DNA from: Bradyrhizobium sp. CCBAU 53340
GTDB taxonomy: Bacteria > Pseudomonadota > Alphaproteobacteria > Rhizobiales > Xanthobacteraceae
DNA: 64,000 nucleotides
Reading direction: 5' to 3'
Assembly (NCBI RefSeq): GCF_015291645.1
Contig: NZ_CP030056.1
Span: 1-64,000, forward strand
This document shows positions 1 through 64,000 of the stretch, piece after piece. Position 1 is the first letter of the stretch; each line of letters begins with the position of its first letter. The notes under the pieces were generated by a model that did no database searches, was not told where the DNA came from, and saw nothing but the letters and a program-made list of their open reading frames with translations. A program made the position numbers and the translations under genes.

Positions 1-518
1 GCGATGAAATCGGCCTAGCCGCGGGAGAACCTCCGACGCGGCGAGGCTTTCCTCCCTCCGTCTTTGCGCTGCTGCCGGCTCTGTTGGAACGTGCCGGTAT
101 GGGCGAGCAGGGCTCGATCACGGCCTTCTATACCGTACTTGTCGAAGGTGACGGGACAGGCGATCCAATCGCCGAAGAGTCGCGCGGTATTCTCGATGGT
201 CATATCATTCTCTCACGCGCGCTCGCATCGCGAGAGCATTTTCCGGCCATCGACGTGTTGTCGAGCCGAAGTCGCGTGATGGATGCGGTCGTCTCTGTGT
301 CACATCGAAAGGCCGCCTCTTTCTTTCGAGATCTTCTTTCGCGCTATGATGAGGCCGAATTTTTGATCAAGGTCGGTGAGTACAAGCCAGGGGGCGATCC
401 GCTGACCGACCGAGCAATCGCGTCGATCGAGGACTTGCGGAATTTCTTGCGCCAGGGGCAGGATGAACCGTCCAGCTTTGAGGAGGCCATCACGTGGATG
501 TCGCGTCTTACCGACTGA
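1..518 (+). CDS. rhcN: T3SS ATPase RhcN, C-terminal part (gene begins before the window)
   Basis: This is the last ~172 residues of the YscN/FliI-family ATPase that powers the rhizobial type III secretion system at the inner membrane base. The reading frame is open from base 3 without a start, so the Walker A region lies outside the window. Visible conserved stretches are FYTVLVEGDG, the DPIAEESRGILDGH block and the HFPAIDVLSS segment, typical of the second half of F1-beta-like secretion ATPases, followed by the helical C-terminal domain. The end overlaps rhcZ by 25 bases, as expected of a tight rhc operon. The identification as RhcN rather than FliI rests on the neighbours (rhcZ-rhcQ-rhcR-rhcS-rhcT-rhcU). 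Confidence 0.93.
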   Translation, partial: DEIGLAAGEPPTRRGFPPSVFALLPALLERAGMGEQGSITAFYTVLVEGDGTGDPIAEESRGILDGHIILSRALASREHFPAIDVLSSRSRVMDAVVSVSHRKAASFFRDLLSRYDEAEFLIKVGEYKPGGDPLTDRAIASIEDLRNFLRQGQDEPSSFEEAITWMSRLTD

Positions 519-1030
519 ATCCCAGCCAAGCGTCGAAATTGCGGCTGGTGAAGGACATGAGGGAGCGAAGTGCGCTTCGTCAATTATCCAATACGCAAGC
601 CGAACGCCAAATTGCGGTTAAAGCGATGGAGAAAGCTTCCAAGAATGCCGCCAGCGCCGAGAAACGCCGCGCAAGCCTCGAAGCTGAACTTTATTTAGAA
701 CTCGCATCGTCTAACAGGATGTGCGTCACCGAACTCGACCGTAGGCTTCATCTCGTCATTGGACGCCTCACAGCTGAGATCGCAACTGCACGCCAGGTGC
801 TTGAGCAAGCGCGCATCGCTCAACAGCAGGCCCAGGCGGCGGTTGTTGAGGCGCGGGTCGTGTGGGCCAAGCGTTCGGCGGCGAGCCAGAAATGGCAGCA
901 GATTGAGTGCGATGTGCAGCGCTCGACCAACGCTTGCTCGGAGTGTGCAGCTCAAATCGAAACGGACGATGAGGTCTTGCTCCGGTATCAGAGTGGCTCG
1001 CGAAGCCAGGCAATTGGCGTTTTGATTTAA
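494..1030 (+). CDS. rhcZ: RhcZ / y4yJ-like T3SS protein (YscO/FliJ position)
   Basis: A 178-residue, Ala/Arg/Gln/Glu-rich protein that should be almost wholly alpha-helical and coiled-coil. It occupies the slot between the ATPase and RhcQ where YscO/FliJ-type stalk proteins are encoded; in rhizobia this slot is called rhcZ (y4yJ in NGR234). By analogy it would link the ATPase to the export gate. The start is GTG at 494, chosen because GAGGAG lies at 481-486. An ATG at 498 is out of frame. The gene overlaps rhcN by 25 bases and its TAA overlaps the rhcQ ATG by one base. Function is inferred from position and helix content, since this family is poorly conserved. Confidence 0.8.
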   Translation: MDVASYRLNPSQASKLRLVKDMRERSALRQLSNTQAERQIAVKAMEKASKNAASAEKRRASLEAELYLELASSNRMCVTELDRRLHLVIGRLTAEIATARQVLEQARIAQQQAQAAVVEARVVWAKRSAASQKWQQIECDVQRSTNACSECAAQIETDDEVLLRYQSGSRSQAIGVLI

Positions 1031-2148
1031 TGGCTGCTTCTCTTATGTCGGCGCGAACTGCCGACCCCGTGAACATGAGCGCGGAAAATGCGGTCGGTGA
1101 ACCGGCACGATTCGTGCCGCGGCTAAGATTGTCGCATAGCGCGGTCTCGTGCCTCAATTTGATGGCCCCCCGGCGAACGGTTCTGAAGAGCCGCCTTGGC
1201 GATACGCCGGTCTCGATATGTATTAACCGGCTTGTGTGGCAGGCGCAGCAATCGACCGCGCCGATGCTTGATTGTGTATTTCGCGTCGGAGCCGAAATGG
1301 CCGTCTTGTCGGTGCCGCGCCAGTTGGCGGAGGCATTGATTTCGACAGTGCAGCATGGCCTTACGTTACCTTCGGACCCAGCCCGCTCTTTCGTCCTCGA
1401 ACTTGCGCTTGAACCATGGTTCACTCGAGTAGAGCATCTGCTAGCGCAGGATTTGCAAATTATCCGCATCGACGAAGCAACGATGGAAGGTCCTTATCTG
1501 GAACTCGACATCGTCTACGGGGCGCTCGTGGGCAAGGCGCGGCTGTTCCTATTCTCGTCTCTTGAGGGTCCGGTTCCGGCTGCCTTCTGTAAGTTAGGCG
1601 AGATGCTTGGCCAATTGCCCCGAGAAATGCGCAAGCTTTCCCCGGAGTTGCCCATCATGGTTGCCAGCGAGATTAGCTCGCTGCGCGTGTCCGTCGGGCT
1701 TCTTCGCCAAGCACAAACTGGCGATGCGCTGTTGCCGGACGTCATTCCCTTTGCGAGCGGTCAGGTCATCCTGACTGCGGACAAATTGTGGGCGCCGGCG
1801 GAGATTGCTGGCGACAGACTAATCTTGCGGGGACCCTTCCGCCTGCAACCCCACCCTCTCAAGAGTGCATATATGACAACACGACCCCAAACCCAGCCAT
1901 CGACCCTGCCCTCGGAAACCGACATCGACAGCATTGAGATTACGCTCGTGTTCGAATGCGGCCGTTGGCCTATCCCGCTGGGTACGTTGAGGAGCGTCAA
2001 CGAAGGGCATGTCTTTGAACTTGGCCGTCCCGTTGACCGTCCGGTTGACATTGTTGCCAATGGTCGATTGATCGGCCACGGCGACATCGTGCGTGTCGGG
2101 GAGGAACTGGCCATCAGGCTACGTGGTGGGTTGGCGGTCAATGACTGA
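1030..2148 (+). CDS. rhcQ: T3SS cytoplasmic-ring protein RhcQ (YscQ/HrcQ/FliN family)
   Basis: A 372-residue protein whose last ~75 residues form a SpoA/FliN-type surface-presentation domain (core pattern PLGTLRSVNEGHVFELGRPVD, then a GHGDIVRVGEELAIRL end). This family builds the cytoplasmic sorting platform that receives effectors and docks the ATPase. The N-terminal two thirds are variable, as usual. The ATG at 1030 overlaps the rhcZ stop (TAATG), so translation is probably coupled. The 3' end overlaps the likely rhcR start by 8 bases. It is a single full-length HrcQ rather than the split HrcQa/HrcQb found in some plant pathogens. Confidence 0.9.
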   Translation: MAASLMSARTADPVNMSAENAVGEPARFVPRLRLSHSAVSCLNLMAPRRTVLKSRLGDTPVSICINRLVWQAQQSTAPMLDCVFRVGAEMAVLSVPRQLAEALISTVQHGLTLPSDPARSFVLELALEPWFTRVEHLLAQDLQIIRIDEATMEGPYLELDIVYGALVGKARLFLFSSLEGPVPAAFCKLGEMLGQLPREMRKLSPELPIMVASEISSLRVSVGLLRQAQTGDALLPDVIPFASGQVILTADKLWAPAEIAGDRLILRGPFRLQPHPLKSAYMTTRPQTQPSTLPSETDIDSIEITLVFECGRWPIPLGTLRSVNEGHVFELGRPVDRPVDIVANGRLIGHGDIVRVGEELAIRLRGGLAVND

Positions 2149-2806
2149 CATTCAGCCAGGCATTCCTGCACTTCTTGCAGCGACGGTCGGTCTCGGTCTG
2201 CTGGCGTTCGCAGTTGTCACGACGACGGCATTCATAAAAGTTTCCGTCGTTCTCTTCCTCGTGCGCAACGCGCTCGGAACCCAATCCATACCCCCGAACA
2301 TCGTTCTGTATGGCGCTGCATTGATCCTTACGGTCTTCATTGGTGCTCCAGTGCTGGAGCAGATCTACAACCACGTTACCGCCCCGCAACTTCACTACCA
2401 AACGCTCGATGACTGGGCGACAGCCGCTAAGGAGGGAAGCGAGCCGCTGCGCGCTCACCTGAAAAAGTTCAGCAGTGAGGAGCAGCGCACGTTCTTCCTG
2501 TCATCCACAGAACATGTTTGGTCAGAGGAGATGCGGGCAAACGCTACAGCGGATGATTTTGCGATTCTTGTACCGTCCTTTCTGATCTCGGAATTAAAGC
2601 GTGCCTTTGAAATCGGCTTCCTTCTCTATCTTCCATTCATCACGATTGATCTGATTGTAACGACGATTCTGATGGCCATGGGCATGTCAATGGTATCGCC
2701 CACAATGATATCTGTTCCTTTTAAGCTCTTTCTGTTCGTCACGATCGACGGATGGTCGCGGCTCATGCACGGGTTGGTGTTAAGTTACGCCACGGCCGGA
2801 GGTTAA
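2141..2806 (+). CDS. rhcR: T3SS export-gate membrane protein RhcR (YscR/FliP family)
   Basis: A 221-residue inner membrane protein of the export gate. Hydrophobic segments lie near residues 8-30, 45-65, 155-180 and 185-210, with the FliP-family signatures TTAFIKVSVVLFLVRNALG near the N-terminus and LVPSFLISELKRAFEIGFLLYLP before the third helix. The ATG at 2141 is preferred over an upstream in-frame start at 2093, because it gives the normal N-terminus and the 8-base overlap with rhcQ typical of this operon. FliP, FliQ and FliR homologues assemble together, and here rhcR, rhcS and rhcT follow in that order. Confidence 0.95.
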   Translation: MTDIQPGIPALLAATVGLGLLAFAVVTTTAFIKVSVVLFLVRNALGTQSIPPNIVLYGAALILTVFIGAPVLEQIYNHVTAPQLHYQTLDDWATAAKEGSEPLRAHLKKFSSEEQRTFFLSSTEHVWSEEMRANATADDFAILVPSFLISELKRAFEIGFLLYLPFITIDLIVTTILMAMGMSMVSPTMISVPFKLFLFVTIDGWSRLMHGLVLSYATAGG

Positions 2807-2807
2807 T

Positions 2808-3083
2808 ATGGACGAGACCAGCATCCTCACGCATTTGACCCGATCGCTCGTCCTCTTCATGATGTGGGTTCTGCCACCGCTCCTAGCAGCTCTCGTGGCC
2901 GGCTTGGGTGTTGGCATAATACAGGCGGCAACGCAGCTCCAGGATCAAACCTTGCCCCTAACCGTGAGGCTCCTCGTCGTCGTCGCCGTGCTCGTTCTGT
3001 TTTCTCGGGTGCTGAGTGCGCCGCTTATCGAACAGGCCAAACATATCTTCACGGAGTTCCCCTCTCTCACATCGAGGTATTAG
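2808..3083 (+). CDS. rhcS: T3SS export-gate membrane protein RhcS (YscS/FliQ family)
   Basis: A 91-residue protein with two hydrophobic helices (about residues 12-37 and 52-70) around a polar loop containing ATQLQDQTLP, the FliQ/YscS signature. It forms part of the helical export gate with RhcR and RhcT. The ATG follows the rhcR stop by one base, and GGAGG precedes it, overlapping the end of rhcR. Length and topology are normal for the family. Confidence 0.95.
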   Translation: MDETSILTHLTRSLVLFMMWVLPPLLAALVAGLGVGIIQAATQLQDQTLPLTVRLLVVVAVLVLFSRVLSAPLIEQAKHIFTEFPSLTSRY

Positions 3084-3105
3084 TGAGGAACCGAAGGCCG
3101 AGTTT

Positions 3106-3321
3106 GTGAGGACAAAACCGCCCATCGACATCACCGGTGAATTACCAAAGTGGCTGGCCAGTTTGTCGAGCGAGCATGAGAGTATGGGGATCGACGGCCT
3201 ACCCTGCGGGCTCGCAGTGCGGCTGGTGCTCTCGTTGAGCGCTATTAGAACGAACACCGCCGACTATTTGCGGCCTTGGCGTCAAACATTAAGGCACGGC
3301 GAGCGGAACCGGTTAGATTAG
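3106..3321 (+). CDS. Candidate small ORF between rhcS and rhcT
   Basis: The 263 bases between rhcS and rhcT are unusual in an operon whose other genes touch or overlap. They contain an open frame of 71 codons from GTG 3106 to the stop at 3321; the same frame is also open upstream, inside rhcS. The predicted peptide begins MRTKPPIDITGELPKW and has one short hydrophobic stretch (GLAVRLVLSLSAI). I recognise no family. It could be a small T3SS accessory protein, a decayed gene, or chance. It ends 25 bases before rhcT. Confidence 0.25.
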   Translation: MRTKPPIDITGELPKWLASLSSEHESMGIDGLPCGLAVRLVLSLSAIRTNTADYLRPWRQTLRHGERNRLD

Positions 3322-3346
3322 CTGAGGCGAACAACGAGCGCCGCGA

Positions 3347-4162
3347 ATGCATGCTTTGTCACCCACCGAGGCGCAAGCTCTAATTCAGAGTGCTGTCGAG
3401 TTCGTCGTTGCAGCGGGCCTTAGCGCTGCGCGGGCCTTAGGCATTATGTTGGTGCTTCCCGTATTCACGCGGCCGCAGATTAGCGGGATGATCCGCACAA
3501 GCTTGACGATCGTGATTGGACTGCCATGCCTTGCGCATGTCAAGGCCGGTCTGCAGACTCTAGATCCGGCCACCCGTCTGGCCGCGGTCGCGTTCCTCGG
3601 TCTCAAAGAGATATTCGTCGGCCTGCTGTTCGGGATGTTCCTAAGTATACCGCTATGGAGCATCCAGGCAGTTGGCGACATCATTGACACGCAACGGAGC
3701 GTTTCAAGCCAGTTGGACGATCCTGCGACGCGCAGCCAGGCCTCCGCCACGGGTCTCTTTCTCGGAACTGCTGGGGTTACTATTTTCGTTGCGTCTGGAG
3801 GTCTACAGACGATGGTTCGGTGCCTGTATGGCAGCTATCTGATCTGGCCCGTGTACCGGCTACTACCTCCTCTGACAATGCAAGGGGCAATGGAAGTTGT
3901 AGCGCTTCTCGATCATATCATGCACACGGCCCTGCTATTTTCCGGACCCGTGCTGGCTCTGCTGCTCCTGATTGAGATATCCCTCATGTTGCTAGGGCGG
4001 TTTGCGCCGCAAATTAAGCTGAACGACCTCTCCCCCACCATCAAGAACGCCGCCTTTGGCATCATCATGGTGAGTTACACCGTCTTCCTCATGGAATACA
4101 TGGGAACGGAGATTATCCAGTCCTACGGAGTGCTGGAGTGGCTCGGGAAGTTCCTAAAATGA
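3347..4162 (+). CDS. rhcT: T3SS export-gate membrane protein RhcT (YscT/FliR family)
   Basis: A 271-residue polytopic protein with about six hydrophobic segments, of normal length for FliR/YscT proteins. Recognisable blocks are [29 protein letters not shown] near residues 25-55, [27 protein letters not shown] around 87-115, and the late [16 protein letters not shown] segment. It completes the export gate with RhcR and RhcS. The start ATG at 3347 has no strong ribosome site. The stop overlaps the rhcU start as ATGA, so RhcU is probably translationally coupled. Confidence 0.94.
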
Positions 4163-5196
4163 GCGACTCGAGCGAAGAGAAGAAGCGTCCGCCAACTCCC
4201 AAGAAGCTACGGCAGGCGCGTAAGAAGGGACAGATCCCGCGCAGCGCCGATTTTGTGAGCGCGCTTAGCATTTGCGCCGCATTCGGCTGTCTATGTTTCC
4301 GAGCGGGCGCGATCGAGGGCGTATGGCGTGAGGGGGTGCGGCTCGTCGACAAGCTGCAGGGGCAGCCCTTCAACAGTGCGGTCCAGCAGGCACTGGTCGG
4401 ATTGATCGAACTTTCGTTGACGAGCGTTGCCCCAATCATTGGAGCGGCCGTGGCTGCAGGCATTCTAGCCAGTGTCTTGGCTGCTGGTGGGCTGACGTTC
4501 TCCGTGGAGCCGCTGAAACCAAGCCTTAAGAAATTGGATCCAATCAAAGGGCTCAAACGGATTGTCTCTCAGAAGTCGCTTGTCGAGCTTGGTAAGTCGT
4601 TGATCAAAGTGTTCCTTCTCGGCGTAACGCTGTTTTTCACCTCACTCGCAAGTTGGAAGGCGCTGGTGTACCTGCCTGTCTGCGGTTTGGGTTGTTTCAG
4701 CTTTGTATTCAAAGAGGTCAAATTCTTAATTGAAATTGCTGCTGGGGCGTTTCTGATCGGCGGCTTGACCGACCTGCTAATTCAGCGCTGGCTATTCTTG
4801 CGTGACATGCGCATGACGGAGAGTGAAGCGAAGCGCGAGTCTAAGGAGCAGGAAGGCAACCCACATGTAAAGGGCGAACACCGCCGGCTTCGTCGGGAAT
4901 CGGCGAGTGAGCCGCCGCTCGGAGTCAATCGGGCCACATTGATACTGACGGGCCCCGCGATGTTAGTTGGACTGCGCTACGTTCGTGGACAGACCGGAGT
5001 GCCGGTTTTGGTATGCCGCGGTGAGGACGAACTTGCTTCACAGTTGTTTGATCAGGCGAGGGCGCTGCATCTGAGCATTATTCAGGAACCTGCTTTGGCG
5101 CGTCAGCTGATCCGAAAGGGAATAATGGGCAAGGCCGTTCCGAAGGACTGTTTCGAGGGGGTTGCAAAGGCAGTCTTTGCCGCTGGCCTGGTCTAG
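4159..5196 (+). CDS. rhcU: T3SS export-switch protein RhcU (YscU/FlhB family) lacking NPTH
   Basis: A 345-residue YscU/FlhB homologue with the family start ([22 protein letters not shown]), four hydrophobic segments and a cytoplasmic domain with [11 protein letters not shown]. Family members cleave themselves at Asn-Pro-Thr-His, which controls substrate switching. At the aligned place (RATLILT-----LVGLRY) this protein reads Gly265-Pro266-Ala267-Met268 (bases 4951-4962), so the Asn nucleophile and the His are missing while the flanking strands are intact. The ATG at 4159 overlaps the rhcT stop and is preferred to an upstream start at 4138. It is the last gene of the plus-strand rhc run and converges on y4xK. 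Confidence 0.92.
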
Positions 5197-5362
5197 CTTG
5201 GCGCGGCAATGCGATGCATTCGGGCGTGTTAGTCAAAGACGTCCAGTCGCTACTTGATCTGTAAGTCACGTCGTCTGGAAAGGCGGAAGCAGATCGTGGC
5301 GTCTGCGGAAGTTGGCCGCCAGAGTATCGCCAATGCTCTTGCCGCTCAGCCATTGAGAGTGC

Positions 5363-5995
5363 TCATTGGGCTTCTGACGCAATGCGATTATGAGTGTCAC
5401 TTTCCAAGTGGCTCTTGTTGCCTGCGGCGAGACCTCCCCGTGCGGTAAGCGGAAGCACCGCACGGTCACCACTGGTTGGCAAGATAGCTCTGTTCTCGAG
5501 CAAGTCGCCGGGATCGTTGACCGTGACCGCGAGGTTATTGCGGATCGAACAGCCGAGCGTTGGATTGAAAGAATTGTCGTCTACTGAAGGGCCGATGATT
5601 GAAAGGGATGGACAGAGCGGAGGACGTGCTTCGTAAATGATCGCCTCGATTTGGACACCGAAATGGCTGGGCAGATCTACGGGGGAAGCGGACCGGCGAA
5701 TATTATAGGCGGGAACGCCCATCTCGCGGGCCTCATGAGCCACCTGCGTAATGAGCCGGGGCGAACCACTGACGTCCAGATGGAGTGCATCCCGCCGACC
5801 GCGGCTGGCGTTCGCAATGAAATTACGCAGACCATACCTCTCGGCGCGACGAAGGCTCTGTAGTCGCAAGATACTGGTCTTCTGCTCCACTTGAATCGCT
5901 TGATCAGTCGGCTCAGAATAGATCGCAGCATTATGTGTGCATCCGCCTACGGTTGCCGCTACGGCAATCAAGTGGCCCAGGTTTCGCAAGGTCAT
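5363..5995 (-). CDS. y4xK-like outer-membrane lipoprotein (CpaD family)
   Basis: A 210-residue protein with a short hydrophobic leader and a lipobox-like VGGC at residues 16-19, so probably a lipoprotein. The C-terminal half has the CpaD-family features: CPSLS, the NPTLGCSIRNNLAVTVNDPGDLL block and a late charged tail. CpaD proteins help pilus secretins in the outer membrane. In the rhizobial T3SS locus the homologue (y4xK of NGR234) follows rhcC2, as here, so a pilotin or secretin-assembly role is the natural inference. Its ATG overlaps the rhcC2 stop by one base. Confidence 0.82.
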   Translation of the reverse strand: MTLRNLGHLIAVAATVGGCTHNAAIYSEPTDQAIQVEQKTSILRLQSLRRAERYGLRNFIANASRGRRDALHLDVSGSPRLITQVAHEAREMGVPAYNIRRSASPVDLPSHFGVQIEAIIYEARPPLCPSLSIIGPSVDDNSFNPTLGCSIRNNLAVTVNDPGDLLENRAILPTSGDRAVLPLTARGGLAAGNKSHLESDTHNRIASEAQ

Positions 5996-7452
5996 TAGCG
6001 GTCCTCATTCGATAACAAAGCCGGCTCCGCCGGTCGCGTCTGGTTCGGTGCGGGAGCCTCGCGGCTTCGCGGGGGACGCGCCAACGTATTCGTTAAAATG
6101 CGCCCCCCGTCTGATGGCGGCCGGAGGCGGTCAGTCGGCGCGCTTATCTTGGCGGCAGATGATGCTGGCCGCACGATGTAAGGGGTAACGACGATGACAA
6201 GCTCCGTCTCCTGCTTCTGAAATGAGGAGGACCGAAACAGTGCACCAAGGATCGGGACATCGCCTAACCCGGGAAACGTGCTGATGTCGGTGTTGAAATT
6301 GCGTCTTATGAGCCCGCCGATTGCAAAGCTCTGACCGCTGGCAAGCTCGACAACAGTACTGGCACGTCGCGTGGAGAGGCCAGGCAGAGACATTCCGTTG
6401 ATATTGACTTCACCTTCTTTGGATAACTCACTGACTTCAGGCTTGACGTGGATATTGATCTGATTGTTGCTGAGAACGGTCGGAACGAACTCCAGACTGA
6501 TTCCGAATTGACGGAATTGAACTGAGAGTTGACGATTGTCCTGCATGACCGGAATTGGAAATTCGCCGCCTGCCAGGAAGCTTGCTGATTCGCCGGACAT
6601 CGCGGTAAGAGTTGGCTCCGCCAATACCGACGCGAGATGCTCGTTGGCGAGGGCGTCAAGTACAGCACTGATGTTCGTGCTGCCAACGCCGACTCCGACA
6701 CTTGCCGTGCCGCCACCCCGGCTCGCACCGGAACCGCCAGGCTTGCCACTGCTAAACCCGAAAATGACCGCTCCGTTTTGGCCCGATGCAGAGAGGTTGA
6801 TGCCAAGCTCCTTCACGGCGCTGCGCGAGACTTCCGCCACGCGCACGCTAAGCGTCACTTGCAATGAGCCGGCCACTTGGATGTTGTTGACGACCAGCGC
6901 GCCCGCGCCCAGAAATTGCTCGGTAATCTTCTTGGCGCGCTCAACGACGTCGACACTTGGTGCTGTCCCTCTCAGAATTGCGCCGCGTGGCGTATAGGTG
7001 ACTTGGATCGGATGGTCCCCGAGCTCAGCCTTTAGTGCAGCACGCAAATCCTCGATAGGCTGGGTAACGACAACACGTAACTCGGCTAACGCTTCTCCAT
7101 TGTCGTTCAAAGCAAATAGGCTGGTCCGTCCCGACTGTTTTCCAAAGACGAAGATGGTTGTATTCGATGGGGCCTGGTAGTCGGCTATCGTTGGGTCGGC
7201 AACGAATATGCTGGCCGCCGGCGCCGGAAGATGAATCGTCTGGCCCTGAGAGGAGGAAAGATTCAAGACCCCGCTAAGGCTGTCAGTTGTTGACCGTGGC
7301 GACGCCTGATTAGGGTCGCGCTTTATCTGAGCTGCGGTAGTGGGCGGCAGCACGAGAGGAAGCGAGCAAACGACATACAGAAGGCGCGAGCGAATAGCTG
7401 AGGTGACCGCCGTCGGCCATCGGCAGCTGCGAACATCAAGGGGGAACTTCAA
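5995..7452 (-). CDS. rhcC2: T3SS outer-membrane secretin subunit RhcC2
   Basis: A 485-residue secretin of the CpaC/HrcC type. It has a signal peptide (hydrophobic segment near residues 25-42), a BON/N-domain region rich in beta-strands (VADPTIADYQAP, GKQSGRTSLFA) and a C-terminal secretin domain: a Gly/Ser-rich stretch near residue 230, AVLDALANEHLASVLAEPTLTA, FLAGGEFPIPV, and late VVVTPYIVRP. In rhizobia the secretin function is divided between rhcC1, near nolB and outside this window, and rhcC2. The gene lies 13 bases downstream of ttsI and is probably co-transcribed with it and y4xK. Confidence 0.9.
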   Translation of the reverse strand: MKFPLDVRSCRWPTAVTSAIRSRLLYVVCSLPLVLPPTTAAQIKRDPNQASPRSTTDSLSGVLNLSSSQGQTIHLPAPAASIFVADPTIADYQAPSNTTIFVFGKQSGRTSLFALNDNGEALAELRVVVTQPIEDLRAALKAELGDHPIQVTYTPRGAILRGTAPSVDVVERAKKITEQFLGAGALVVNNIQVAGSLQVTLSVRVAEVSRSAVKELGINLSASGQNGAVIFGFSSGKPGGSGASRGGGTASVGVGVGSTNISAVLDALANEHLASVLAEPTLTAMSGESASFLAGGEFPIPVMQDNRQLSVQFRQFGISLEFVPTVLSNNQINIHVKPEVSELSKEGEVNINGMSLPGLSTRRASTVVELASGQSFAIGGLIRRNFNTDISTFPGLGDVPILGALFRSSSFQKQETELVIVVTPYIVRPASSAAKISAPTDRLRPPSDGGRILTNTLARPPRSREAPAPNQTRPAEPALLSNEDR

Positions 7453-7465
7453 CTGAGCGTCGTTT

Positions 7466-8164
7466 TCAAGTGTGGCGGCAAGGCAGCGGATCGTTCTTCA
7501 GTTCAAGCGCGTAGCCGACGCCGCGCGCGGTTTTGATTCGTAGCGTTGTGCCGGACTTGCTCAAATGTGTGCGCAATCGATAGATCCCGACTTCTAAGGC
7601 ATTGGTCGAGACTTCATCGTCAAACGCATAGAGGCTTTCCTCTAGCAACGCTCGCGGCACGGTGCGGCCTGCTCGGCTGAGCAGATGTTCGAGAATGCAG
7701 ACTTCGCGGCGCGCAATTCTGAGTGGCCGACCGTCAACTGAGACTTGCCGGCCAATAGGATCGAAATGTAAGTTCCCGAAGGTGATCACGGGTGCCGTCA
7801 ATTGCGTCGATCGTCGCAAAATGGCGCGCATTCGAGCAATAAGCTCATCGATAGACACCGGCTTAGGAAGAAAATCGTCGGCGCCACCATTGAATATCGC
7901 GATCCTGGTCTCAAGATCGCTCAGGCTGCTCATCATCATGGCAGGCATTGAATATCCTTCACGTCTCAACTGTTTCAACCAGTCCAATCCATTTCCGTCC
8001 GGCAGAGCCAACTCGAGCAAGAGAATGTGATAGCTGGCACAACTCAGCGCGGTCTCCGCTTCGTCAAGAGTAGAGATGAGGTCCACGGCAAAACCGCGAA
8101 CGAACAGGGTTTTCTTGGCGGCTCGCACGAAGGCGGCGTCCTGATCGACCAGTAGGATTCGCAT
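7466..8164 (-). CDS. ttsI: TtsI, OmpR-type activator of the T3SS regulon
   Basis: A 232-residue response regulator with an N-terminal receiver (1-115) and an OmpR/PhoB winged-helix domain (130-222, with the SVDGRPLRIARREVCILEHLL and KTARGVGY blocks). TtsI is the known NodD-induced activator that binds tts boxes in front of T3SS and effector genes. The acidic pocket (Asp7, Asp9) and the Lys of LPKP are present, but the phosphoacceptor position is Glu51 (HILLLELALPDG). Asp-to-Glu often mimics phosphorylation, so activity is probably set by transcription from the nod box upstream rather than by a kinase. It is followed closely by rhcC2 and y4xK. Confidence 0.93.
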   Translation of the reverse strand: MRILLVDQDAAFVRAAKKTLFVRGFAVDLISTLDEAETALSCASYHILLLELALPDGNGLDWLKQLRREGYSMPAMMMSSLSDLETRIAIFNGGADDFLPKPVSIDELIARMRAILRRSTQLTAPVITFGNLHFDPIGRQVSVDGRPLRIARREVCILEHLLSRAGRTVPRALLEESLYAFDDEVSTNALEVGIYRLRTHLSKSGTTLRIKTARGVGYALELKNDPLPCRHT

Positions 8165-8350
8165 TGTGGTCGCCTATAGTGCGATTGTGTCGAGGCCTGA
8201 GCGCATCACTGTCGGCACGGAGCTACGATGATCCCCCCGCCTGGTCGAGCAGCTGCAATTGTCGAGCATTTGACTGAAGAGAAAATCGAACCGCACGAGT
8301 AGCTGCGTCCTCCTTGTAAAGAACGGATACGACTTACGAGGCTTCAGGTA

Positions 8351-8398
8351 GGATCGAAAAATCAATTTTCTTGATAGTGTTCATCCAAGCCGCGAATA
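8351..8398 (-). promoter_or_regulatory. nod box upstream of ttsI
   Basis: Read on the minus strand, this 48-base stretch contains GGATG, five bases, TATC, then an A-rich AA-A-AAT-GATTTT block and a closing ATCC. The left arm preceding GGATG (positions 8382-8398) matches 14 of 17 positions of the nod-box consensus as I remember it. It lies about 190 bases upstream of the ttsI start in the correct orientation. NodD binds nod boxes, and ttsI of other rhizobia is controlled this way. One base appears missing near the 3' end relative to the consensus. Confidence 0.82.
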
Positions 8399-8974
8399 GG
8401 TTGCAAAGGGAATGCACGTAGCGGCGCGGAGAGTCAGCGCCTAGCTCGCCGCGAGCCGATGAATAAGCGGAAGCAGCAACGCTCTTATGCGTTGGCTTGC
8501 CGCGTCGAAAAACAGAACCGCGAGCATCGGGCGTCGCTGTTGACGCGCAGGTTGGGTGCCGGCGCTCGATTGTGCGTCAATGTGTTCCGCTATGGCCCAG
8601 GACGTCCCATCGGCTCAACGCTTTGAAGGAGGGGGCCTCGAACGTCTCGTCCTCTTTCCGCTTCGGCCAGATCGAGGAGCCGTAATAATCGTATCGCGGC
8701 GCCGGGGATTTCGTACAGCAACGCGTGCAAGTCCAAGCTGATCAGCTTGTACGGTCAAGCCGAAGCGGCACGACGCGCTTGCTGAAGGAACTCAGCTTCT
8801 TAGGGCTGACACCCCGAAAGGGATCGACCCCTTCAAAAAGTACCGATGGAATTTGTGGCGAATCTGGCCGGAAAGCGGTTAAGGCCGTCACTCAAGGCCC
8901 TGAAGGCGCCGGCGGTGTGACTAGGGAACCCGCAGCGTTAGCTCTTGAGACTGCGGCTAATCGCCAGCGCTTCG

Positions 8975-9205
8975 CTATCTAACGAGTGGTCTGCTGCTCA
9001 GCTCGTGCATCCTTCTGCGGACGGAAGCGGCATTCGGGCCGTCGAGCGGGAAGCACGCGAAAGCGCCCTGAATCGGAGCCGGTGGTGCCCAGTGCCAAAG
9101 CTGCTTGCCAGCGAGGCGTCGTGATCGTCTGCTCAGCTTCGATTCTGTTGCGATCCGATCGAACGCTTCGCCTTCCTCAGTTTGAGGTTCATGCGGGGTG
9201 AACAT
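8975..9205 (-). CDS. Hypothetical 76-residue protein behind a tts-box-like element
   Basis: A short ORF beginning MFTPHEPQTEEGEAFDRI, rich in Ser, Arg and Pro, without membrane segments or a recognised domain. A weak purine-rich site (GAAG) lies about 9 bases before the ATG. The only reason to keep it is that a sequence with a perfect TCGAAAGCT core sits about 165 bases upstream in the same orientation, the usual place for a TtsI-dependent promoter. It could be a small secreted protein, a truncated effector, or non-coding. Confidence 0.22.
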   Translation of the reverse strand: MFTPHEPQTEEGEAFDRIATESKLSRRSRRLAGKQLWHWAPPAPIQGAFACFPLDGPNAASVRRRMHELSSRPLVR

Positions 9206-9360
9206 TCAACTTCGCCAGGTTAGATACAAACTCACGGTCCCAGCAGTCGGTGTCAAGAACCCGATGGCCATGCGACCCGAAGGTGTGCCCTGCAGCATTC
9301 CGTGAGCCGATCCGAATGCGGCGATATCCAGATATGCCGAGCGAAAGTTTCGTCGAGGCA

Positions 9361-9392
9361 TCGAGCCGTTTAGCTTTCGACAATAAGCACGA
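9361..9392 (-). promoter_or_regulatory. Possible tts box (partial match)
   Basis: On the minus strand the core TCGAAAGCT (positions 9372-9380) is a perfect match to the central part of the tts-box consensus as I recall it, preceded by TTG and followed by AAAC. The 5' GTCAG part of the consensus is poorly conserved. It points toward the 76-residue ORF ending at 8975. Confidence 0.3.
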
Positions 9393-9435
9393 TCGTACTT
9401 GTCGACCCGATTTCACACGGCTAGTCAAATTCCAA

Positions 9436-12081
9436 TCATGACACGACTGGCAGGACAAATTGAAAGGATGCGCCCGGCTCTTGCTTCTGGACGATCGACA
9501 GGCGGCCTCCGTGAGCTTCTACGATCGAGCGGCAGATCGACAGACCCATTCCAAGGCCGGTAGATTTGGTGGTGAAGAACGGATCTAAGACTCGGATCCT
9601 ATCACCCTCAGCGATGCCGACGCCGCTATCAGTCACGGAGAGCTGCACGCGGCTCTCATTGTCTCTGGATGACTGAATCATCAGTTCGCGCGCTCTGTCG
9701 TCAACAGCTTGCATGGCCTCTACTCCGTTCATCACCAGATTGATGATTACTTGTTGCAGCTGAACCCGGTCACCGAGAATTTTGGGAAGTGATGGTGCTA
9801 GCTCAGTTCGCAAGGTCACTTGGTGGTTAATCAGCTCACGCGTTACCAGCGCGATAGAGTCGTTCACAACCTCATTAATGTCTAGCGCTACCATCTCGAT
9901 ATCACCGTTCCTCGCGAGTGTGCGGACCCTGCGAATCACTTCGCTTGCGCGCATAGCGTCATCAATGATCCACTCTACGGATCTGTGCACGGCGGAAATG
10001 TCGGGAGCTTCGCGACGTAGCCAGCCAAGGCACGCATCGGCGTTGCTGATTATGGCCGTGAGCGGTTGGTTCACTTCGTGGGCGATAGAGGCTGTTAGTT
10101 CCCCCAGCGCCGTCAGGCGCGTCACATGCGCAAGATCCGCCTGTGCCTTTCGCAGTCCTTGTTCAGCCTGATCGGCGCGAACTTTCGCCGTGATATCAGT
10201 GGCCACGCCTCGGTAGCCGAGAAAATGGCCGCTTACATCAAATAAGGGCCTGCCGCTGCTCTGGAAGTAGATTGGTGACCTGGTCCTCCCCACGGTACGA
10301 TAGACCAGATCGCGAAATGGAAGATGGGCATTTAGCGTTATTTCATGCTGCCGCCACTTCTCGGGCTCTTCTTCAACGTCGCTCGCAATCTCCCAGCAAC
10401 GCAGGCCGATGACCGCTCTTGCCAAGAGGTCCGTAGCGTTGGTGTGCTCCGACAAGGTGTACCGGTGATCCGGCCCGGTCTCCCATAACCAGTCAGAAGC
10501 AGTTGCGGCGTAGTCACGAAAGCGCTGCTCGCTCTCGCGTAGCGCAGCAAGAGTGTCTTCCAATTGTTGTTTGGCTGCGTGCTGCTCAGTGACATCCATG
10601 TGCGTTCCGACGAGTTCGACAGTTGAGCCATCGCTTGCCAGCACGGCGTGCGCAACAGCATGTATGTGTCGTATCGCGCCGTCGGGAAGACAGATTCGGA
10701 AATCGTATTCAAAATTCCCTGTTTTTTGTTCAATGGCCTGACGTTGGATTTCCTGTTGCCGCGGCAAGTCGTCTGGATGAATCCGCGATCGGATGGCCTC
10801 AATGGTCACCGGCTCATCCGGGTCAAAGCCAAATAGACGACTGACTTCGGCGGAGCGATAAGCAAAACAGCGACGGTTGCAGTCCCACGACCAGGTGCTC
10901 GTGCGACTGAGCTGCTGCGCGTCGACCAGATAGGCCTCGCTACGGCGCAGTTGTTGTTCCGTCTGCTTTGCTGTCGTGACGTCCGTGGCCGCCCCGACAA
11001 ACTCGATATTCCCGGACGCGGTTCTCGTAGCACGTGCCACCGCGTGAATGTACTTTATCGAGCCGTCGGGCATCAGCAATCGGTATTCGTGCTCGAAATG
11101 CTCGCCTCGAAGGGCCCGATTCAAAGTGTCTTGGACAGAAGTCTTGTCTTCTGGGTGAGTGCGGTCAATGACGTGTTGCGCCGTTACTTTGGTCTCTGGA
11201 TCATACTGGAATATCCGAAAGCTTTCCTTCGACCAAAAGACCTCGCCGGTGGCCACGTTCCAGCCAAAGCTGCCTGTGTGGCTCAATTCTTGCGCCTGAG
11301 CCAAATGCGCTTCGCTCCGCTGAAGAGCAAGAACCGTCCGCTTCTGTTCGGTGATATCTTCGCAGGCAATGAGGACGATGGGCTTATCGTCGGCCCACAA
11401 GATCGCCTTGGCAGTCTCGCGCACCCACAGCACCGAGCCGTTCCTACGGACTTTCTGGATTTCCCATGTACGCGATTGGCCGATATATGTAAGGCATCGC
11501 TCGATGGATTTGCGAACGACCTCGCGATCGTCTTTCAGAAAGACTCTGAACACCGATTGGCCGATCAGTTCCGCGGGCGTATAGCCGAGGTGGATCGCGC
11601 CGAAACTATTGACGTTCAGGACGGTTCCGGTTTCATTGACCATGAAGTACATGGCCGGGTTATGCTCAAAGATCTCGCGCCAGAGTTTCTCTCGGTTGCG
11701 CAGATCGTCCGCGCTGTGCCTTAGCTCGGCGGCGACCTCACGCGCTGCTTCCTTTTCGTAGCGGAGTTTTGCGATCAGGCGCGTTCCGATGATGGACGCA
11801 GTAAGGAAAGCGATAATCACCAAAAGCTCGTGAGGGGCGTCGATCTGGGGATTGAACGTGAGGACGTAAATTAAAGCGCTGACGGCGACTATGGAAAGCG
11901 CCAACGATGCGACGAAAGTGCCAATCAGCGAAAACACCAAAATCACGACCAAATAGACAAGCGCTGTGGCTGCGAAAGGGCTATGAAGATACAAGGAAGC
12001 TAGCGTCAATGCCGCGAGCGTAATGCTAGCCAAAATAAATTGCGCCGATGAACGTCCAAACGCGATGAGCCAATTAAACAT
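9436..12081 (-). CDS. Membrane-bound PAS-domain sensor histidine kinase
   Basis: An 881-residue kinase. The N-terminal ~100 residues hold about four membrane helices resembling the KdpD/DUF4118 sensor module. They are followed by a short coiled coil (about 105-135), four PAS/PAC units (about 135-250, 260-375, 385-510 and 525-645), a dimerisation/phosphoacceptor helix with His668 in [11 protein letters not shown], and a C-terminal ATPase domain with N-box ([14 protein letters not shown]), DSGVGI and GLGMGLSI motifs. No receiver domain and no adjacent response regulator are seen apart from TtsI, whose phospho-site is Glu, so the partner is unknown. The FixL/NtrY-like H-box fits redox or metabolite sensing, but no heme-binding PAS signature was recognised. 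Confidence 0.9.
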
Positions 12082-14038
12082 GCTTGTATCCGTCCGGCCC
12101 TTCTGGCGGGATGATTAAAATGCAGGAATTTGTTCGAGCCGCCGGACAAGCGCTCCTGAGCGCTTTCTACGTCGGCCGCCGAAATCAGCATAGCCAAAAA
12201 AAAAGGCGCATTACAAACCTTCGTATAGTTCTCTTACATGGTAGAAATCGTACGCTCACATAGTAAATCAATGGCGTATCGTGCTTTTAGCGGTCCTCCT
12301 CGTTGGCGGCAATGCTACAATCTGGATTGCCGCGGCGAGTGGCAGAGGAGTGCAAAACCAAACGGTGGACGGATGGCCGCGGGGCATTGCTGAGTCTCAG
12401 GGATTTTGAGGAGGCCGTGTGTCGTTCCGGAAAGGGCCGGGCGAAAGCCTTTTGAGCGGCTCCTTCTGATGGAGAGGAAGAGGGTGGACGGGCTAGTGTG
12501 AGCCAATCGCGAGAGCGTGCCGGCGGTTCGATCCGGATCGCTCTCCTCAGGTTTGTCATGTGCTCGAGCCATCCGATTGTAAGGCTGGTGGCTGTCCTAA
12601 CGTTCTCGTCCACAGCGCCCCTTCTGCTCTCCGTATAGCTCGCTGTCTACCTGCAAGCCTTGACGCTCGCCGTAATTTTAGGCAGCGCCATGGAGATTAA
12701 TTCGGTCTTGTCGATCTGCTCAAGGCAAACCGCCTAGATGCCTCCGACCAACTGAAGTCCAATTCCTTTGTTGAATTGGCTCGCTCATTCGGGCCAGAAT
12801 TTGATTCACGTTTCCTATATCGGCGATACCCCGGAGCTTCTCGGGATTGGTAGCTGCCTTTGGGAAGGTAGCTGGCAACGTTTCTAAGATGTGTACGCGT
12901 GCAGACAGCTCGAGTTGCACAGGAGGGGTAGCCGAGCGTTGGACGCCAGCCGCTTGACTTGGCACGTGCCGCTATTGTCCGTCCAACGGTCGGCGCCAAG
13001 GGAGCCATAGAATGGTCGGCCGACGGCCTCGCGCAAGGGGGCGCCAGCAAATGGACCGACGCTGTCAAGATGGAGACCTCCTCGACATTATCCGCGAAAG
13101 CTGGCGGCTTGGCGATGTCGCGAAGTCGCAGATGCGGCACTGCTTTCTCAACTTGCCTCGATCGGATCGAGGCCTATCAGCCAAGGTACCCACAATAGGT
13201 CACTAGCCAGCTCCTCCGCCGGCGGCGCGCCTCGTCGCCATGTCGCAGCCGGGCGGGTTCGTCGTGCAAGGGGCGGAGCCCAAGCGCTGAAGTTCACAAA
13301 GGCCGATTTTAATGACGCTGAATGCGCGCAGCAGGCGAGTGGACTGATATGCTGTATTCTCCTTGCAATAGGCGGGAGAAGACGGTTTGGCCAACATTTT
13401 TGTGGGCCCGCGCAAGTGCGCTTGGGGCCAGCGCCGTGGCCGTTCGTCTAATCAAGCCGTCAAGGTCCGCTGTGCCCATGTCAAGATGCGCCAGGCTTTA
13501 GACTTCCGAACGGAAACGGATAGCATCGGGGCTGGCGACCCTAAGAACAAGCAATCTGGATGCAAATTGGTTAGTCGCCTTCAAGAAACCAGCCGCTAAG
13601 GCCGGCTTTCTGTTTGTCACATAGCGCTTTATGTCCGGACCACTTGGGTGTTCGCAAGCGTTGTCGAAATGCATTCAGGTGCATTCGCGAGGCTGGATGT
13701 CGTGGACGAGGTGAGCGATGTGGCGCCAAGTGTCCTCAATGTCACGCTTCTGAGCTTGCCGCGTCTAGTGGGGCGTCGTGTCGAGAGGATGCAATTTAGG
13801 GATCAAGAGAGCACGACGGCTGACCTCCGTATCGTTACTCGACTTACGGGATCATGAATCGTCTCGCGTCAAGCACGAGCGCGGATGCAGAGGCTAATCT
13901 TCAATGCGGAATTAGGTAAGTCCCCTGGCGCTGACATAGAAGATCATCGACCTCGTCGTTTAGTGCGCGTGCTGCCCTTCGCCTTTCGCCGGATTGATAG
14001 TGCCGAACGATATTGCAAAGTGTGTGCCGCTCGTAACA
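12082..14038. other. Gene-poor region with no recognised gene
   Basis: About 2 kb without a convincing gene. Short frames on both strands do not resemble families I know. A plus-strand stretch near 12701-12850 encodes DLLKANRLDASDQLKSNSF and a following segment that looks protein-like, but it opens directly after a stop and has no start, so it is probably a gene relic. The terminator-like hairpin near 13.6 kb is listed separately. Sequence drift and lack of coding bias fit decayed island DNA. Confidence 0.45.
13586..13614 (+). terminator. Terminator-like hairpin
   Basis: A stem CCAGCC / GGCCGG (one A-C mismatch) with loop GCTAA is followed by CTTTCTGTTT, the arrangement of an intrinsic terminator reading on the plus strand. 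No confident protein gene ends just before it, so it may close a small RNA or a relic transcript. Confidence 0.3.
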
Positions 14039-14124
14039 CTTACATAGTATTCCTCCGTTGAGGGCCGCCTTGTTTGACGGAGGCGAACGCTGCAGGTCCT
14101 AGGGGTAATCCTAGGAGAAGCGCT

Positions 14125-14493
14125 ATGACGATTTCGAGGGCGGAGGTGATCACATCGGTCGAGCGGCGGCGCCGGTGGTCGCGGGATGAGAAGGAACGGC
14201 TAGTTGCAGCATCGCTCGAGCCCGGAGCCAATGTTTCCGAGGTGGCTCGCACGGCCGGCCTTCATGTGAGCCAGCTGTTCCGGTGGCGCAAAGAGCTTTG
14301 TAAGCACGGTGAAGCGAGTATAGCGGCCGTTCGTGCCGGTCGAGAGTCGGCCGTCTGTGCCGCCGCGGGAGGTTGCCGAAGCCCCTTTGGCGACGACATC
14401 GGGGCGTCGACGGAAGAGCCAAGGCATCATCGAGATTGATCTTGGTACCGGACCCCGCATCCGGATCGATGGCGAGGTTGATGGAGTGCGCAT
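14125..14493 (+). pseudogene. IS66 TnpA (Orf1) remnant
   Basis: The start (SVERRRRWSRDEKERLVAASLEPGANVSEVARTAGLH) is the helix-turn-helix protein of IS66 elements, of the type used as a transposition accessory. After about residue 72 the conserved continuation (GIIEIDLGTGPRIRIDGEVD) is found in a different frame, so there is a frameshift near 14340, and the C-terminus is degraded. Confidence 0.75.
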
Positions 14494-14549
14494 TCCAGGG
14501 ATGGTGATGGAGACGCGCTGCGTCGTGTTCTCGATGCTTTGGTGCGCCG

Positions 14550-14786
14550 ATGATTCCGGTTCCGGCGGGTGCGCGAGTGTGGCTGGCGACCGGCCACACG
14601 GATATGCGCCGAGGCTTTCCGTCCTTGGCGCGCCAAGTGCAGGAGGTGCTGCGCAAGGACCCGCTCAGCGGTCACCTGTTCGTCTTCCGTGGTCGCCGAA
14701 GCGATCTTGTGAAAGGTGATCTGGCACGGTGTGCTGCAGAGCATGAAGGAGGTGAATATCCGAATTTGATGCGTACAGCTTTATGA
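14550..14786 (+). pseudogene. IS66 TnpB (Orf2) remnant
   Basis: The segment starts [23 protein letters not shown] and continues [30 protein letters not shown], the standard IS66 Orf2 sequence. Just after this a one-base shift near 14707 breaks the expected KVIWHDG continuation, and the rest of the ~115-residue protein is absent. Confidence 0.78.
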
Positions 14787-15126
14787 GAGATGGAGGACGG
14801 CCCTCCTGCATCGGTGTTCCAGGCGCAGGTGCAAAACCACGACACTGTGGCTTCGTTTAAAAGGCGCGGTCATCAGCAAGTGTTGCAAAAGTCCCGGGTT
14901 TACGGGGCAGGTACGTATCCAGAAGGCGAGCGAAAGCAAATCTTCCGATGACGCGTCGAAAATTACTAAGGCGTCGCCAAAATCAGGGGCGCGTGCCATC
15001 CCTGAGATCAATCCGTGAGACGCCTGGATTACTGCGCGGATGGCGACCGGCGTTTAGGGGACGCGATCTGGATACAGGCTCTTGTAGAGAACTGCAGGAA
15101 CCAGTCGTTGTGATGCCAAGGGAGAA

Positions 15127-15570
15127 GTTCAAGCGGCGCACACCGCGAAGCAAGCTGCTGCTCGACGACATGCACGCCTGGCTGCTGCGCGAGCGAGAAA
15201 CCCTCTCGCGCTCTTCCGAGGTCCTGAAGCCTATGAATTACATGCTCAGGCGCTGGGCCGACTTTGCGCGCTTCCTCGACGATGGCAGGATCTGCCTCAG
15301 CAACAATGCCGCCGAAAGAGCGCTGCGGCATCGCCTTGGGAAGGCGCAATTGAACCTTCGCCGGCAGCCTGCGCGGCGCCGAACGCGCCGCCATCATGCT
15401 GACGATGATCACTACCTGTCGTCTTAACGATGTCGATCCCAAAGCCGGGCTTGCCGACGTCCTCGCCCGGATCGTCGATCTTCCCGCTTCGCGTCTGCAC
15501 GAACTGCTGCCCTGGGAATGGAAGCTCCCGCGCCAAGCCGACGAACCTACCGATCAGCAAGCTGCCTAAC
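15127..15570 (+). pseudogene. IS66 TnpC transposase, C-terminal remnant
   Basis: It encodes LLLDDMHAWLLRERETLSRSSEVLKP, then NYMLRRWADFARFLDDGRICLSNNAAERALR, the end of the IS66 DDE transposase. A frameshift near 15330 moves the rest to another frame (AAIMLTMITTCRLNDVDPKAGLADVL to LLPWEWKLPRQADEP, stop near 15570), where one Trp codon has become TGA. The N-terminal two thirds of the transposase are missing, and the 14.79-15.12 kb interval holds only unrecognised sequence. Confidence 0.8.
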
Positions 15571-15639
15571 CTTCACGCAGCGCTATCATAGCGCTACCCG
15601 GCCCCCGCGCGCATGCGTCAATCAGGCGACCTTCGTCGT

Positions 15640-17249
15640 CTTTCAATTACCCACGAATGCTTTATTCGATTGCGGTAGCCCTGATCGAAAAATCTTGAAT
15701 CGGATGAATCGCTTGTGATTCATTGTCGAGCACCTGAATCGCGACGGCGAGGTGCCTTGATGTGTTCAAGTGGAACGACATCTCGTTGGTCGGCCGGCCC
15801 GGATGGTCGCCAGGATGATGGTGATGAAAGCGCCGTCGAACACTGGACGGAGCGCGAGATCGACAAGACAGCTTTCAAGGATGCTCGTCTTGGTCAACGA
15901 TTTGGCGAGCTGTTGAAGCAAATTGGTGACGGTATGGGCGGGAGCATACCGTTCGCGCGTCAGGACTGGGCGAACACGAAGGCGGCCTACCGCTTCTTCG
16001 CCAACGAGCGCGTGGAGGAAGCCGACATCCTCAGCGGCCACTTCGCCGCCACACGCGCACGTTACGATGATTGTACAGGCCCAATTCTCCTCATTCAGGA
16101 CACGACGGAATTCTCCTATCAACGCGCGAACACGAGCGCCATTGGCCTAACCAAGAGCGTCAACAGCGGTCGGAACAAGGACGGTCGTTGGCGCCATCAC
16201 ACGGTCTGCGGAATGCTGATGCATTCCAGTCTCGCTGTGACTGTCGAGGCTTGCCGCTGGGATTGGCGGCGGTGAAGTTCTGGACACGAAAAAAGTTCAA
16301 AGGCAGGGCGCAGCTCAAGAAGAAGATCAACCCGACCCGCGTTCCGATCGAGAAGAAGGAGAGCGTTCGCTGGCTCGACAATCTCAGGCAATCGATCGAG
16401 CGGCTCCGACAGCCGGAGCGTTGCATTCATATCGGTGACCGTGAAAGCGACATCGACGAATTGTATTGCCTGACGCAAGAGCTTGGCGCTCACTTCCTTG
16501 TCCGCGCCTGCGTCGATCGGCTGGCAGGCGATGGCGGTCATACGATTGCAACCGAGATGGAAGAGACCAGCGTCAAAGGCTTGCATTACATCGACGTGCG
16601 CAACGACAAGGGCGAGACGACGAAGGCCGCGCTGGAAATCAAGTTCAAGCGGATCGCGGTCTTGCCTCCCATCGGGAAGCAGAAACATTATCCAGCCCTC
16701 GACCTTACTATAATCCATGCCACTGAGCGCGGTACGCCAAAGGGCCGTAAACCGATTGAGTGGAAGCTCATCACGGACCTAGCCGTCCGCAGGCGCTCGG
16801 AGGCAATCGAGAAGATCAACTGGTACGCCATGCGGTGGAAAATCGAGGCGTTCCACAAGATCCTGAAATCGGGTTGTAAGGCGGAAGACTCAAAACTCCG
16901 GACCGCGGAGCGACTTGCCAATCTAATGGCAGTCTTCTGCATTCTCAGCTGGCGCGTCCTCTGGCTCACCATGCTCAATCGCCTCGCCCCAAACGCGTCA
17001 CCGAAGCTCGCACTGACAGACACCGAGATCGCATTGCTCGATCAACTCATCAGCGGCGCCAGCCATCGACGATGTCGGCCTGGAACCCTTGCATTTTATC
17101 TTACCAAACTTGCACGATTAGGGGGCTACTTGGCCCGGGCAGCCGATCCGCCACCGGGAAATGTTGTCATCTGGCGCTGTCTCTCGAGACTCACAGATAT
17201 CAAACTCGGTGCCGAAATTGCAGCGGCTGGAAATGTGGGTAATTGAAAG
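15640..17249 (+). mobile_element. IS4-family (IS50 group) insertion sequence nested in IS66
   Basis: The 1610-bp element has perfect 15-bp terminal inverted repeats, CTTTCAATTACCCAC at 15640-15654 and its complement at 17235-17249. It is flanked by a 9-bp direct repeat CTTCGTCGT (15631-15639 and 17250-17258), the duplication length known for IS50-type elements. It contains a single transposase gene with one frameshift. It landed about 16 bases inside the right end of the IS66 element, so it is the younger insertion. Confidence 0.9.
15760..17246 (+). pseudogene. IS4-family (Tn5-like) transposase broken by a one-base deletion
   Basis: The first part (WTEREIDKTAFKDARLGQRFGELLKQ, SIPFARQDWANTKAAYRFFANERV, LIQDTTEFSY) and the second part (WTRKKFKG, HIGDRESDIDELY, the KWKLITDLAV-like WKLITDL block, NWYAMRWKIEAFHKILKSG with the catalytic Glu) match the Tn5/IS50 group of IS4 transposases. 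The halves are in different frames: near 16240 GAGGCTTGCCGCTG stands where GAGGGCTTGCCGCTG would keep the frame, a loss of one G. No slippery sequence supports programmed shifting, so this copy is probably inactive. Confidence 0.88.
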
Positions 17250-17443
17250 CTTCGTCGTATGCGTACCTTACATACGAGATTGTGACGTTAGGTTTGCGTT
17301 CGCAACCACTTGCGTACGGTAGTAGCGCATGCTGTTTATCGCAACGGCGACGTTCGCCTGACGTTCGGTGCCCGCCAAAGTCTCCGAGCACGAGACGAGA
17401 CGGGTACTGCTACGTATGTGAGTCTTGTATTGGAGAAGAGCAT

Positions 17444-17884
17444 ATGCGGCTCAATATCACATGTCTAACGAGACTGTCTTCCTTGCTTTTAGTGGCAAGC
17501 GTAAGCACGACAGCGAAGGCCGGCGAGCCTTCTGCAAAATATGTAGACGTGCTAAGTGCCCTGCGGGCCGGCAAGGTAGTAACGCTAATACTAGATCTCG
17601 ATCGTTGCACAACCGTTGATGGCGGTCAGCCCGGACCAGCCATGCAAGGTGGTCTGATTATCAGCGCCTTCAGGGTTAGCGCGCAGAACGGAATCAGCTT
17701 CGCCAATGTGCATCAAACCTTGGACGACTCAGGACACCCTGTTACCGAATACATCCGCCACAGCCTTAACCGCGAAGGCAAGCTCAAGGTAAAGGCCTCA
17801 AAGTTGGTTGCTGGCGCGGCCGAAGCCGTGATCCAGGGTGAATTTGTCTGCGAGCTGCCAGACGGCGCGAAGTTCCTTTGGTAA
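17444..17884 (+). CDS. virK: VirK-family secreted protein
   Basis: A 146-residue protein with a clear signal peptide (hydrophobic residues about 8-25, cut near TAKAG) and the VirK-family body: LSALRAGKVVTLILDLDRCTT, GGLIISAFRVSAQNGISFANVH, HSLNREGKLKVKASKL and a C-terminal GEFVCELPDGAKFLW. VirK was named from the Agrobacterium vir regulon; its biochemical role is not known, and it is probably periplasmic. The start at 17444 has GGAGAAG 5-9 bases upstream and is preferred to the open frame from 17243, which starts inside the IS4 end. The upstream region has been separated from its original flank by the IS66/IS4 nest. Confidence 0.8.
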   Translation: MRLNITCLTRLSSLLLVASVSTTAKAGEPSAKYVDVLSALRAGKVVTLILDLDRCTTVDGGQPGPAMQGGLIISAFRVSAQNGISFANVHQTLDDSGHPVTEYIRHSLNREGKLKVKASKLVAGAAEAVIQGEFVCELPDGAKFLW

Positions 17885-18215
17885 GGGCAATAGCCGCCGT
17901 CGAGGGGCCGAGCTGCCGTTCGGCATCGGCCACCCGGGGCGTCAGCAAAGAAGCGCAACAGAGATCGTGATCGGCGCGATCTCAAGAGATTTGCTGACCG
18001 GAGCAGATGAGAACGTGGTTTGCAGCTCGACTTACCCGTTCGGAGTCGACTGCCGCTGACTGGTCGCAAGCCGGAGACGCGAAGAGCCTCGCCATCACAA
18101 AGGCCGAGGTGTGGAGCAGCCAAGAAATGAAAGCTCAATTGCGCTCGAGTTGAGCTCCGCGTTGTTACCATTTGGCTAAGCGTCACCGAGTCAACCTAAG
18201 GAAGTTACGGCTGGA
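17885..18215. other. Spacer between virK and a small secreted protein gene
   Basis: No full gene is seen. A plus-strand frame ending at 18059 finishes with VVCSSTYPFGVDCR, which resembles the C-terminal YPFGQYVCNSYPGACRH of the next gene in composition and Cys spacing. It may be the tail of a decayed relative, but no signal peptide precedes it. Confidence 0.3.
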
Positions 18216-18431
18216 ATGAAGAACGTTTGGATTATATCGGCGATCGTCCTCGCCCTCGCGCTGGCGGCGACGTCTTTCGTCTACGTCGCAAGACAGCATC
18301 TCAACGCCGATGCACTCGGAGCCGGACCATCAAGTCCTTGCGTCGGCGACCCTAATGGATGTGAAGATCTTGCTCCATATCCATTTGGCCAGTATGTTTG
18401 CAACAGTTACCCGGGGGCGTGCCGACACTAG
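18216..18431 (+). CDS. Small secreted Cys-containing peptide, unknown function
   Basis: A 71-residue ORF with an N-terminal charged start and a strong hydrophobic segment (MKNVWIISAIVLALALAATS), then a short mature part with four cysteines in the order C-V-G-D-P-N-G-C and YVC-NSYPGAC. Six to thirteen bases before the ATG is a GGAAG-like site. The leader suggests export or anchoring in the inner membrane, and the paired cysteines suggest disulfides. I do not recognise the family. It sits beside virK in a symbiosis-island context, so a host-interaction role is possible but unsupported. Confidence 0.5.
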   Translation: MKNVWIISAIVLALALAATSFVYVARQHLNADALGAGPSSPCVGDPNGCEDLAPYPFGQYVCNSYPGACRH

Positions 18432-18801
18432 GGGGGCCGCTTACGCAGAACGTTGTGGTCAGAACGTCGCGAGTGCCGGGCCAGTGCGCCTTGCACTAGG
18501 CGGCGCAAGGCGCCATGCTAAACGTTCGCAGGAGTATATATCCCGAGATGGTAGTCAGGCTCACGACATGGGTGATGGAACTCTCTCGGGGAAAACTGCT
18601 GGTCGAAGCCGGCCTCATCGCTCCAAGCGGTAAAGGAATAGATTGATCTCATCGTCATGGCAGGAATTGATTGTAAGACCGCATGTCCGTCTCTGCCGGT
18701 GGGGTCGTTCGCCCTACACTGCGTGTCCGAGGTTGCTTAGGTCCGAGCCGAGGCGCCGTGGCGGATTATAGGGAAGCATTTGTTGGAATCGTGTCGCCAA
18801 A
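18432..18801. other. Intergenic stretch, nothing recognised
   Basis: About 370 bases with only short frames lacking starts or known motifs. It leads into the IS110 remnant. Confidence 0.4.
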
Positions 18802-19032
18802 CTGAGAAATGCCGTCGCGATTGCGGAGGCAGGCTGGGAGGGAGGGGTTCGCTTCTTCGGTGAAGTCGATGCTTCGGACGTTAACGTGCGCCGTATTGTA
18901 TTATAGTGTGGATTCGCCAGCCGGTTTAATCGCATCCACTTCTGTTACGAGGCCGGCCCGACGGGCCATGGCCTTTATCGTCTGATCCAATCGCTCGGCC
19001 ACGAATGCACGGTGGTGGCGCCATCCACCCTG
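18802..19032 (+). pseudogene. IS110-family transposase N-terminal remnant
   Basis: Two frames together give the N-terminal region of an IS110 transposase. AIAEAGWEGGVRFFGEVDAS ends at a stop near 18903. NRIHFCYEAGPTGHGLYRLI and then QSLGHECTVVAPSTLI run to 19032, where the similarity stops abruptly and IS66 sequence begins. The DEDD acidic residues further along are missing. Confidence 0.72.
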
Positions 19033-19626
19033 ATCGCCGCGCGACAGAGAGAGCTCGGATCGTCGCCGAGAGTCTGTTGCCCGGTGCTCAGGTGTCCGAG
19101 GTGGCGCGCAAGCACGGAGCGACGCGCTGGCAGATCTACGATTGGCGAGGGGGTTGCGACAGCGAGACATGTTGCCGCCGTGCGAAGCGTCGCAGCCGAC
19201 ATTCGCGCCGCTGGTCGTGGAAGGTGCGTTGGAGGAGCGTCAGGTTCCGGCGATCAAGCTTGAGATCGCGATCGGCGATGTCGTGCTGCGGACGGATATG
19301 GCCATTGATGCCGAGCAGCTGTCCCGGGTAATCCGTGCGGTGCGAGCGTCACGATGATCGCGGCTGGTGCGGATTTGCAACGCGGCCGATCGACTTCCGC
19401 GGCGGCCATGATGGGCTTGCGACGGAGGTGCAGGAGATGCTTCGTCTCGACCCGTTCCTCGGCGCGGCCTTCGTGTTCCGATCGAACCGAGGCCAACGAT
19501 TGCGGACGGCGTGATGCGGATGTCGCGGGCGATGTTCGCGGCCTTTTTCGAGGGGCTGGATTGGAGGTTAGTCCGTCCGGAAGAAGCACGGCGCCCGCAG
19601 GCGGCGGGACAACTGCGGCAGAATGA
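19033..19626 (+). pseudogene. Second IS66 remnant (TnpA and TnpB pieces)
   Basis: TnpA pieces (ARIVAESLLPGAQVSEVARKHGATRWQIYDWR, then in a second frame LEIAIGDVVLRTDMAIDAEQLSRVIRAV) are followed by TnpB pieces (PIDFRGGHDGLATEVQEMLRLDPF, FVFRSNRGQRL, then GVMRMSRAMFAAFFEGLDWRLVRP). Several frameshifts and an internal deletion in TnpB are evident, and TnpC is not seen. The sequence differs from the copy at 14 kb, so it is a different IS66-type element. Confidence 0.72.
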
Positions 19627-20109
19627 CTCGAAAGCTACTTTGAACGTAGCAGGCGCGGCCGCGATATGCTCGAAATAGCGCATGAGCATCGCGGCGCTGC
19701 GCGACGATCCGCGCGATCGAGGCGTACTTATTGTCGATGCTCGTGCCGCCAGGCGAAGGTCGATCTGGATGCGCTGGCCGGAGGGGAGCGTGGCCGTGTC
19801 GTGTTTTAGCGCGGCGCAAAGCAGCGACGCGAACACAGTCGGGATCAATACCGCCCTGCCGCAAGGACGATTCGGAATGGACACTCTGATTGACATGAGC
19901 ACTGGTGGTCATCAAAGCGAATGTCGTGATCTGGGCCGACCTATGGCGTTCATGAAAGCGGGGGATAGTCCAAGCAAAGCGCCCAGAACTTGCTGGGCTT
20001 GACTTGACGTTCCAAGTTCGCTCGTTCTAATTTTGTTCTCCTGGGGTCCGATTCTGCCGGTCCGTCCCTTTTCAATGACAACAGCAGCGCCACGATCCGG
20101 CCAGGAACC
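19627..20109. other. Spacer upstream of the DUF2130 gene with a candidate promoter
   Basis: No gene is recognised. About 100 bases before the DUF2130 start, TTGACG is followed 16-17 bases later by TCTAAT/CTAATT (about 20002-20031), a plausible vegetative promoter for the next gene. Some minus-strand frames are open here, but they lack known motifs. Confidence 0.35.
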
Positions 20110-21519
20110 ATGCACGAGATCATCTGTCCCCACTGTGACAAGGCCTTCAAGGTTGATGAAGCCGGTTACGCGGACATCCTGAAGCAAGTCCGTGACGCGG
20201 ATTTCGCTCAGCAGCTCCACGAACGGTTGGAGCTGGCCGAGCGTGACAAGCAGAGCGCCGTTGAATTGGCCAAGGCCCAGGTAAGCAGCGATCTGCAGAA
20301 GACCACGGCTGCTAAGGACGCTGAAATCCAGGAATTAAAGTCCAAGCTTGAGGGGAGCGGCGTTGCCCAGAAGCTCGCGGTTGCTGAAGCGCTCAGCGCC
20401 GTCGAAAAGGAGCGGGATAGACTCGCGAACGCGCTAGCTGAGTCCGAGCGCGAAAAGAAGGCGGCCTCGGAGCTTGCTGACGCGCTCCTGGCGAGCGAGC
20501 AGCACAAGATTGCTACTGCCAAGGAAAGGGAGATCCAGGATCTGAAGGCGAAGGTTCAGGCAGTTGAGCTTGAGAAGAAGCTCGCCGTGACTGAAGCGGT
20601 AGGTGCCCTCGAAAAAGAGCGTGATGAGCTGAAAAGCGGCATCAGTCGAGTACAGCTCGAAAAGCAGCTCTCCGAGCAATCGTTGAAGGATAAGTACGAA
20701 ACCCAGATCAAAGATCGCGACGACGCCATCGAGCGTCTCAAGGATATGAAGGCCCGCCTCTCGACCAAGATGGTGGGCGAGACCCTCGAGCAACACTGCG
20801 AGACTGAGTTTAACCGGGTCCGGTCGATGGCTTTTCCGCGCGCTTATTTCGAGAAGGACAACGACGCGCGGACCGGCAGCAAGGGCGATTACATTTTCCG
20901 CGACTCGGACGAGGCAGGCACTGAAATCATTTCGATCATGTTCGAGATGAAGAACGAGAGCGATAAGACCGCGACGAAAAGCAAAAACGAAGACTTTCTC
21001 AAAGAACTTGACCGGGATCGCATCGAGAAGGGCTGCGAGTACGCTATCTTGGTCTCATTGCTTGAACCGGACAACGAGCTTTACAATGCCGGCATCGTCG
21101 ACGTCTTCCACCGCTACCCAAAAATGTATGTCATCCGGCCGCAGTTCTTCCTGCCTATGATTACGCTCCTAAGGAACGCGGCAGTCAATTCGCTGAAGTA
21201 CAAAACCGAGCTTGCGCTCGTGAAAGCGCAGAATGTCGATATAACCCAGTTTGAGAACCAGCTCGAATCGTTCAAAACCGCATTCTCAAAGAACTATGAT
21301 CTTGCTTCCCGGCACTTTCAGACGGCTCTTACGGAGATCGACAAGTCGATCGATCATCTGCAGAAGACGAAGGATGCCTTGATCGGTGCGGATCGCAACC
21401 TGCGTCTTGCCAATGACAAGGCACAGGACGTGACGATTAAGAAGCTAACTCGGGGCAATCCGACAATGGCTGCGAAATTTGCGGAGCTTAAGAGCGCGCC
21501 TGCCGAAGCCGCGGAGTGA
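20110..21519 (+). CDS. DUF2130 protein: zinc-ribbon-like start, long coiled coil, PD-(D/E)XK-like core
   Basis: A 469-residue protein. Cys6-Pro-His-Cys9 opens a short zinc-ribbon-like segment. Residues ~25-225 are a Glu/Lys/Ala-rich coiled coil with internal heptad repeats. Residues ~228-400 form the conserved DUF2130 core, with GDYIF (Asp260) and FEMKNE (Glu279-x-Lys281), which fits the D...ExK signature of restriction-endonuclease-like folds. The C-terminus returns to coiled coil. The family is widespread and uncharacterised. The build suggests a DNA-bound nuclease or a structural DNA-maintenance protein. It stands alone between mobile-element remnants and an intact IS5 copy. The nuclease reading is an inference from the motif spacing. 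Confidence 0.85.
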
Positions 21520-21684
21520 GGCGGTCGAAGTATTGAGTCTGCGCGTAAAATCGTGTTTTCGAATTCACGATGTCACGGCCTGACTGAAGAAGGCGGGCCG
21601 TTAGCCGAAGATATGACCAAAAACAAGGCGACGATTGCCGCAATGGCGGCCGGCGGCGCGGTCGCAATCACATTGTCCTTAACT

Positions 21685-23209
21685 TGTCGTCCGTTAAGAA
21701 GCCGATTGTAGCGATGAGCGGTCGCTGGCGGCCGCGATGAAGGTGGTCAGGATCAGGCACCAAAGAGCCCTCAGCCAGGCGAGGACCCGGCGGAAGTTGT
21801 GACCGACGGCGGAGAGGATGACGTTAGCCGCATCGCCGGGGCGGCCTTTGAGGTAGCATCGGCCGAGGTGACCATCGGTCTTCAGGTGTCCGATGATGGG
21901 CTCGATGGCGGAGCGGCGGCGCAACTCGCGCTTGATGACACCGAAGACGCCGCGCTTCTGGCCGGAAATGAAGACGCGACGAGGATTTTGCGCGTCATGG
22001 CCGCGGTATCCCTTGTCGACATAGGCCCGCTCGATCGCACAGCCGGTGAGTGTCTCGGTGCGGTCGATGACGTCCCGCAAGGTGTGACCGTCGTACGGGT
22101 TATCGGGTAGCGCCCTGGCGTGCAGCACGAACAGGCCGCCTGGAGCACGGCGGTTGTTGGTGACGATGGAGGCTTTGACACCGAACTCGTAGGGTGCGGC
22201 GGCCTTGCCCTTGCCGATGCACTCGACCTCTGGAGCATGGAAGGAATACAGCTTCCAGCCGCGCTGGCGCTGCTGCTGCGAGCGGATCTGCGAGGCCCTG
22301 CCGAGCGGCAGGGCGAAGGCGTTCTCGAGCACGGCCTGACCTTCGATCTTGCGGCGGATATCGCGGATGATCCGGCCCAACCGGCTGCGCAGGATGCGCA
22401 ACTGCCGCTGATGCCGCTTGAATTGCTTGGCGTGGGCGTAGCGTCCCGCCATCATCGCCGCGGTCTTGGCAATGCGAAGATAGGACTGCCGCAGCTTGAC
22501 CCCGTGCTTCCTCGCCAGGCGGTTGAGCCCCTTGATTGCCGCGTGCAGCAGCTTGGCATCGGTCGGGAAGGTGATGGCCTTTGGCTGCACCGTGGTGTCG
22601 ACTGTGACCCGCTTGAGGTCCTGGCTGCGTAACGCGCCGGCCTCGTGCGCCACCCGCAGGCTCTCGGCCAACAGCAGCTCCAGCTTGTCGCCGAGCCGCT
22701 TGCGCCAGTGGCTCAGGTCCGAGCGCTCGTGCGGGAAGGCGTGCTGGAAGAACTCTTCGCCGGTGAAGTACTGGAAATACGGGTCGTGGACCCAGCGCTC
22801 GCACACCCCCTCATCGGACAGGCCGTAAATGTGCTTGAGCAGCAAGAGCCCGATCATGAAGCGGGTCGCGATGCCCGGCCGACCGTTCTCGCTGTAGAGC
22901 GGCGCGATCTCGCCGTCGATCCAGTCCCAGTCGACCTTGCCGGCGAGCTGAACCAGCTCGTGCTTCATGTTGATGATCTGGTCCAGCCTGGCCCGGAACA
23001 GATCGCCCGATCCCGTCGCTTTGGGCTTCTTCGGTCGCATCGCCACCTCCGATGCGAGGACGGAATCATGACTGGCGATTCGATGGAATCCTCAAAACGA
23101 AATTGCAGGGTTCCGATGCCCGAAGCATCAAAACCCTGCAATCCCAAAACAGGCAACAACGAATAATGCGATCCCAGCTCAGTCGTTTAGCCGCTCTTCA
23201 CGGACGACT
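21685..23209 (-). mobile_element. Intact IS5-family insertion sequence
   Basis: A 1525-bp element. Its ends (21685 onward, TGTCGTCCGTTAAGA; and the complement ending at 23209, AGTCGTCCGTGAAGA) agree at 13 of 15 positions. It is flanked by AACT on both sides (21681-21684 and 23210-23213), consistent with a 4-bp target duplication. It carries one full-length transposase. The transposase stop codon lies inside the left inverted repeat. Confidence 0.85.
21694..23046 (-). CDS. IS5-family DDE transposase
   Basis: A 450-residue transposase. The N-terminal domain has IATRFMIGLLLLKHIYGLSDE and FTGEEFFQHAFPHERSDLSHWRKR, both typical of this family. The catalytic triad is seen as VTVDTTVQPKA (Asp), AYVDKGYRGH (Asp) and RRSAIEPIIGHLK (Glu). 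The frame is uninterrupted, so the copy may be active. An alternative start two codons in (23040) would change little. Long open frames on the opposite strand are shadows of this gene. Confidence 0.92.
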   Translation of the reverse strand: MAMRPKKPKATGSGDLFRARLDQIINMKHELVQLAGKVDWDWIDGEIAPLYSENGRPGIATRFMIGLLLLKHIYGLSDEGVCERWVHDPYFQYFTGEEFFQHAFPHERSDLSHWRKRLGDKLELLLAESLRVAHEAGALRSQDLKRVTVDTTVQPKAITFPTDAKLLHAAIKGLNRLARKHGVKLRQSYLRIAKTAAMMAGRYAHAKQFKRHQRQLRILRSRLGRIIRDIRRKIEGQAVLENAFALPLGRASQIRSQQQRQRGWKLYSFHAPEVECIGKGKAAAPYEFGVKASIVTNNRRAPGGLFVLHARALPDNPYDGHTLRDVIDRTETLTGCAIERAYVDKGYRGHDAQNPRRVFISGQKRGVFGVIKRELRRRSAIEPIIGHLKTDGHLGRCYLKGRPGDAANVILSAVGHNFRRVLAWLRALWCLILTTFIAAASDRSSLQSAS

Positions 23210-23276
23210 AACTTTTGCGACGAACTGCGCGAGTAGCGGCTTGAGGTGCGTACCCTGGGCGCCCGCAACAACCGAC

Positions 23277-25226
<1,950 letters not shown>

Positions 25227-25242
25227 CGCCGCTCTCTTTCGA

Positions 25243-28200
25243 TCATGAAGCTTCGCGGTCGCGGTGGCCGTAAAGACGAGCGGCCGCTTCCTGCGACAGA
25301 CGTCCTTCGAAGACGTCCCTCTCGATCAACGCCGCCGGTCGTTCCTTCGGGTTGCCGAGACCACCACCGCCGGGCGTATGGATCACCAGCCGGTCGCCCG
25401 CCTCGATCGTCTGAAGCCCCTTGCCGGCGATCGGCCGTCCGGACGCGAGGCCGACATAGCCCGCCCCGCCGTTCTCGCCGCCCAGGCGTCCTCGCGCCGG
25501 ATTCTTGACGCGCTCGAAGGCGGCGCTGAGCCGGAACGCGGTGCCGTCGGCGTTCTCGACCTCGATGATTTGGCCGAGACCACCGCGCGTGCGCCCCGGA
25601 CCGCCGCTGTCTATGCGGAGCTCCTTGCGCCAGAACACGAAGGGGATCTGCGTTTCCGCGATCTCGATTGGCATGCACTGGATGCCCGTTGGGAACGCTG
25701 TCGCCGACAAGCCGTCCTTTGTGAAGCGGGCTCCCATACCGCCGCTGGTGGTAACCGTCAACGAGTAGTTGCGCCCCTTGCGCTCTCCGACTGTGAAGGT
25801 CCCGCGCAGTGCGATATTCCACATGCACGAACTGCCCTCGGCGGGGATGCGCTCCGGCAGGATTTGCAAGAGGCAGCCAAACACCAGATCCGGCAGCATC
25901 TGGCCGATCACGTGCCGCGCTCCGACGGGCGAGGGCTTCCTGGCGTTGACGATGCAACCCTCCGGCGCGAGGACCTTCAACAGGGACAGAGATCCGGCAT
26001 TGTTGGGAATGTCGTCAGCGATGGCGCAACTGATGGCGAAGGACGTGTAGGCGGTCGCGTAAGTCAAGGGAACGTTGATGCCCTTAATCACCGCGGGGGC
26101 GCTGCCGGCAAAGTCGACAACGATGCCGTCCTCGTTAATCGTCAGTGCGGCCCGGAGCGTCAGCGGCTCGTTGTAGCCGTCGACGATCATCTCGTTTCTC
26201 CAAGTTCCCTTCGGAAGCGACACGATCTCCTTAAGCACCGCTTGGCGGGAGCGCTCGAGAATGAAGTCGGCGAGCTCCGAAAGATCATCGAGGCGAAACT
26301 CTGTCATTGTCTCTTGAAGCCGCCTGACGCCGACATCGTTGCACGCCGCGAGCGAGTAGGTATCCCCGATGGTGTCGACCGGAAGCCGCGTGTTAGCTTC
26401 GATCACCGCCATGAGCGTCTCGTTGACCGTGCCGGCGTCGATTAGCTTGATCAACGGAATGTAGAGACCTTCCGCAAATACGTCCGGAGCTTCAGTCCCC
26501 GCGCCCAGCCCGCCAATGTCCATGAGATGGCTGGTGCAGGCGAACAGAGCGACACACTTGTCTTTGTGGAAGCAAGGCGTGACAACGACGAAGTCGTTGA
26601 GGTGGCCGGTTCCGAGCCACGGGTCGTTGGTGATATAGGCGTCGCCCGGCTTCATCGTTGTGGTCGGAAAGCGACCCAGAAAGTGTTTCACGGACTCTGC
26701 CATCGTGTTCACGTGGCCCGGCGTGCCGGTCACGGCCTGCGCCAACATCCGGCCGTAAAGGTCGAATACGCCGACCGAGACGTCGCCGCAGGCGCGGACT
26801 AGTGGACTGAAGGCGGTGCGGATCAGAATCTGCGCCTGCTCCTCAACGAGGGCCAGCAGACGATTCCAGAGGACTTGATGGTGGATCGCGGAATTTAGAT
26901 TTCGGGTTTCGACCGCCTGTTCCGAGGCGGCGATCCGCTGCATGACGATGCTGCCGTCCCCGTCGATGGAGGCGGAGAAGCGTGATGTGATGAAGGTCGT
27001 GGTCTCGTCCTCCACGATGAGTGCCGGGCCGCGGATGGTCAATCCATTTGCCATCTGCGAACGATTGTAGGCGGGGACAACGATGGACTTCGAGGCCGTG
27101 CCATCAAAGACCTCGCGCACGCCTGCATCCGATGGCTCGCCGATGTTCCAAATGAGAGCTGTCGGTTCGACGGATTTGCGCGTCGTCGAGACAGTCACCG
27201 ACCAGCTCAGGACCTCGATGGCAGCGCCCGGAATGAACCGGGTGAAGAGGCGTCCGTAGAGATCCTCAAACCATTCGCGCAGCACGGTGCCCGTCAGAGG
27301 CTTGGACCGGTCCGGCAGGACAACCGAGATTTCATGACCCTGGCCCACGTAGCGCATGTGCGCCACGCAACGCTCGACGAGCTCTGCGCCCTCGGTCTTC
27401 ACCAGGGCGATGGTGTCGGCCGCCAAGGCGTCGAGAAAAGCGCCGATCTCGGCTGGATCGACGGAAGCGAGATTGACGTGCTTGCTCCGGATCAGTTCAA
27501 AGGAGATCGGCGCCTCTAGGAATCCGACCGCCGAGCCGACGCCCGCGTTGCGCGGCACGACCACCTTGCGGATGCCGACCTTCTCGGCAACCCAAGCGGC
27601 GTGCAGTGGGGCCGCACCGCCGAATGCGATCATCGTATAGTCGGCGATGGGCTCGCCGCGTTCGGCTGCGTGCACGCGGACCGCGCTCGCCATGCTTTCG
27701 CACACGGTCTCGGTGATGGCGAAGGCCGCCGTTTTGCTCGAAAGGCCGAGCTTCTTGCCAACGGCGGCGTCGAGCGCACGGGAGGCTGCCTGCGGATCGA
27801 GTTGAACTCGTCCGCCCGCGAACGCGCCGGGATCCAAGAGCCCTAGCGCGAGGTCGGCGTCGGTCACTGTCGCCCCGGACCCACCACCCGGGTAACAGGC
27901 CGGCCCCGGCTGCGAGCCCGCGCTCTGCGGACCGACGGTGACCCTGCGGAGCCGGTCGACGCCTGCGATGGATCCGCCGCCCGCTCCGATCTCGACGAGC
28001 TCGACGGCTGGGATCCGCAGCGGCAGCCCGCTGCCCTTCATAAAGCGGTGCGTCCGGTCGACCTCGAACGAGTTGGCGGTGACCGGCTCGCCGTCCTGAA
28101 TTAGGCAGACCTTTGCGGTCGTACCGCCCATATCGAAAGAGACGACCCGCTTGTCCCCAAGCCTGCGGGCGCGCTGTGCGGCGTAGATCGCTCCGCCCGC

Positions 28201-28998
28201 GGGGCCGGACTCGACCAGCCGGATCGGATAGCGTTTGGCGGTCTCGATGGAAGTCAGACCGCCTCCGGACGTCACTAGGAAAAGCCGACCGGTGAAGCCC
28301 GCTGCCGTGAGCGCCGCCTCCATCCTTTCAAGATAGCCGTTGATGAGCGGCTTCACGTAGGCGTTGGCGGCCGCTGTTGACGTGCGTTCGTACTCCCGGA
28401 TTTCCGGGCAGACGTCGGACGACATTGTGATCGACAGGTCGGGCATCTGCCCGGCGAGGAAGCGCGCGGCCTTCCGTTCATGCTCCGAATTCGCATATGA
28501 ATGCAGGAAAGCGATCGCCACGCTCTCGACAAGGCTTTTCCTGAGTTTGTTGACGATTTCGGCGAGCTCCGCGAGATCCAGTTCGAGCTTGACGTCGCCC
28601 TTTGCGTCGATGCGCTCGGCCACGGTGTAGCGGCGCTCTCTGGGTATCAGCGGCAGAGGCTTGGTTAGTTGCAGATCGTACTGGTCGTAACGCCCCTCAC
28701 TGCCGACTTCCAACACGTCGCGGAAGCCAGCGGTCGCGATTAGTGCCGTCTTCGCGCCTTTACGTTCGAGCACCGCGTTCGTCGCAAGCGTCGTGCCATG
28801 GATGAAGACGTCGACTTTCGAGAAGTCGAGGTTGACCGTCGCGAGAAGCTGCTTCGCGCCGTTCATCAACCCGACCTCGGGCTGCGCAACCGTAGTGAGG
28901 ACCTTGCGGGTGACCCTGCCGAAGGGGCCATCGAGCACCACGTCGGTGAACGTGCCGCCGATGTCAATGGCAAGGCGGGTTTCGATCTTCTTGGTCAA
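25243..28998 (-). CDS. Fused hydantoinase A/B (5-oxoprolinase-type) protein
   Basis: A 1251-residue fusion. Residues ~1-690 are HyuA-like, with the ASKHA ATPase phosphate loop DIGGTFTDVVLD near residue 11, VESGPAGGAIYAAQ and VVSFDMGGTTAKVCLI. Residues ~705-1251 are HyuB-like, with RACGDVSVGVFDLYGRMLAQA, PGDAYITNDPWLGTGHLNDFVV and GGGGLGNP near the end. The length fits ATP-dependent 5-oxoprolinases, which open 5-oxoproline or hydantoin rings; relatives include acetophenone- and caprolactam-type enzymes. The substrate here is uncertain. It is followed by the RraA-like gene and preceded by an IclR regulator on the same strand. Long plus-strand frames inside it are shadows. Confidence 0.92.
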   Translation of the reverse strand: MTKKIETRLAIDIGGTFTDVVLDGPFGRVTRKVLTTVAQPEVGLMNGAKQLLATVNLDFSKVDVFIHGTTLATNAVLERKGAKTALIATAGFRDVLEVGSEGRYDQYDLQLTKPLPLIPRERRYTVAERIDAKGDVKLELDLAELAEIVNKLRKSLVESVAIAFLHSYANSEHERKAARFLAGQMPDLSITMSSDVCPEIREYERTSTAAANAYVKPLINGYLERMEAALTAAGFTGRLFLVTSGGGLTSIETAKRYPIRLVESGPAGGAIYAAQRARRLGDKRVVSFDMGGTTAKVCLIQDGEPVTANSFEVDRTHRFMKGSGLPLRIPAVELVEIGAGGGSIAGVDRLRRVTVGPQSAGSQPGPACYPGGGSGATVTDADLALGLLDPGAFAGGRVQLDPQAASRALDAAVGKKLGLSSKTAAFAITETVCESMASAVRVHAAERGEPIADYTMIAFGGAAPLHAAWVAEKVGIRKVVVPRNAGVGSAVGFLEAPISFELIRSKHVNLASVDPAEIGAFLDALAADTIALVKTEGAELVERCVAHMRYVGQGHEISVVLPDRSKPLTGTVLREWFEDLYGRLFTRFIPGAAIEVLSWSVTVSTTRKSVEPTALIWNIGEPSDAGVREVFDGTASKSIVVPAYNRSQMANGLTIRGPALIVEDETTTFITSRFSASIDGDGSIVMQRIAASEQAVETRNLNSAIHHQVLWNRLLALVEEQAQILIRTAFSPLVRACGDVSVGVFDLYGRMLAQAVTGTPGHVNTMAESVKHFLGRFPTTTMKPGDAYITNDPWLGTGHLNDFVVVTPCFHKDKCVALFACTSHLMDIGGLGAGTEAPDVFAEGLYIPLIKLIDAGTVNETLMAVIEANTRLPVDTIGDTYSLAACNDVGVRRLQETMTEFRLDDLSELADFILERSRQAVLKEIVSLPKGTWRNEMIVDGYNEPLTLRAALTINEDGIVVDFAGSAPAVIKGINVPLTYATAYTSFAISCAIADDIPNNAGSLSLLKVLAPEGCIVNARKPSPVGARHVIGQMLPDLVFGCLLQILPERIPAEGSSCMWNIALRGTFTVGERKGRNYSLTVTTSGGMGARFTKDGLSATAFPTGIQCMPIEIAETQIPFVFWRKELRIDSGGPGRTRGGLGQIIEVENADGTAFRLSAAFERVKNPARGRLGGENGGAGYVGLASGRPIAGKGLQTIEAGDRLVIHTPGGGGLGNPKERPAALIERDVFEGRLSQEAAARLYGHRDREAS

Positions 28999-29023
28999 GG
29001 AATGTCTCCGACAGATCCGGTGC

Positions 29024-29824
29024 TCATATGAGAAGCGACTTCAATGATTCCGCTTTCCGTCCGCACAATCCGACGAAGCGGTCGAATTCGTCATTGGTCA
29101 GCGTAGGCGATTTTTTGCAGTTGAGATTAAGCGTTCCGAAGATCGAGCCGTCGTGCCGATACAAAGGGAACGCAACTGTGCGCCATCCCATGACGAACTC
29201 GTCTTCCATCACGCTGTAGCCGCGTTTGCGCGCGGCCATGATCTCGGACTTGATGACTGCTTTATCGGTCTGCGTCGCCTCTGTCTGTGCGACCGGCTTC
29301 AGTTTCGCCAAGTAGGAGGTGAGCTCGTTTTCGGTCTTCTGGCCCAGCAGCACGCGACCGGCCGCGGTGCAGTAGGCGGGAAACCGCGTGCCCACCCCTA
29401 GCGATCGCGACATCAGTTGTTCGGGCATCGTGTAGGCGACGACGAGCACCTCTGCGCCGTCGAGGACGCCGACCAGACAGGATTGTCCTGTGATCCGCGA
29501 GAGCTCTTCACAGGCAGGCTGCAGCACCTGGGCGTGACCGCCGCTCGCAAGGTAGGACGTCGCAAAACGGACGACCTTTGGCGTCAGCCTGAAAGTACGA
29601 CCCGAAGTCTCTGCATAGCCAAGCGTGGTCAGGGTGTGCAGGATCCTGCGGACGCTCGGCTTGGGAAGATCCGTCGCCCTTGCCAGATCGCTGATAGTCG
29701 GAGGCTCGCGATGATTGCCAAGTGTCTCGATGACGCTCAGGCTGCGCGATAGCACTTCGAGGAAATCGGGCCCGCGGCCCGCTGCCTGACGTCTTTCGGT
29801 GTCTTCGGCTCGCAACTTCGTCAT
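29024..29824 (-). CDS. IclR-family transcription regulator
   Basis: A 266-residue regulator. The winged helix-turn-helix is at residues ~20-85 (VLSRSLSVIETLGNHREPPTISDLARATDLPKPSVRRILHTL) and the effector domain at ~95-265 (CLVGVLDGAEVLVVAYTM, YCTAAGRVLLG, GYSVMEDEFVMGWRTVAFPL). The pattern resembles the PcaR/PobR branch controlling aromatic or carboxylate catabolism. The start at 29824 is chosen over an upstream in-frame start at 29917 because it begins the normal IclR N-terminus. It lies between the TctC-type gene and the HyuA-HyuB gene and is the natural regulator of this unit. Confidence 0.92.
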   Translation of the reverse strand: MTKLRAEDTERRQAAGRGPDFLEVLSRSLSVIETLGNHREPPTISDLARATDLPKPSVRRILHTLTTLGYAETSGRTFRLTPKVVRFATSYLASGGHAQVLQPACEELSRITGQSCLVGVLDGAEVLVVAYTMPEQLMSRSLGVGTRFPAYCTAAGRVLLGQKTENELTSYLAKLKPVAQTEATQTDKAVIKSEIMAARKRGYSVMEDEFVMGWRTVAFPLYRHDGSIFGTLNLNCKKSPTLTNDEFDRFVGLCGRKAESLKSLLI

Positions 29825-30013
29825 ATTGCATTCTCCGCGGCTGGACGGAAGCCCCGGGTCTCTGCCGCGTCGGCTACGACGATCTGCGGCGTGCAGTGAT
29901 TCGGCAGGTGCCTGCATGGGTCGAAGCTGACGTCTGACAACCAGCCAAAGTCCATTTTGCGCTCGTGGCGTTCTACGAGATTACGGAGTTCACTCCTGGC
30001 GGGTTGTTGAGTT

Positions 30014-30988
30014 TCAGTTAATAACCAGGCCAAGCCGCGAGACAAGACTTGTCCATGCTTCTTGCGTCGCGGCGACCTCGGAGGCGGCATCACGACCAAC
30101 GCTTGGCTTGCCGACGACGAAATTCTGCTTCATGATATTTTGCATCGCGCTGGTTGAAACGATCTTGGTAAAAGTCTTCTCGAGGATATCCGTTATCTCC
30201 GCGGGAAGCTTTGCCGGACCAAACAGGCCAATGAAGCCGCCTCGCCAATCGAATTCGGCAGGATAGCCCAGGTTCTTAAATGTCGGAATGTTTGCAAAGC
30301 CGTCGACTTCATCGGGCGATAGCATCGCCAAAGCTTTGACCGTACGGGCCTCGATTTGAGGCGCTATCGTGCTCATCGTGCCCATTGCGCAGGCCACTTG
30401 GTTACTCAACAGATCGTTGAGCATCGGCGCTTCGCCCTTGTAGGGCACATGAACCATCTCGAGCTTGTTATAGTCGGAAAATAGCTGCTGAAAAGCATGG
30501 CTCGTGGTGCCGGCGCCAAAAGTGCCGTATGCAAGTCTTTTGCCGCGAGCGTAGGCGACAAATTCTTCCATCGTGTTGGCGGGAGACAGGGCGGGGACCA
30601 CGAGTGGCATCACGGTCCGGCCGAGCGAGCCGATCGTCGTGAAATCGTCCACCGCATCATAGAGTTTCTGGGCGGCAACGGCCGGCGCCTGTACAAGGCT
30701 CGACGAATTGAAGAGCAAGGTGTGGCCATCAGGGTTAGCGCGCGCGACCTCTAAAGAGCCAATCATGCCCCCAGCTCCCGCGCGGTTATCCACGATCACC
30801 GTCTGGCCAAGCTCGGTCGAAAGGGTTTGTCCTAGCGACCGAGACAGCACGTCGACAACGCCGCCGGCAGGGAATGGGCAGACCAACCTTATCGTTCTGG
30901 TCGGATAACTGGCAGACCGGGCAAAAGGCGCATTGGCCATGACGGCCGTCCCAATAACGCCGACGTGGAATAACCGTCGCGTAATCAT
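30014..30988 (-). CDS. TctC/Bug-type periplasmic solute-binding protein
   Basis: A 324-residue binding protein with a leader (MITRRLFHVGVIGTAVMANAP, cut near ARSA) and the Bug-family motifs YPTRTIRLVCPFPAGGVVDV, VIVDNRAGAGGMIGSLEVARANPDGHTLL and PYKGEAPMLNDLLSNQV. These proteins bind carboxylates such as citrate or other acids. No tctA/tctB membrane genes are adjacent, which is common for orphan Bug receptors. The start at 30988 is favoured over 31045. A set of GTAC dyads sits 14-39 bases upstream of the start. It is upstream of, and probably co-regulated with, the iclR-hyuAB-rraA genes. Confidence 0.9.
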   Translation of the reverse strand: MITRRLFHVGVIGTAVMANAPFARSASYPTRTIRLVCPFPAGGVVDVLSRSLGQTLSTELGQTVIVDNRAGAGGMIGSLEVARANPDGHTLLFNSSSLVQAPAVAAQKLYDAVDDFTTIGSLGRTVMPLVVPALSPANTMEEFVAYARGKRLAYGTFGAGTTSHAFQQLFSDYNKLEMVHVPYKGEAPMLNDLLSNQVACAMGTMSTIAPQIEARTVKALAMLSPDEVDGFANIPTFKNLGYPAEFDWRGGFIGLFGPAKLPAEITDILEKTFTKIVSTSAMQNIMKQNFVVGKPSVGRDAASEVAATQEAWTSLVSRLGLVIN

Positions 30989-31001
30989 GCTGTCTCCGCT
31001 C

Positions 31002-31027
31002 GTACGTTCAGCGTACATTTGTACGTA
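31002..31027 (-). promoter_or_regulatory. Overlapping GTAC dyads upstream of the tctC-like gene
   Basis: GTACG-TTCAG-CGTAC (31002-31016) overlaps GTACA-TT-TGTAC (31013-31024), both with perfect 5-bp arms. They start 14 bases upstream of the ATG at 30988. The position fits an operator, and the IclR-type regulator encoded next in line is the simplest candidate ligand. Confidence 0.5.
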
Positions 31028-31274
31028 GTGGAGCACAGATTGCACGAGATCGTCAAACTCTAAAAACGTCGTCCCGTGCCCGCCCTGGTATGCCGACGTC
31101 GCCCGAGAATAGAATCTCGGAATCCATTTCCAGGATGAAGAGGCTGAGCGAAGTATCGAGATTACGCACAGTCCTCGCGCGCATGCCGACCTCCGCGCTG
31201 TTGGTAGGAGCGGCGATAGCGCAGCTTCTTCGCCGGTCGCTCAGATGCCGACACGATCTCGCTACAATTCCGGG

Positions 31275-31680
31275 ATGCTGACGGAGAGGTTTGCGATGCG
31301 CCAGTCGCGTGCGGCCGGCGACAAGCTGTTCGTCGACTGCGCTGGCGACCGCGGGGGTGATCGAGGGATTCGCCGGCGAACGGCGCACCGCGCCGACATC
31401 GCGAAAGCGATCAACTTGCTGCTGAACCGGTGGGCCGCGTTCACCCGCTTCCCTCACCAACAACGCTGCTGAACAGCGCGAGGGTGTCGGCCGGCAGATG
31501 AAACTCGACCTTCGCCGGCTCAGACGCCGGTAATCACCGTGCTAGAGGGCGTCTACACGATCATCGAACCTGCAAGATGACCGATGATGATCCCAAAGCG
31601 TGGCTCTCGGACGTCCTGCGCGGCTACTTGTGCGTCCAGCCAACAGAGTCGCCGACCAGCTGCTGTGGAATTGAAGGCCT
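31275..31680 (+). pseudogene. IS21 IstA and IS66 TnpC fragments joined
   Basis: The first ~70 bases encode AMRQSRAAGDKLFVDCAGD, typical of IS21 IstA just before its DDE domain. From ~31400 the sequence is IS66 TnpC: NLLLNRWAAFTRF, then after frameshifts VYTIIEPAR and MTDDDPKAWLSDVLRGYL. Neither element is complete, and the join indicates deletion or successive insertion. Confidence 0.6.
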
Positions 31681-31985
31681 CTCAGCAAGCCATCGTCGCT
31701 CCCTGACGAGCGTTACCTGCGCTATCTGGGGTCTTCTGGATGCGCACAGAAAAATCACAGCAACGACGCATCAAAGAGCGGCCCCAGCGGAGCTTTCGAT
31801 ATCCGCCGATGCTTGCCTGAAGGCGCTCGCACGCTCTTTTTCTTAGATTTGCGACGTCTCCTTCAATGGCTTCGTCATCGGGAAGTTCAGTTCCGATAGC
31901 TTAAAAGGCCAAGATGAGTAGTTGTAGCAGAGCCACGTCTGAAATCCGCGGGCGAGATCGCATCATGAGCTCAGACCCGATAGCG
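31681..31985. other. Intergenic stretch upstream of the prpD-like operon
   Basis: About 300 bases with no recognised gene; only short frames without known motifs. It ends at the promoter of the prpD-like gene. Confidence 0.4.
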
Positions 31986-32024
31986 TTGACACATCGCCAA
32001 ATGATAGTATTATGCACTACTACC
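31986..32024 (+). promoter_or_regulatory. Promoter plus 22-bp dyad (copy A) before the prpD-like operon
   Basis: TTGACA (31986-31991) and TATTAT (32008-32013) are 16 bases apart, a good vegetative promoter. The dyad GATAGTAT-N6-CTACTACC (32003-32024) overlaps the -10 box and the likely start point, as a repressor site would. The ATG of the next gene is 22 bases further. Three similar dyads occur elsewhere in the window. Confidence 0.7.
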
Positions 32025-32046
32025 ATCATCTTTGTGGAGCCTTTCG

Positions 32047-33459
32047 ATGACCTCTGTGTCGACCCCCCAGCAATCTGAGGCCCTCATCGGCCTAACGATG
32101 CGTTTCGCTGAGCACGTTGCTTTGCTCAAGTTCGAGGAAATTCCCGCTGACGTCAGCAACAAGGCGAAGCTGATCCTGCGCGATGGCGTTGGTAATGAAA
32201 TTGCTGCATCCGCTATCAGCGAGCCAGCAAATAAAGTCATCGAGCTTGTCAAAGAGTGGGCCGGCACGCCGCAGAGCACCATCATTGGCCATGGCATGAA
32301 AGTGCCGACGCCCAATGCTGCGCTCGTTAATGCGATGATGGGGCACGGAATCGAGCTGGACGACGCGCATGGCTCTGGATTGATAAAGGCCGGTTCCGTT
32401 CTCGTTCCGGCAGCCTTTGCAATTTCGGAACTGTCGGGCGCTTCAGGTAAAGACGTCCTCACGGCGGTTGTTGCAGGCTATGACGTGGCAATCCGAATCG
32501 CGAAAGCGATCAATCCCGGTCACCGCCAGCGCGGTTATCACACGACTGGAACCGTTTCAGCCATCGGTGCTGCTGCTATGTGCGCGAAGCTTCTGGGCTG
32601 CAATGCTGAACAGATCGCCTGGGCCATCGGATTGGCTTGCATGCAGTCGGCGGGCATTCAGTCATATCTCGACGATCCTTGCATGGCAAAACCCTTTAGC
32701 CCCGGTAAGTCCGCCTTTAACGGCGTTCTCGCGGCGATCATGGCGAGCCGCGGCTTCAGCGGTCCTAAGAAAGTGCTAGAGTCGCGCGAGGGCTTCTTGA
32801 ATGCCTTCACGGACAGTGTCCGCCTCGACGACTTGCAAGACAACCTCGGCAAGCATTTCGCGATCATGGAAGTCGGATTCAAGCCACATGCGGCGTGCCG
32901 ATATGCCCACGGCCCGATCGACCTCGCGCAGGATGCGTTCGCGCTCGACGGCGTGCGTCTCGACAATGTCGATCGTGTTACCGTTCATATGAGCGAGCTT
33001 GCGATTCGTCAGGCGTCAAAGCCAAAAGTTACCAACCTCAATGCGGCGATGGGCAGCACGCAATTTAGCATCGCGCTGGCGTTGGCCTCCGGAAAGAATG
33101 GCCTGAAGGAATATTGGGACGGCTACAAGCAGGCGGCTGTCCACGAGGGCATGGGGAAGATCGAGTTGCAGAAGGAGGCGGCCTATGGACTGGGCGGACG
33201 TCAGGCTCAGATCGACATCGCGCTGAAGAACGGCAAAGTCGTGACTCGCAGCTCCCTCGAGCCGAAGGGTGAACCGTCCAATCCTCTCACCTCCGACGAG
33301 CTGGAAGCGAAGTTCTTGGCGATGACGACTATGGTGATCGAAGAGAAGCAAGCACGTCGAATCAGCGACCTCATGATGTCGCTCGAAAAGCAACCCAAGG
33401 CCGATGTCGTTCCTCAAGCTGCCGTGGTGGATAATGGGCCGTCGCTTCGAGCAGCATAA
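32047..33459 (+). CDS. MmgE/PrpD-family dehydratase/decarboxylase
   Basis: A 470-residue MmgE/PrpD protein of normal length. Conserved blocks include GHGMKVPTPNAALVNAMMGHGIELDDAH, VVAGYDVAIRIAKAI, GYHTTGTVSAIGAAA, the QSYLDD and KPFSPGKSAFNGVLAA region, and GFKPHAACRYAHGPID. Family members act on tri- and dicarboxylic acids: 2-methylcitrate dehydratase, cis-aconitate decarboxylase, and others. The start ATG 32047 is preceded by GTGGAG. The gene heads an operon with the PrpF- and ComA-like genes, overlapping the former. The exact substrate cannot be read from sequence. Confidence 0.9.
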   Translation: MTSVSTPQQSEALIGLTMRFAEHVALLKFEEIPADVSNKAKLILRDGVGNEIAASAISEPANKVIELVKEWAGTPQSTIIGHGMKVPTPNAALVNAMMGHGIELDDAHGSGLIKAGSVLVPAAFAISELSGASGKDVLTAVVAGYDVAIRIAKAINPGHRQRGYHTTGTVSAIGAAAMCAKLLGCNAEQIAWAIGLACMQSAGIQSYLDDPCMAKPFSPGKSAFNGVLAAIMASRGFSGPKKVLESREGFLNAFTDSVRLDDLQDNLGKHFAIMEVGFKPHAACRYAHGPIDLAQDAFALDGVRLDNVDRVTVHMSELAIRQASKPKVTNLNAAMGSTQFSIALALASGKNGLKEYWDGYKQAAVHEGMGKIELQKEAAYGLGGRQAQIDIALKNGKVVTRSSLEPKGEPSNPLTSDELEAKFLAMTTMVIEEKQARRISDLMMSLEKQPKADVVPQAAVVDNGPSLRAA

Positions 33460-34681
33460 CGCAAACGTCGATCCGGTCATGCCGTCCGCAATGAATGCGG
33501 GCGGCGGAGATCAAATCCCGATCCGCTGCACATTTATGCGCGGGGGATCCAGTCGGGGGGGCGTGTTCCTGGACGACGATCTGCCGCAGGATGAAGTCCA
33601 ACGGGCTGCCGTCCTGCTCGCGGCGTATGGATCGCCGGACGACCGCCAGATCGATGGTATCGGTGGCGCAGATCCACTGACCAGCAAGGCCGCCGTCGTG
33701 AAGTTGTCGTCGCGCCCGGATGCCGAGATCGAGTATACATTCTACCAAGTCGGCATTGATAATCCTTCGGTTTCGACAGGTGGCAACTGCGGTAACATGC
33801 TTGCCGCGGTCGGGCCGTTCGCTATCCGTCGCGGTTTGATCGATGCGGTCGAGCCAGAAACGATTGTGCGGATATATAACACCAATACTCGGCAGGTCGT
33901 GGTATCCCGCATTCCGGTTCGCGATGGTGAGCCGCTGTCAGACGGCGACTGCGCAATCGCCGGTGTGCCCGATACGGGGGCGCCGATCCGTTTAGATTTC
34001 GGCAATTGTGCCGGCGCCGTATCAGGCAAGCTATTGCCCACGGGGCGCGCTCGCGAAGCTATATCGATCGATGGCAAGACCATTGAAGTGTCACTGATCG
34101 ACGCGGCCACACCATTCGTTTTTGTCAACGCGGTCGATGTCGGGGCAGTCGGCACCGAGTCGCCGGACGCGCTACGCATCAACGAAATGCTAATGTCCCG
34201 CTTGGAGCAGGTTAGGGGATGGGCGGCTGTTAAACTCGGTCTGGTGACAGATCAAGCCGAGGCCCGCACCAAAAGCCCAAACATTCCGCGTGTAATAATG
34301 GTCTCGCCGCCGAGGTCCTATTCGGCTATTGGTGGCCATGAGGTCGCGGCATCGGACATCGATATCTGCGTTCGGCAGCTCGCCATGCAGCGCCCCCACA
34401 AGGCGCTCGCCGTCACCGGTGCGGTGTGTACCGCAGTGGCCTGCTCGGTCCCGAACTCGGTAGTTGCGGCAGCCATCGGCAAGCCGTTGCAGAACGTCCG
34501 ACTTGGCCATCCGAGCGGCGTGCTGCGAGTAGCCTCGAGTATCGCTCAGGGAGCAAGTGGCCCGATCATCGAGAGCGCGCAAATCGAGCGTACGGCACGG
34601 ATCATTATGGATGGGGCCGTGTATATTCGCCGACGGAAGTTTGAGGAGCTGGCCGCTGCTCTGGCCAGAAAGATAGCTTGA
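33434..34681 (+). CDS. PrpF-family isomerase/tautomerase
   Basis: A PrpF protein of about 415 residues (400 if ATG 33479 is used). The ATG at 33434 has GGTGGA just upstream and overlaps the prpD-like gene by 26 bases. Family motifs include PIRCTFMRGGSSRGGVFLDDDLP, the RQIDGIGGADPLTSKAAVV stretch, VSTGGNCGNMLAAVGPFAI (active-site Cys loop), and the C-terminal LGHPSGVLRV. PrpF proteins move double bonds in aconitate-like acids (2-methylaconitate isomerase, aconitate isomerase, 4-oxalomesaconate tautomerase). Next to an MmgE/PrpD enzyme this argues for an unsaturated tricarboxylic intermediate. Confidence 0.9.
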   Translation: MGRRFEQHNANVDPVMPSAMNAGGGDQIPIRCTFMRGGSSRGGVFLDDDLPQDEVQRAAVLLAAYGSPDDRQIDGIGGADPLTSKAAVVKLSSRPDAEIEYTFYQVGIDNPSVSTGGNCGNMLAAVGPFAIRRGLIDAVEPETIVRIYNTNTRQVVVSRIPVRDGEPLSDGDCAIAGVPDTGAPIRLDFGNCAGAVSGKLLPTGRAREAISIDGKTIEVSLIDAATPFVFVNAVDVGAVGTESPDALRINEMLMSRLEQVRGWAAVKLGLVTDQAEARTKSPNIPRVIMVSPPRSYSAIGGHEVAASDIDICVRQLAMQRPHKALAVTGAVCTAVACSVPNSVVAAAIGKPLQNVRLGHPSGVLRVASSIAQGASGPIIESAQIERTARIIMDGAVYIRRRKFEELAAALARKIA

Positions 34682-35475
34682 TGAGTGAGATGCAATCGCA
34701 CGACGATGGCTTTGTTCCCCCCGCGCGCCAGGGGAAACCCCGCAAGCGAGGGATGACAGCGGTTATCGACTACGGTCCGGACGGCTTCGGTTGGACGGGA
34801 GAGCGAGGCGTGGCCGATCTGCTTGATTGCGCGGCCGAGTATATCGACTTCGCCAAGATCTATGCGATGAACGCACTGCTTTTGCCAAAACCGGTCGTGC
34901 AGCGGATCGTCAAACTGTACCGCGACTCGGGAGTGAACTGCTATTCAGGCGGCATTCTGTTCGAATATGCTTATCAGCGCAACGAAATCGATCGCTTCAG
35001 TAGTCATCTGTGTTCGATCGGCTTCACTTCTCTGGAGATTTCGGAAAATTACATCACGCTGAACGACAACGAGCGTCTTTCGTTCATCGAGCGCTTTCAG
35101 CGCCTTGGGCTTTCGGTTATCTACGAATTTGGGCGTAAGAACCCCGAGCAGCCGATGCGGATGGAAGAACTTGAAGGTCTCGTCACTTCGTTAACCAATC
35201 GAGGCGTCGACCATATTATCGTGGAGCAGTCCGAGATAGACATGGCTGCAAAAAGCGCGCCCGATCTGCTCAAGGCGCTGGCGGCCGCGCCTTGGTTCGA
35301 ACGAATTTTGATTGAGGCTGATCCGTACCGCTACCCAAAACAACATGTCGGCCTGCTGCAGGATTTCGGCCCGGATGTCAATCTTGCCAATATCGCGCCC
35401 GGGCAGGCCCTGAGACTGGAGGGTTTGCGTCGCGGGATAGGTCGCGCTGTCAATTATTCCATTCTCGCCGAGTGA
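34681..35475 (+). CDS. ComA-like (phosphosulfolactate synthase family) protein
   Basis: A 264-residue TIM-barrel protein of the ComA family. Visible blocks are RGMTAVIDYGPDGFGWTGERGVADLLDCAAEYIDFAKI, KLYRDSGVNCYSGGILFEYAY, GFTSLEISENYITL, GLSVIYEFGRKNP and FERILIEADPY. Characterised ComA enzymes join sulfite to phosphoenolpyruvate to give phosphosulfolactate. Bacterial relatives outside coenzyme M or sulfolactate pathways are mostly uncharacterised. The ATG overlaps the PrpF stop (TGATG), so the three proteins are probably made together. Whether the enzyme forms or breaks a C-S bond here, or does other chemistry, is unknown. Confidence 0.85.
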   Translation: MSEMQSHDDGFVPPARQGKPRKRGMTAVIDYGPDGFGWTGERGVADLLDCAAEYIDFAKIYAMNALLLPKPVVQRIVKLYRDSGVNCYSGGILFEYAYQRNEIDRFSSHLCSIGFTSLEISENYITLNDNERLSFIERFQRLGLSVIYEFGRKNPEQPMRMEELEGLVTSLTNRGVDHIIVEQSEIDMAAKSAPDLLKALAAAPWFERILIEADPYRYPKQHVGLLQDFGPDVNLANIAPGQALRLEGLRRGIGRAVNYSILAE

Positions 35476-35886
35476 TACGCTTAAGTCACAGCATCACTGC
35501 GAACAAAGTTCAGCGACGGCAAATGCGGCGCGCAGGAAATTGACGTTGTTTGCAACGTAGGGCCGAGTCCTCGGCGCATGAAGGTGGCGACGTGCTCTAT
35601 CGTCGCCGCCATTCCGTGCTCCACGCTTGAATGCGTTAGGCTTAGTCGCCAGCTCGGCAGATCGCGCTGTGGTTATCTCCTTGCCAGCCAGGCTGTAGAT
35701 CGTGTTATTGTCGGGTTTGGCCTCTCGCAGCATGCCGTCCACGATCTGACGTACGCACTCGGAATCTGCGGCGGCCAGCCGGTTTGACTGCGCGCGCAAT
35801 GGGTGGCGGTCAGCTGCGGAACTTTTGCGAGTTCGTCCCCGTTTGCCAGATAGTGTGCTGGCCGTACTAGTGTCTCTGCACAATTA
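35476..35886. other. Spacer between comA-like gene and IS630 remnant
   Basis: About 410 bases. A minus-strand frame of 129 codons (35494-35883) is open but shows no known motif and has no ribosome site. Probably non-coding sequence next to the insertion sequence. Confidence 0.35.
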
Positions 35887-37006
35887 TTATGACTCTTTGG
35901 AAGTGTCGGGATAGGCGCGGCCCATTTTGGCGCGGGCCCTGTCTGTCGTGAACATCCATTTGATGCGGGAGCGTGCGGCATTCCTCTGGCGTTCCCAAAT
36001 GGCGATTTCGCGGCGCAGCCGCTTGGGGTCATCGATCCTGCGATCGAGGCACTGTCCCCGCAAGACGCCGATCTCGATCTCGACCATGTTGAGCCAGCTT
36101 GCGCGTTTGGGGGTGTAGTGGAACTCGAGCCGCCGCAAGATCCGTCGGGCTTCGGCAGGCGGGAACGCCTGATAGAGGGCGCCGGCAGAATGAGTCGATA
36201 GATTGTCCTGGACGACCCGGATGGTCTCGGCGTCGGATAATGGATGTCGACGAGCTCGCGCATGCATTGGGCGTAGTCTTCTGCCGCGCGCCGCTCGGTG
36301 ACTTTGACCTTGCGCCAGGGACGATGCACGTCAAGCAGGACGAAGAGACTGACCGTACCGTTGCGACGATACTCGTAATCGTAACGTTTGAGCCGCCCGG
36401 GCTCGGCCGGGATTGGCTAGCGCGCCTCGCCGATGAGCTGCACCGGGCTTTCATCGAAGCACACCACCGGCCGCTCGGGATTGGACGGCTTGGCGTAAAG
36501 ATCCAGCACGTCCTCCATGCGGGCGACGTATTCGCCATCGATCTGCGGAATGCACCACATGTCCTTGCGCCAGGGTTTGAGGTCATTTTCGACCAGGCGC
36601 CGCCGAACCGTCTCGTGCGACAGGCTCTTGTGCTCGGTGAGCTTGACCAGCGCACCTGCCAGCAGCTTGAGCGTCCAGCGGGCACGGCCCTCCGGCGGAC
36701 CGGCACAGGCGGTGGCCACCAGCAAGGCTTCTTCCTTGCCCGTGAGTTTGCGCTCCGCCCCGGGACGCGGCTCTTCGCTCAGCGCCCGCTCCAGATTGCG
36801 TTCCACGAAGCGTCGCTTAGTCCGGTACACGGTCGAGCCGCCCACGCCGACACTTCTGGCGATCTCCTCGTCGCCGACCCCGGCATCGGCAGCCAGCAAA
36901 ATCTGCGCTCGCTTGAGCTTGCGGGACGCATGCTTGCCGCCGCTGAGCAGGGTCTTGAGTTCGGTGCGCTCGACTTGGCTGAGTTTCCTTGATCGAGGCA
37001 CGCACG
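35887..37006 (-). pseudogene. IS630-family transposase, broken
   Basis: Starting from a GTG near 37006 the sequence encodes [18 protein letters not shown], the helix-turn-helix [45 protein letters not shown] (Asp motif), then after an in-frame TAG near 36418 the rest of the catalytic domain, and after a frameshift near 36240 VVQDNLSTHSAGALYQAF, FHYTPKRASWLNMVEIEI (Glu motif) and the C-terminus. All parts are present, but a stop and a shift prevent expression. Confidence 0.85.
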
Positions 37007-37020
37007 TACAACTGAATCGG

Positions 37021-37278
37021 ATGGCCGGCGTGAGTCCTTCGGCAAAAACCTTCACGCCCAAACAGGGGCAATACCTTGCCTTCATCCACCTCTATACGCG
37101 GCTGCACCGCAGGGCCCCGGCGGAAACCGACATGCAAGAGTATTTTCGCGTCAGCCCGCCTTCGGTTCACCAGATGGTGCTGACTCTGGAACGAGCTGGC
37201 CTAATCAGACGGCAGCCAAGGATACCCCGCAGCATCGAGGTCCTCGTTGATCCCAAGAGCCTGCCGGAGCTAATCTGA
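37021..37278 (+). CDS. Small LexA-type helix-turn-helix protein
   Basis: An 85-residue protein resembling the DNA-binding part of Lex[57 protein letters not shown]. There is no protease domain. The ATG at 37021 is preferred; an open frame extends upstream through the IS630 antisense strand and is not meaningful. It is divergent from the IS630 transposase and close to it. Similar small HTH proteins are common in rhizobial mobile DNA. Target unknown. Confidence 0.65.
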
Positions 37279-39009
37279 CCGCCGGACGCGCAACACGTCA
37301 AAATCACTGTGCAGAGCCACTAGACCTTCCGGCTTTTTGGCTTCTCGTCGCAATGAGACGCGCTTGATCTGCGAGATTTGAAGCGCAACATTCTGAACTC
37401 GTCGACATGGCGGGAGATGTAAAGCAATTTGGAAACCAGGACCAGCAACCAGCGTTTGATATCATGTGAGATCTCGATCATGCTTTGATCTGCGACGAAT
37501 GGCGCAAGACGCTCTTAGAAGCCAGCTGCGCTCTGAGTTAGCTCAGCAAAAATTGTATCGTACGCTTCACATGACCAACCGAAGTTGCTTTCCGTTTTAA
37601 CAATGGGAATGCCGATGGGAGCATATGCATTGTGCTGGCGCTTACTCACGCTGCCGTCAAGGGACAGGGCGAGGTCAGCGGTACCGCACTTTGGCCGATA
37701 GCCCGCGGCCCTCCCATGGCCGAAGCGGTTCGGTTTCTTTGCCAGGATATACGACAATGCAATAGGGCGCATGCACTAGACACCTTCGAGGTTTCGGCAA
37801 CCCCCTTCCGCATTGATAATGATGCGAGCAGAGCCAGAAGCAGGATCGCCCGCTTGCTCAACGCTCCTGTCGCTTCGCTGGCTGCGCAAGCACCCTTACA
37901 GATCCTGACCGCACTGATCGCCGACGTCTGCCTGTCCGGTTACACGGAAAGGAAGGACCTGCGCTTGCCGAGGACCGCACCAACCTGTCCGAGCCGGACT
38001 CAAAGCTGCACCAGCGATTTTAGGCAATCCACGACTACTCGGATTCGGAGTTCGTGAGGAGAACGTCGCGCCTTTCATGCCATAACGCCGGAGGACATTC
38101 AGCGGCGTCTATGCCAACGCGATGAAGGAAACCCACTGACCTTCCTACACCAACTAAGCGGCGCTGCTGTCGAGGTCGAACTTCACGACGGGAGCTCGCC
38201 GAACGTCGAACCGACACCTTCATCAACCTCGAGCTCAAGACGGTGGAGAATCCTGCTACTTCTCTGAATTGCAAGTCCAGGGCCAAGCCAATAGAGCAAA
38301 TCTTCCTGGTATTTCCACGGCTTCCGCAACTTAAGCCGGACCAGGAGGCGGCGCAATCGCGCTTTGGCAGGTTTGTGAGCTTGCGGACCGGGTCGACGCC
38401 AGGATCGTGCTGTGGACCACGGGCGCGAACGTCTACCCCTACTATAAGCATCCGGCCTTATGCAGCTGCACCATATGCCCTATGACCCAAGCATGGCGTA
38501 TTTCCGCCGCGAGCCGATCGCGGCGGATGACAGGATGGTGGATCTGGGTGGCAGAAAGTCAAAAAGGCGCATCCATTCGGCAACCGGTAATCCTAATCGA
38601 CTCAGCAGTCTTAGCTCTGGTCAGCCTCGAGACGATCCGAGTTCGCGACTTGCTCATGATGGTGCGACGCATCTTCCAGCACGTATCGTGGTAGGGAGCT
38701 TTCATATCCTCGTGAACGCAGCGGACACTGTTCAGTTACACACCGCGCTGTCGCCGCAGAAGAAGAGAGCAAAACGGTCCCGTTCTAGGCCGCGCTCTTC
38801 TTGATCGATATCGATCATTGTAGCCGATGCTGCAAAGGGGACGTTGAGCTTCCGACCTATGTCGTAATGCTTCGACCGCTAAGGGGACGCAAATCGATCG
38901 TCCGCCCTTTCTCAATCATTTCCTCCCGCCTGATTTTCTCAACCCCCCATTGGCATGGGGCTTGCTGTCTCGGCATTGCGATCTGATCTTGATACGGAGC
39001 GCCTCAAAC
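37279..39009. other. Gene-poor 1.7-kb region
   Basis: No confident gene. A minus-strand frame (37646-37861) starts with MSKRAILLLALLASLS, a good signal peptide, and a second minus-strand frame (37515-37772) may continue it after a frameshift, so a broken gene for a small exported protein is possible. A plus-strand frame near 38390-38510 encodes VDARIVLWTTGANVYPYYKHP, protein-like but unassigned. The rest shows no coding character. Confidence 0.35.
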
Positions 39010-39246
39010 ATGAGCCACGATACGTCAATAAAGCTATCCGAGCGCGAAAAACAATGCCTGCAGTTCGCGGCAGAAGGGAGATCGTCTTGGGCAATTGGGA
39101 GGGAACTGAAGATCAGCGAGAATACGGTCAATTATCATAAGAACGCCCTGCGAAAGCTTGCTACGAGGACCCGCGTCCAGGGTATCATCAAGGCGATACG
39201 CCTCAAGCTGATCCCAGATCCGTCGCAGGAAACGCGACGAGGATAA
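39010..39246 (+). CDS. LuxR-type helix-turn-helix domain protein (domain only)
   Basis: A 78-residue protein consisting of a GerE/LuxR DNA-binding domain: KLSEREKQCLQFAAEGRSSWAIG, then RELKISENTVNYHKNALRKLATRTRVQGIIKAI. Full quorum-sensing LuxR proteins have a ~160-residue signal-binding domain before this, and none is seen in the 300 bases upstream. It is either the surviving end of a truncated LuxR regulator or a free-standing HTH protein. The IS701 remnant begins about 50 bases downstream. Confidence 0.65.
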   Translation: MSHDTSIKLSEREKQCLQFAAEGRSSWAIGRELKISENTVNYHKNALRKLATRTRVQGIIKAIRLKLIPDPSQETRRG

Positions 39247-39294
39247 GGACTAGCGCGACGTCGAGCTTTTGCGACGTCCTCAAGTCCCGGGAAT

Positions 39295-40309
39295 GTGAAC
39301 CTCCTCCGATCCCCTGAGGCACGTTGCTCGCCAATGAGCCAAGCTTCGTCGCCCGGGAGATGCTGCTGACCCTTATCCCAAATCCGCTGAGGAGGGCCGT
39401 CGGCGGTGCGGACACGGAGAGCAGCAAAGCGGGCTGTCAGCCGACCTTTGGTCCCGCTGCGCCAGCTCACGGCTTTCCATTTGGCGCTGGCCAGCATTTG
39501 TTCTGCGCCAATCGACAAGATATCAGGCACGTGGTGCTTTCGTGGTTTCCCGCGGGCTTTGGTAATCGGCCAAATGAGCTTCACATCGACCGGGTACACT
39601 TTCAGGTGCCGAGGGATTCCGACAGCCCAGACCAGCCCGCGCTCTGTTAGCCCTAGTCGAAACGGTACGCTGAGACCGTATCCTGCACCGCCAGCACATA
39701 TCCAAAGCGCACGTTGGCTGCTATCGCGCGGTCAATCTCGGCCAAAGCAATCTCCGGCTTGGACCGTGGCGTTCGATGTTCGACTGGCACGCGAGCGCGC
39801 TTCAAACGAGATACGTCGCTTGTCCAACTGTCAGGCAGAAAGAGACGTAACGCGACCATCACGGGCACTTCGCCGCTCGCAAGCGTCAAAGACACCAGTG
39901 TCTGGCAATTTGCCGTTTTACCGAGTGCCGAGGCGTATTGAGCCCCAACACCGACCGAGCGCTCACCCTTCTTGGGAAGTGAGGTGTCATCAATAACCAG
40001 CACCGCAGCCCTGCCGCCGACAAGTCGATCCGCCTGGTTGAGCAACTCTGTCCCCAGCGGCGTCGCGTCCCAGACACCGTCCGCAATGAAATGGTGCAAC
40101 TGGTCGTAGGTGCTGGTGGCAAGGCGTTCCGCCATCGGCTGAACGCTCTTACGATCGCCGGGACCGATCAATCCCGCAACATACAGAGGACACATCCGCT
40201 GCCGGGTCTTATGACCCAGCCGGTCCAAGAACGGCATCAACCAGCGTTCGAGTTCGTCTTCCCATCCTGGCATGGTCAGCCCTCCAAGAGCCGACCACCC
40301 ATGAATCAT
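39295..40309 (-). pseudogene. IS701-family transposase remnant
   Basis: The N-terminal part (MPGWEDELERWLMPFLDRLGHKTRQRMCPLYVAGLIGPGDRKSVQPMAERL and the VLVIDDTSLPKKGERSVGVGAQYASALGKTANCQ block with its Asp) is intact to about 39653, where a stop and frameshift follow. A second frame continues VDVKLIWP to GDEAWLIGEQRASGDRR and then loses similarity near 39300. The expected C-terminal glutamate region (RWICEQAHQQLKEELGL type) is missing. Confidence 0.8.
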
Positions 40310-40683
40310 TGAAAAATTGATTCGGGAATCTTGAGGGTTCTGTGAGGTCGCGTGGCAGGCGCGAGCCGCGCGCTCGGTCGTGGGTGCGACCTCATAGAAG
40401 CCGGATTGAACGAAGCTGCGGAGTTGTGGGCGCTATGGGAATAGTGCAGCGGGTGCGGCTGCGGGGAAGGCGCGCCTGTGGTCGCCGGGCGTCGGCGAGA
40501 CGTTCATCGGATGTGAGCGGCCGGATTGATCGGGCCAAGGGCGCGATCCAGCGAGCGATTTGCTGCGCTGGGATGCGTGGCCGAACGATTGGCCGGGTGT
40601 TCGGAGACGAGTGCGGCCACGGCGACTTCGGACGTTGCCACCGCGAAGGTGATCACAGAAGAGGTGGATGGTGCAGGCGCTGG
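40310..40683. other. Stretch between the IS701 remnant and the IS91-like element
   Basis: No gene recognised. It probably contains the transposase-distal end of the IS91-like element. I could not define that end, since these elements lack inverted repeats. Confidence 0.35.
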
Positions 40684-41862
40684 TCATGACGTATCACAAC
40701 GAAACGGATGGTCGTGGGCACGGGCTCGCGGGACGACATCGACGCGGCGCATGGTGCCGCCGCAATGCGGGCAGACGGGGATCTGACATGTGGTGAGGGG
40801 ATCGTCGCCGGCTTCTTGATCAGTCGGCGCGTTGCGGACAGCAAGGAGTTGACGGCAGAGAGCGATTTTATCGTTGCGTCCGCCATTGGCGAGGAAGCCA
40901 TAGTGGCGGATGCGATGGAAGCCGTCCGGCAGGGTGTGTAGCAGAAAGCGCCGAATGAACTCATCGGCATCAAGCGTCATCACTTTGGCTTTACGATTCT
41001 GCCGATAGTCCTTCCAGGGAAAGCTCACCTTGCCGTCGGCAAGCGAGATCAGCCGACTGTTGGCGATGGCGACGCGGTGCGTATAGCGGCCGAGATAAGC
41101 CAGCACCTGTTCGGGCCCGCCAAATGGTGGCTTGGCATAGACGACCCAGTCGGTCCGTCGAAGTTGATTAAGGCGCGCGGCGAATGCAGCGGGATCGGTG
41201 AGATGGGCGAGAGCGCCAAAGAAGCTCAGCTGGCCAGCCGCGTAGGCAGCTTGCAGCTCTTGCAGAAACAGGCGGCGGAACAGCCGGGAGAGGACGCGCA
41301 CTGGCAGGAAGAAGCCGGGCCGGCAAGCGACCCAGCGTGTGCCGTCGAGCGAGGGTCCACCGCCCGGCACGACGCAGTGGATATGCGGATGGTGTTGCAG
41401 GGTCTGGCCCCAGGTATGGAGGACGGCAGTCACGCCGAGCTGAGCGCCGAGATGCTTGGGGTCGGCTGCGATGGTGGTGAGCGTTTCGGCTGCGCAGCGG
41501 AACAGGATGGCATAGACGACGGCCTTGTTCTGGAAGGCGATCCCTCCGGCGAGGGCCGGCATGGTGAAGACGACGTGGAAATACGGTACGGGAAGGAGTT
41601 CAGCTTGCCGTTCGGCGAGCCATTGCGCGCGCGCCGCGCCCTGGCACTTCGGGCAATGCCGATTGCGGCAGGAGTTGTAGGCAATGCGTGTGGCGCCGCA
41701 GTCATCGCACTGCTCGACGTGGCCGCCGAGCACAGCCGTCCGGCATGCCGTGATCGCGCCCATGACGCGCCGCTCGACGCGGCCCAGATGCTCGGCACGG
41801 GCTTGTCGAAACACTTCGCCGTGGCGGCGGAAGATATCCGCCACTTCCAGAACCGGAGCCAT
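40684..41862 (-). CDS. IS91-family Y2-type transposase
   Basis: A 392-residue HUH/Y2 rolling-circle transposase. It has the N-terminal zinc motif (CDDCGATRIAYNSCRNRHCPKCQG), the HUH motif HHPHIHCVVPGGG, FRRLFLQEL, LAYLGRYTHRVAIANSRL with the catalytic tyrosines, and a C-terminal CPHCGG zinc pair. The frame is complete. A tyrosine recombinase gene lies 9 bases upstream on the same strand, the arrangement known in IS91-like elements of this subgroup. Long opposite-strand frames here are shadows. Confidence 0.92.
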   Translation of the reverse strand: MAPVLEVADIFRRHGEVFRQARAEHLGRVERRVMGAITACRTAVLGGHVEQCDDCGATRIAYNSCRNRHCPKCQGAARAQWLAERQAELLPVPYFHVVFTMPALAGGIAFQNKAVVYAILFRCAAETLTTIAADPKHLGAQLGVTAVLHTWGQTLQHHPHIHCVVPGGGPSLDGTRWVACRPGFFLPVRVLSRLFRRLFLQELQAAYAAGQLSFFGALAHLTDPAAFAARLNQLRRTDWVVYAKPPFGGPEQVLAYLGRYTHRVAIANSRLISLADGKVSFPWKDYRQNRKAKVMTLDADEFIRRFLLHTLPDGFHRIRHYGFLANGGRNDKIALCRQLLAVRNAPTDQEAGDDPLTTCQIPVCPHCGGTMRRVDVVPRARAHDHPFRCDTS

Positions 41863-41871
41863 GGCGCCCGC

Positions 41872-42732
41872 TCAGCCGGGCGGCACGACCTCCAGGTGGA
41901 GCCGGTCCAGCGGACTTGGCGTATTGCTGATGGTCTTGGTGGCGACCTGGGTATAGCGCGCCGTGCTGGCCAGGCTGGCATGGCCGAGCAGCACCTGGAT
42001 GATGCGCACGTCGGCCCCGCTCTCCAGGAGATGGGTCGCGAATGTGTGCCGCAACGTGTGCACCGTCACCGACTTGCTCAAGCCGGCCGCCGCACAAGCT
42101 GAACGGCAGGCGGCGTGCAGCACGTTCGGGACGAGCGGACGCTCGTCGTCGCGGCCGGGAAACAACCATCGCTTTGGCCGAGTGAGCCGCCAATACGTCC
42201 GCAGAATCCTCAAAAGCTGCGGCGAGAGCATAACGTAACGGTCCTTGCCGCCCTTCCCGTGCTCGACCCGGATCAGCATCCGTTGGCTGTCGATGTCGAC
42301 AACCTTCAAGAGGACCAGTTCCGATACGCGTAGTCCGGCGGCATAGACCGTGGTCAGCGCGGTACGGCTCTTCAGGCTCGGGACTGCTTCCAGGAAGCGC
42401 ACGACCTCGTCGGCGCTCAGCACGACCGGAAGTTTGCGCGGTTGGCGCGCATAGGCGATGCGCTCCGGAACGGTGTCATGACCAAGCGTCACACCGTAGA
42501 AGAACCGCAGCGCGCACACGATCTGGTTCAGCGCCGGCCAGGACATCCCCGTCGCCACCAGATGAACCTGGAAGGCACGGATATCCTCCAGGTCAAGGCG
42601 GTCGGGAGAGCGACCGAAATACCGGCTCAACTTCGCTACGGCGTTGAGGTAGGATTGCTGCGTCGCCGGTGACAGATTGCGGACCGTCATGTCCTCGATC
42701 ATGCGGCGGCGAAGTGGGCTGATCTCAGCCAT
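41872..42732 (-). CDS. Tyrosine recombinase of the IS91-like element
   Basis: A 286-residue integrase/XerD-type recombinase. The N-terminal SAM-like domain (about 10-95) is followed by the catalytic domain with Arg in GLRVSELVLLK, Lys in EHGKGGKDRY, HTLRHTFATHLLE, LGHAS and the nucleophile Tyr in STARYTQV. It is in the same orientation as, and 9 bases from, the Y2 transposase, so both belong to one mobile element. It is not a symbiosis-island integrase, since that would sit by a tRNA gene. Confidence 0.9.
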   Translation of the reverse strand: MAEISPLRRRMIEDMTVRNLSPATQQSYLNAVAKLSRYFGRSPDRLDLEDIRAFQVHLVATGMSWPALNQIVCALRFFYGVTLGHDTVPERIAYARQPRKLPVVLSADEVVRFLEAVPSLKSRTALTTVYAAGLRVSELVLLKVVDIDSQRMLIRVEHGKGGKDRYVMLSPQLLRILRTYWRLTRPKRWLFPGRDDERPLVPNVLHAACRSACAAAGLSKSVTVHTLRHTFATHLLESGADVRIIQVLLGHASLASTARYTQVATKTISNTPSPLDRLHLEVVPPG

Positions 42733-43028
42733 CGGAAAACCTCCTGTCTGAAGGGTTGGGCTTCGAAAACCCGCAATCCTCTCAGACAGGAGGCAATCCT
42801 TGCTATGCCTCCCTACATGCCGCGCCAGCGGCTTCGTTCAATCCTATAAAACGCGGCAAAATCAACAATCTGCCAAAGTAGTGCTAGGCGCCGTCGATAT
42901 AACAGTGGCCTGCGCAGGAGCGAGAGGCCTTTGAGGTGGTCGCGGATGGCGTTTGGCTGTTCTGAGACACCAGCAGACTTTAACTTGCAGGCGTTTCTCG
43001 GTCGCCTCACCAAGCTTGTGGAGCGGGG

Positions 43029-43967
43029 TTATGAGAGCGCGTCGGTCAGCTCCGGAACCGCCTGGTAGAGGTCGGCGACCAGGCCGTAATCGGCCACCTG
43101 GAAGATCGGCGCGTCCTCGTCCTTGTTGATCGCGACGATCACCTTGGAGTCCTTCATGCCGGCCAGATGCTGGATCGCACCGGAAATGCCGACGGCGACA
43201 TAGAGCTCGGGGGCCACGACCTTGCCGGTCTGGCCGACCTGCCAGTCGTTCGGCGCATAGCCGGCGTCCACCGCCGCACGCGAGGCACCGACGCCGGCGC
43301 CCAGCTTGTCGGCGAGCGGCTCGATGTATTTGGCGAAGTTCTCGCGGCTCTGCATGGCCCGGCCACCAGAGACGATGATCTTGGCCGAGGTCAGCTCGGG
43401 ACGGTCGCTCTTGGCAACTTCCTCACCGACAAAGGTCGACAGGCCGGGATCGGCCGCGGCAGCGACGCTTTCGACCGGCGCGTTGCCACCGGCAGCTGCC
43501 GCCGCAAAGGTCGAGGTGCGGACCGTGATGACCTTCTTGGCGTCCTTCGACTTCACCGTCTGGATGGCGTTGCCGGCATAGATCGGACGCTCATAGGTGT
43601 CGGGCGCGACCACCTTGGTGATCTCCGAGACCTGCATGACGTCGAGCAGCGCCGCGACGCGCGGCATCACGTTCTTGAAGCGCGAGGTCGCGGGCGCGAC
43701 GATCGCATCGTAGGACGGGGCCAGCGAAACGATCAGCGCGGCCAGCGGCTCGGCCAGATCGTGCGCGTAGGCCTCGCCTTCGGCGACCAGCACCTTGGCA
43801 ACACCAGCGAGCTTCGCGGCGACCTCGGCCGCAGCCTTGGTGCCCTGCCCGCCGCCAGCGACCAGCACGTGGACGTCGCCGCCGAGCTGGGACGCCGCGG
43901 TCAGCGCCTTGTTGGTGGAGTCCTTGAGGACCTCCTGTTCGTGTTCAGCAATCAACAACGCAGTCAT
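43029..43967 (-). CDS. etfA: Electron transfer flavoprotein alpha subunit
   Basis: A 312-residue EtfA of normal length. The C-terminal FAD domain carries [70 protein letters not shown], the classical EtfA signature. With EtfB it moves electrons from acyl-CoA-type dehydrogenases to ETF-ubiquinone oxidoreductase. The gene overlaps the etfB stop by one base (TGATG). The sequence is of the general housekeeping type, not FixB. Codon use is strongly G/C at third positions, more like core genes than like its neighbours. Confidence 0.95.
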
Positions 43968-44716
43968 CAGAGCACCCCGGCTTCGTTCTTGAGCTTCGAC
44001 ACCAGCTCGGCGACGTCCTTCACCTTGACGCCGGCCTTGCGGCCCGCGGGCTCAGCCGTCTTCAAAACTTCGAGGCGCGCAGTGACGTCGACACCGTAAT
44101 CGGCAACGGTCTTCTCCGCGATCGGCTTCTTCTTGGCCTTCATGATGTTGGGCAGCGAGGCATAGCGCGGCTCGTTGAGACGCAGATCGGTGGTGACGAT
44201 CGCCGGTCCCTTGAGCTTGACGGTCTGCAGGCCGCCGTCGACTTCACGGGTGACCTTGAAGTCGGAGCCTTCGACCTCGAGCTTCGAGGCAAACGTCGCC
44301 TGCGACCAGCCCAGCAGCGCAGCCAGCATCTGGCCGGTCTGATTGCTGTCGTCGTCGATCGCCTGCTTGCCGAGAATGATCAGGCCGGGCTGCTCTTCTT
44401 CTGCAACCTTCTTGAGGATCTTGGCGACGGCGAGCGGCTCGACGGTGCCTTCGGCCTTCACCAGGATGCCGCGATCGGCGCCCATGGCAAGACCGGTGCG
44501 GATCGTCTCCGACGCCTGCGCCGGTCCAATGGAGACCACCACGACTTCGGCCGCCTTGCCGGCTTCCTTCAGGCGCAGCGCTTCCTCAACCGCGATTTCG
44601 TCGAAGGGGTTCATCGACATCTTGACGTTGGCGAGTTCAACGCCCGATCCATCGCCCTTGACGCGGACCTTGACATTGTAATCGACCACCCGCTTTACCG
44701 GCACTAAGACCTTCAT
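43967..44716 (-). CDS. etfB: Electron transfer flavoprotein beta subunit
   Basis: A 249-residue EtfB. The start [20 protein letters not shown] at 44716 gives the usual length; an upstream in-frame start at 44749 is less likely. Motifs include [18 protein letters not shown], the [24 protein letters not shown] loop that binds AMP, and [25 protein letters not shown] (the ETF-beta signature). It is divergent from the TcuA-like flavoprotein gene, with dyad copy B between them, so both operons may answer to the same regulator. Confidence 0.95.
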
Positions 44717-44742
44717 CAGGGTTTCCTCAACAATTGCAGCAG

Positions 44743-44780
44743 TTGACATCTGTTGAAGGATAGTATCTCATGCTACTACC
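44743..44780. promoter_or_regulatory. Divergent promoter region with 22-bp dyad (copy B)
   Basis: The dyad GATAGTAT-N6-CTACTACC spans 44759-44780, with the same half-sites as copy A. TTGACA at 44743-44748 stands in almost the same place relative to the dyad as in copy A (10 versus 11 bases). The dyad is 66 bases before the tcuA-like ATG and 42 bases before the etfB ATG. Confidence 0.65.
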
Positions 44781-44846
44781 ATATTCCAGGAAGCAGGGAA
44801 GGCGGAATCTGCGAGCCCAAGACCCCGCCAGGAAAGAACTCGTATT

Positions 44847-46355
44847 ATGCCTCGTGAATTCGACGCTGACGTCATCGTGGTAGGGGCAGGAAATGCTGCC
44901 GCTTGTGCGGCCATATCCGCCAGCAATAATGGCGCGACTGTCCTCATGCTTGAGGCGGCGCCTCGGGACGAGCGGGGAGGGAACTCGACCTATACGGCGG
45001 GCGCCATGCGATACGTCTTCAATGGTGTGGAGGACGTGCTAAGCGTAGTGCCGGACATCAATCCCGATACGTTAGCCAATACTGATTTCGGCACTTACAC
45101 CGAGGACCAATTTTTCGATGACATGTTTCGCGTGACGCAATTCAGGACCGATCCTGACTTATGCGAGATTTTAGTCAAGCGCAGCTTGCCGACGCTTCGG
45201 TGGATGCGAGAGCAAGGCGTTAGGTTTCAAACTAGTCATGGGCGGCAAGCCTACAAAGTGAACGGACGGTTCCAATTCTGGGGTGGGCTCAGTGTGGAAG
45301 TGTGGGGTGGTGGTCCCGGTCTCGTGGACATGCTGCTAGAGTCCGCGGAAGGGAAGGGTATCCAGTTTCTTTACGAAACTGCCGCGGTCAGTTTGATCAA
45401 TGACAATAGCGGGGTCGTTGGAGTTCGCGTCCGGCATCAAGGCAAGGAGCGCGATCTGCATTCAAATGCTGTCATCCTGGCGTGCGGAGGCTTCGAGTCT
45501 AATACGGAAATGCGCGCGCGGTATCTCGGACCAAACTGGGACCTGGCGAAAGTTCGTGGCACACGCTTCAATACCGGCGCTGGAATCCAAATGGCGCTTG
45601 CGATTGGTGCAATGCCATGTGGACATTGGTCCGGAGCACATGCCGTCGGCTGGGACCAAAATGCTCCGGCGTTCGGCGATCTCGCAGTAGGGGATGCCTA
45701 CCAGAAGCACAGCTACCCATTCGGCATCATGGTCAATTCCCGAGGCCAACGCTTCCTTGATGAGGGAGCCGATTTTCGCAATTATACCTATGCCAAGTAT
45801 GGTCGCGAAATCCTAGCGCAACCCGGCCAGTTCGCTTGGCAGGTATTCGATGCTAAGGTGCATCACCTTTTGCGCGACGAATACAGGATCCGGCAAATCA
45901 CCAAGATTACGTCGGATACCCTGGAGGGTCTCGCCGACCAACTCGAAGGCGTTGATCGCAACGCCTTTCTCAAGACCGTCGCTGAATTTAACGCATCGGT
46001 GCGGCAGGACGTTCCCTTCAACCCGAATGCGAAAGATGGCCGCTCCGCGGAGAGTTCGCCGCGCAAGTCCCATTGGGCCAACACGATTGATACAGGACCA
46101 TTCGAGGCTTATGCCGTCACGTGCGGTGTCACCTTCACATTCGGTGGACTCAAGATTGACCAGAGCGGTCAGGTGCAGGATACAGCCGGCCTTCCGATTC
46201 CCGGCTTGTTCGCAGCTGGAGAGCTGGTCGGGGGGCTGTTCTATCATAACTATCCAGGTGGCACGGGGCTCACTTCAGGCGCTGTATTCGGGAAGATCGC
46301 AGGTGAGAGCGCTGCTGCGGCAGTCGCTGCAAGCAAGAGCCGTTCAGCGGCCTGA
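44847..46355 (+). CDS. TcuA-like FAD-dependent dehydrogenase (tricarballylate dehydrogenase family)
   Basis: A 502-residue flavoprotein of the fumarate reductase/succinate dehydrogenase type. The FAD fold opens with DVIVVGAGNAAACAAISASNNGATVLMLEAAPRDERGGNS, a start shared with tricarballylate dehydrogenase TcuA, and closes with IPGLFAAGELVGGLFYHNYPGGTGLTSGAVFG. The family removes hydrogens next to carboxylates (tricarballylate to cis-aconitate) or reduces such double bonds. No signal peptide is present, so the enzyme is cytoplasmic. It heads an operon with an ABC transporter (gap of 54 bases). The adjacent EtfBA could accept its electrons. Confidence 0.85.
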   Translation: MPREFDADVIVVGAGNAAACAAISASNNGATVLMLEAAPRDERGGNSTYTAGAMRYVFNGVEDVLSVVPDINPDTLANTDFGTYTEDQFFDDMFRVTQFRTDPDLCEILVKRSLPTLRWMREQGVRFQTSHGRQAYKVNGRFQFWGGLSVEVWGGGPGLVDMLLESAEGKGIQFLYETAAVSLINDNSGVVGVRVRHQGKERDLHSNAVILACGGFESNTEMRARYLGPNWDLAKVRGTRFNTGAGIQMALAIGAMPCGHWSGAHAVGWDQNAPAFGDLAVGDAYQKHSYPFGIMVNSRGQRFLDEGADFRNYTYAKYGREILAQPGQFAWQVFDAKVHHLLRDEYRIRQITKITSDTLEGLADQLEGVDRNAFLKTVAEFNASVRQDVPFNPNAKDGRSAESSPRKSHWANTIDTGPFEAYAVTCGVTFTFGGLKIDQSGQVQDTAGLPIPGLFAAGELVGGLFYHNYPGGTGLTSGAVFGKIAGESAAAAVAASKSRSAA

Positions 46356-46409
46356 TCAATAAGTTGCAGAACAAACTGCATCATAAACTGCCGACAGGGA
46401 GGCACAAAA

Positions 46410-47405
46410 ATGGCTCGCTCAATCCAAAACAAGTTGCGTCGTGTAGCATTTGTTGTGGCATCCTGCGTGATGCTGATTCCAGCGCACGCCACGTCCAAAG
46501 ATGCGCTGACAATAAAGATAGGTCTGCAAGCCGTTCCAACCGACGACGTTTATCGCACCAAGGATTGGGGCGCAAAGTACAACCTTAAGGTTGACATCGG
46601 GAGCTATAGCTCTGGAAGCGAAATACTCAAGGCGTTTGTCGCCGGGCAAATCGATATCGGCAACGGAGGCTCAGGTCGACTAATCACTATGGCTGCGATG
46701 CAGCCCAATCTGTTCTACATTATTGCCGCCGATCAGTATGGGGGCGATCGCTACGGCGTAATTGTCGCGAACCATTCATCTGTCAAAGCGGTGGCTGAAC
46801 TCAAAGGAAGGAAGATCGGCGCGGTTGCCGGATCCGGCTCTTTCAGCACTTTCCGTGTCTTTTTAGACAAGAACGGGATGAAGGAAGGCGACTTCCAGAT
46901 CGTCAATATGAAGGTTGAGGACCTGCGAGCCGCCGTGCAGCAAGGTGTTGTCGACGCTGCAGTGGCATGGGAGCCGCATGTTGCGATTGGCGAGACGATG
47001 GGCGTGGTAAAGCGTATTCAGTCGATGAAGGGCGTAAGTGAATCGCCGAACCTTGTGCTGGTGCGCCGCAAGTTTGCTGATGAGCATCCCGAGGCCGTGG
47101 CGCGATATCTTGCCACGTTGATCGATGCCGGCACGTACATGAAGACGCAACCGGACGATGCCGCCAGCAAGGTTGCAGCCGATATCAGCAAGCAGGGCGT
47201 GGACATCGATCCAAAGGCGCTGGAGCTTGCCTTGACGCGGATCAACGTCGATCCAAAGCTGACCGACGCGATGACCGACGAGCTCATGCCGGTTGCCGAG
47301 TCTATGAAGGCGGCCGGAAAGATTCCCAACATTCCGGACTTCAAGAGCCTCGTGCGCAATCAATTCTATGAGGAAGCGGCGAAACTCGCGTCATCTACCA
47401 ACTAA
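46410..47405 (+). CDS. NitT/TauT-type ABC transporter periplasmic binding protein
   Basis: A 331-residue SsuA/TauA-like receptor with a signal peptide (hydrophobic VAFVVASCVMLIPAHA). The body has LTIKIGLQAVPTDDVYRTKDWGAKYNLKVDIGSYSSGSEILKAFVAGQIDIGNGG, a typical NMT1/SsuA opening, followed by GRKIGAVAGSGSF and GVVDAAVAWEPH. Such receptors serve sulfonates, nitrate, or aromatic and carboxylic acids. Its ligand is likely the substrate of the TcuA-like enzyme encoded just upstream. A GGGAGG site precedes the ATG. Confidence 0.9.
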   Translation: MARSIQNKLRRVAFVVASCVMLIPAHATSKDALTIKIGLQAVPTDDVYRTKDWGAKYNLKVDIGSYSSGSEILKAFVAGQIDIGNGGSGRLITMAAMQPNLFYIIAADQYGGDRYGVIVANHSSVKAVAELKGRKIGAVAGSGSFSTFRVFLDKNGMKEGDFQIVNMKVEDLRAAVQQGVVDAAVAWEPHVAIGETMGVVKRIQSMKGVSESPNLVLVRRKFADEHPEAVARYLATLIDAGTYMKTQPDDAASKVAADISKQGVDIDPKALELALTRINVDPKLTDAMTDELMPVAESMKAAGKIPNIPDFKSLVRNQFYEEAAKLASSTN

Positions 47406-47415
47406 GGGCTCCATC

Positions 47416-48285
47416 ATGTCTAACGCGACGCCGTCGGCGCCGTTCGCGGGTGTTGCCGACGAGCAGAGGCTGCGTAGCATCTTGTACCGCGGGGCGGCAT
47501 CGGCATTCTTGTTCGCGCTGCCAATCATCGTCTTCCTGTTAATATGGGAGACAACGGTACGTCTCGGCTGGATCAATGCGACGATCCTGCCTTCGCCATC
47601 AAATATCGCGCGGCGCGCGTGGGTGCTGCTTGATCCAGCCGATCCCGCCAAGAGCATATTGCTGACGCATATTGTCGTTAGTTTGTGGCGTGCGCTGAGT
47701 TCGTTCGCTCTGGCATGCGTGCTGGCCATCCCAATGGGCCTCTTCCTGGGCCTCAACAGGACGGCCTATCTGATTGCTTCCCCACTCCTGAGCCTGTTAC
47801 TGCCGCTACCGGCAGTTGCCTGGGCTCCGATCTTCCTGGTCATTTTCGGTCAAGGCGATATCACGATCATTGCTGTCTGTTTCCTCGGTGCCTTCTTTCC
47901 GATTCTGTACAGTACTATCCAGGGCGTGCGCGCAATCGGCCGACACTCCTTGTGGGTCGTGCGCAGCATGGGCGCAAGCCGGTTTGATATCTTTCGGCGT
48001 GTGCTGTTACCCGGTGCGCTGCCGGCGCTGATCTCGGGGCTGAAGCTTGGAATGGCGCATTCGTGGCGCACGCTGGTCGCGGCCGAAATGCTAGCTGCGT
48101 TGACCCATGGCCTCGGATTCATGATATTCGCGGCGCGTTCCTATATGGACGTATCCACGATGTTCGTCGGCATCGTATGCCTGGCCCTGATCGGTCTCCT
48201 TATCGAACGTGGCGTGTTTGGCTCGCTCGAAGCACTTACCATTCACCGCTGGCACGGTAACGGAAAAGTGGGTAGCCATCGATGA
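47416..48285 (+). CDS. NitT/TauT-type ABC transporter permease 1
   Basis: A 289-residue SsuC-family permease with about six membrane segments. The EAA-type loop is near VRAIGRHSLWVVRSMGASRFDIFRRVLLPGALPALISGLKLGMAHSWRTLVAAEM. The ATG at 47416 follows the receptor gene by 10 bases; an earlier in-frame start (47368) would overlap that gene. It overlaps the second permease gene by 4 bases. Confidence 0.9.
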   Translation: MSNATPSAPFAGVADEQRLRSILYRGAASAFLFALPIIVFLLIWETTVRLGWINATILPSPSNIARRAWVLLDPADPAKSILLTHIVVSLWRALSSFALACVLAIPMGLFLGLNRTAYLIASPLLSLLLPLPAVAWAPIFLVIFGQGDITIIAVCFLGAFFPILYSTIQGVRAIGRHSLWVVRSMGASRFDIFRRVLLPGALPALISGLKLGMAHSWRTLVAAEMLAALTHGLGFMIFAARSYMDVSTMFVGIVCLALIGLLIERGVFGSLEALTIHRWHGNGKVGSHR

Positions 48286-49124
48286 GCGTGGACACATCCG
48301 GCATCCGTCTGCAGCGATATACTCGGTCCCCAGCCTCGTCCGGTCTCGCGATACCGATGGCTCGTATCGCGCTGATCCTGGTGCCGCTGGTGGCTTGGGA
48401 GGTGTGCTCGCGGTTAGGGTTGATAAACGGCTTCTTGTTTCCGGCGCCGTCCGCGATCCTCAACAAGCTTTGGGTGCAATCCGGCCCAAACGGAAACCCG
48501 CCATATGCAATTCTGTGGCACGTGGCAGACAGCATGCTGCGCTTGCTCTCGGGATTATCACTTGCGGTAATCATAGGTACCCTGCTCGGGGTTGGACTTG
48601 GCATGAGTCAGCGGGCGCGGCTGGTGTTTCAGCCAATCATTAGCATCTTGATGCCTGTGCCGACGCTAGCATGGACCCCCGTCCTGCTGTTGGTCATGGG
48701 TATCGATAACCGCACGACCATCCTAGTCGTATTTCTCGCAGCGGTTTTCGAAATGATATACATCGTCGCGAGCGGCATCGAAATGCTGAACGTCAAAATG
48801 CTTTGGGTGGCTTGGTCGATGGGCGCGAGCCGACGGCAGGTATTTTGGCGCGTCATTATTCCCGGCATTTTTCCTTGCCTGATCACCGGCACACGGCTCG
48901 GTACAGGTTACGCCTGGCGCGCTCTGATCGCCGCCGAGATGCTGGCCGCCAGCAGCTATGGCCTGGGTTTCATGATCTATGACGCCTCCGAATACATGAA
49001 CATTGGCGTCATCTATGGTGGCGTGATGATGATTGCGGCGCTCGGCTATCTTCTTGAGAACGTTCTGGTTGGCAAGATCGAAGCTGCTACCATCGAGAAA
49101 TGGGGAGTACTCAATGAGCGTTGA
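48282..49124 (+). CDS. NitT/TauT-type ABC transporter permease 2
   Basis: A 280-residue SsuC-family permease, related to but distinct from the preceding one, with the loop MLNVKMLWVAWSMGASRRQVFWRVIIPGIFPCLITGTRLGTGYAWRALIAAEML. Most transporters of this class have one permease gene whose product forms a homodimer. Two tandem, different permeases suggest a heterodimer. It overlaps permease 1 by 4 bases and the ATPase gene by 11. Confidence 0.9.
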   Translation: MSVDTSGIRLQRYTRSPASSGLAIPMARIALILVPLVAWEVCSRLGLINGFLFPAPSAILNKLWVQSGPNGNPPYAILWHVADSMLRLLSGLSLAVIIGTLLGVGLGMSQRARLVFQPIISILMPVPTLAWTPVLLLVMGIDNRTTILVVFLAAVFEMIYIVASGIEMLNVKMLWVAWSMGASRRQVFWRVIIPGIFPCLITGTRLGTGYAWRALIAAEMLAASSYGLGFMIYDASEYMNIGVIYGGVMMIAALGYLLENVLVGKIEAATIEKWGVLNER

Positions 49125-49947
49125 AACGGCAAAAATACTCCCGCTGCGCGACGGTGCCGGTACCAAGCCCAAGATTGTCGCCAAGAATGTCCAGAAGTAT
49201 TTCGGAAACGTGCTGGCGATGGAGGACATTTCTTGCACGATCAACGAACGGGAATTCGTGGCTATCATCGGTCCAAGCGGTTGCGGCAAGTCGACGTTTC
49301 TGTACCTGATCGCTGGATTCGAGAAGGCAAGCCAGGGGGAACTGCTAATCAACAACGAACTCGTGGTGGGGCCAGGACCCGACCGTGGCGTGGTCTTTCA
49401 GGAGTTCGTGCTGTTCCCCTGGCTTACGGTGTTGCGTAATGCGACGCTGGGCCTGGACATCAAAGGTGTGCCACGGCAGGAAGCTGAGGAGCGGGCGAGG
49501 AAGTGGCTTCGTCTGACAGGCCTTTCGGGGTTCGAGAATGCCTATCCATCGTCTCTGTCGGGCGGCATGAAACAGCGCGTCGCCATCGCTCGGGCACTTA
49601 GTTACGATCCGGAGGTGCTGCTACTCGATGAGCCGTTCGGCGCACTCGACGTGCAAACAAAGAACTACATGATCCAGGATCTACAAAACCTCTGGGTCGA
49701 GGCCAATCGAACTATCGTGATGATAACTCATAGTGTATCAGAGGCCGTTCAGCTTGCCGATCGAGTGCTTATTCTGAGCTCACGGCCCTCGCGAATAATT
49801 GCGGACGTGGCGATCAAGCTACCCCACCCTCGGGACTTAAGGGACCCGCAGGTCCGGCGATACGAAGACGAGGTTACGGCTCTTCTGTCGGCGGAAGTCG
49901 ACAAGGCGATGAAGCGCGAACGCCAGACGTTTGCTGGCCGCTCATAG
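49114..49947 (+). CDS. NitT/TauT-type ABC transporter ATPase
   Basis: A 277-residue SsuB/TauB-type ATPase with Walker A GPSGCGKST, Q-loop VVFQEFVLFPWLTVLRNA, signature LSGGMKQRVAIARAL, Walker B VLLLDEPFGALD and the switch His in ITHSVSEAV. The start at 49114 is chosen; an earlier frame start (49033) lies inside the permease gene. It ends the tcuA-like operon and converges on the citE-like gene. Confidence 0.93.
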   Translation: MSVETAKILPLRDGAGTKPKIVAKNVQKYFGNVLAMEDISCTINEREFVAIIGPSGCGKSTFLYLIAGFEKASQGELLINNELVVGPGPDRGVVFQEFVLFPWLTVLRNATLGLDIKGVPRQEAEERARKWLRLTGLSGFENAYPSSLSGGMKQRVAIARALSYDPEVLLLDEPFGALDVQTKNYMIQDLQNLWVEANRTIVMITHSVSEAVQLADRVLILSSRPSRIIADVAIKLPHPRDLRDPQVRRYEDEVTALLSAEVDKAMKRERQTFAGRS

Positions 49948-50001
49948 AGCGCTGTGAATCAATAGCCCAGATTACCGCAGGCCGACACTCTAACGCTCTG
50001 A

Positions 50002-50871
50002 TCAGCTTGCGTCGGCACGCCGGTGGCGCCGCGCCCGCTCCAAGAGTTGCCGGGCACGTTCGACGACGGGCTCGTCGACCATCCTGCCTTCCAGCGAATA
50101 GGCGCCGACGCCACGTTCGGTTTGCTGACGGGCGGTCTCGATGATCAATTGCGCCCTTGCGACATCAGCGTCGGACGGTGCAAAGGCATTGTTTAGGATC
50201 GGTACCACTGAAGGATGGACACAGGTCGCACCCGTAACTCCGTGACCGAATGCCTCCTCCGCTAGCTCGCGCATTAGTCGGACATCCTTGTAGTCCGCAA
50301 CGGAGCCGAACAATCCGAACGAGTATTTTCCGGCTCCGGCAGCGGCCATGTGAACCAGCATCTTGGGTATCTTAAGTGCCTCATGAGTGGGATTAGCTCC
50401 CATCGATAGCGCTAAGTCCTCACTACCGCCCATCAGGCCTATCACCCGCTCGTGGGCGCGTGCGATGTCGTCCGCTTTGGCCAAAATCTTGACGGACTCG
50501 ATGACTGCGATCGCTTGGAGTGGCTCGCGACGGTCATGATCCCGTTCGGTTCGCTCAGCAACCTCTAGAAGCAACCGCACGTGCTCGGCGCCCTCGACTT
50601 TTGTAATCAGAATGCCCTTGGCACCACCGAGCACCGAAGCCTCGATATCTCGGACGGCAGCCGACAGAGGTCGATTAATACGCACCCAAATGTCAGCTCC
50701 TGCGGCAGCGCATCGTTTTATCGACGACGCAAGCCTATTGCGTGCCCCCTCCTTCTGTGCGGGCGCGACGCTGTCTTCAAGATCCAGGATTATGGCATCG
50801 GCGCCACAAAGCGCCGACTTTGCAATGAAGCGCTCAGATGAGGCGGGGACATAAAGCAGAGATCGGTACAC
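50002..50871 (-). CDS. CitE-like acyl-CoA lyase (HpcH/HpaI family)
   Basis: A 289-residue CitE-type lyase. Blocks include RSLLYVPASSERFIAKSALCGADAIILDLEDSVAPAQKEGAR (with the DLEDSV loop), WVRINRP, LQAIAVIESVKIL and LMGGSEDLALSMGANPT (metal-binding Glu and Asp), and GATCVHPSVVPILNNAF. Relatives cleave malyl-CoA, citramalyl-CoA or methylmalyl-CoA and act on CoA thioesters. The CaiB-type CoA transferase 24 bases upstream in the same operon could supply the thioester. Confidence 0.9.
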   Translation of the reverse strand: MYRSLLYVPASSERFIAKSALCGADAIILDLEDSVAPAQKEGARNRLASSIKRCAAAGADIWVRINRPLSAAVRDIEASVLGGAKGILITKVEGAEHVRLLLEVAERTERDHDRREPLQAIAVIESVKILAKADDIARAHERVIGLMGGSEDLALSMGANPTHEALKIPKMLVHMAAAGAGKYSFGLFGSVADYKDVRLMRELAEEAFGHGVTGATCVHPSVVPILNNAFAPSDADVARAQLIIETARQQTERGVGAYSLEGRMVDEPVVERARQLLERARRHRRADAS

Positions 50872-50895
50872 TGGTGTCTTCCGGTCGCCTACGGG

Positions 50896-52137
50896 TCATT
50901 GGGATGATGGCTTAGCCTGCACGATGACGCCAGCCTCGCGCAGTTCTTCCAACCGGGCCTGCGTGATGCCGAGGGAGCGCAGAATCGCAAACGTGTGTTG
51001 ACCGAGATCCGGAGCGGGCATCCGAATCCTTCCGGGCGTAGTTTCGAGCCTCGGGACCACGTTGTGCATTAAAACCGTTCCGAGTTCGGAGTCCGGTAAC
51101 CCAACGACGATTTCGCGAGCTTGAACATGGGGGTCATCCAAGAATTGATCGATGTCGTAGATTGGTGCAGCAGTTACGTCTGCCCGCTCGAATATACTCA
51201 TGTTATCTTCAAGCGTCCGCGCGGCAATGAATTCCGCGATAGGCTCCTCGCAAGCATCGGCGTTTTTGATGCGATCAGAGTTCGTCAAAAATCGGGGATC
51301 CACGATCATGTCAGGGCGACCGATAGTCCGGAACAACCTCTCGGCCACAACTTGCATCGAGGCGGAGATTGCGATCCAGCGAGAGTCGCTGGTACGGAAT
51401 GTGTTGCGCGGCGCTCCGGTAAGCGATCGACTGCCGGTCCGCGGGCGTACCTGCTGTGTTAGTTGATAGATTCCGGCTTCGGGACCGAGGAGGGAAAAAA
51501 GCGGATCTAACAAGGGCAAGTCGATAACCTGGCCGTTACCCCCGCTCACTTCTCGATGCCTGAGCGCAACCATGGTTGCCCCAAATCCGTAAATGCCCGC
51601 GACCATATCGGCGAGCGTGGCGGGTGGCAGCAGCGGAGGTCGATCAGGGAATCCGTTGCGGGAAGCGAAGCCTGACATGCCTTCGACCAGAGTGCCGAAG
51701 CCGGGCCTGTCCCGATAGGGACCGGTCTGCCCCCATCCCGAGATTCTCACGATGATCAGTCCTGCATTCTGTGCTCGAAGGACCTCGGGCAACAAACCCA
51801 GCTTTTCCAGACCTCCGGGTCTGAAGTTCTCGACCAGCACGTCCGCCGTCGCGAGCAGATCCGATAGGATCGTCCGACCTCTCTCGTCGCGAAGGTCTAG
51901 CGCGACACTCTTCTTGTTCCGGGCGTAGGTCTTCCAATGGATGCTGACATCGTTGACCCGCCAAGCGCGCAGAGGGTCGCCCGAGACGATGTCCTCAATC
52001 TTGATGACTTCGGCTCCGAAGTCGGCGAGCTGCAGGGTGAGCATATTCCCGGCGACCAGACGCGAAAGGTCCACGACACGGACGCCGTTAAGCGCGCCAG
52101 CAGCCTCTGGCTCGAACTGCTTAGGTACGGCCTTCAT
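50896..52137 (-). CDS. CaiB/BaiF-family CoA transferase
   Basis: A 413-residue class III CoA transferase: GVRVVDLSRLVAGNMLTLQLADFGAEVIKIE at the start, ADVLVENFRPGGLEKLGL, YRDRPGFGTLVEGMSGF, and LADMVAGIYG with the nucleophile Asp177. Members move CoA between carboxylic acids (formyl-, succinyl-, itaconyl-, mesaconyl-CoA types). With the CitE-like lyase it makes a classical activation-then-cleavage pair. Dyad copy C lies 89 bases before its start. Confidence 0.92.
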   Translation of the reverse strand: MKAVPKQFEPEAAGALNGVRVVDLSRLVAGNMLTLQLADFGAEVIKIEDIVSGDPLRAWRVNDVSIHWKTYARNKKSVALDLRDERGRTILSDLLATADVLVENFRPGGLEKLGLLPEVLRAQNAGLIIVRISGWGQTGPYRDRPGFGTLVEGMSGFASRNGFPDRPPLLPPATLADMVAGIYGFGATMVALRHREVSGGNGQVIDLPLLDPLFSLLGPEAGIYQLTQQVRPRTGSRSLTGAPRNTFRTSDSRWIAISASMQVVAERLFRTIGRPDMIVDPRFLTNSDRIKNADACEEPIAEFIAARTLEDNMSIFERADVTAAPIYDIDQFLDDPHVQAREIVVGLPDSELGTVLMHNVVPRLETTPGRIRMPAPDLGQHTFAILRSLGITQARLEELREAGVIVQAKPSSQ

Positions 52138-52226
52138 TGCGCCGACTTAACGATGCAAGGCGGAAGTAGTGCCTGTACAGTACCCGCGGAGGTCCCCATC
52201 GATCCTCAACAAGCTGACTTGTATGG

Positions 52227-52248
52227 GGTAGTATTAAGTGATACGACC
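52227..52248 (-). promoter_or_regulatory. 22-bp dyad (copy C) upstream of the caiB-like gene
   Basis: GGTAGTAT-N6-ATACGACC, with the same half-site size and spacer as copies A, B and D, but one substitution (TAC-G-ACC) in the second arm. It is in the interval between the yeiH-like stop and the caiB-like start, so it should act on the caiB-citE pair. Confidence 0.6.
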
Positions 52249-52322
52249 ACATCCTGCAACATCCTTTCGGTGAACCCGATGTTCACCGCAGCTGGCAACC
52301 CGAAGTTAAGCAGAGAGTGCCC

Positions 52323-53381
52323 TCACTTGAAGAGTTGAACCAGGCCGAGGCTCATCGCGAGCAGAAGTATCAGAGACAAGGTCACCGCAATCGTGACTTT
52401 CCCGCCGGCCTTCGAAAGCACCCGGATATCGACACCCAGCCCGAGTGCGGACATGGAGACTACGGTTAGCACGCTGGCGAGCTTCGCAACGGGGGCGGCA
52501 ACGCTGCTGGGTATGATCTGCAACGAACGAAGGCCGGCCAGTACCAAGAAGCCGATGATGAACCAAGGTACCAATTTGATGAGGTTAATGCGCTTGCCGG
52601 GCGCGACTTCGCCACGCAGGCGTGGTGCGACAAGCGACAAGCCGACCACCAACGGCCCTAGCATGAGGACCCGAACGAGCTTCACCACGGTGCCAATTTG
52701 AGTGCTGACGATTCCTGCCGGAACGGTCGCGGCAAGCACCTGGGGAACGGCGTACACGGTGAGGCCGGCGAGAATCCCGTACTGAGTAGCCGAGAGCTCC
52801 AAGAGTGGAATGAGCAGTGGAAGCCCGAGCACCATCAGCACGCCAAGGACCGCGGTGAAGGAAATCGATGACGCGATATCATCGCCATCTGCCCCTATAA
52901 CGGGGGCGACCGCGGCGATCGCGGAATTGCCGCAAATGGAATTTCCGGAGGCGATCAGGAGCGAAAGCTTAGTGGGTAGGCCGAGCATGCGGCTGAGGCC
53001 GAAACTCACGGCAAGCGTGACCGCAACCGTTCCGACGATCGCGGCAATCAGAAATAATCCGGAAGGCAGGATTGCCCCAAAGCTGATCGAGGCCCCGAGC
53101 AGCATCACGGCCACTTCGAGAAGTTGTTTCGCGCTGAAGGCGATTCCGACCTTCCAGCGCTCGGAAGTAGTTGAGACGCTGCGGATCATCATCCCGAGCA
53201 GGATGGCGATGACCAAGGCTTCAACATAGGGATGTTGGAAGATGTGCTCCTCGGCCTCCTGGATTCCAATCGACAGCAGCGTCAGGAGCACGCATAAGAG
53301 GATGCCGGGAAGCAATGCAACCAAACGACCGGCAGGCGCGTCTACCTTGCTCGATTTGGGAAGATCTTTGCATGGAGCCAT
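52323..53381 (-). CDS. YeiH-family putative sulfite/sulfate exporter
   Basis: A ~352-residue protein with about ten membrane helices, of the YeiH/UPF0324 family. Recognisable parts are HPYVEALVIAILLGMMIRS, AVMLLGASISFGAI, LLIASGNSICGNSAIAAVAPVI, VYAVPQVLAATVPAG, LGLGVDIRVLSKAGGK. E. coli yeiH is next to and controlled by the LysR protein YeiE, which responds to sulfite, and a LysR gene is divergent here too. The start at 53381 has GAGGGA upstream; 53429 is an alternative without a site. Confidence 0.88.
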   Translation of the reverse strand: MAPCKDLPKSSKVDAPAGRLVALLPGILLCVLLTLLSIGIQEAEEHIFQHPYVEALVIAILLGMMIRSVSTTSERWKVGIAFSAKQLLEVAVMLLGASISFGAILPSGLFLIAAIVGTVAVTLAVSFGLSRMLGLPTKLSLLIASGNSICGNSAIAAVAPVIGADGDDIASSISFTAVLGVLMVLGLPLLIPLLELSATQYGILAGLTVYAVPQVLAATVPAGIVSTQIGTVVKLVRVLMLGPLVVGLSLVAPRLRGEVAPGKRINLIKLVPWFIIGFLVLAGLRSLQIIPSSVAAPVAKLASVLTVVSMSALGLGVDIRVLSKAGGKVTIAVTLSLILLLAMSLGLVQLFK

Positions 53382-53467
53382 GAGTCCCTCGCCAGCCGAC
53401 AAGGCTATGCCCGAGAACCAAGGGCTCATAACAGTAGAATTTTGATCTAGGCCGATAAGCAGGCGTT

Positions 53468-54358
53468 ATGCCAATGAATTTGCATTTCCTCCGCTTCTTT
53501 ACCACCGTCGCTGAGGCTGGAAGCTTTTCGCGAGCAGCGGACATCTTGCGCGTTAGCCAGCCCGCGGTCTCGAAAGGAGTACGCGATTTCGAACTGCAAG
53601 TGGGCTGTCGCTTGCTGGATCGTACATCGAAAGGAGTACGTACGACCCGCGAGGGGCGGGCACTTCTCAGGCACGCAGAAAATCTGTTCGCTGCCGAGCG
53701 GGCCGCCGAAGAGGAACTGTCGTCGCTGCGCAACCTCGCGAGCGGATCGCTTCACATCGGGGCAAGCACCACGATCGCGACCTACATGATCGCTGAGTAC
53801 ATAGGCAGCTTCCGGCGCAGGTATCCGAGCATCGATGTGCATCTGGTAAGCGCCAACACGCGGGATATTGCCGGAATGATGCGCGCGCATGAAATAGAGA
53901 TCGCCCTCGTGGAAGGACCGGTCGAAGACGATGATCTCGTCAGTACGGCCTGGCGGACGGACATGATGAGCCTGATAGCAGGTCCGACTCACGCCTTCGC
54001 ATTATCGGAAAATCACGTGTATGCGGCGGCCCTCGAAGATGAAATCCTGATCGTTCGGGAACCAGGCTCCGGCTCACGGGAGATCGTCGCGCAGGCGCTG
54101 TTGAACCATGGCGTGCGGCCGCGCAAAACCCTCGAAATCGGCAGCACGGAAGCGATCAAGCAAGTTGTCGCATGCGGTCTTGGTGTCTCGATCGTCTCAA
54201 CATCAACCATTGGCGATCAGATCAAGCTTGGCCGGCTCAAGGCGATAAAAATGAAGGATCTGCAGATATCGCGCACGCTTTGGCACGTGGAAGTACGGGG
54301 ACGAACCAAAATTCCTGCCGCGATTGCCTTTGAGCGAATCATAGGTGTCGCCCCATGA
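53468..54358 (+). CDS. LysR-family regulator (YeiE/CysB-like position)
   Basis: A 296-residue LysR regulator. The helix-turn-helix is at residues ~5-65 (NLHFLRFFTTVAEAGSFSRAADILRVSQPAVSKGVRDFELQVGCRLLDR), and the effector domain begins near 90 (GSLHIGASTTIATYMI). It is divergent from the yeiH-like gene across an 86-base gap, repeating the yeiE-yeiH arrangement. It probably controls that exporter, and sulfite or a related anion is the likely signal by analogy. Confidence 0.92.
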   Translation: MPMNLHFLRFFTTVAEAGSFSRAADILRVSQPAVSKGVRDFELQVGCRLLDRTSKGVRTTREGRALLRHAENLFAAERAAEEELSSLRNLASGSLHIGASTTIATYMIAEYIGSFRRRYPSIDVHLVSANTRDIAGMMRAHEIEIALVEGPVEDDDLVSTAWRTDMMSLIAGPTHAFALSENHVYAAALEDEILIVREPGSGSREIVAQALLNHGVRPRKTLEIGSTEAIKQVVACGLGVSIVSTSTIGDQIKLGRLKAIKMKDLQISRTLWHVEVRGRTKIPAAIAFERIIGVAP

Positions 54359-55140
54359 CATCAATATGATGGAGTCGCGGGATCGTCTCGTCATTCGGAA
54401 GGCTTTGCTGGACGTGACGGCGGATCAAAAAAGGCGAGCGGCGCGAGATAAACCCAGTTTGCGTCAGCAACATCCAGAGAGCAACTTATCCGATCCACCA
54501 TAGATAGCGAGACAGTTCGCCAGATGTCTGCTGCACTGCAATCCGATCAACGTCCGAGGGGTCCGTAGTCAGGACATCCCATCGCGGTTCTTGTGCCGAC
54601 GCGCAAATTATTGGTGGTTGGCCGTTGGATGCAATGGTAGCGAGGTCTCGTTTTGAGCGGCCGTAATGGGAATATGTTCTCCGAGGGGGCGCCCCGACAG
54701 GATATTTTGGGCAGGGTCCTCTGTTGCTTGGAGGCTGAGACTGTGCCCCCAGTCCGCTCTCCGGAAAATCTGGCGAGTCGGGTGGGCCTGATTAGGTCGA
54801 TGATTGTGGCCATCTCATCTCGAGCGCTCGCTTTGGCTGGCTTTGCGATCGGCTGGTCGCGATCTGGTCGAACGCGCCATCGCGATCAAGTCATGCACTT
54901 GACACGAAAGCCATAGTCATAAAGGCTGCTACCCATGTTAGTTTCGCTTTGCCCGCTGGATATCAAAGACTTGCGCTTCTATCAAAATTGAGCGCCGACG
55001 GCGTCGAGCGGCAAGGAGCTACGTCGGAATGGTCAGCTAGGGCGTGACAATCAAGCTTCGAAGGCGAATTGATCAACTGAGGCAAAGCACTTCTTGTCGA
55101 CGGGTGGGGGCGCTGCTTGGCTCAAATCAGGAAAAATCGG
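54359..55140. other. Gene-poor spacer
   Basis: Around 780 bases between a LysR and a TrmB-like regulator gene. Only short, motif-free frames are present. No insertion-sequence relic was recognised. Confidence 0.4.
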
Positions 55141-56046
55141 GTGAGCGGCGATAAGCAAGCTAATCTAAGTGAGTTGATGCCAGACTTGCTCGCTCTGGGT
55201 TTTAGCGAGTACGAAGCGCGTGCCTACCTCGCGCTCTATGAGCTTTCGCAGGCGACTGCCTACGAAGTAGCCAAACTTGCAGGCTTACCCAAGGCGAACG
55301 CATATTCTGTCCTCGAGAGTCTGGCAAAGAAGGAGGCGGCTCAACCGATCTCCGAAACTCCACTGCGGTATGTGGCGGTAGCGCCCAAGGTTCTGTTTGA
55401 GCGAATTGCGACAGCGACGAGCAAGCGCTGCGCAAAGTTGATCCGAACGATTCCGGCTGTTTCACAGTCCAACGACGGTGGCTACGTATGGACCATTAAC
55501 GGCGAGGACGCGATCGCCGCCAAGATGGAGGCTATGATCGACGGAGCGAAATCACACATTTGGGTAAAAACAGAAGAGAAAATACTGCTGCCGCACCGCG
55601 ACGCGCTTCGACGTGCTGCAGACCGCGGGGTTGCGATTCTCATCATCCTTTTCGGGACTCAAGTCGAGAAGTTTCAATTCGGTGCGAAGTCGCGAACTTA
55701 TCTCCACGAGGGAAACGGCATTCCCGTGGGAATCGCACCGCATCTTGTAACCCTTACAGTGGATTTCGAAGAAGCTCTGGTGGCGGAGATTCGTGCGCAA
55801 GGCGGCTCCTACACGCGAAATAAGCCGATAGTTAATCTTGCTGACTCCCTATTGCGGCACGAGATCTACTTCGCGGAAATATTCGAAATGTTCGGGCAAC
55901 CGATCCAGAAGACGTTCGGCCCCGCTATTATCGAGCTTCGAAGGAAGTATCTTCCCGCACCGCAAGTTGCGGCGCTGGAAAGCCTTCTAGGGCTTACCGC
56001 GAGTCGAGTTGAGAAAAAATCCAAGCTGAAAGAAGAAAAGATCTAA
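55141..56046 (+). CDS. TrmB-family transcription regulator
   Basis: A ~301-residue protein. The N-terminal winged helix is of the TrmB type (LMPDLLALGFSEYEARAYLALYELSQATAYEVAKLAGLPKANAYSVLESLAKKE), and the C-terminal domain has SHIWVKTEEKILLPHRDALRRAADRGVAILIILFG, like the phospholipase-D-like ligand domain of TrmB regulators. GTG 55141 with AGGAAA seven bases upstream is the best start; a TTG at 55117 is an alternative. TrmB proteins often bind TACT...AGTA palindromes, which resemble the 22-bp dyads found elsewhere in the window, so it is a candidate regulator. That link is speculative. Confidence 0.78.
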   Translation: MSGDKQANLSELMPDLLALGFSEYEARAYLALYELSQATAYEVAKLAGLPKANAYSVLESLAKKEAAQPISETPLRYVAVAPKVLFERIATATSKRCAKLIRTIPAVSQSNDGGYVWTINGEDAIAAKMEAMIDGAKSHIWVKTEEKILLPHRDALRRAADRGVAILIILFGTQVEKFQFGAKSRTYLHEGNGIPVGIAPHLVTLTVDFEEALVAEIRAQGGSYTRNKPIVNLADSLLRHEIYFAEIFEMFGQPIQKTFGPAIIELRRKYLPAPQVAALESLLGLTASRVEKKSKLKEEKI

Positions 56047-56129
56047 CGCGTCTGTCGCGGCGATTGGCACGCTTCGCCGGCGTGTTTCGCGCGCCTGCAA
56101 GGAGCAGCAATCTTAAGGGGGAGTTGGCT

Positions 56130-57053
56130 TTGAACCTTCAAAAGTTGCGCGCGCTGCATAGTGTAATCGTGACCGGTTCGGTCACCGGGGCCGCAACTCG
56201 ACTTCATTTGACCCAACCAGCGGTAAGCCGTTCGCTGTCTGCCCTTGAAGCGGAGCTGGGATTCAAGCTCTTCAACCGGCTTGGTGGGCGCCTGGTTCCG
56301 ACTCCTCAAGGAGAAGCCTTCTCGCGGGAATGCGAGCGTATCCTGCTGGATATCGACGATCTTACCCGCATCGGCAAAGAAATCCGCGCCAATCGAGGCG
56401 GTCGCCTTCGGATCGTGGCAATGCCACAACTCGCCCGAAGTCTACTCGTGCCGGCACTGGCCCAATTTTCGAAGGAGTTTCCGAGTGTTTCGATTTCTTT
56501 GGAAGTCAGGGAAAGACGCGAAGTCGAACGTTGGGCTTCGGGACTTAGGTTCGACGTTGGGATAGTAATGCTCCCGACTCAATTTGAAATGTTGACGTCG
56601 CATTCCTTCGCCGAATTGGTTCCCGTTGCGGTGCTTCATCCCGATCATCCACTTGCGGCGAATAAGACGATTCTCCCCAGTGATCTGATCGAGGACCGTT
56701 TTATTGCGCTGGACCGGACGACGTTGTTGCGGCAGATCGTTGATGGAATGTACGTACAAGCTGGCCTTGCCGCGAACATTTGGGTTGAAGTGTCGTCGGC
56801 GTTCATCGCGTGCCAAATGGTGGGAGCCGGAATGGGTGTGTCGATATCGGATCCATTCAGCGCAGCGCTGCTAGCAGAGCGAGATGTCGTGGTTCGCCCT
56901 TGCAAGACGTCGGCAAGGCTCAACTATGCTTTCGTCTATCCGCGCCATTCGAAGAAGACGGCGCAGGCGGTCCGGTTTTCCGAAATCGTGAGGAGCACTC
57001 TGGAGAATTTGATGGGGCGGTTCGAATTCGTGCAAGGGCAAACAATTCGATAA
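56130..57053 (+). CDS. LysR-family transcription regulator
   Basis: A ~307-residue LysR regulator: MNLQKLRALHSVIVTGSVTGAATRLHLTQPAVSRSLSALEAELGFKLFNR at the N-terminus, with an effector domain from ~90. No ATG stands at the right place. TTG at 56130 gives the standard LysR start and has AAGGGGGAG six bases upstream; TTG 56124 or 56064 are alternatives. It lies upstream of, and in line with, the EhuBCDA-like transporter operon and probably controls it. It resembles NocR/OccR-type opine and amino-acid regulators only in general outline. Confidence 0.9.
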   Translation: MNLQKLRALHSVIVTGSVTGAATRLHLTQPAVSRSLSALEAELGFKLFNRLGGRLVPTPQGEAFSRECERILLDIDDLTRIGKEIRANRGGRLRIVAMPQLARSLLVPALAQFSKEFPSVSISLEVRERREVERWASGLRFDVGIVMLPTQFEMLTSHSFAELVPVAVLHPDHPLAANKTILPSDLIEDRFIALDRTTLLRQIVDGMYVQAGLAANIWVEVSSAFIACQMVGAGMGVSISDPFSAALLAERDVVVRPCKTSARLNYAFVYPRHSKKTAQAVRFSEIVRSTLENLMGRFEFVQGQTIR

Positions 57054-57178
57054 ATTGCACTTCTTCCGTGCAGTGCTGTAGACGCGCGGGTCGCGGCGGT
57101 ACGCACAGCCAACTTGACCACGTTTTCCTGAGGAATCGGGAGGATCCGGCAAGTCGCGCGTCCTCGATATTACAGCAA

Positions 57179-57194
57179 GTAATGCATCCATTAC
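57179..57194 (+). promoter_or_regulatory. Dyad upstream of the ehuB-like gene
   Basis: GTAATG-CATC-CATTAC, perfect 6-bp arms, 136 bases before the ehuB-like start and about 125 bases after the LysR stop. The place and size fit a LysR recognition site. Confidence 0.4.
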
Positions 57195-57330
57195 GCTAAT
57201 TGAATTGCTGCGGTTCCGAATAACCCTTCAGATATGTAGGATGCGAGTCTGGCTCAATCCAAACTGAGCAGAAGCCAAAAGAGATGCCGGTGTGTCAATG
57301 GCGACGCATTCGAGACAGATGAGGAAACAC

Positions 57331-58176
57331 ATGCTACGAACTTTGCATATTTTTCTAGCACTCGCTTTCCTGACTTTCTCGTCATCGAGTTTTGCCGGTG
57401 CCAGGCTGGACGACGCAAAGAAGAGCGGCCTTACCCTCGGCTTCAGCAACGAGCCGCCCTTCGCGTTCAAGCAGGCCGATGGATCATTGGCCGGGTCAGA
57501 CTACGATCTCGCAAAGCTCGCATTCAACCGCCTTGGAGTAGAGCGGATCGAAGGAACGGTGGTTGCGTTCGGATCGCTCATCCCGGGACTTCAAGCCAAA
57601 CGTTTCGATTTTATCGCGACCGGACTCTATATCCTTCCCGCGCGCTGCCTTCAGGTTCTCTTCACCGAGCCCAACTTCACCGTTCAGGAAGGTCTTCTCG
57701 TTCGCAAAGGCAATCCCAAGCAAATCCATAGTCTTGACGACATCGTCAAACACGAGGACATCAAGGTTGGTGGCAACATAAGTGGCCAGCCGACACAGAA
57801 TGCAGTCAAGGCCGGCGTGAAGGATAGCCAAATCACGCGTTTTCCGGACATCCCCTCCAATGTCGCGAGCCTGAAAGCGGGCAGGATCGACGGGGCATTG
57901 CTTATATCGGTAACTGCACGCTGGAACGCAAAGAACGATCCGACCCTGGAAGTCGCCGAACCATACACGGGCCTGCTCATAGATGGCAAGCCGAAGCAAG
58001 ACTACGGCGCATTTGCCTTCCGTAAGGAGGATTCGGAGCTTCGGGACGCATTTAATGCCGAGATGCTCAAGATCGTGCATTCTTCGGAATATGTTGAGAT
58101 CCTGAAAAAGTACGGCATGACGCAGAACGAAGTGCCGGCGGCCGACGTCAAGCTCGATACTCTTTGTAAGCAGTAG
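57331..58176 (+). CDS. EhuB-like amino-acid/ectoine ABC transporter binding protein
   Basis: A 281-residue family-3 solute-binding protein with a signal peptide (MLRTLHIFLALAFLTFSSSSFAG). The pattern LGFSNEPPFAF, GSDYDLAKLAFNRLGVERIEGTVVAFGSLIPGLQAKRFDFIATGLYILPARC closely follows EhuB, the ectoine/hydroxyectoine receptor of rhizobia. The gene order B-C-D-A is the same as in ehu. The ATG at 57331 has GAGGAAA upstream. The downstream genes (DUF1989, aminotransferase) differ from known ectoine-degradation clusters, so the ligand could be another cyclic or amino acid. Confidence 0.85.
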   Translation: MLRTLHIFLALAFLTFSSSSFAGARLDDAKKSGLTLGFSNEPPFAFKQADGSLAGSDYDLAKLAFNRLGVERIEGTVVAFGSLIPGLQAKRFDFIATGLYILPARCLQVLFTEPNFTVQEGLLVRKGNPKQIHSLDDIVKHEDIKVGGNISGQPTQNAVKAGVKDSQITRFPDIPSNVASLKAGRIDGALLISVTARWNAKNDPTLEVAEPYTGLLIDGKPKQDYGAFAFRKEDSELRDAFNAEMLKIVHSSEYVEILKKYGMTQNEVPAADVKLDTLCKQ

Positions 58177-58204
58177 GACTCGTGCCCGAAGCGGACGGTG
58201 ACAG

Positions 58205-58888
58205 ATGTCGGCGCTCTACGAGGGTAGATGGCTGCTCCTTTCTGGTGCGGTAACGACGATGGCCCTTTACGCGCTCTCGACAGTATTGATGTTCGCTTGC
58301 GCGCTCGTTTTCGGTATCGCCAGGACATCCAAGAGCTGGTGGATCCGAACCATCAGTTTGCTCTATGTCGAGATCTTCAGGGGCATATCTCTGGTGGTCG
58401 TCCTGTTCTGGCTCTACTTTGTTTTGCCGTTCTTCGGGGTTGCGATTTCCGCCTTTTGGGCGGCCACACTCGCCATAGGCATGTGCTTCGGGGCTTATGG
58501 AGCTGAGGTCGTCAGGACGGCGATCGGCGCTATCCCGCGGGGCCAGTATGACGCCGCCTTGGCGATCAATATGGTGCCATCAATGATGATGCGCCGGATC
58601 ATTCTTCCTCAAGCAATGCTGTCGATGATACCACCTCTCGGTAACCTCAGCATCCTGGTATTGAAAGCCACCTCGGTTGCCGCCTTGGCGACCGTTCCGG
58701 AACTGACTTTTGAAGCCTACTCTCTCAATATCAGAACCTTTCAGACCGTGCCGATCTATCTCGTTGTCATGATCTTCTATGTGGCTGCGGCGCAATTGAT
58801 AGGAGCGGCAATCGCGTACGCAGAGCGACGTCTCGGGTTATGGCAGGGTAAGCCAACGCACGGCGCAACCAGGGGCTGGTCGGCATGA
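58205..58888 (+). CDS. EhuC-like amino-acid ABC transporter permease
   Basis: A 227-residue His/Glu/Gln-type permease with five membrane segments and the loop YGAEVVRTAIGAIPRGQYDAALAINMVPSMMMRRIILPQAMLSMIPPLGN. It follows ehuB by 28 bases and overlaps the next permease gene by 4. It forms the channel with the EhuD-like protein. Confidence 0.9.
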   Translation: MSALYEGRWLLLSGAVTTMALYALSTVLMFACALVFGIARTSKSWWIRTISLLYVEIFRGISLVVVLFWLYFVLPFFGVAISAFWAATLAIGMCFGAYGAEVVRTAIGAIPRGQYDAALAINMVPSMMMRRIILPQAMLSMIPPLGNLSILVLKATSVAALATVPELTFEAYSLNIRTFQTVPIYLVVMIFYVAAAQLIGAAIAYAERRLGLWQGKPTHGATRGWSA

Positions 58889-59544
58889 AGGTCGATTTCC
58901 AATATGCCTGGGAGTTGCTTCCGCAACTCGTGGTCGCGGCGCAAACCACATTGCTCGCCGCCGTCCTCGGTTTTATCGCCTCCCTGCTTGGCGGCCTCCT
59001 TCTCTTTGCGCTGTACAGCGCTAAGCACCGTCTGACCAAAATCTTAGTTCGCGGCTACGTCGAATTCGCAAGAGGGGTGCCGCTCCTGGTCCTGATCTAT
59101 TTTCTGTACTTCGTGGGGCCTTCGGCAGGCGTCGTGATCAGCCCGCTGGTGACCGGCGTCATTGCTCTCGGCTTGCACTACAGTGCGTATATGGCCGAGG
59201 TCTACCGTGCCGCAATGATCGGTGTTCCGGCCGGGCAATGGGAGGCATCAACATCCATAAATCTCTCAACGTTCGACACATATCGGCGGATCATTGTTCC
59301 ACAGATGATCCCATTCATCATTCCAAATGCCGGAAGTTACTTCGTCTACATGCTGAAGGACACGCCGCTGCTCGCATCCATATCCGTTTGGGAACTCATG
59401 GCCGTTGCTCAGGCGGAAGGAGCCAGGCGGTTTCAGTACTTTGAACCCATAACGATGGTTGGGATAATGTTTCTCGTCCTCAGCATTGCCGGCGCGTTTC
59501 TCATCAACAGGCTCGAGCGACTGTCCCAGAAGGGATGGCGGTAA
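58885..59544 (+). CDS. EhuD-like amino-acid ABC transporter permease
   Basis: A 219-residue permease: VEFARGVPLLVLIYFLYFVGP, YSAYMAEVYRAAMIGVPAGQWEASTSINLSTFDTYRRIIVPQMIPFIIPNAGSYFVYMLKDTPLL. This is the standard polar amino-acid permease loop. It overlaps the upstream permease by 4 bases, and its TAA overlaps the ATPase ATG (TAATG). Confidence 0.92.
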   Translation: MKVDFQYAWELLPQLVVAAQTTLLAAVLGFIASLLGGLLLFALYSAKHRLTKILVRGYVEFARGVPLLVLIYFLYFVGPSAGVVISPLVTGVIALGLHYSAYMAEVYRAAMIGVPAGQWEASTSINLSTFDTYRRIIVPQMIPFIIPNAGSYFVYMLKDTPLLASISVWELMAVAQAEGARRFQYFEPITMVGIMFLVLSIAGAFLINRLERLSQKGWR

Positions 59545-60323
59545 TGTCGGCCGGACCGTTCTCAGTACAGCTAAGGAACGTTACAAAACGTTTTGGGGCG
59601 TCCACGGTCCTAAATGACCTAAATCTCGAAGTCGGACAGGGTGAAAAGCTTGTGGTCATCGGTCCGAGTGGATCGGGAAAATCAACTCTCCTCAGGGTTC
59701 TCATGACATTGGAGGGAATCGACAGAGGCAGTGTCTCTATCTGCGGCCGTGAGTTGTGGTCGTGCGATTCGACCGGCGCAGCACGCCAAGCATCGGCCCG
59801 GCAAACACGTACGATTCGGAGCGATGTCGGCATGGTCTTTCAGAGCTTTAATCTTTTTCCTCACCTTACGGCGCTTGAAAACGTGACCGAGGGACCGATT
59901 CGCGTCCTCAAGATGCCGAAGGAGAAAGCCGTGAGCCTCGGAAAGGAGCTGCTTCGAAGGGTGGGACTGGAAGATCGGTGCGACTACTACCCTGCGAGGA
60001 TGTCAGGCGGTCAGCAACAAAGGGTTGCGATCGCGAGAGCAATGGCGATGAGACCGAAAATACTCCTATTCGACGAGGTGACCTCGGCGCTCGATCCTGA
60101 ACTCGTTGGCGAGGTGCTAGCGGTCATTCGGGAGCTGACTCACCAAAAGGAACTGACGGTTATCATGGTAACGCATCAGATGTCCTTCGCGCGAGAGATC
60201 GCCGACAGGGTTTGCTTCTTCGATCACGGCCGAATTGTCGAGGAAGGAGAGCCGTACCAGTTCTTTTCTCAACCGAAAAGCGCGAGAACCCAGGCGTTTC
60301 TAAAGTCGGTCCTGGACGCCTGA
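59544..60323 (+). CDS. EhuA-like amino-acid ABC transporter ATPase
   Basis: A 259-residue GlnQ/EhuA-type ATPase with Walker A GPSGSGKST, Q-loop VFQSFNLFPHLTALENV, signature MSGGQQQRVAIARAMAMRP, Walker B ILLFDEVTSALDPELVGEVL and His switch VTHQMSFAREI. The family length is normal. The ATG 59544 overlaps the EhuD stop and is preferred to 59535. Confidence 0.93.
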   Translation: MSAGPFSVQLRNVTKRFGASTVLNDLNLEVGQGEKLVVIGPSGSGKSTLLRVLMTLEGIDRGSVSICGRELWSCDSTGAARQASARQTRTIRSDVGMVFQSFNLFPHLTALENVTEGPIRVLKMPKEKAVSLGKELLRRVGLEDRCDYYPARMSGGQQQRVAIARAMAMRPKILLFDEVTSALDPELVGEVLAVIRELTHQKELTVIMVTHQMSFAREIADRVCFFDHGRIVEEGEPYQFFSQPKSARTQAFLKSVLDA

Positions 60324-60367
60324 CGATCTTAGTCTCAGCAGTCGAATTCCTCTTAGGAGACACTCAA

Positions 60368-61234
60368 ATGACTTCCAGATCCATTTCGATGCCCGAGCCG
60401 GAGAATGCTCAGACTCGCCGGTCGGCGCGCAAAGAAACGGTCTACGCCGTCGGACAAATTCCGGCGCTCGATATGGAATTCTACCAGAACGTTGGGTCCG
60501 GTGCTGAGAAAGTGTCGGAGTTGACGATCCCTGCTCGGGATGGCGGCGCGTTCGAAGTGCCTGCCGGGCACCTCTTTCGGATCGTGAGCGTGGAGGGATC
60601 GCAGGTTGGTGATTTTAATCTTTGGAATAGCGACAATCTTTCTGAACACTTCTACAGCGGTAAGACGCGGGCGATTCATGCGACGCACATTTCTACTGGT
60701 GATCGCCTGTGGAGCAGCATGCCATACCTGAGGCCGATGGCGACTATCACTTACGACAGTCTGGGATGGTATGGGTGGGATTCCGATGGTTGTGGAATTC
60801 ACGATGTGATCGGAACACGCTGCGACCCTTACACGAGAAGAATGATAACCGGTGAAGATTACGATCACTGTTGCCATTCCAATCTCGTTCGAGCCCTATC
60901 TGCCTTCAGAAAGATTTCGGCGAAGGAAGCCGAGGGCTACGTGCACGACGTCATGAACGTCTTTATGTGCACAGGCTTCGATGTCGAAAGTCACGAGTAT
61001 ATCAAAAAGGCAAGCCCGGTTCGTCCAGGCGACTTCATCGAATTCTTCGCGGAGATCAATCTCCTTGGTGCGCTATCCGCCTGTCCCGGCGGCGACTGTG
61101 GGCCGCGGGTCCCAGGGCAGACCCCCAAGTGCTATCCCCTGAAGGTGGAAATCCTTCGTCCCGCGAAGGGCGCGCTGAATGGTTGGAAGTCGCCTGAACC
61201 CTCGCCCTACAAAGGCAAGCACGGGATGAGCTGA
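60368..61234 (+). CDS. DUF1989 (urea carboxylase-associated) family protein
   Basis: A 288-residue protein of the DUF1989 family: GGAFEVPAGHLFRIVSVEGSQVGDFNLWNSDN, YGWDSDGCGIHDVIGTRCDPY, HCCHSNLVRALS, DVMNVFMCTGFD and VRPGDFIEFFAEINLLGALSACPGGDCG. Members accompany urea-carboxylase and guanidine/amino-acid catabolism genes, and several proved to be amidine hydrolase or carboxyguanidine deiminase subunits. AGGAGA precedes the ATG at 60368. The gene sits directly behind the ehu-like transporter (44 bases), so it is likely in that operon and may act on the imported N-compound. Confidence 0.85.
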   Translation: MTSRSISMPEPENAQTRRSARKETVYAVGQIPALDMEFYQNVGSGAEKVSELTIPARDGGAFEVPAGHLFRIVSVEGSQVGDFNLWNSDNLSEHFYSGKTRAIHATHISTGDRLWSSMPYLRPMATITYDSLGWYGWDSDGCGIHDVIGTRCDPYTRRMITGEDYDHCCHSNLVRALSAFRKISAKEAEGYVHDVMNVFMCTGFDVESHEYIKKASPVRPGDFIEFFAEINLLGALSACPGGDCGPRVPGQTPKCYPLKVEILRPAKGALNGWKSPEPSPYKGKHGMS

Positions 61235-61526
61235 TTTGCGGAGCGCATTGTAAGAGCCGATTAACATCAAGGCGCTCGGAAATACCGTCGGCAGCTAGGC
61301 GCCGACCGGAATGGCGTCAGCCGTGCCAAGTTGACGCCGCGTTTGGGTTTGAAGTGCAACCGCGACAGCGAATTTCGAGATTATTCTCGTCATGCATGGT
61401 TGCAGGCGCTTTAGTAATTGGCGTCGTGGCGAGGCGTGATTGATAATTTGGCCCCATAAGCGATCGGTCAATCCTGTCCGCTGTGGCCAGGCCGACAGCA
61501 ATTGCTCATCGGTGGTAGGATCCGGA

Positions 61527-62150
61527 ATGTCCAGTGACGTGTCGAGCTTTCCCGCACAATTGATGCAGGGCTACGCCGCTTTCATGTTGGACCGCTTTCC
61601 TCAGGAACGACAAAGGTTCGATTCATTGGCCGCGCGCGGGGCAGTCACCGGAAGCCCTGGTGATCGGATGTTGCGACAGCCGCGTTTCACCCGAATTGAT
61701 ATTCAATGCGAGACCCGAGGAAATCTTCGTCATCAGAAACGTTGCAGCGCGTACCGCCCTTCGGTGTCGAGGGAGAATTCCACGCCGCCGGGGCTGCTCT
61801 GGTTGTGCTCGGTCACGCCCGGTGTGGGGCGTCCCCGCTTATGCCAAAGGCAAGGTATCGGCCTCACCAGAAAGCTTCACGACTCCATGGATGCAACGTC
61901 TGGTCCCGGTGGCGCACAGAGCTGGCCGTGTTGCGGCGGCCTGGACGACGATCACACCGACTTGGAGCTGGCTGCGATCGATCAGTCCTTGCTCAATCTA
62001 ATGAGTTTTCCGTGGTGTGCGATCGCGTAGGTCGCAAGCAGCTCACGTTGCATGGATCGTATTTCGAGATTGCGAACGGTGTTCTGCACATACGAGATCG
62101 AGAGACCGGCAAATCTGATCCAGCGTGTGCGGACCGTTTTACGGACGCGA
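61527..62150 (+). pseudogene. Beta-carbonic anhydrase, decayed
   Basis: Pieces of a beta-class carbonic anhydrase lie in successive frames: FPAQLMQGYAAFMLDRFPQERQRFDSLAARG, then MIGCCDSRVSPELIFNARPEEIFVIRNVA (zinc Cys and Asp-Arg pair), then GEFHAAGAALVVLGHARCGA (zinc His and Cys), and a C-terminal NEFSVVCDRVGRKQLTLHGSYFEIANGVLHIRDRETG. At least three shifts separate them, and the interval 61.88-61.97 kb is also degraded. No product is expected. Confidence 0.82.
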
Positions 62151-62275
62151 TTACCTGTGCATCCGGACGATATCGATGAGGGGGCCGCTCCTGCGCCGAT
62201 AGGTTTGAAATCGAAATCGGCTCGCGAATGGCCTGCTGCACATCCGGCAGATGACAACGACGAGAGGAACTACCA

Positions 62276-63511
62276 ATGACAGTCTTCGACGCCGCGTCTG
62301 CGTCCAACCGCTCCGAGTTTGCCGCACGCGTGAATCGAATTCAACCGTCGCAGAGTGGTGCTGCGGCCCAGCGAGTGCGGGAATTGCAGGCTCAGGGGCG
62401 AACAATTCTCAATCTGACCCAGGGTGAACCCGACTTCGACACACCCGATAATGTCGTGCAGGCTGCGCTCGCCGCCATGAAGAGGGGCGAGACGAAGTAT
62501 ACCAACACGGATGGTACGGCAGTCCTGAAAGAGACAATTGCGAAGAAATTCGCGCGTGAGAACGGCCTCTCCTACAAGGTCAGTCAAATTTCGGTCGCCA
62601 ACGGCGCCAAACAAATCTTATTCAATGCGTTGGCGGCGACGTTGGATCACGGAGACGAGGTCATCATCCCGGCTCCGTACTGGGTGTCGTACCCGGAAAT
62701 GGTGTCGTTCTTCGGTGGGGTACCCAAAATCGTCGCTTGCCCGGCGGCGAGGAACTTCAAGCTCGATCCGATCGATTTGGAACGTGCGATCACGTCGAGG
62801 ACTCGGTGGCTCCTCTTGAACTCGCCTTCTAATCCCACGGGGGCCGTATACACGCGCAGGGAGCTGGAGCCAATCATCGATGTATTGCGAAGAAATCCGC
62901 ACGTCTGGCTCCTTAGCGACGACATATACGAGCATCTTGTCTATGACGGGCTCGAATATTGTACGCCGGCGGCGATCGATCAGTCCGTCGCGGAGCGAAC
63001 CCTGGTCGTCAATGGCGTCTCGAAGGCCTATTGTATGACGGGTTGGCGCATCGGTTATGCCGCGGGTCCGGCGAAGTTGATATCCCAAATGGCGAAATTG
63101 CAATCTCAGGCCACGGCCAATCCATCGTCCATCAGCCAAGCTGCGGCCGTCGAGGCTTTGAACGGGCCGCAAGAGGGGCTTCGAGAGCGAGCAGAGAAAT
63201 ATCAACGACGGCGCAATCTGGTTCTGGAAGGACTCGCGTCCGTGCCCGGGTTGGCTTGCGACAAGCCGTCCGGCGCCTTTTACGTCTTCCCCTCCTGCCG
63301 CGACCTGATCGGAAAGCGGACCCCGGACGGAACCGTCCTTGCCGATGACAAGGACTTTTGCAAGTATCTCCTCGATGCCGAAGGGGTGGCGGTGGTGCAC
63401 GGAGCGGCCTATGGCTTATCGCCCCACTTCAGAATCTCATATGCTACTGCGGACGAAACCTTAAAGGAGGCCTGTGTCCGCATAGCCCGGGCATGCAGTC
63501 GACTGAGTTGA
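62276..63511 (+). CDS. Class I aspartate/prephenate-type aminotransferase
   Basis: A 411-residue PLP aminotransferase of the AspC/AatA type I-gamma group: [111 protein letters not shown] with Lys250 as the PLP base, and FRISYATADETL. GAGGAA lies before the ATG. It is clearly related to the broken copy at 23277-24478 and carries a ~25-residue N-terminal extension relative to it. It follows the carbonic anhydrase relic and the ehu-like operon, and could transaminate the imported compound. Confidence 0.92.
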   Translation: MTVFDAASASNRSEFAARVNRIQPSQSGAAAQRVRELQAQGRTILNLTQGEPDFDTPDNVVQAALAAMKRGETKYTNTDGTAVLKETIAKKFARENGLSYKVSQISVANGAKQILFNALAATLDHGDEVIIPAPYWVSYPEMVSFFGGVPKIVACPAARNFKLDPIDLERAITSRTRWLLLNSPSNPTGAVYTRRELEPIIDVLRRNPHVWLLSDDIYEHLVYDGLEYCTPAAIDQSVAERTLVVNGVSKAYCMTGWRIGYAAGPAKLISQMAKLQSQATANPSSISQAAAVEALNGPQEGLRERAEKYQRRRNLVLEGLASVPGLACDKPSGAFYVFPSCRDLIGKRTPDGTVLADDKDFCKYLLDAEGVAVVHGAAYGLSPHFRISYATADETLKEACVRIARACSRLS

Positions 63512-63767
63512 TGCAGCTCGCTGCCCTGACAATACGTGTGGAGCGATGTCGGACCACATTCGAGCAGCTCATATCGTTTTGCGGTTCATCGGGTCCGTGA
63601 TGCGAAATGGAGATCTGCGACATGATGTCATCATTGCTCCAGGGCCGCATGAGCTCTCTAACCAGCGTTCTGTATCGCGGCCAAACGGGCGAACCGCCAA
63701 GATCAACTCATCGAGCTGGCCGCTGAGCTGGTCTTGCAAAACCGCCTCCACGAAAGTCGAGGTATTT

Positions 63768-63789
63768 GGTAGCTTGAAATAATACTACC
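63768..63789 (+). promoter_or_regulatory. 22-bp dyad (copy D) upstream of the maleate isomerase-like gene
   Basis: GGTAGCTT-N6-ATACTACC, lying within a longer perfect inverted repeat (ATTTGGTAG ... CTACCAAAT, 63764-63793). It ends 39 bases before the ATG at 63829. The symmetric half-sites match copies A-C. Confidence 0.65.
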
Positions 63790-63828
63790 AAATGGCTAGC
63801 CTCAAAGCGATCGACAAGGGAGGAAGTA

Positions 63829-64000
63829 ATGGCCGCCATTCGACGGATAGGTATCCTCGCGCCGCCGATAAATGTGGCTATGGAAACCGAGCTACCGTCC
63901 TACGTTCCTCCCAATGTCAAGCTCAATCACAACAGGCTCACCAAACCCGGCACCGCTATAGCGAAGGAAGCGCAGCTCGCTATGGCCAACTCGTTGGATC
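63829..64000 (+). CDS. Maleate isomerase / Asp-Glu racemase superfamily protein, 5' part
   Basis: The first 57 codons only; the gene continues beyond the window. The start MAAIRRIGILAPPINVAMETELPSYVPPNVKLNHNRLTKPG matches the opening of maleate cis-trans isomerases and arylmalonate decarboxylases (GxLxPxxNxxMExE). A strong GGAGGAAG site is 3-10 bases upstream. The two active-site cysteines would lie downstream of the window edge and cannot be checked. The dyad upstream ties it to the prpD, etf/tcuA and caiB-citE units. Confidence 0.7.
   Translation, partial: MAAIRRIGILAPPINVAMETELPSYVPPNVKLNHNRLTKPGTAIAKEAQLAMANSLD

Follow-up and report, generated by a model that had tools for sequence, protein, structure and literature searches.

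Genes, dyads and promoters of the region

The 64,000-nucleotide stretch analysed here (the window) is part of a 982-kb plasmid of Bradyrhizobium guangdongense, a peanut-nodulating bacterium with a genome of 8.44 Mb. Its carboxylate/CoA genes fall into operons that we call A to D after the dyads upstream of them, with transposase genes situated between operons A and B. The features, with strand where assigned, are as follows:

29024..29917, minus: IclR-family protein, encoded among the putatively regulated genes
31986..32013, plus: sigma70-like promoter of the prpD operon, TTGACA-16-TATTAT (11/12 matches)
32003..32024: predicted operator dyad A, GATAGTAT-TATGCA-CTACTACC, 22 bp 5' of the prpD start codon
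32047..33459, plus: prpD, MmgE/PrpD family enzyme (PF03972, PF19305; orthologues in other loci)
33404..34681, plus: PrpF family isomerase (profile search)
34678..35475, plus: ComA-like (phosphosulfolactate synthase family) protein (profile search, alignment)
43029..43967, minus: etfA, electron transfer flavoprotein alpha (profile search)
43967..44749, minus: etfB, electron transfer flavoprotein beta (profile search)
44743..44748, plus: TTGACA on the tcuA side of dyad B
44759..44780: predicted operator dyad B, GATAGTAT-CTCATG-CTACTACC, between divergent etfBA and tcuA
44847..46355, plus: TcuA, tricarballylate dehydrogenase family (NF006130 above cut-off)
46410..49947, plus: ABC transporter comprising an SsuA/NrtA-like binding protein, two permeases and an ATPase (TIGR01728, 141.5 bits, under the cut-off of 163.5)
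50002..50871, minus: CitE-like C-C lyase (nearest models RipC/Ccl and CitE, both under cut-off)
50896..52137, minus: CaiB/BaiF class III CoA-transferase (profile search)
52227..52248: predicted operator dyad C, GGTAGTAT-TAAGTG-ATACGACC, upstream of caiB-citE
53468..54358 and 56064..57053: two LysR proteins, encoded among the putatively regulated genes
54912..54933: weak dyad-like site upstream of trmB (8.0 bits; a TTGACA begins 13 nt before it)
55141..56046, plus: TrmB-family regulator, probable dyad binder (PF01978/PF11495, gene context, dyad co-occurrence)
63768..63789: predicted operator dyad D, GGTAGCTT-GAAATA-ATACTACC
63829..64000, plus: start of an Asp/Glu-racemase / arylmalonate-decarboxylase-like gene, which runs past the window end (L012:17411-18172, minus strand)

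The first-pass annotation had proposed four 22-bp dyads, all intergenic and with none inside genes. Each was found at its coordinates, 4/4 lie between genes, and the window holds no further site at up to 4 mismatches. Their consensus palindrome, fitted to the same four sites that it describes, is GGTAGTAT-N6-ATACTACC, from which A, B, C and D differ by 2, 2, 1 and 2 mismatches. Dyad B may serve both etfBA and tcuA, and the weak site at 54912..54933 makes autoregulation of trmB possible.

TcuA scores 591.1 bits against NF006130 (cut-off 369) and 279.8 bits against the other TcuA model, TIGR02485, under its cut-off of 372.55. It thus belongs to the same dehydrogenase family as the product of the tcu (tricarballylate utilisation) genes; unlike these, the gene in the window is accompanied by genes for ETF, PrpD, PrpF, a ComA-like protein, an SsuA-like ABC transporter and TrmB. 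Typical tcu systems are regulated by a LysR-type protein, TcuR. The ComA-like protein is related over residues 23-254 of 265 to ComA, the phosphosulfolactate synthase of coenzyme M biosynthesis, but its gene keeps catabolic company, and in the alignment with the ComA enzyme 1qwg it is missing a seven-residue Gly/Lys-rich stretch. Since it reaches only 140.3 bits against the phosphosulfolactate synthase model TIGR03849 (cut-off 280), we name it ComA-like only.

A promoter scan gave a full match at A only and none at B, C or D. As had been claimed, the TTGACA stands at nearly the same distance from the dyad at A and B (17 and 16 nt from its start), and the promoter at A extends into the dyad, which overlaps the -10 box, so that repression is likely there.

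Rarity of the dyad and its recurrence in other genera

Sites with up to 2 mismatches in the whole genome are A-D only, all within 32 kb; a reversed control pattern has 1 site at this threshold and 12 sites at up to 3 mismatches. Three further sites with 3 mismatches are all chromosomal: L009 (in a 662-aa ORF) and L011 (an accC homologue) lie in long frames and L010 is probably intergenic. Within the window a loose null was not beaten; it asked how often 100 Markov windows yield some 8-6-8 dyad family of comparable size. The largest family in the window at up to 3/16 mismatches has 4 members and is seeded elsewhere, and at least 4 were reached by 45/100 Markov windows; at up to 4 mismatches the family has 7 members, matched in 35/100. 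Look-alike dyads are unexceptional within the window, which by itself proves little. It is the genome-wide and cross-species results that carry the case for the dyads as predicted operators.

Loci for comparison were drawn from all 6 other genomes with TrmB at E<=1e-20 among 397 of the order, and from the 5 best non-Bradyrhizobium plasmids (H31-H35) of 63 records with a tblastn match. Further loci comprised all 4 from one search and three from both new genomes of another. Class-wide and phylum-wide searches for TrmB returned the window's genome only (of 385) and the window's genome plus G713 (of 398). As controls, three tcuA loci (H112-H114) were picked from many tcuA plasmid matches. L057, whose TrmB is 30% identical, was part of the whole-locus matrix test set and was kept out of both intergenic-scan sets.

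In a related metagenome-assembled genome, G164 (L031), dyads precede both trmB and prpD; its TrmB is 70% identical to that of the window and its PrpD 86% identical over 206 aa, as far as the contig end. The Hyphomicrobium locus L038 has a contiguous run of prpD-prpF-comA-trmB-tcuA-binding protein with a dyad before prpD (13.8 bits, 4 mismatches), and G552 (L052) shows the same gene order with a weak dyad (11.4 bits). In Cupriavidus (L050) a dyad stands in front of trmB. Because their genes form a single run in two relatives (L038, L052), operons A and B can be joined without recourse to the dyads; the membership of operons C (caiB-citE) and D (the racemase/decarboxylase-like gene) in a predicted regulon would rest mainly on the dyads.

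The matrix scan of relatives that had been suggested bore the proposal out. With a matrix trained on the window's sites alone, a dyad was located upstream of prpD in 5/5 other genomes tested, the best scores being 19.3 (L031), 13.8 (L038), 21.7 (L048), 11.4 (L052) and 22.5 bits (L066, fetched after the matrix was fixed). Their sum of 88.7 compares with a maximum of 52.9 among 5000 permuted matrices, near-true orders being left out; as background, 1824 windows of 250 bp were scored, and 1.26% reach 11 bits.

Scanning the intergenic DNA of 13 trmB-locus sequences gave 15 sites of at least 10 bits in 9 sequences (permutations: mean 1.57, maximum 9; 0/500 reach 15 sites). The trmB loci without such a site are L039 (contig cut before prpD), L051 (trmB match in two pieces), L054 and L055, and the intergenic DNA of three tcuA loci without annotated TrmB (L059-L061) likewise contained none. 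L067 has a best score of 9.5 bits and L068 no site of at least 8 bits. Cruder gene calling left 9 sites in 4/13 sequences, with 1-2/500 permutations reaching the site count and 1-8/500 the sequence count. A spacer of 6 gave 15 sites of at least 10 bits, against 12 for spacer 9 and 8 for spacer 3; the latter two perhaps score through triplet-like half-sites. The whole-locus scan, which goes beyond intergenic DNA, is much weaker (25 sites of at least 9 bits against a permuted mean of 10.3, reached by 11/300 permutations), and the density at low thresholds is not convincing (48/300 reach it at 6 bits or more).

The regulator and its mode of action

Fifteen other genomes have matches with up to 2 mismatches. 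The four with multiple sites are exactly the four with this TrmB, and none of the 11 single-site genomes has it; as three of the four carry the same plasmid region, G164 is the sole independent one. One single match, L032, looked attractive because homologues of comD, comE, aldehyde dehydrogenase and caiB surround it, but it lies inside a 244-aa ORF of a genome with no match to this TrmB, and we counted it as chance.

The TrmB gene product possesses an N-terminal winged-helix DNA-binding domain (PF01978, 67.0 bits; cut-off 25.6) and a C-terminal effector-binding domain (PF11495, 40.8 bits; cut-off 22.2, covering profile positions 1-100 of 233 only). A search of the whole genome with PF01978 gave 71.1 bits for this gene and 31 for the next best. 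Foldseek places its model with TrmBL2 and TrmB, and among its matches is 2f5t, the sugar-binding domain of TrmB (E 1.2e-7, TMq 0.34); the sequence alignment with 3qph stops at query residue 170, short of the conserved archaeal sugar-binding Gly/Glu region. Because it falls far below the cut-off of the TrmBL1 equivalog NF047390 (62 bits against 650), we class it as a TrmB-family protein and not as TrmBL1. Counting that of the window itself, its clade has 123 protein clusters at E<=1e-40.

Based upon sequence comparison we consider it very probable that TrmB (55141-56046), encoded on the same plasmid, uses the four dyads as operators, and that these define one carboxylate-catabolism regulon, which TrmB likely represses. 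Computation gives the sites and shows that they are rare in the genome, recur upstream of prpD and trmB in other genera and go together with the presence of TrmB. Of the single system under one repressor that the first-pass annotation envisaged, one regulon and one regulator are supported by the cross-species gene runs and dyads, while repression we only infer. The regulon would comprise prpD-prpF-comA, etfBA, tcuA with the ABC transporter, caiB-citE and the racemase/decarboxylase-like gene. A TrmB dimer would grip both 8-bp half-sites with its winged helix-turn-helix domains and, where a promoter can be made out (clearly at A, by spacing at B and in four other prpD promoters), would lie over the expected -10 box just past the TTGAC -35 box and should block RNA polymerase; a pathway carboxylate bound at the C-terminal domain would then release it. 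The run seen in the two relatives (prpD-prpF-comA, trmB, tcuA and the binding-protein gene) has apparently been broken up in Bradyrhizobium, where the common operator would keep the dispersed pieces in step. Speaking against the TrmB explanation, the window's own trmB has a weak site (8.0 bits), and a gene for a small HTH protein lies at about 39010-39246.

It is rather unlikely that TrmB binds the dyads as an activator or dual regulator. Archaeal TrmB represses or activates according to operator position, in the sections of PMC4158304 drawn on here, and at C and D, where no promoter was recognised, the dyad could not be placed relative to one. At A, B and the prpD promoters of L031, L038, L048 and L052, however, the dyad begins 14-19 nt after the TTGAC start and so covers the expected -10, which is the position of a repressor.

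We give still less credence to a reading in which the IclR-family protein or either LysR protein binds the dyads and TrmB is a neighbour unconnected with them. All three are encoded among the putatively regulated genes, and such proteins are frequent controllers of organic-acid catabolism. The IclR protein, earlier named as a candidate, was rejected, as it has no homologue at E<=1e-10 in the 18 loci searched (14 + 4; one, L037, from the same plasmid region); L051 has a different annotated IclR-family gene. LysR matches are only 24-34% identical and occur in 5/17 loci outside the same plasmid region (L031, L050, L051, L067, L068), whereas the dyad occurs without any LysR match in L038, L048 and L066. 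No GntR, the other family suggested, is annotated at record positions 70000-160000, for which the gene table is incomplete. The TrmB-like candidate fits best: it is part of the gene run in L038 and L052, its own gene is preceded by dyads in G164 (L031) and L050, and multiple sites per genome track with it. That the dyads are chance resemblances or mobile-repeat remnants is hardly credible, for despite the unbeaten loose null in the window and the transposase genes between operons A and B, they are rare in the genome, intergenic and recurrent at orthologous promoters in other genera.

Comparison with archaeal TrmB and wider meaning

Most of what is known of TrmB regulators comes from archaea and concerns sugar metabolism. 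The present protein shares PF01978 and PF11495 with the archaeal regulons' regulators (Pyrococcus/Thermococcus TrmB, TrmBL1/Tgr; Halobacterium VNG1451C), but is encoded on a bacterial plasmid with carboxylate/CoA genes instead of sugar genes. The sections of PMC4158304 considered describe palindromic operators positioned for repression, a TM cluster that encodes the regulator with the transporter it controls, and the operators TACT-N3-AGTA, TATCAC-N5-GTGATA and TACT-N7-8-GAGTA. Compared with these, GGTAGTAT-N6-ATACTACC has the half-site order AGTA...TACT, the reverse of TACT...AGTA. Abstract-level literature searches yielded no bacterial TrmB operator, and led nowhere for PrpF/MmgE/phosphosulfolactate synthase pathways.

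A wider reading, which we put forward tentatively and hold to be doubtful, is that members of the TrmB clade are bacterial sensors of carboxylates, perhaps of sulfonated tricarboxylates, that changed their operator specificity along with residues at the start of the recognition helix, and that the window's TrmB controls an undescribed pathway in which the ComA-like lyase expels sulfite. LPKAN proteins would pair with GGTAGTAT-N6-ATACTACC and P-R-A/P-N proteins with a putative second motif, GTWGTWGC-N4-GCWACWAC. This motif has 13 sites at up to 1 mismatch in 7/7 loci, L053 left out (permutations: mean 0.0125, maximum 1 in 400); having been read by eye from its own test loci, it is biased and only supporting. 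Hints of sulfite are the SsuA-like transporter and a YeiH-like exporter; beyond the window, sulfopyruvate-decarboxylase-like genes preceded by two weaker sites may be read likewise.

For a bacterial TrmB clade, the analysis provides a predicted operator, a predicted regulon and a putative helix-to-operator correlation. By marking dispersed plasmid genes as one pathway, it may narrow the search for the substrate in this peanut symbiont.

Occurrence of the dyads and promoter position

Four copies of a 22-bp dyad had been reported in the first-pass annotation, and each is present as written, one or two mismatches from the consensus GGTAGTAT-N6-ATACTACC (A 2, B 2, C 1, D 2).

32003: dyad A, before prpD-prpF-comA
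44759: dyad B, between etfBA and tcuA
52227: dyad C, before caiB-citE
63768: dyad D, before a racemase/decarboxylase-like gene
55141-56046 (+): TrmB-family regulator, proposed to bind the dyads

Elsewhere in the window there is no further site at ≤4 mismatches. Genome-wide, A-D are the only sites at ≤2 mismatches; three more occur at three mismatches, all chromosomal, two within long frames and one probably intergenic. The reversed pattern, used as the whole-genome control, gave 12 sites at ≤3 mismatches and one at ≤2. Since the consensus was derived from dyads A-D themselves, any 8-6-8 family was considered in Markov sequence, where families as large as this arise often, and the window alone is therefore weak evidence for the dyad family.

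Dyad A begins within a promoter, TTGACA-16-TATTAT (31986–32013, 11/12 matches); at dyads B, C and D the same scan detected no complete promoter. TTGAC begins 14–19 nt before the dyad at the prpD promoters of the window and of four other genomes (L031, L038, L048 and L052), and 16 nt upstream of dyad B, so that the dyad covers the expected -10. A bound dyad would occlude the promoter, and from this position we infer repression by occlusion, best supported at A.

Sites in other genomes

In a sample of the family (391 genomes) a ≤2-mismatch site was present in 16, the window's own included. Three of the others share all four of the window's sites, a metagenome-assembled genome (G164) has two, and the remaining 11 have one each. 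The first G164 site lies 89 bp upstream of trmB (its product and the window's TrmB share 70% identity), the second upstream of prpD (86% identity across the 206 residues available). When the 15 other genomes were searched with a profile (E≤1e-8), the TrmB family turned up in all four that have several sites and in no single-site genome (0/11).

The window (C2:852420-916419 of G000) shares 24.5 kb at 100.0% with plasmid NZ_CP030058.1 of Bradyrhizobium guangdongense CCBAU 51658, from an Arachis hypogaea nodule; that plasmid also bears genes for nodulation and type III secretion. The same stretch occurs at about 100% on four further peanut Bradyrhizobium plasmids, and because of this identity the five count as one sample.

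The suggested scan of relatives gave support. A symmetric matrix built from the window's eight half-sites alone reached 11.4–22.5 bits upstream of prpD in 5/5 other genomes (250 bp scored, 280 bp for L066): 19.3 (L031), 13.8 (L038), 21.7 (L048), 11.4 (L052) and 22.5 (L066, obtained after the matrix was fixed). No column-permuted matrix matched the sum or minimum (0/5000). Eleven bits were reached by 1.26% of 1824 overlapping 250-bp windows (11 loci, true sites counted). P. ferrooxidans (L062), a near-duplicate of L048, scored 19.8 bits.

Among 13 trmB-locus sequences (L048 and L058 being the same locus), 12 intergenic sites of ≥12 bits fell in seven sequences (permuted mean 0.57, maximum 7, 0/500 reaching); one, L049:11957, overlaps the annotated trmB start. 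Twelve of the 13 matches of ≥12 bits anywhere in these sequences are intergenic. Permutations near the true column order were excluded from this and the prpD test; with cruder gene calls and no exclusion the site count was reached by 1–2/500 and the sequence count by 1–8/500, and the signal is much weaker when more than intergenic DNA is scanned. Spacer 6 gave 12 sites of ≥12 bits, spacer 3 seven and spacer 9 five. No site of ≥10 bits was found in trmB loci L039, L051, L054, L055, L067 and L068, nor in control loci without annotated TrmB (L059, L060, L061).

Recognition helix and operator type

The AlphaFold2 model of TrmB (mean pLDDT 87.7, pTM 0.65) has as top Foldseek matches TrmBL2 (E 2.5e-15, TMq 0.38) and TrmB 3qph (E 4.7e-11, TMq 0.53). 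Its second HTH helix (residues 51–63) begins LPKAN in nine loci (window, L031, L038, L039, L048, L062, L066, L050, L051) and P-R-A/P-N in eight (L049, L052-L056, L067, L068). Window-type sites of ≥13.5 bits occur in seven of the former (all except L039 and L051) and two of the latter (L049, L053). GTWGTWGC-N4-GCWACWAC (≤1 mismatch), a related pattern drawn from the loci on which it was tested, occurs in 8/8 P-R loci and in one (L050) of six LPKAN loci, the others being L031, L038, L048, L051 and L066; L039, L062 and the window lay outside this comparison. The distribution suggests that helix start and operator may have co-evolved. The published literature covered, including PMC4158304, PMC9426492 and few subscription papers, yielded no bacterial TrmB operator and no description of the window's gene set.

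TrmB homologues 40–46% identical (L049, L053-L056, L067, L068) have biotin carboxylase (accC) nearby and a related but different dyad at their loci; maoC is also close to trmB in L049, L056 and L068. On the Sulfitobacter plasmid (L049), whose own TrmB is nearby, a dyad at 9296 has maoC on one side and biotin carboxyl carrier genes on the other; three more (18874, 18900, 18935) form a cluster between metK and a tripartite transporter.

Substrate and gene company

TcuA is a clear family member by one model. The SsuA-like, YeiH-like and ComA-like proteins, and sulfopyruvate-decarboxylase-like proteins outside the window, each fall under curated cut-offs, and because of this a sulfonated carboxylate as substrate is only a guess. 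In the ComA-like protein (34678–35475) a Gly/Lys-rich segment of seven residues, present in the solved enzyme, is missing, and the protein may catalyse another reaction. Weaker dyad-like sites on the window's own plasmid (L012:1994-2015, 13.0 bits; 2170-2191, 11.4 bits; C2 836413-836610, outside the window) lie in the DNA separating comE (sulfopyruvate-decarboxylase-like) from an aldehyde dehydrogenase gene, a possible fifth operon of the predicted regulon. After the second LysR gene stand:

57292-60323: ectoine-type (EhuABD-annotated) transporter
60212-61234: DUF1989 protein

The 300 bp before ehuB hold no dyad.

The caiB, citE and racemase-like genes have no match in L038, L039, L048 or L052; citE or yeiH homologues occur at some other trmB loci (L049, L051, L053, L056, L067, L068). 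In Hyphomicrobium sp. CS1BSMeth3 (L038) and G552 (L052) prpD-prpF-comA-trmB-tcuA-binding protein form a single run. L039 has comA-trmB-tcuA-binding protein, its contig ending before prpD, and Paracoccus versutus pTAV3 holds trmB, prpF, prpD, an NrtA/SsuA-type transporter, tcuA and comA inside 16 kb. Because these genes are joined in L038 and L052 and close together on pTAV3, operons A and B and trmB of the window are parts of one system, and to that extent the proposal that its distant genes belong together is upheld. IS91 and integrase genes separate A and B in the window, and in Bradyrhizobium the run has apparently been broken up.
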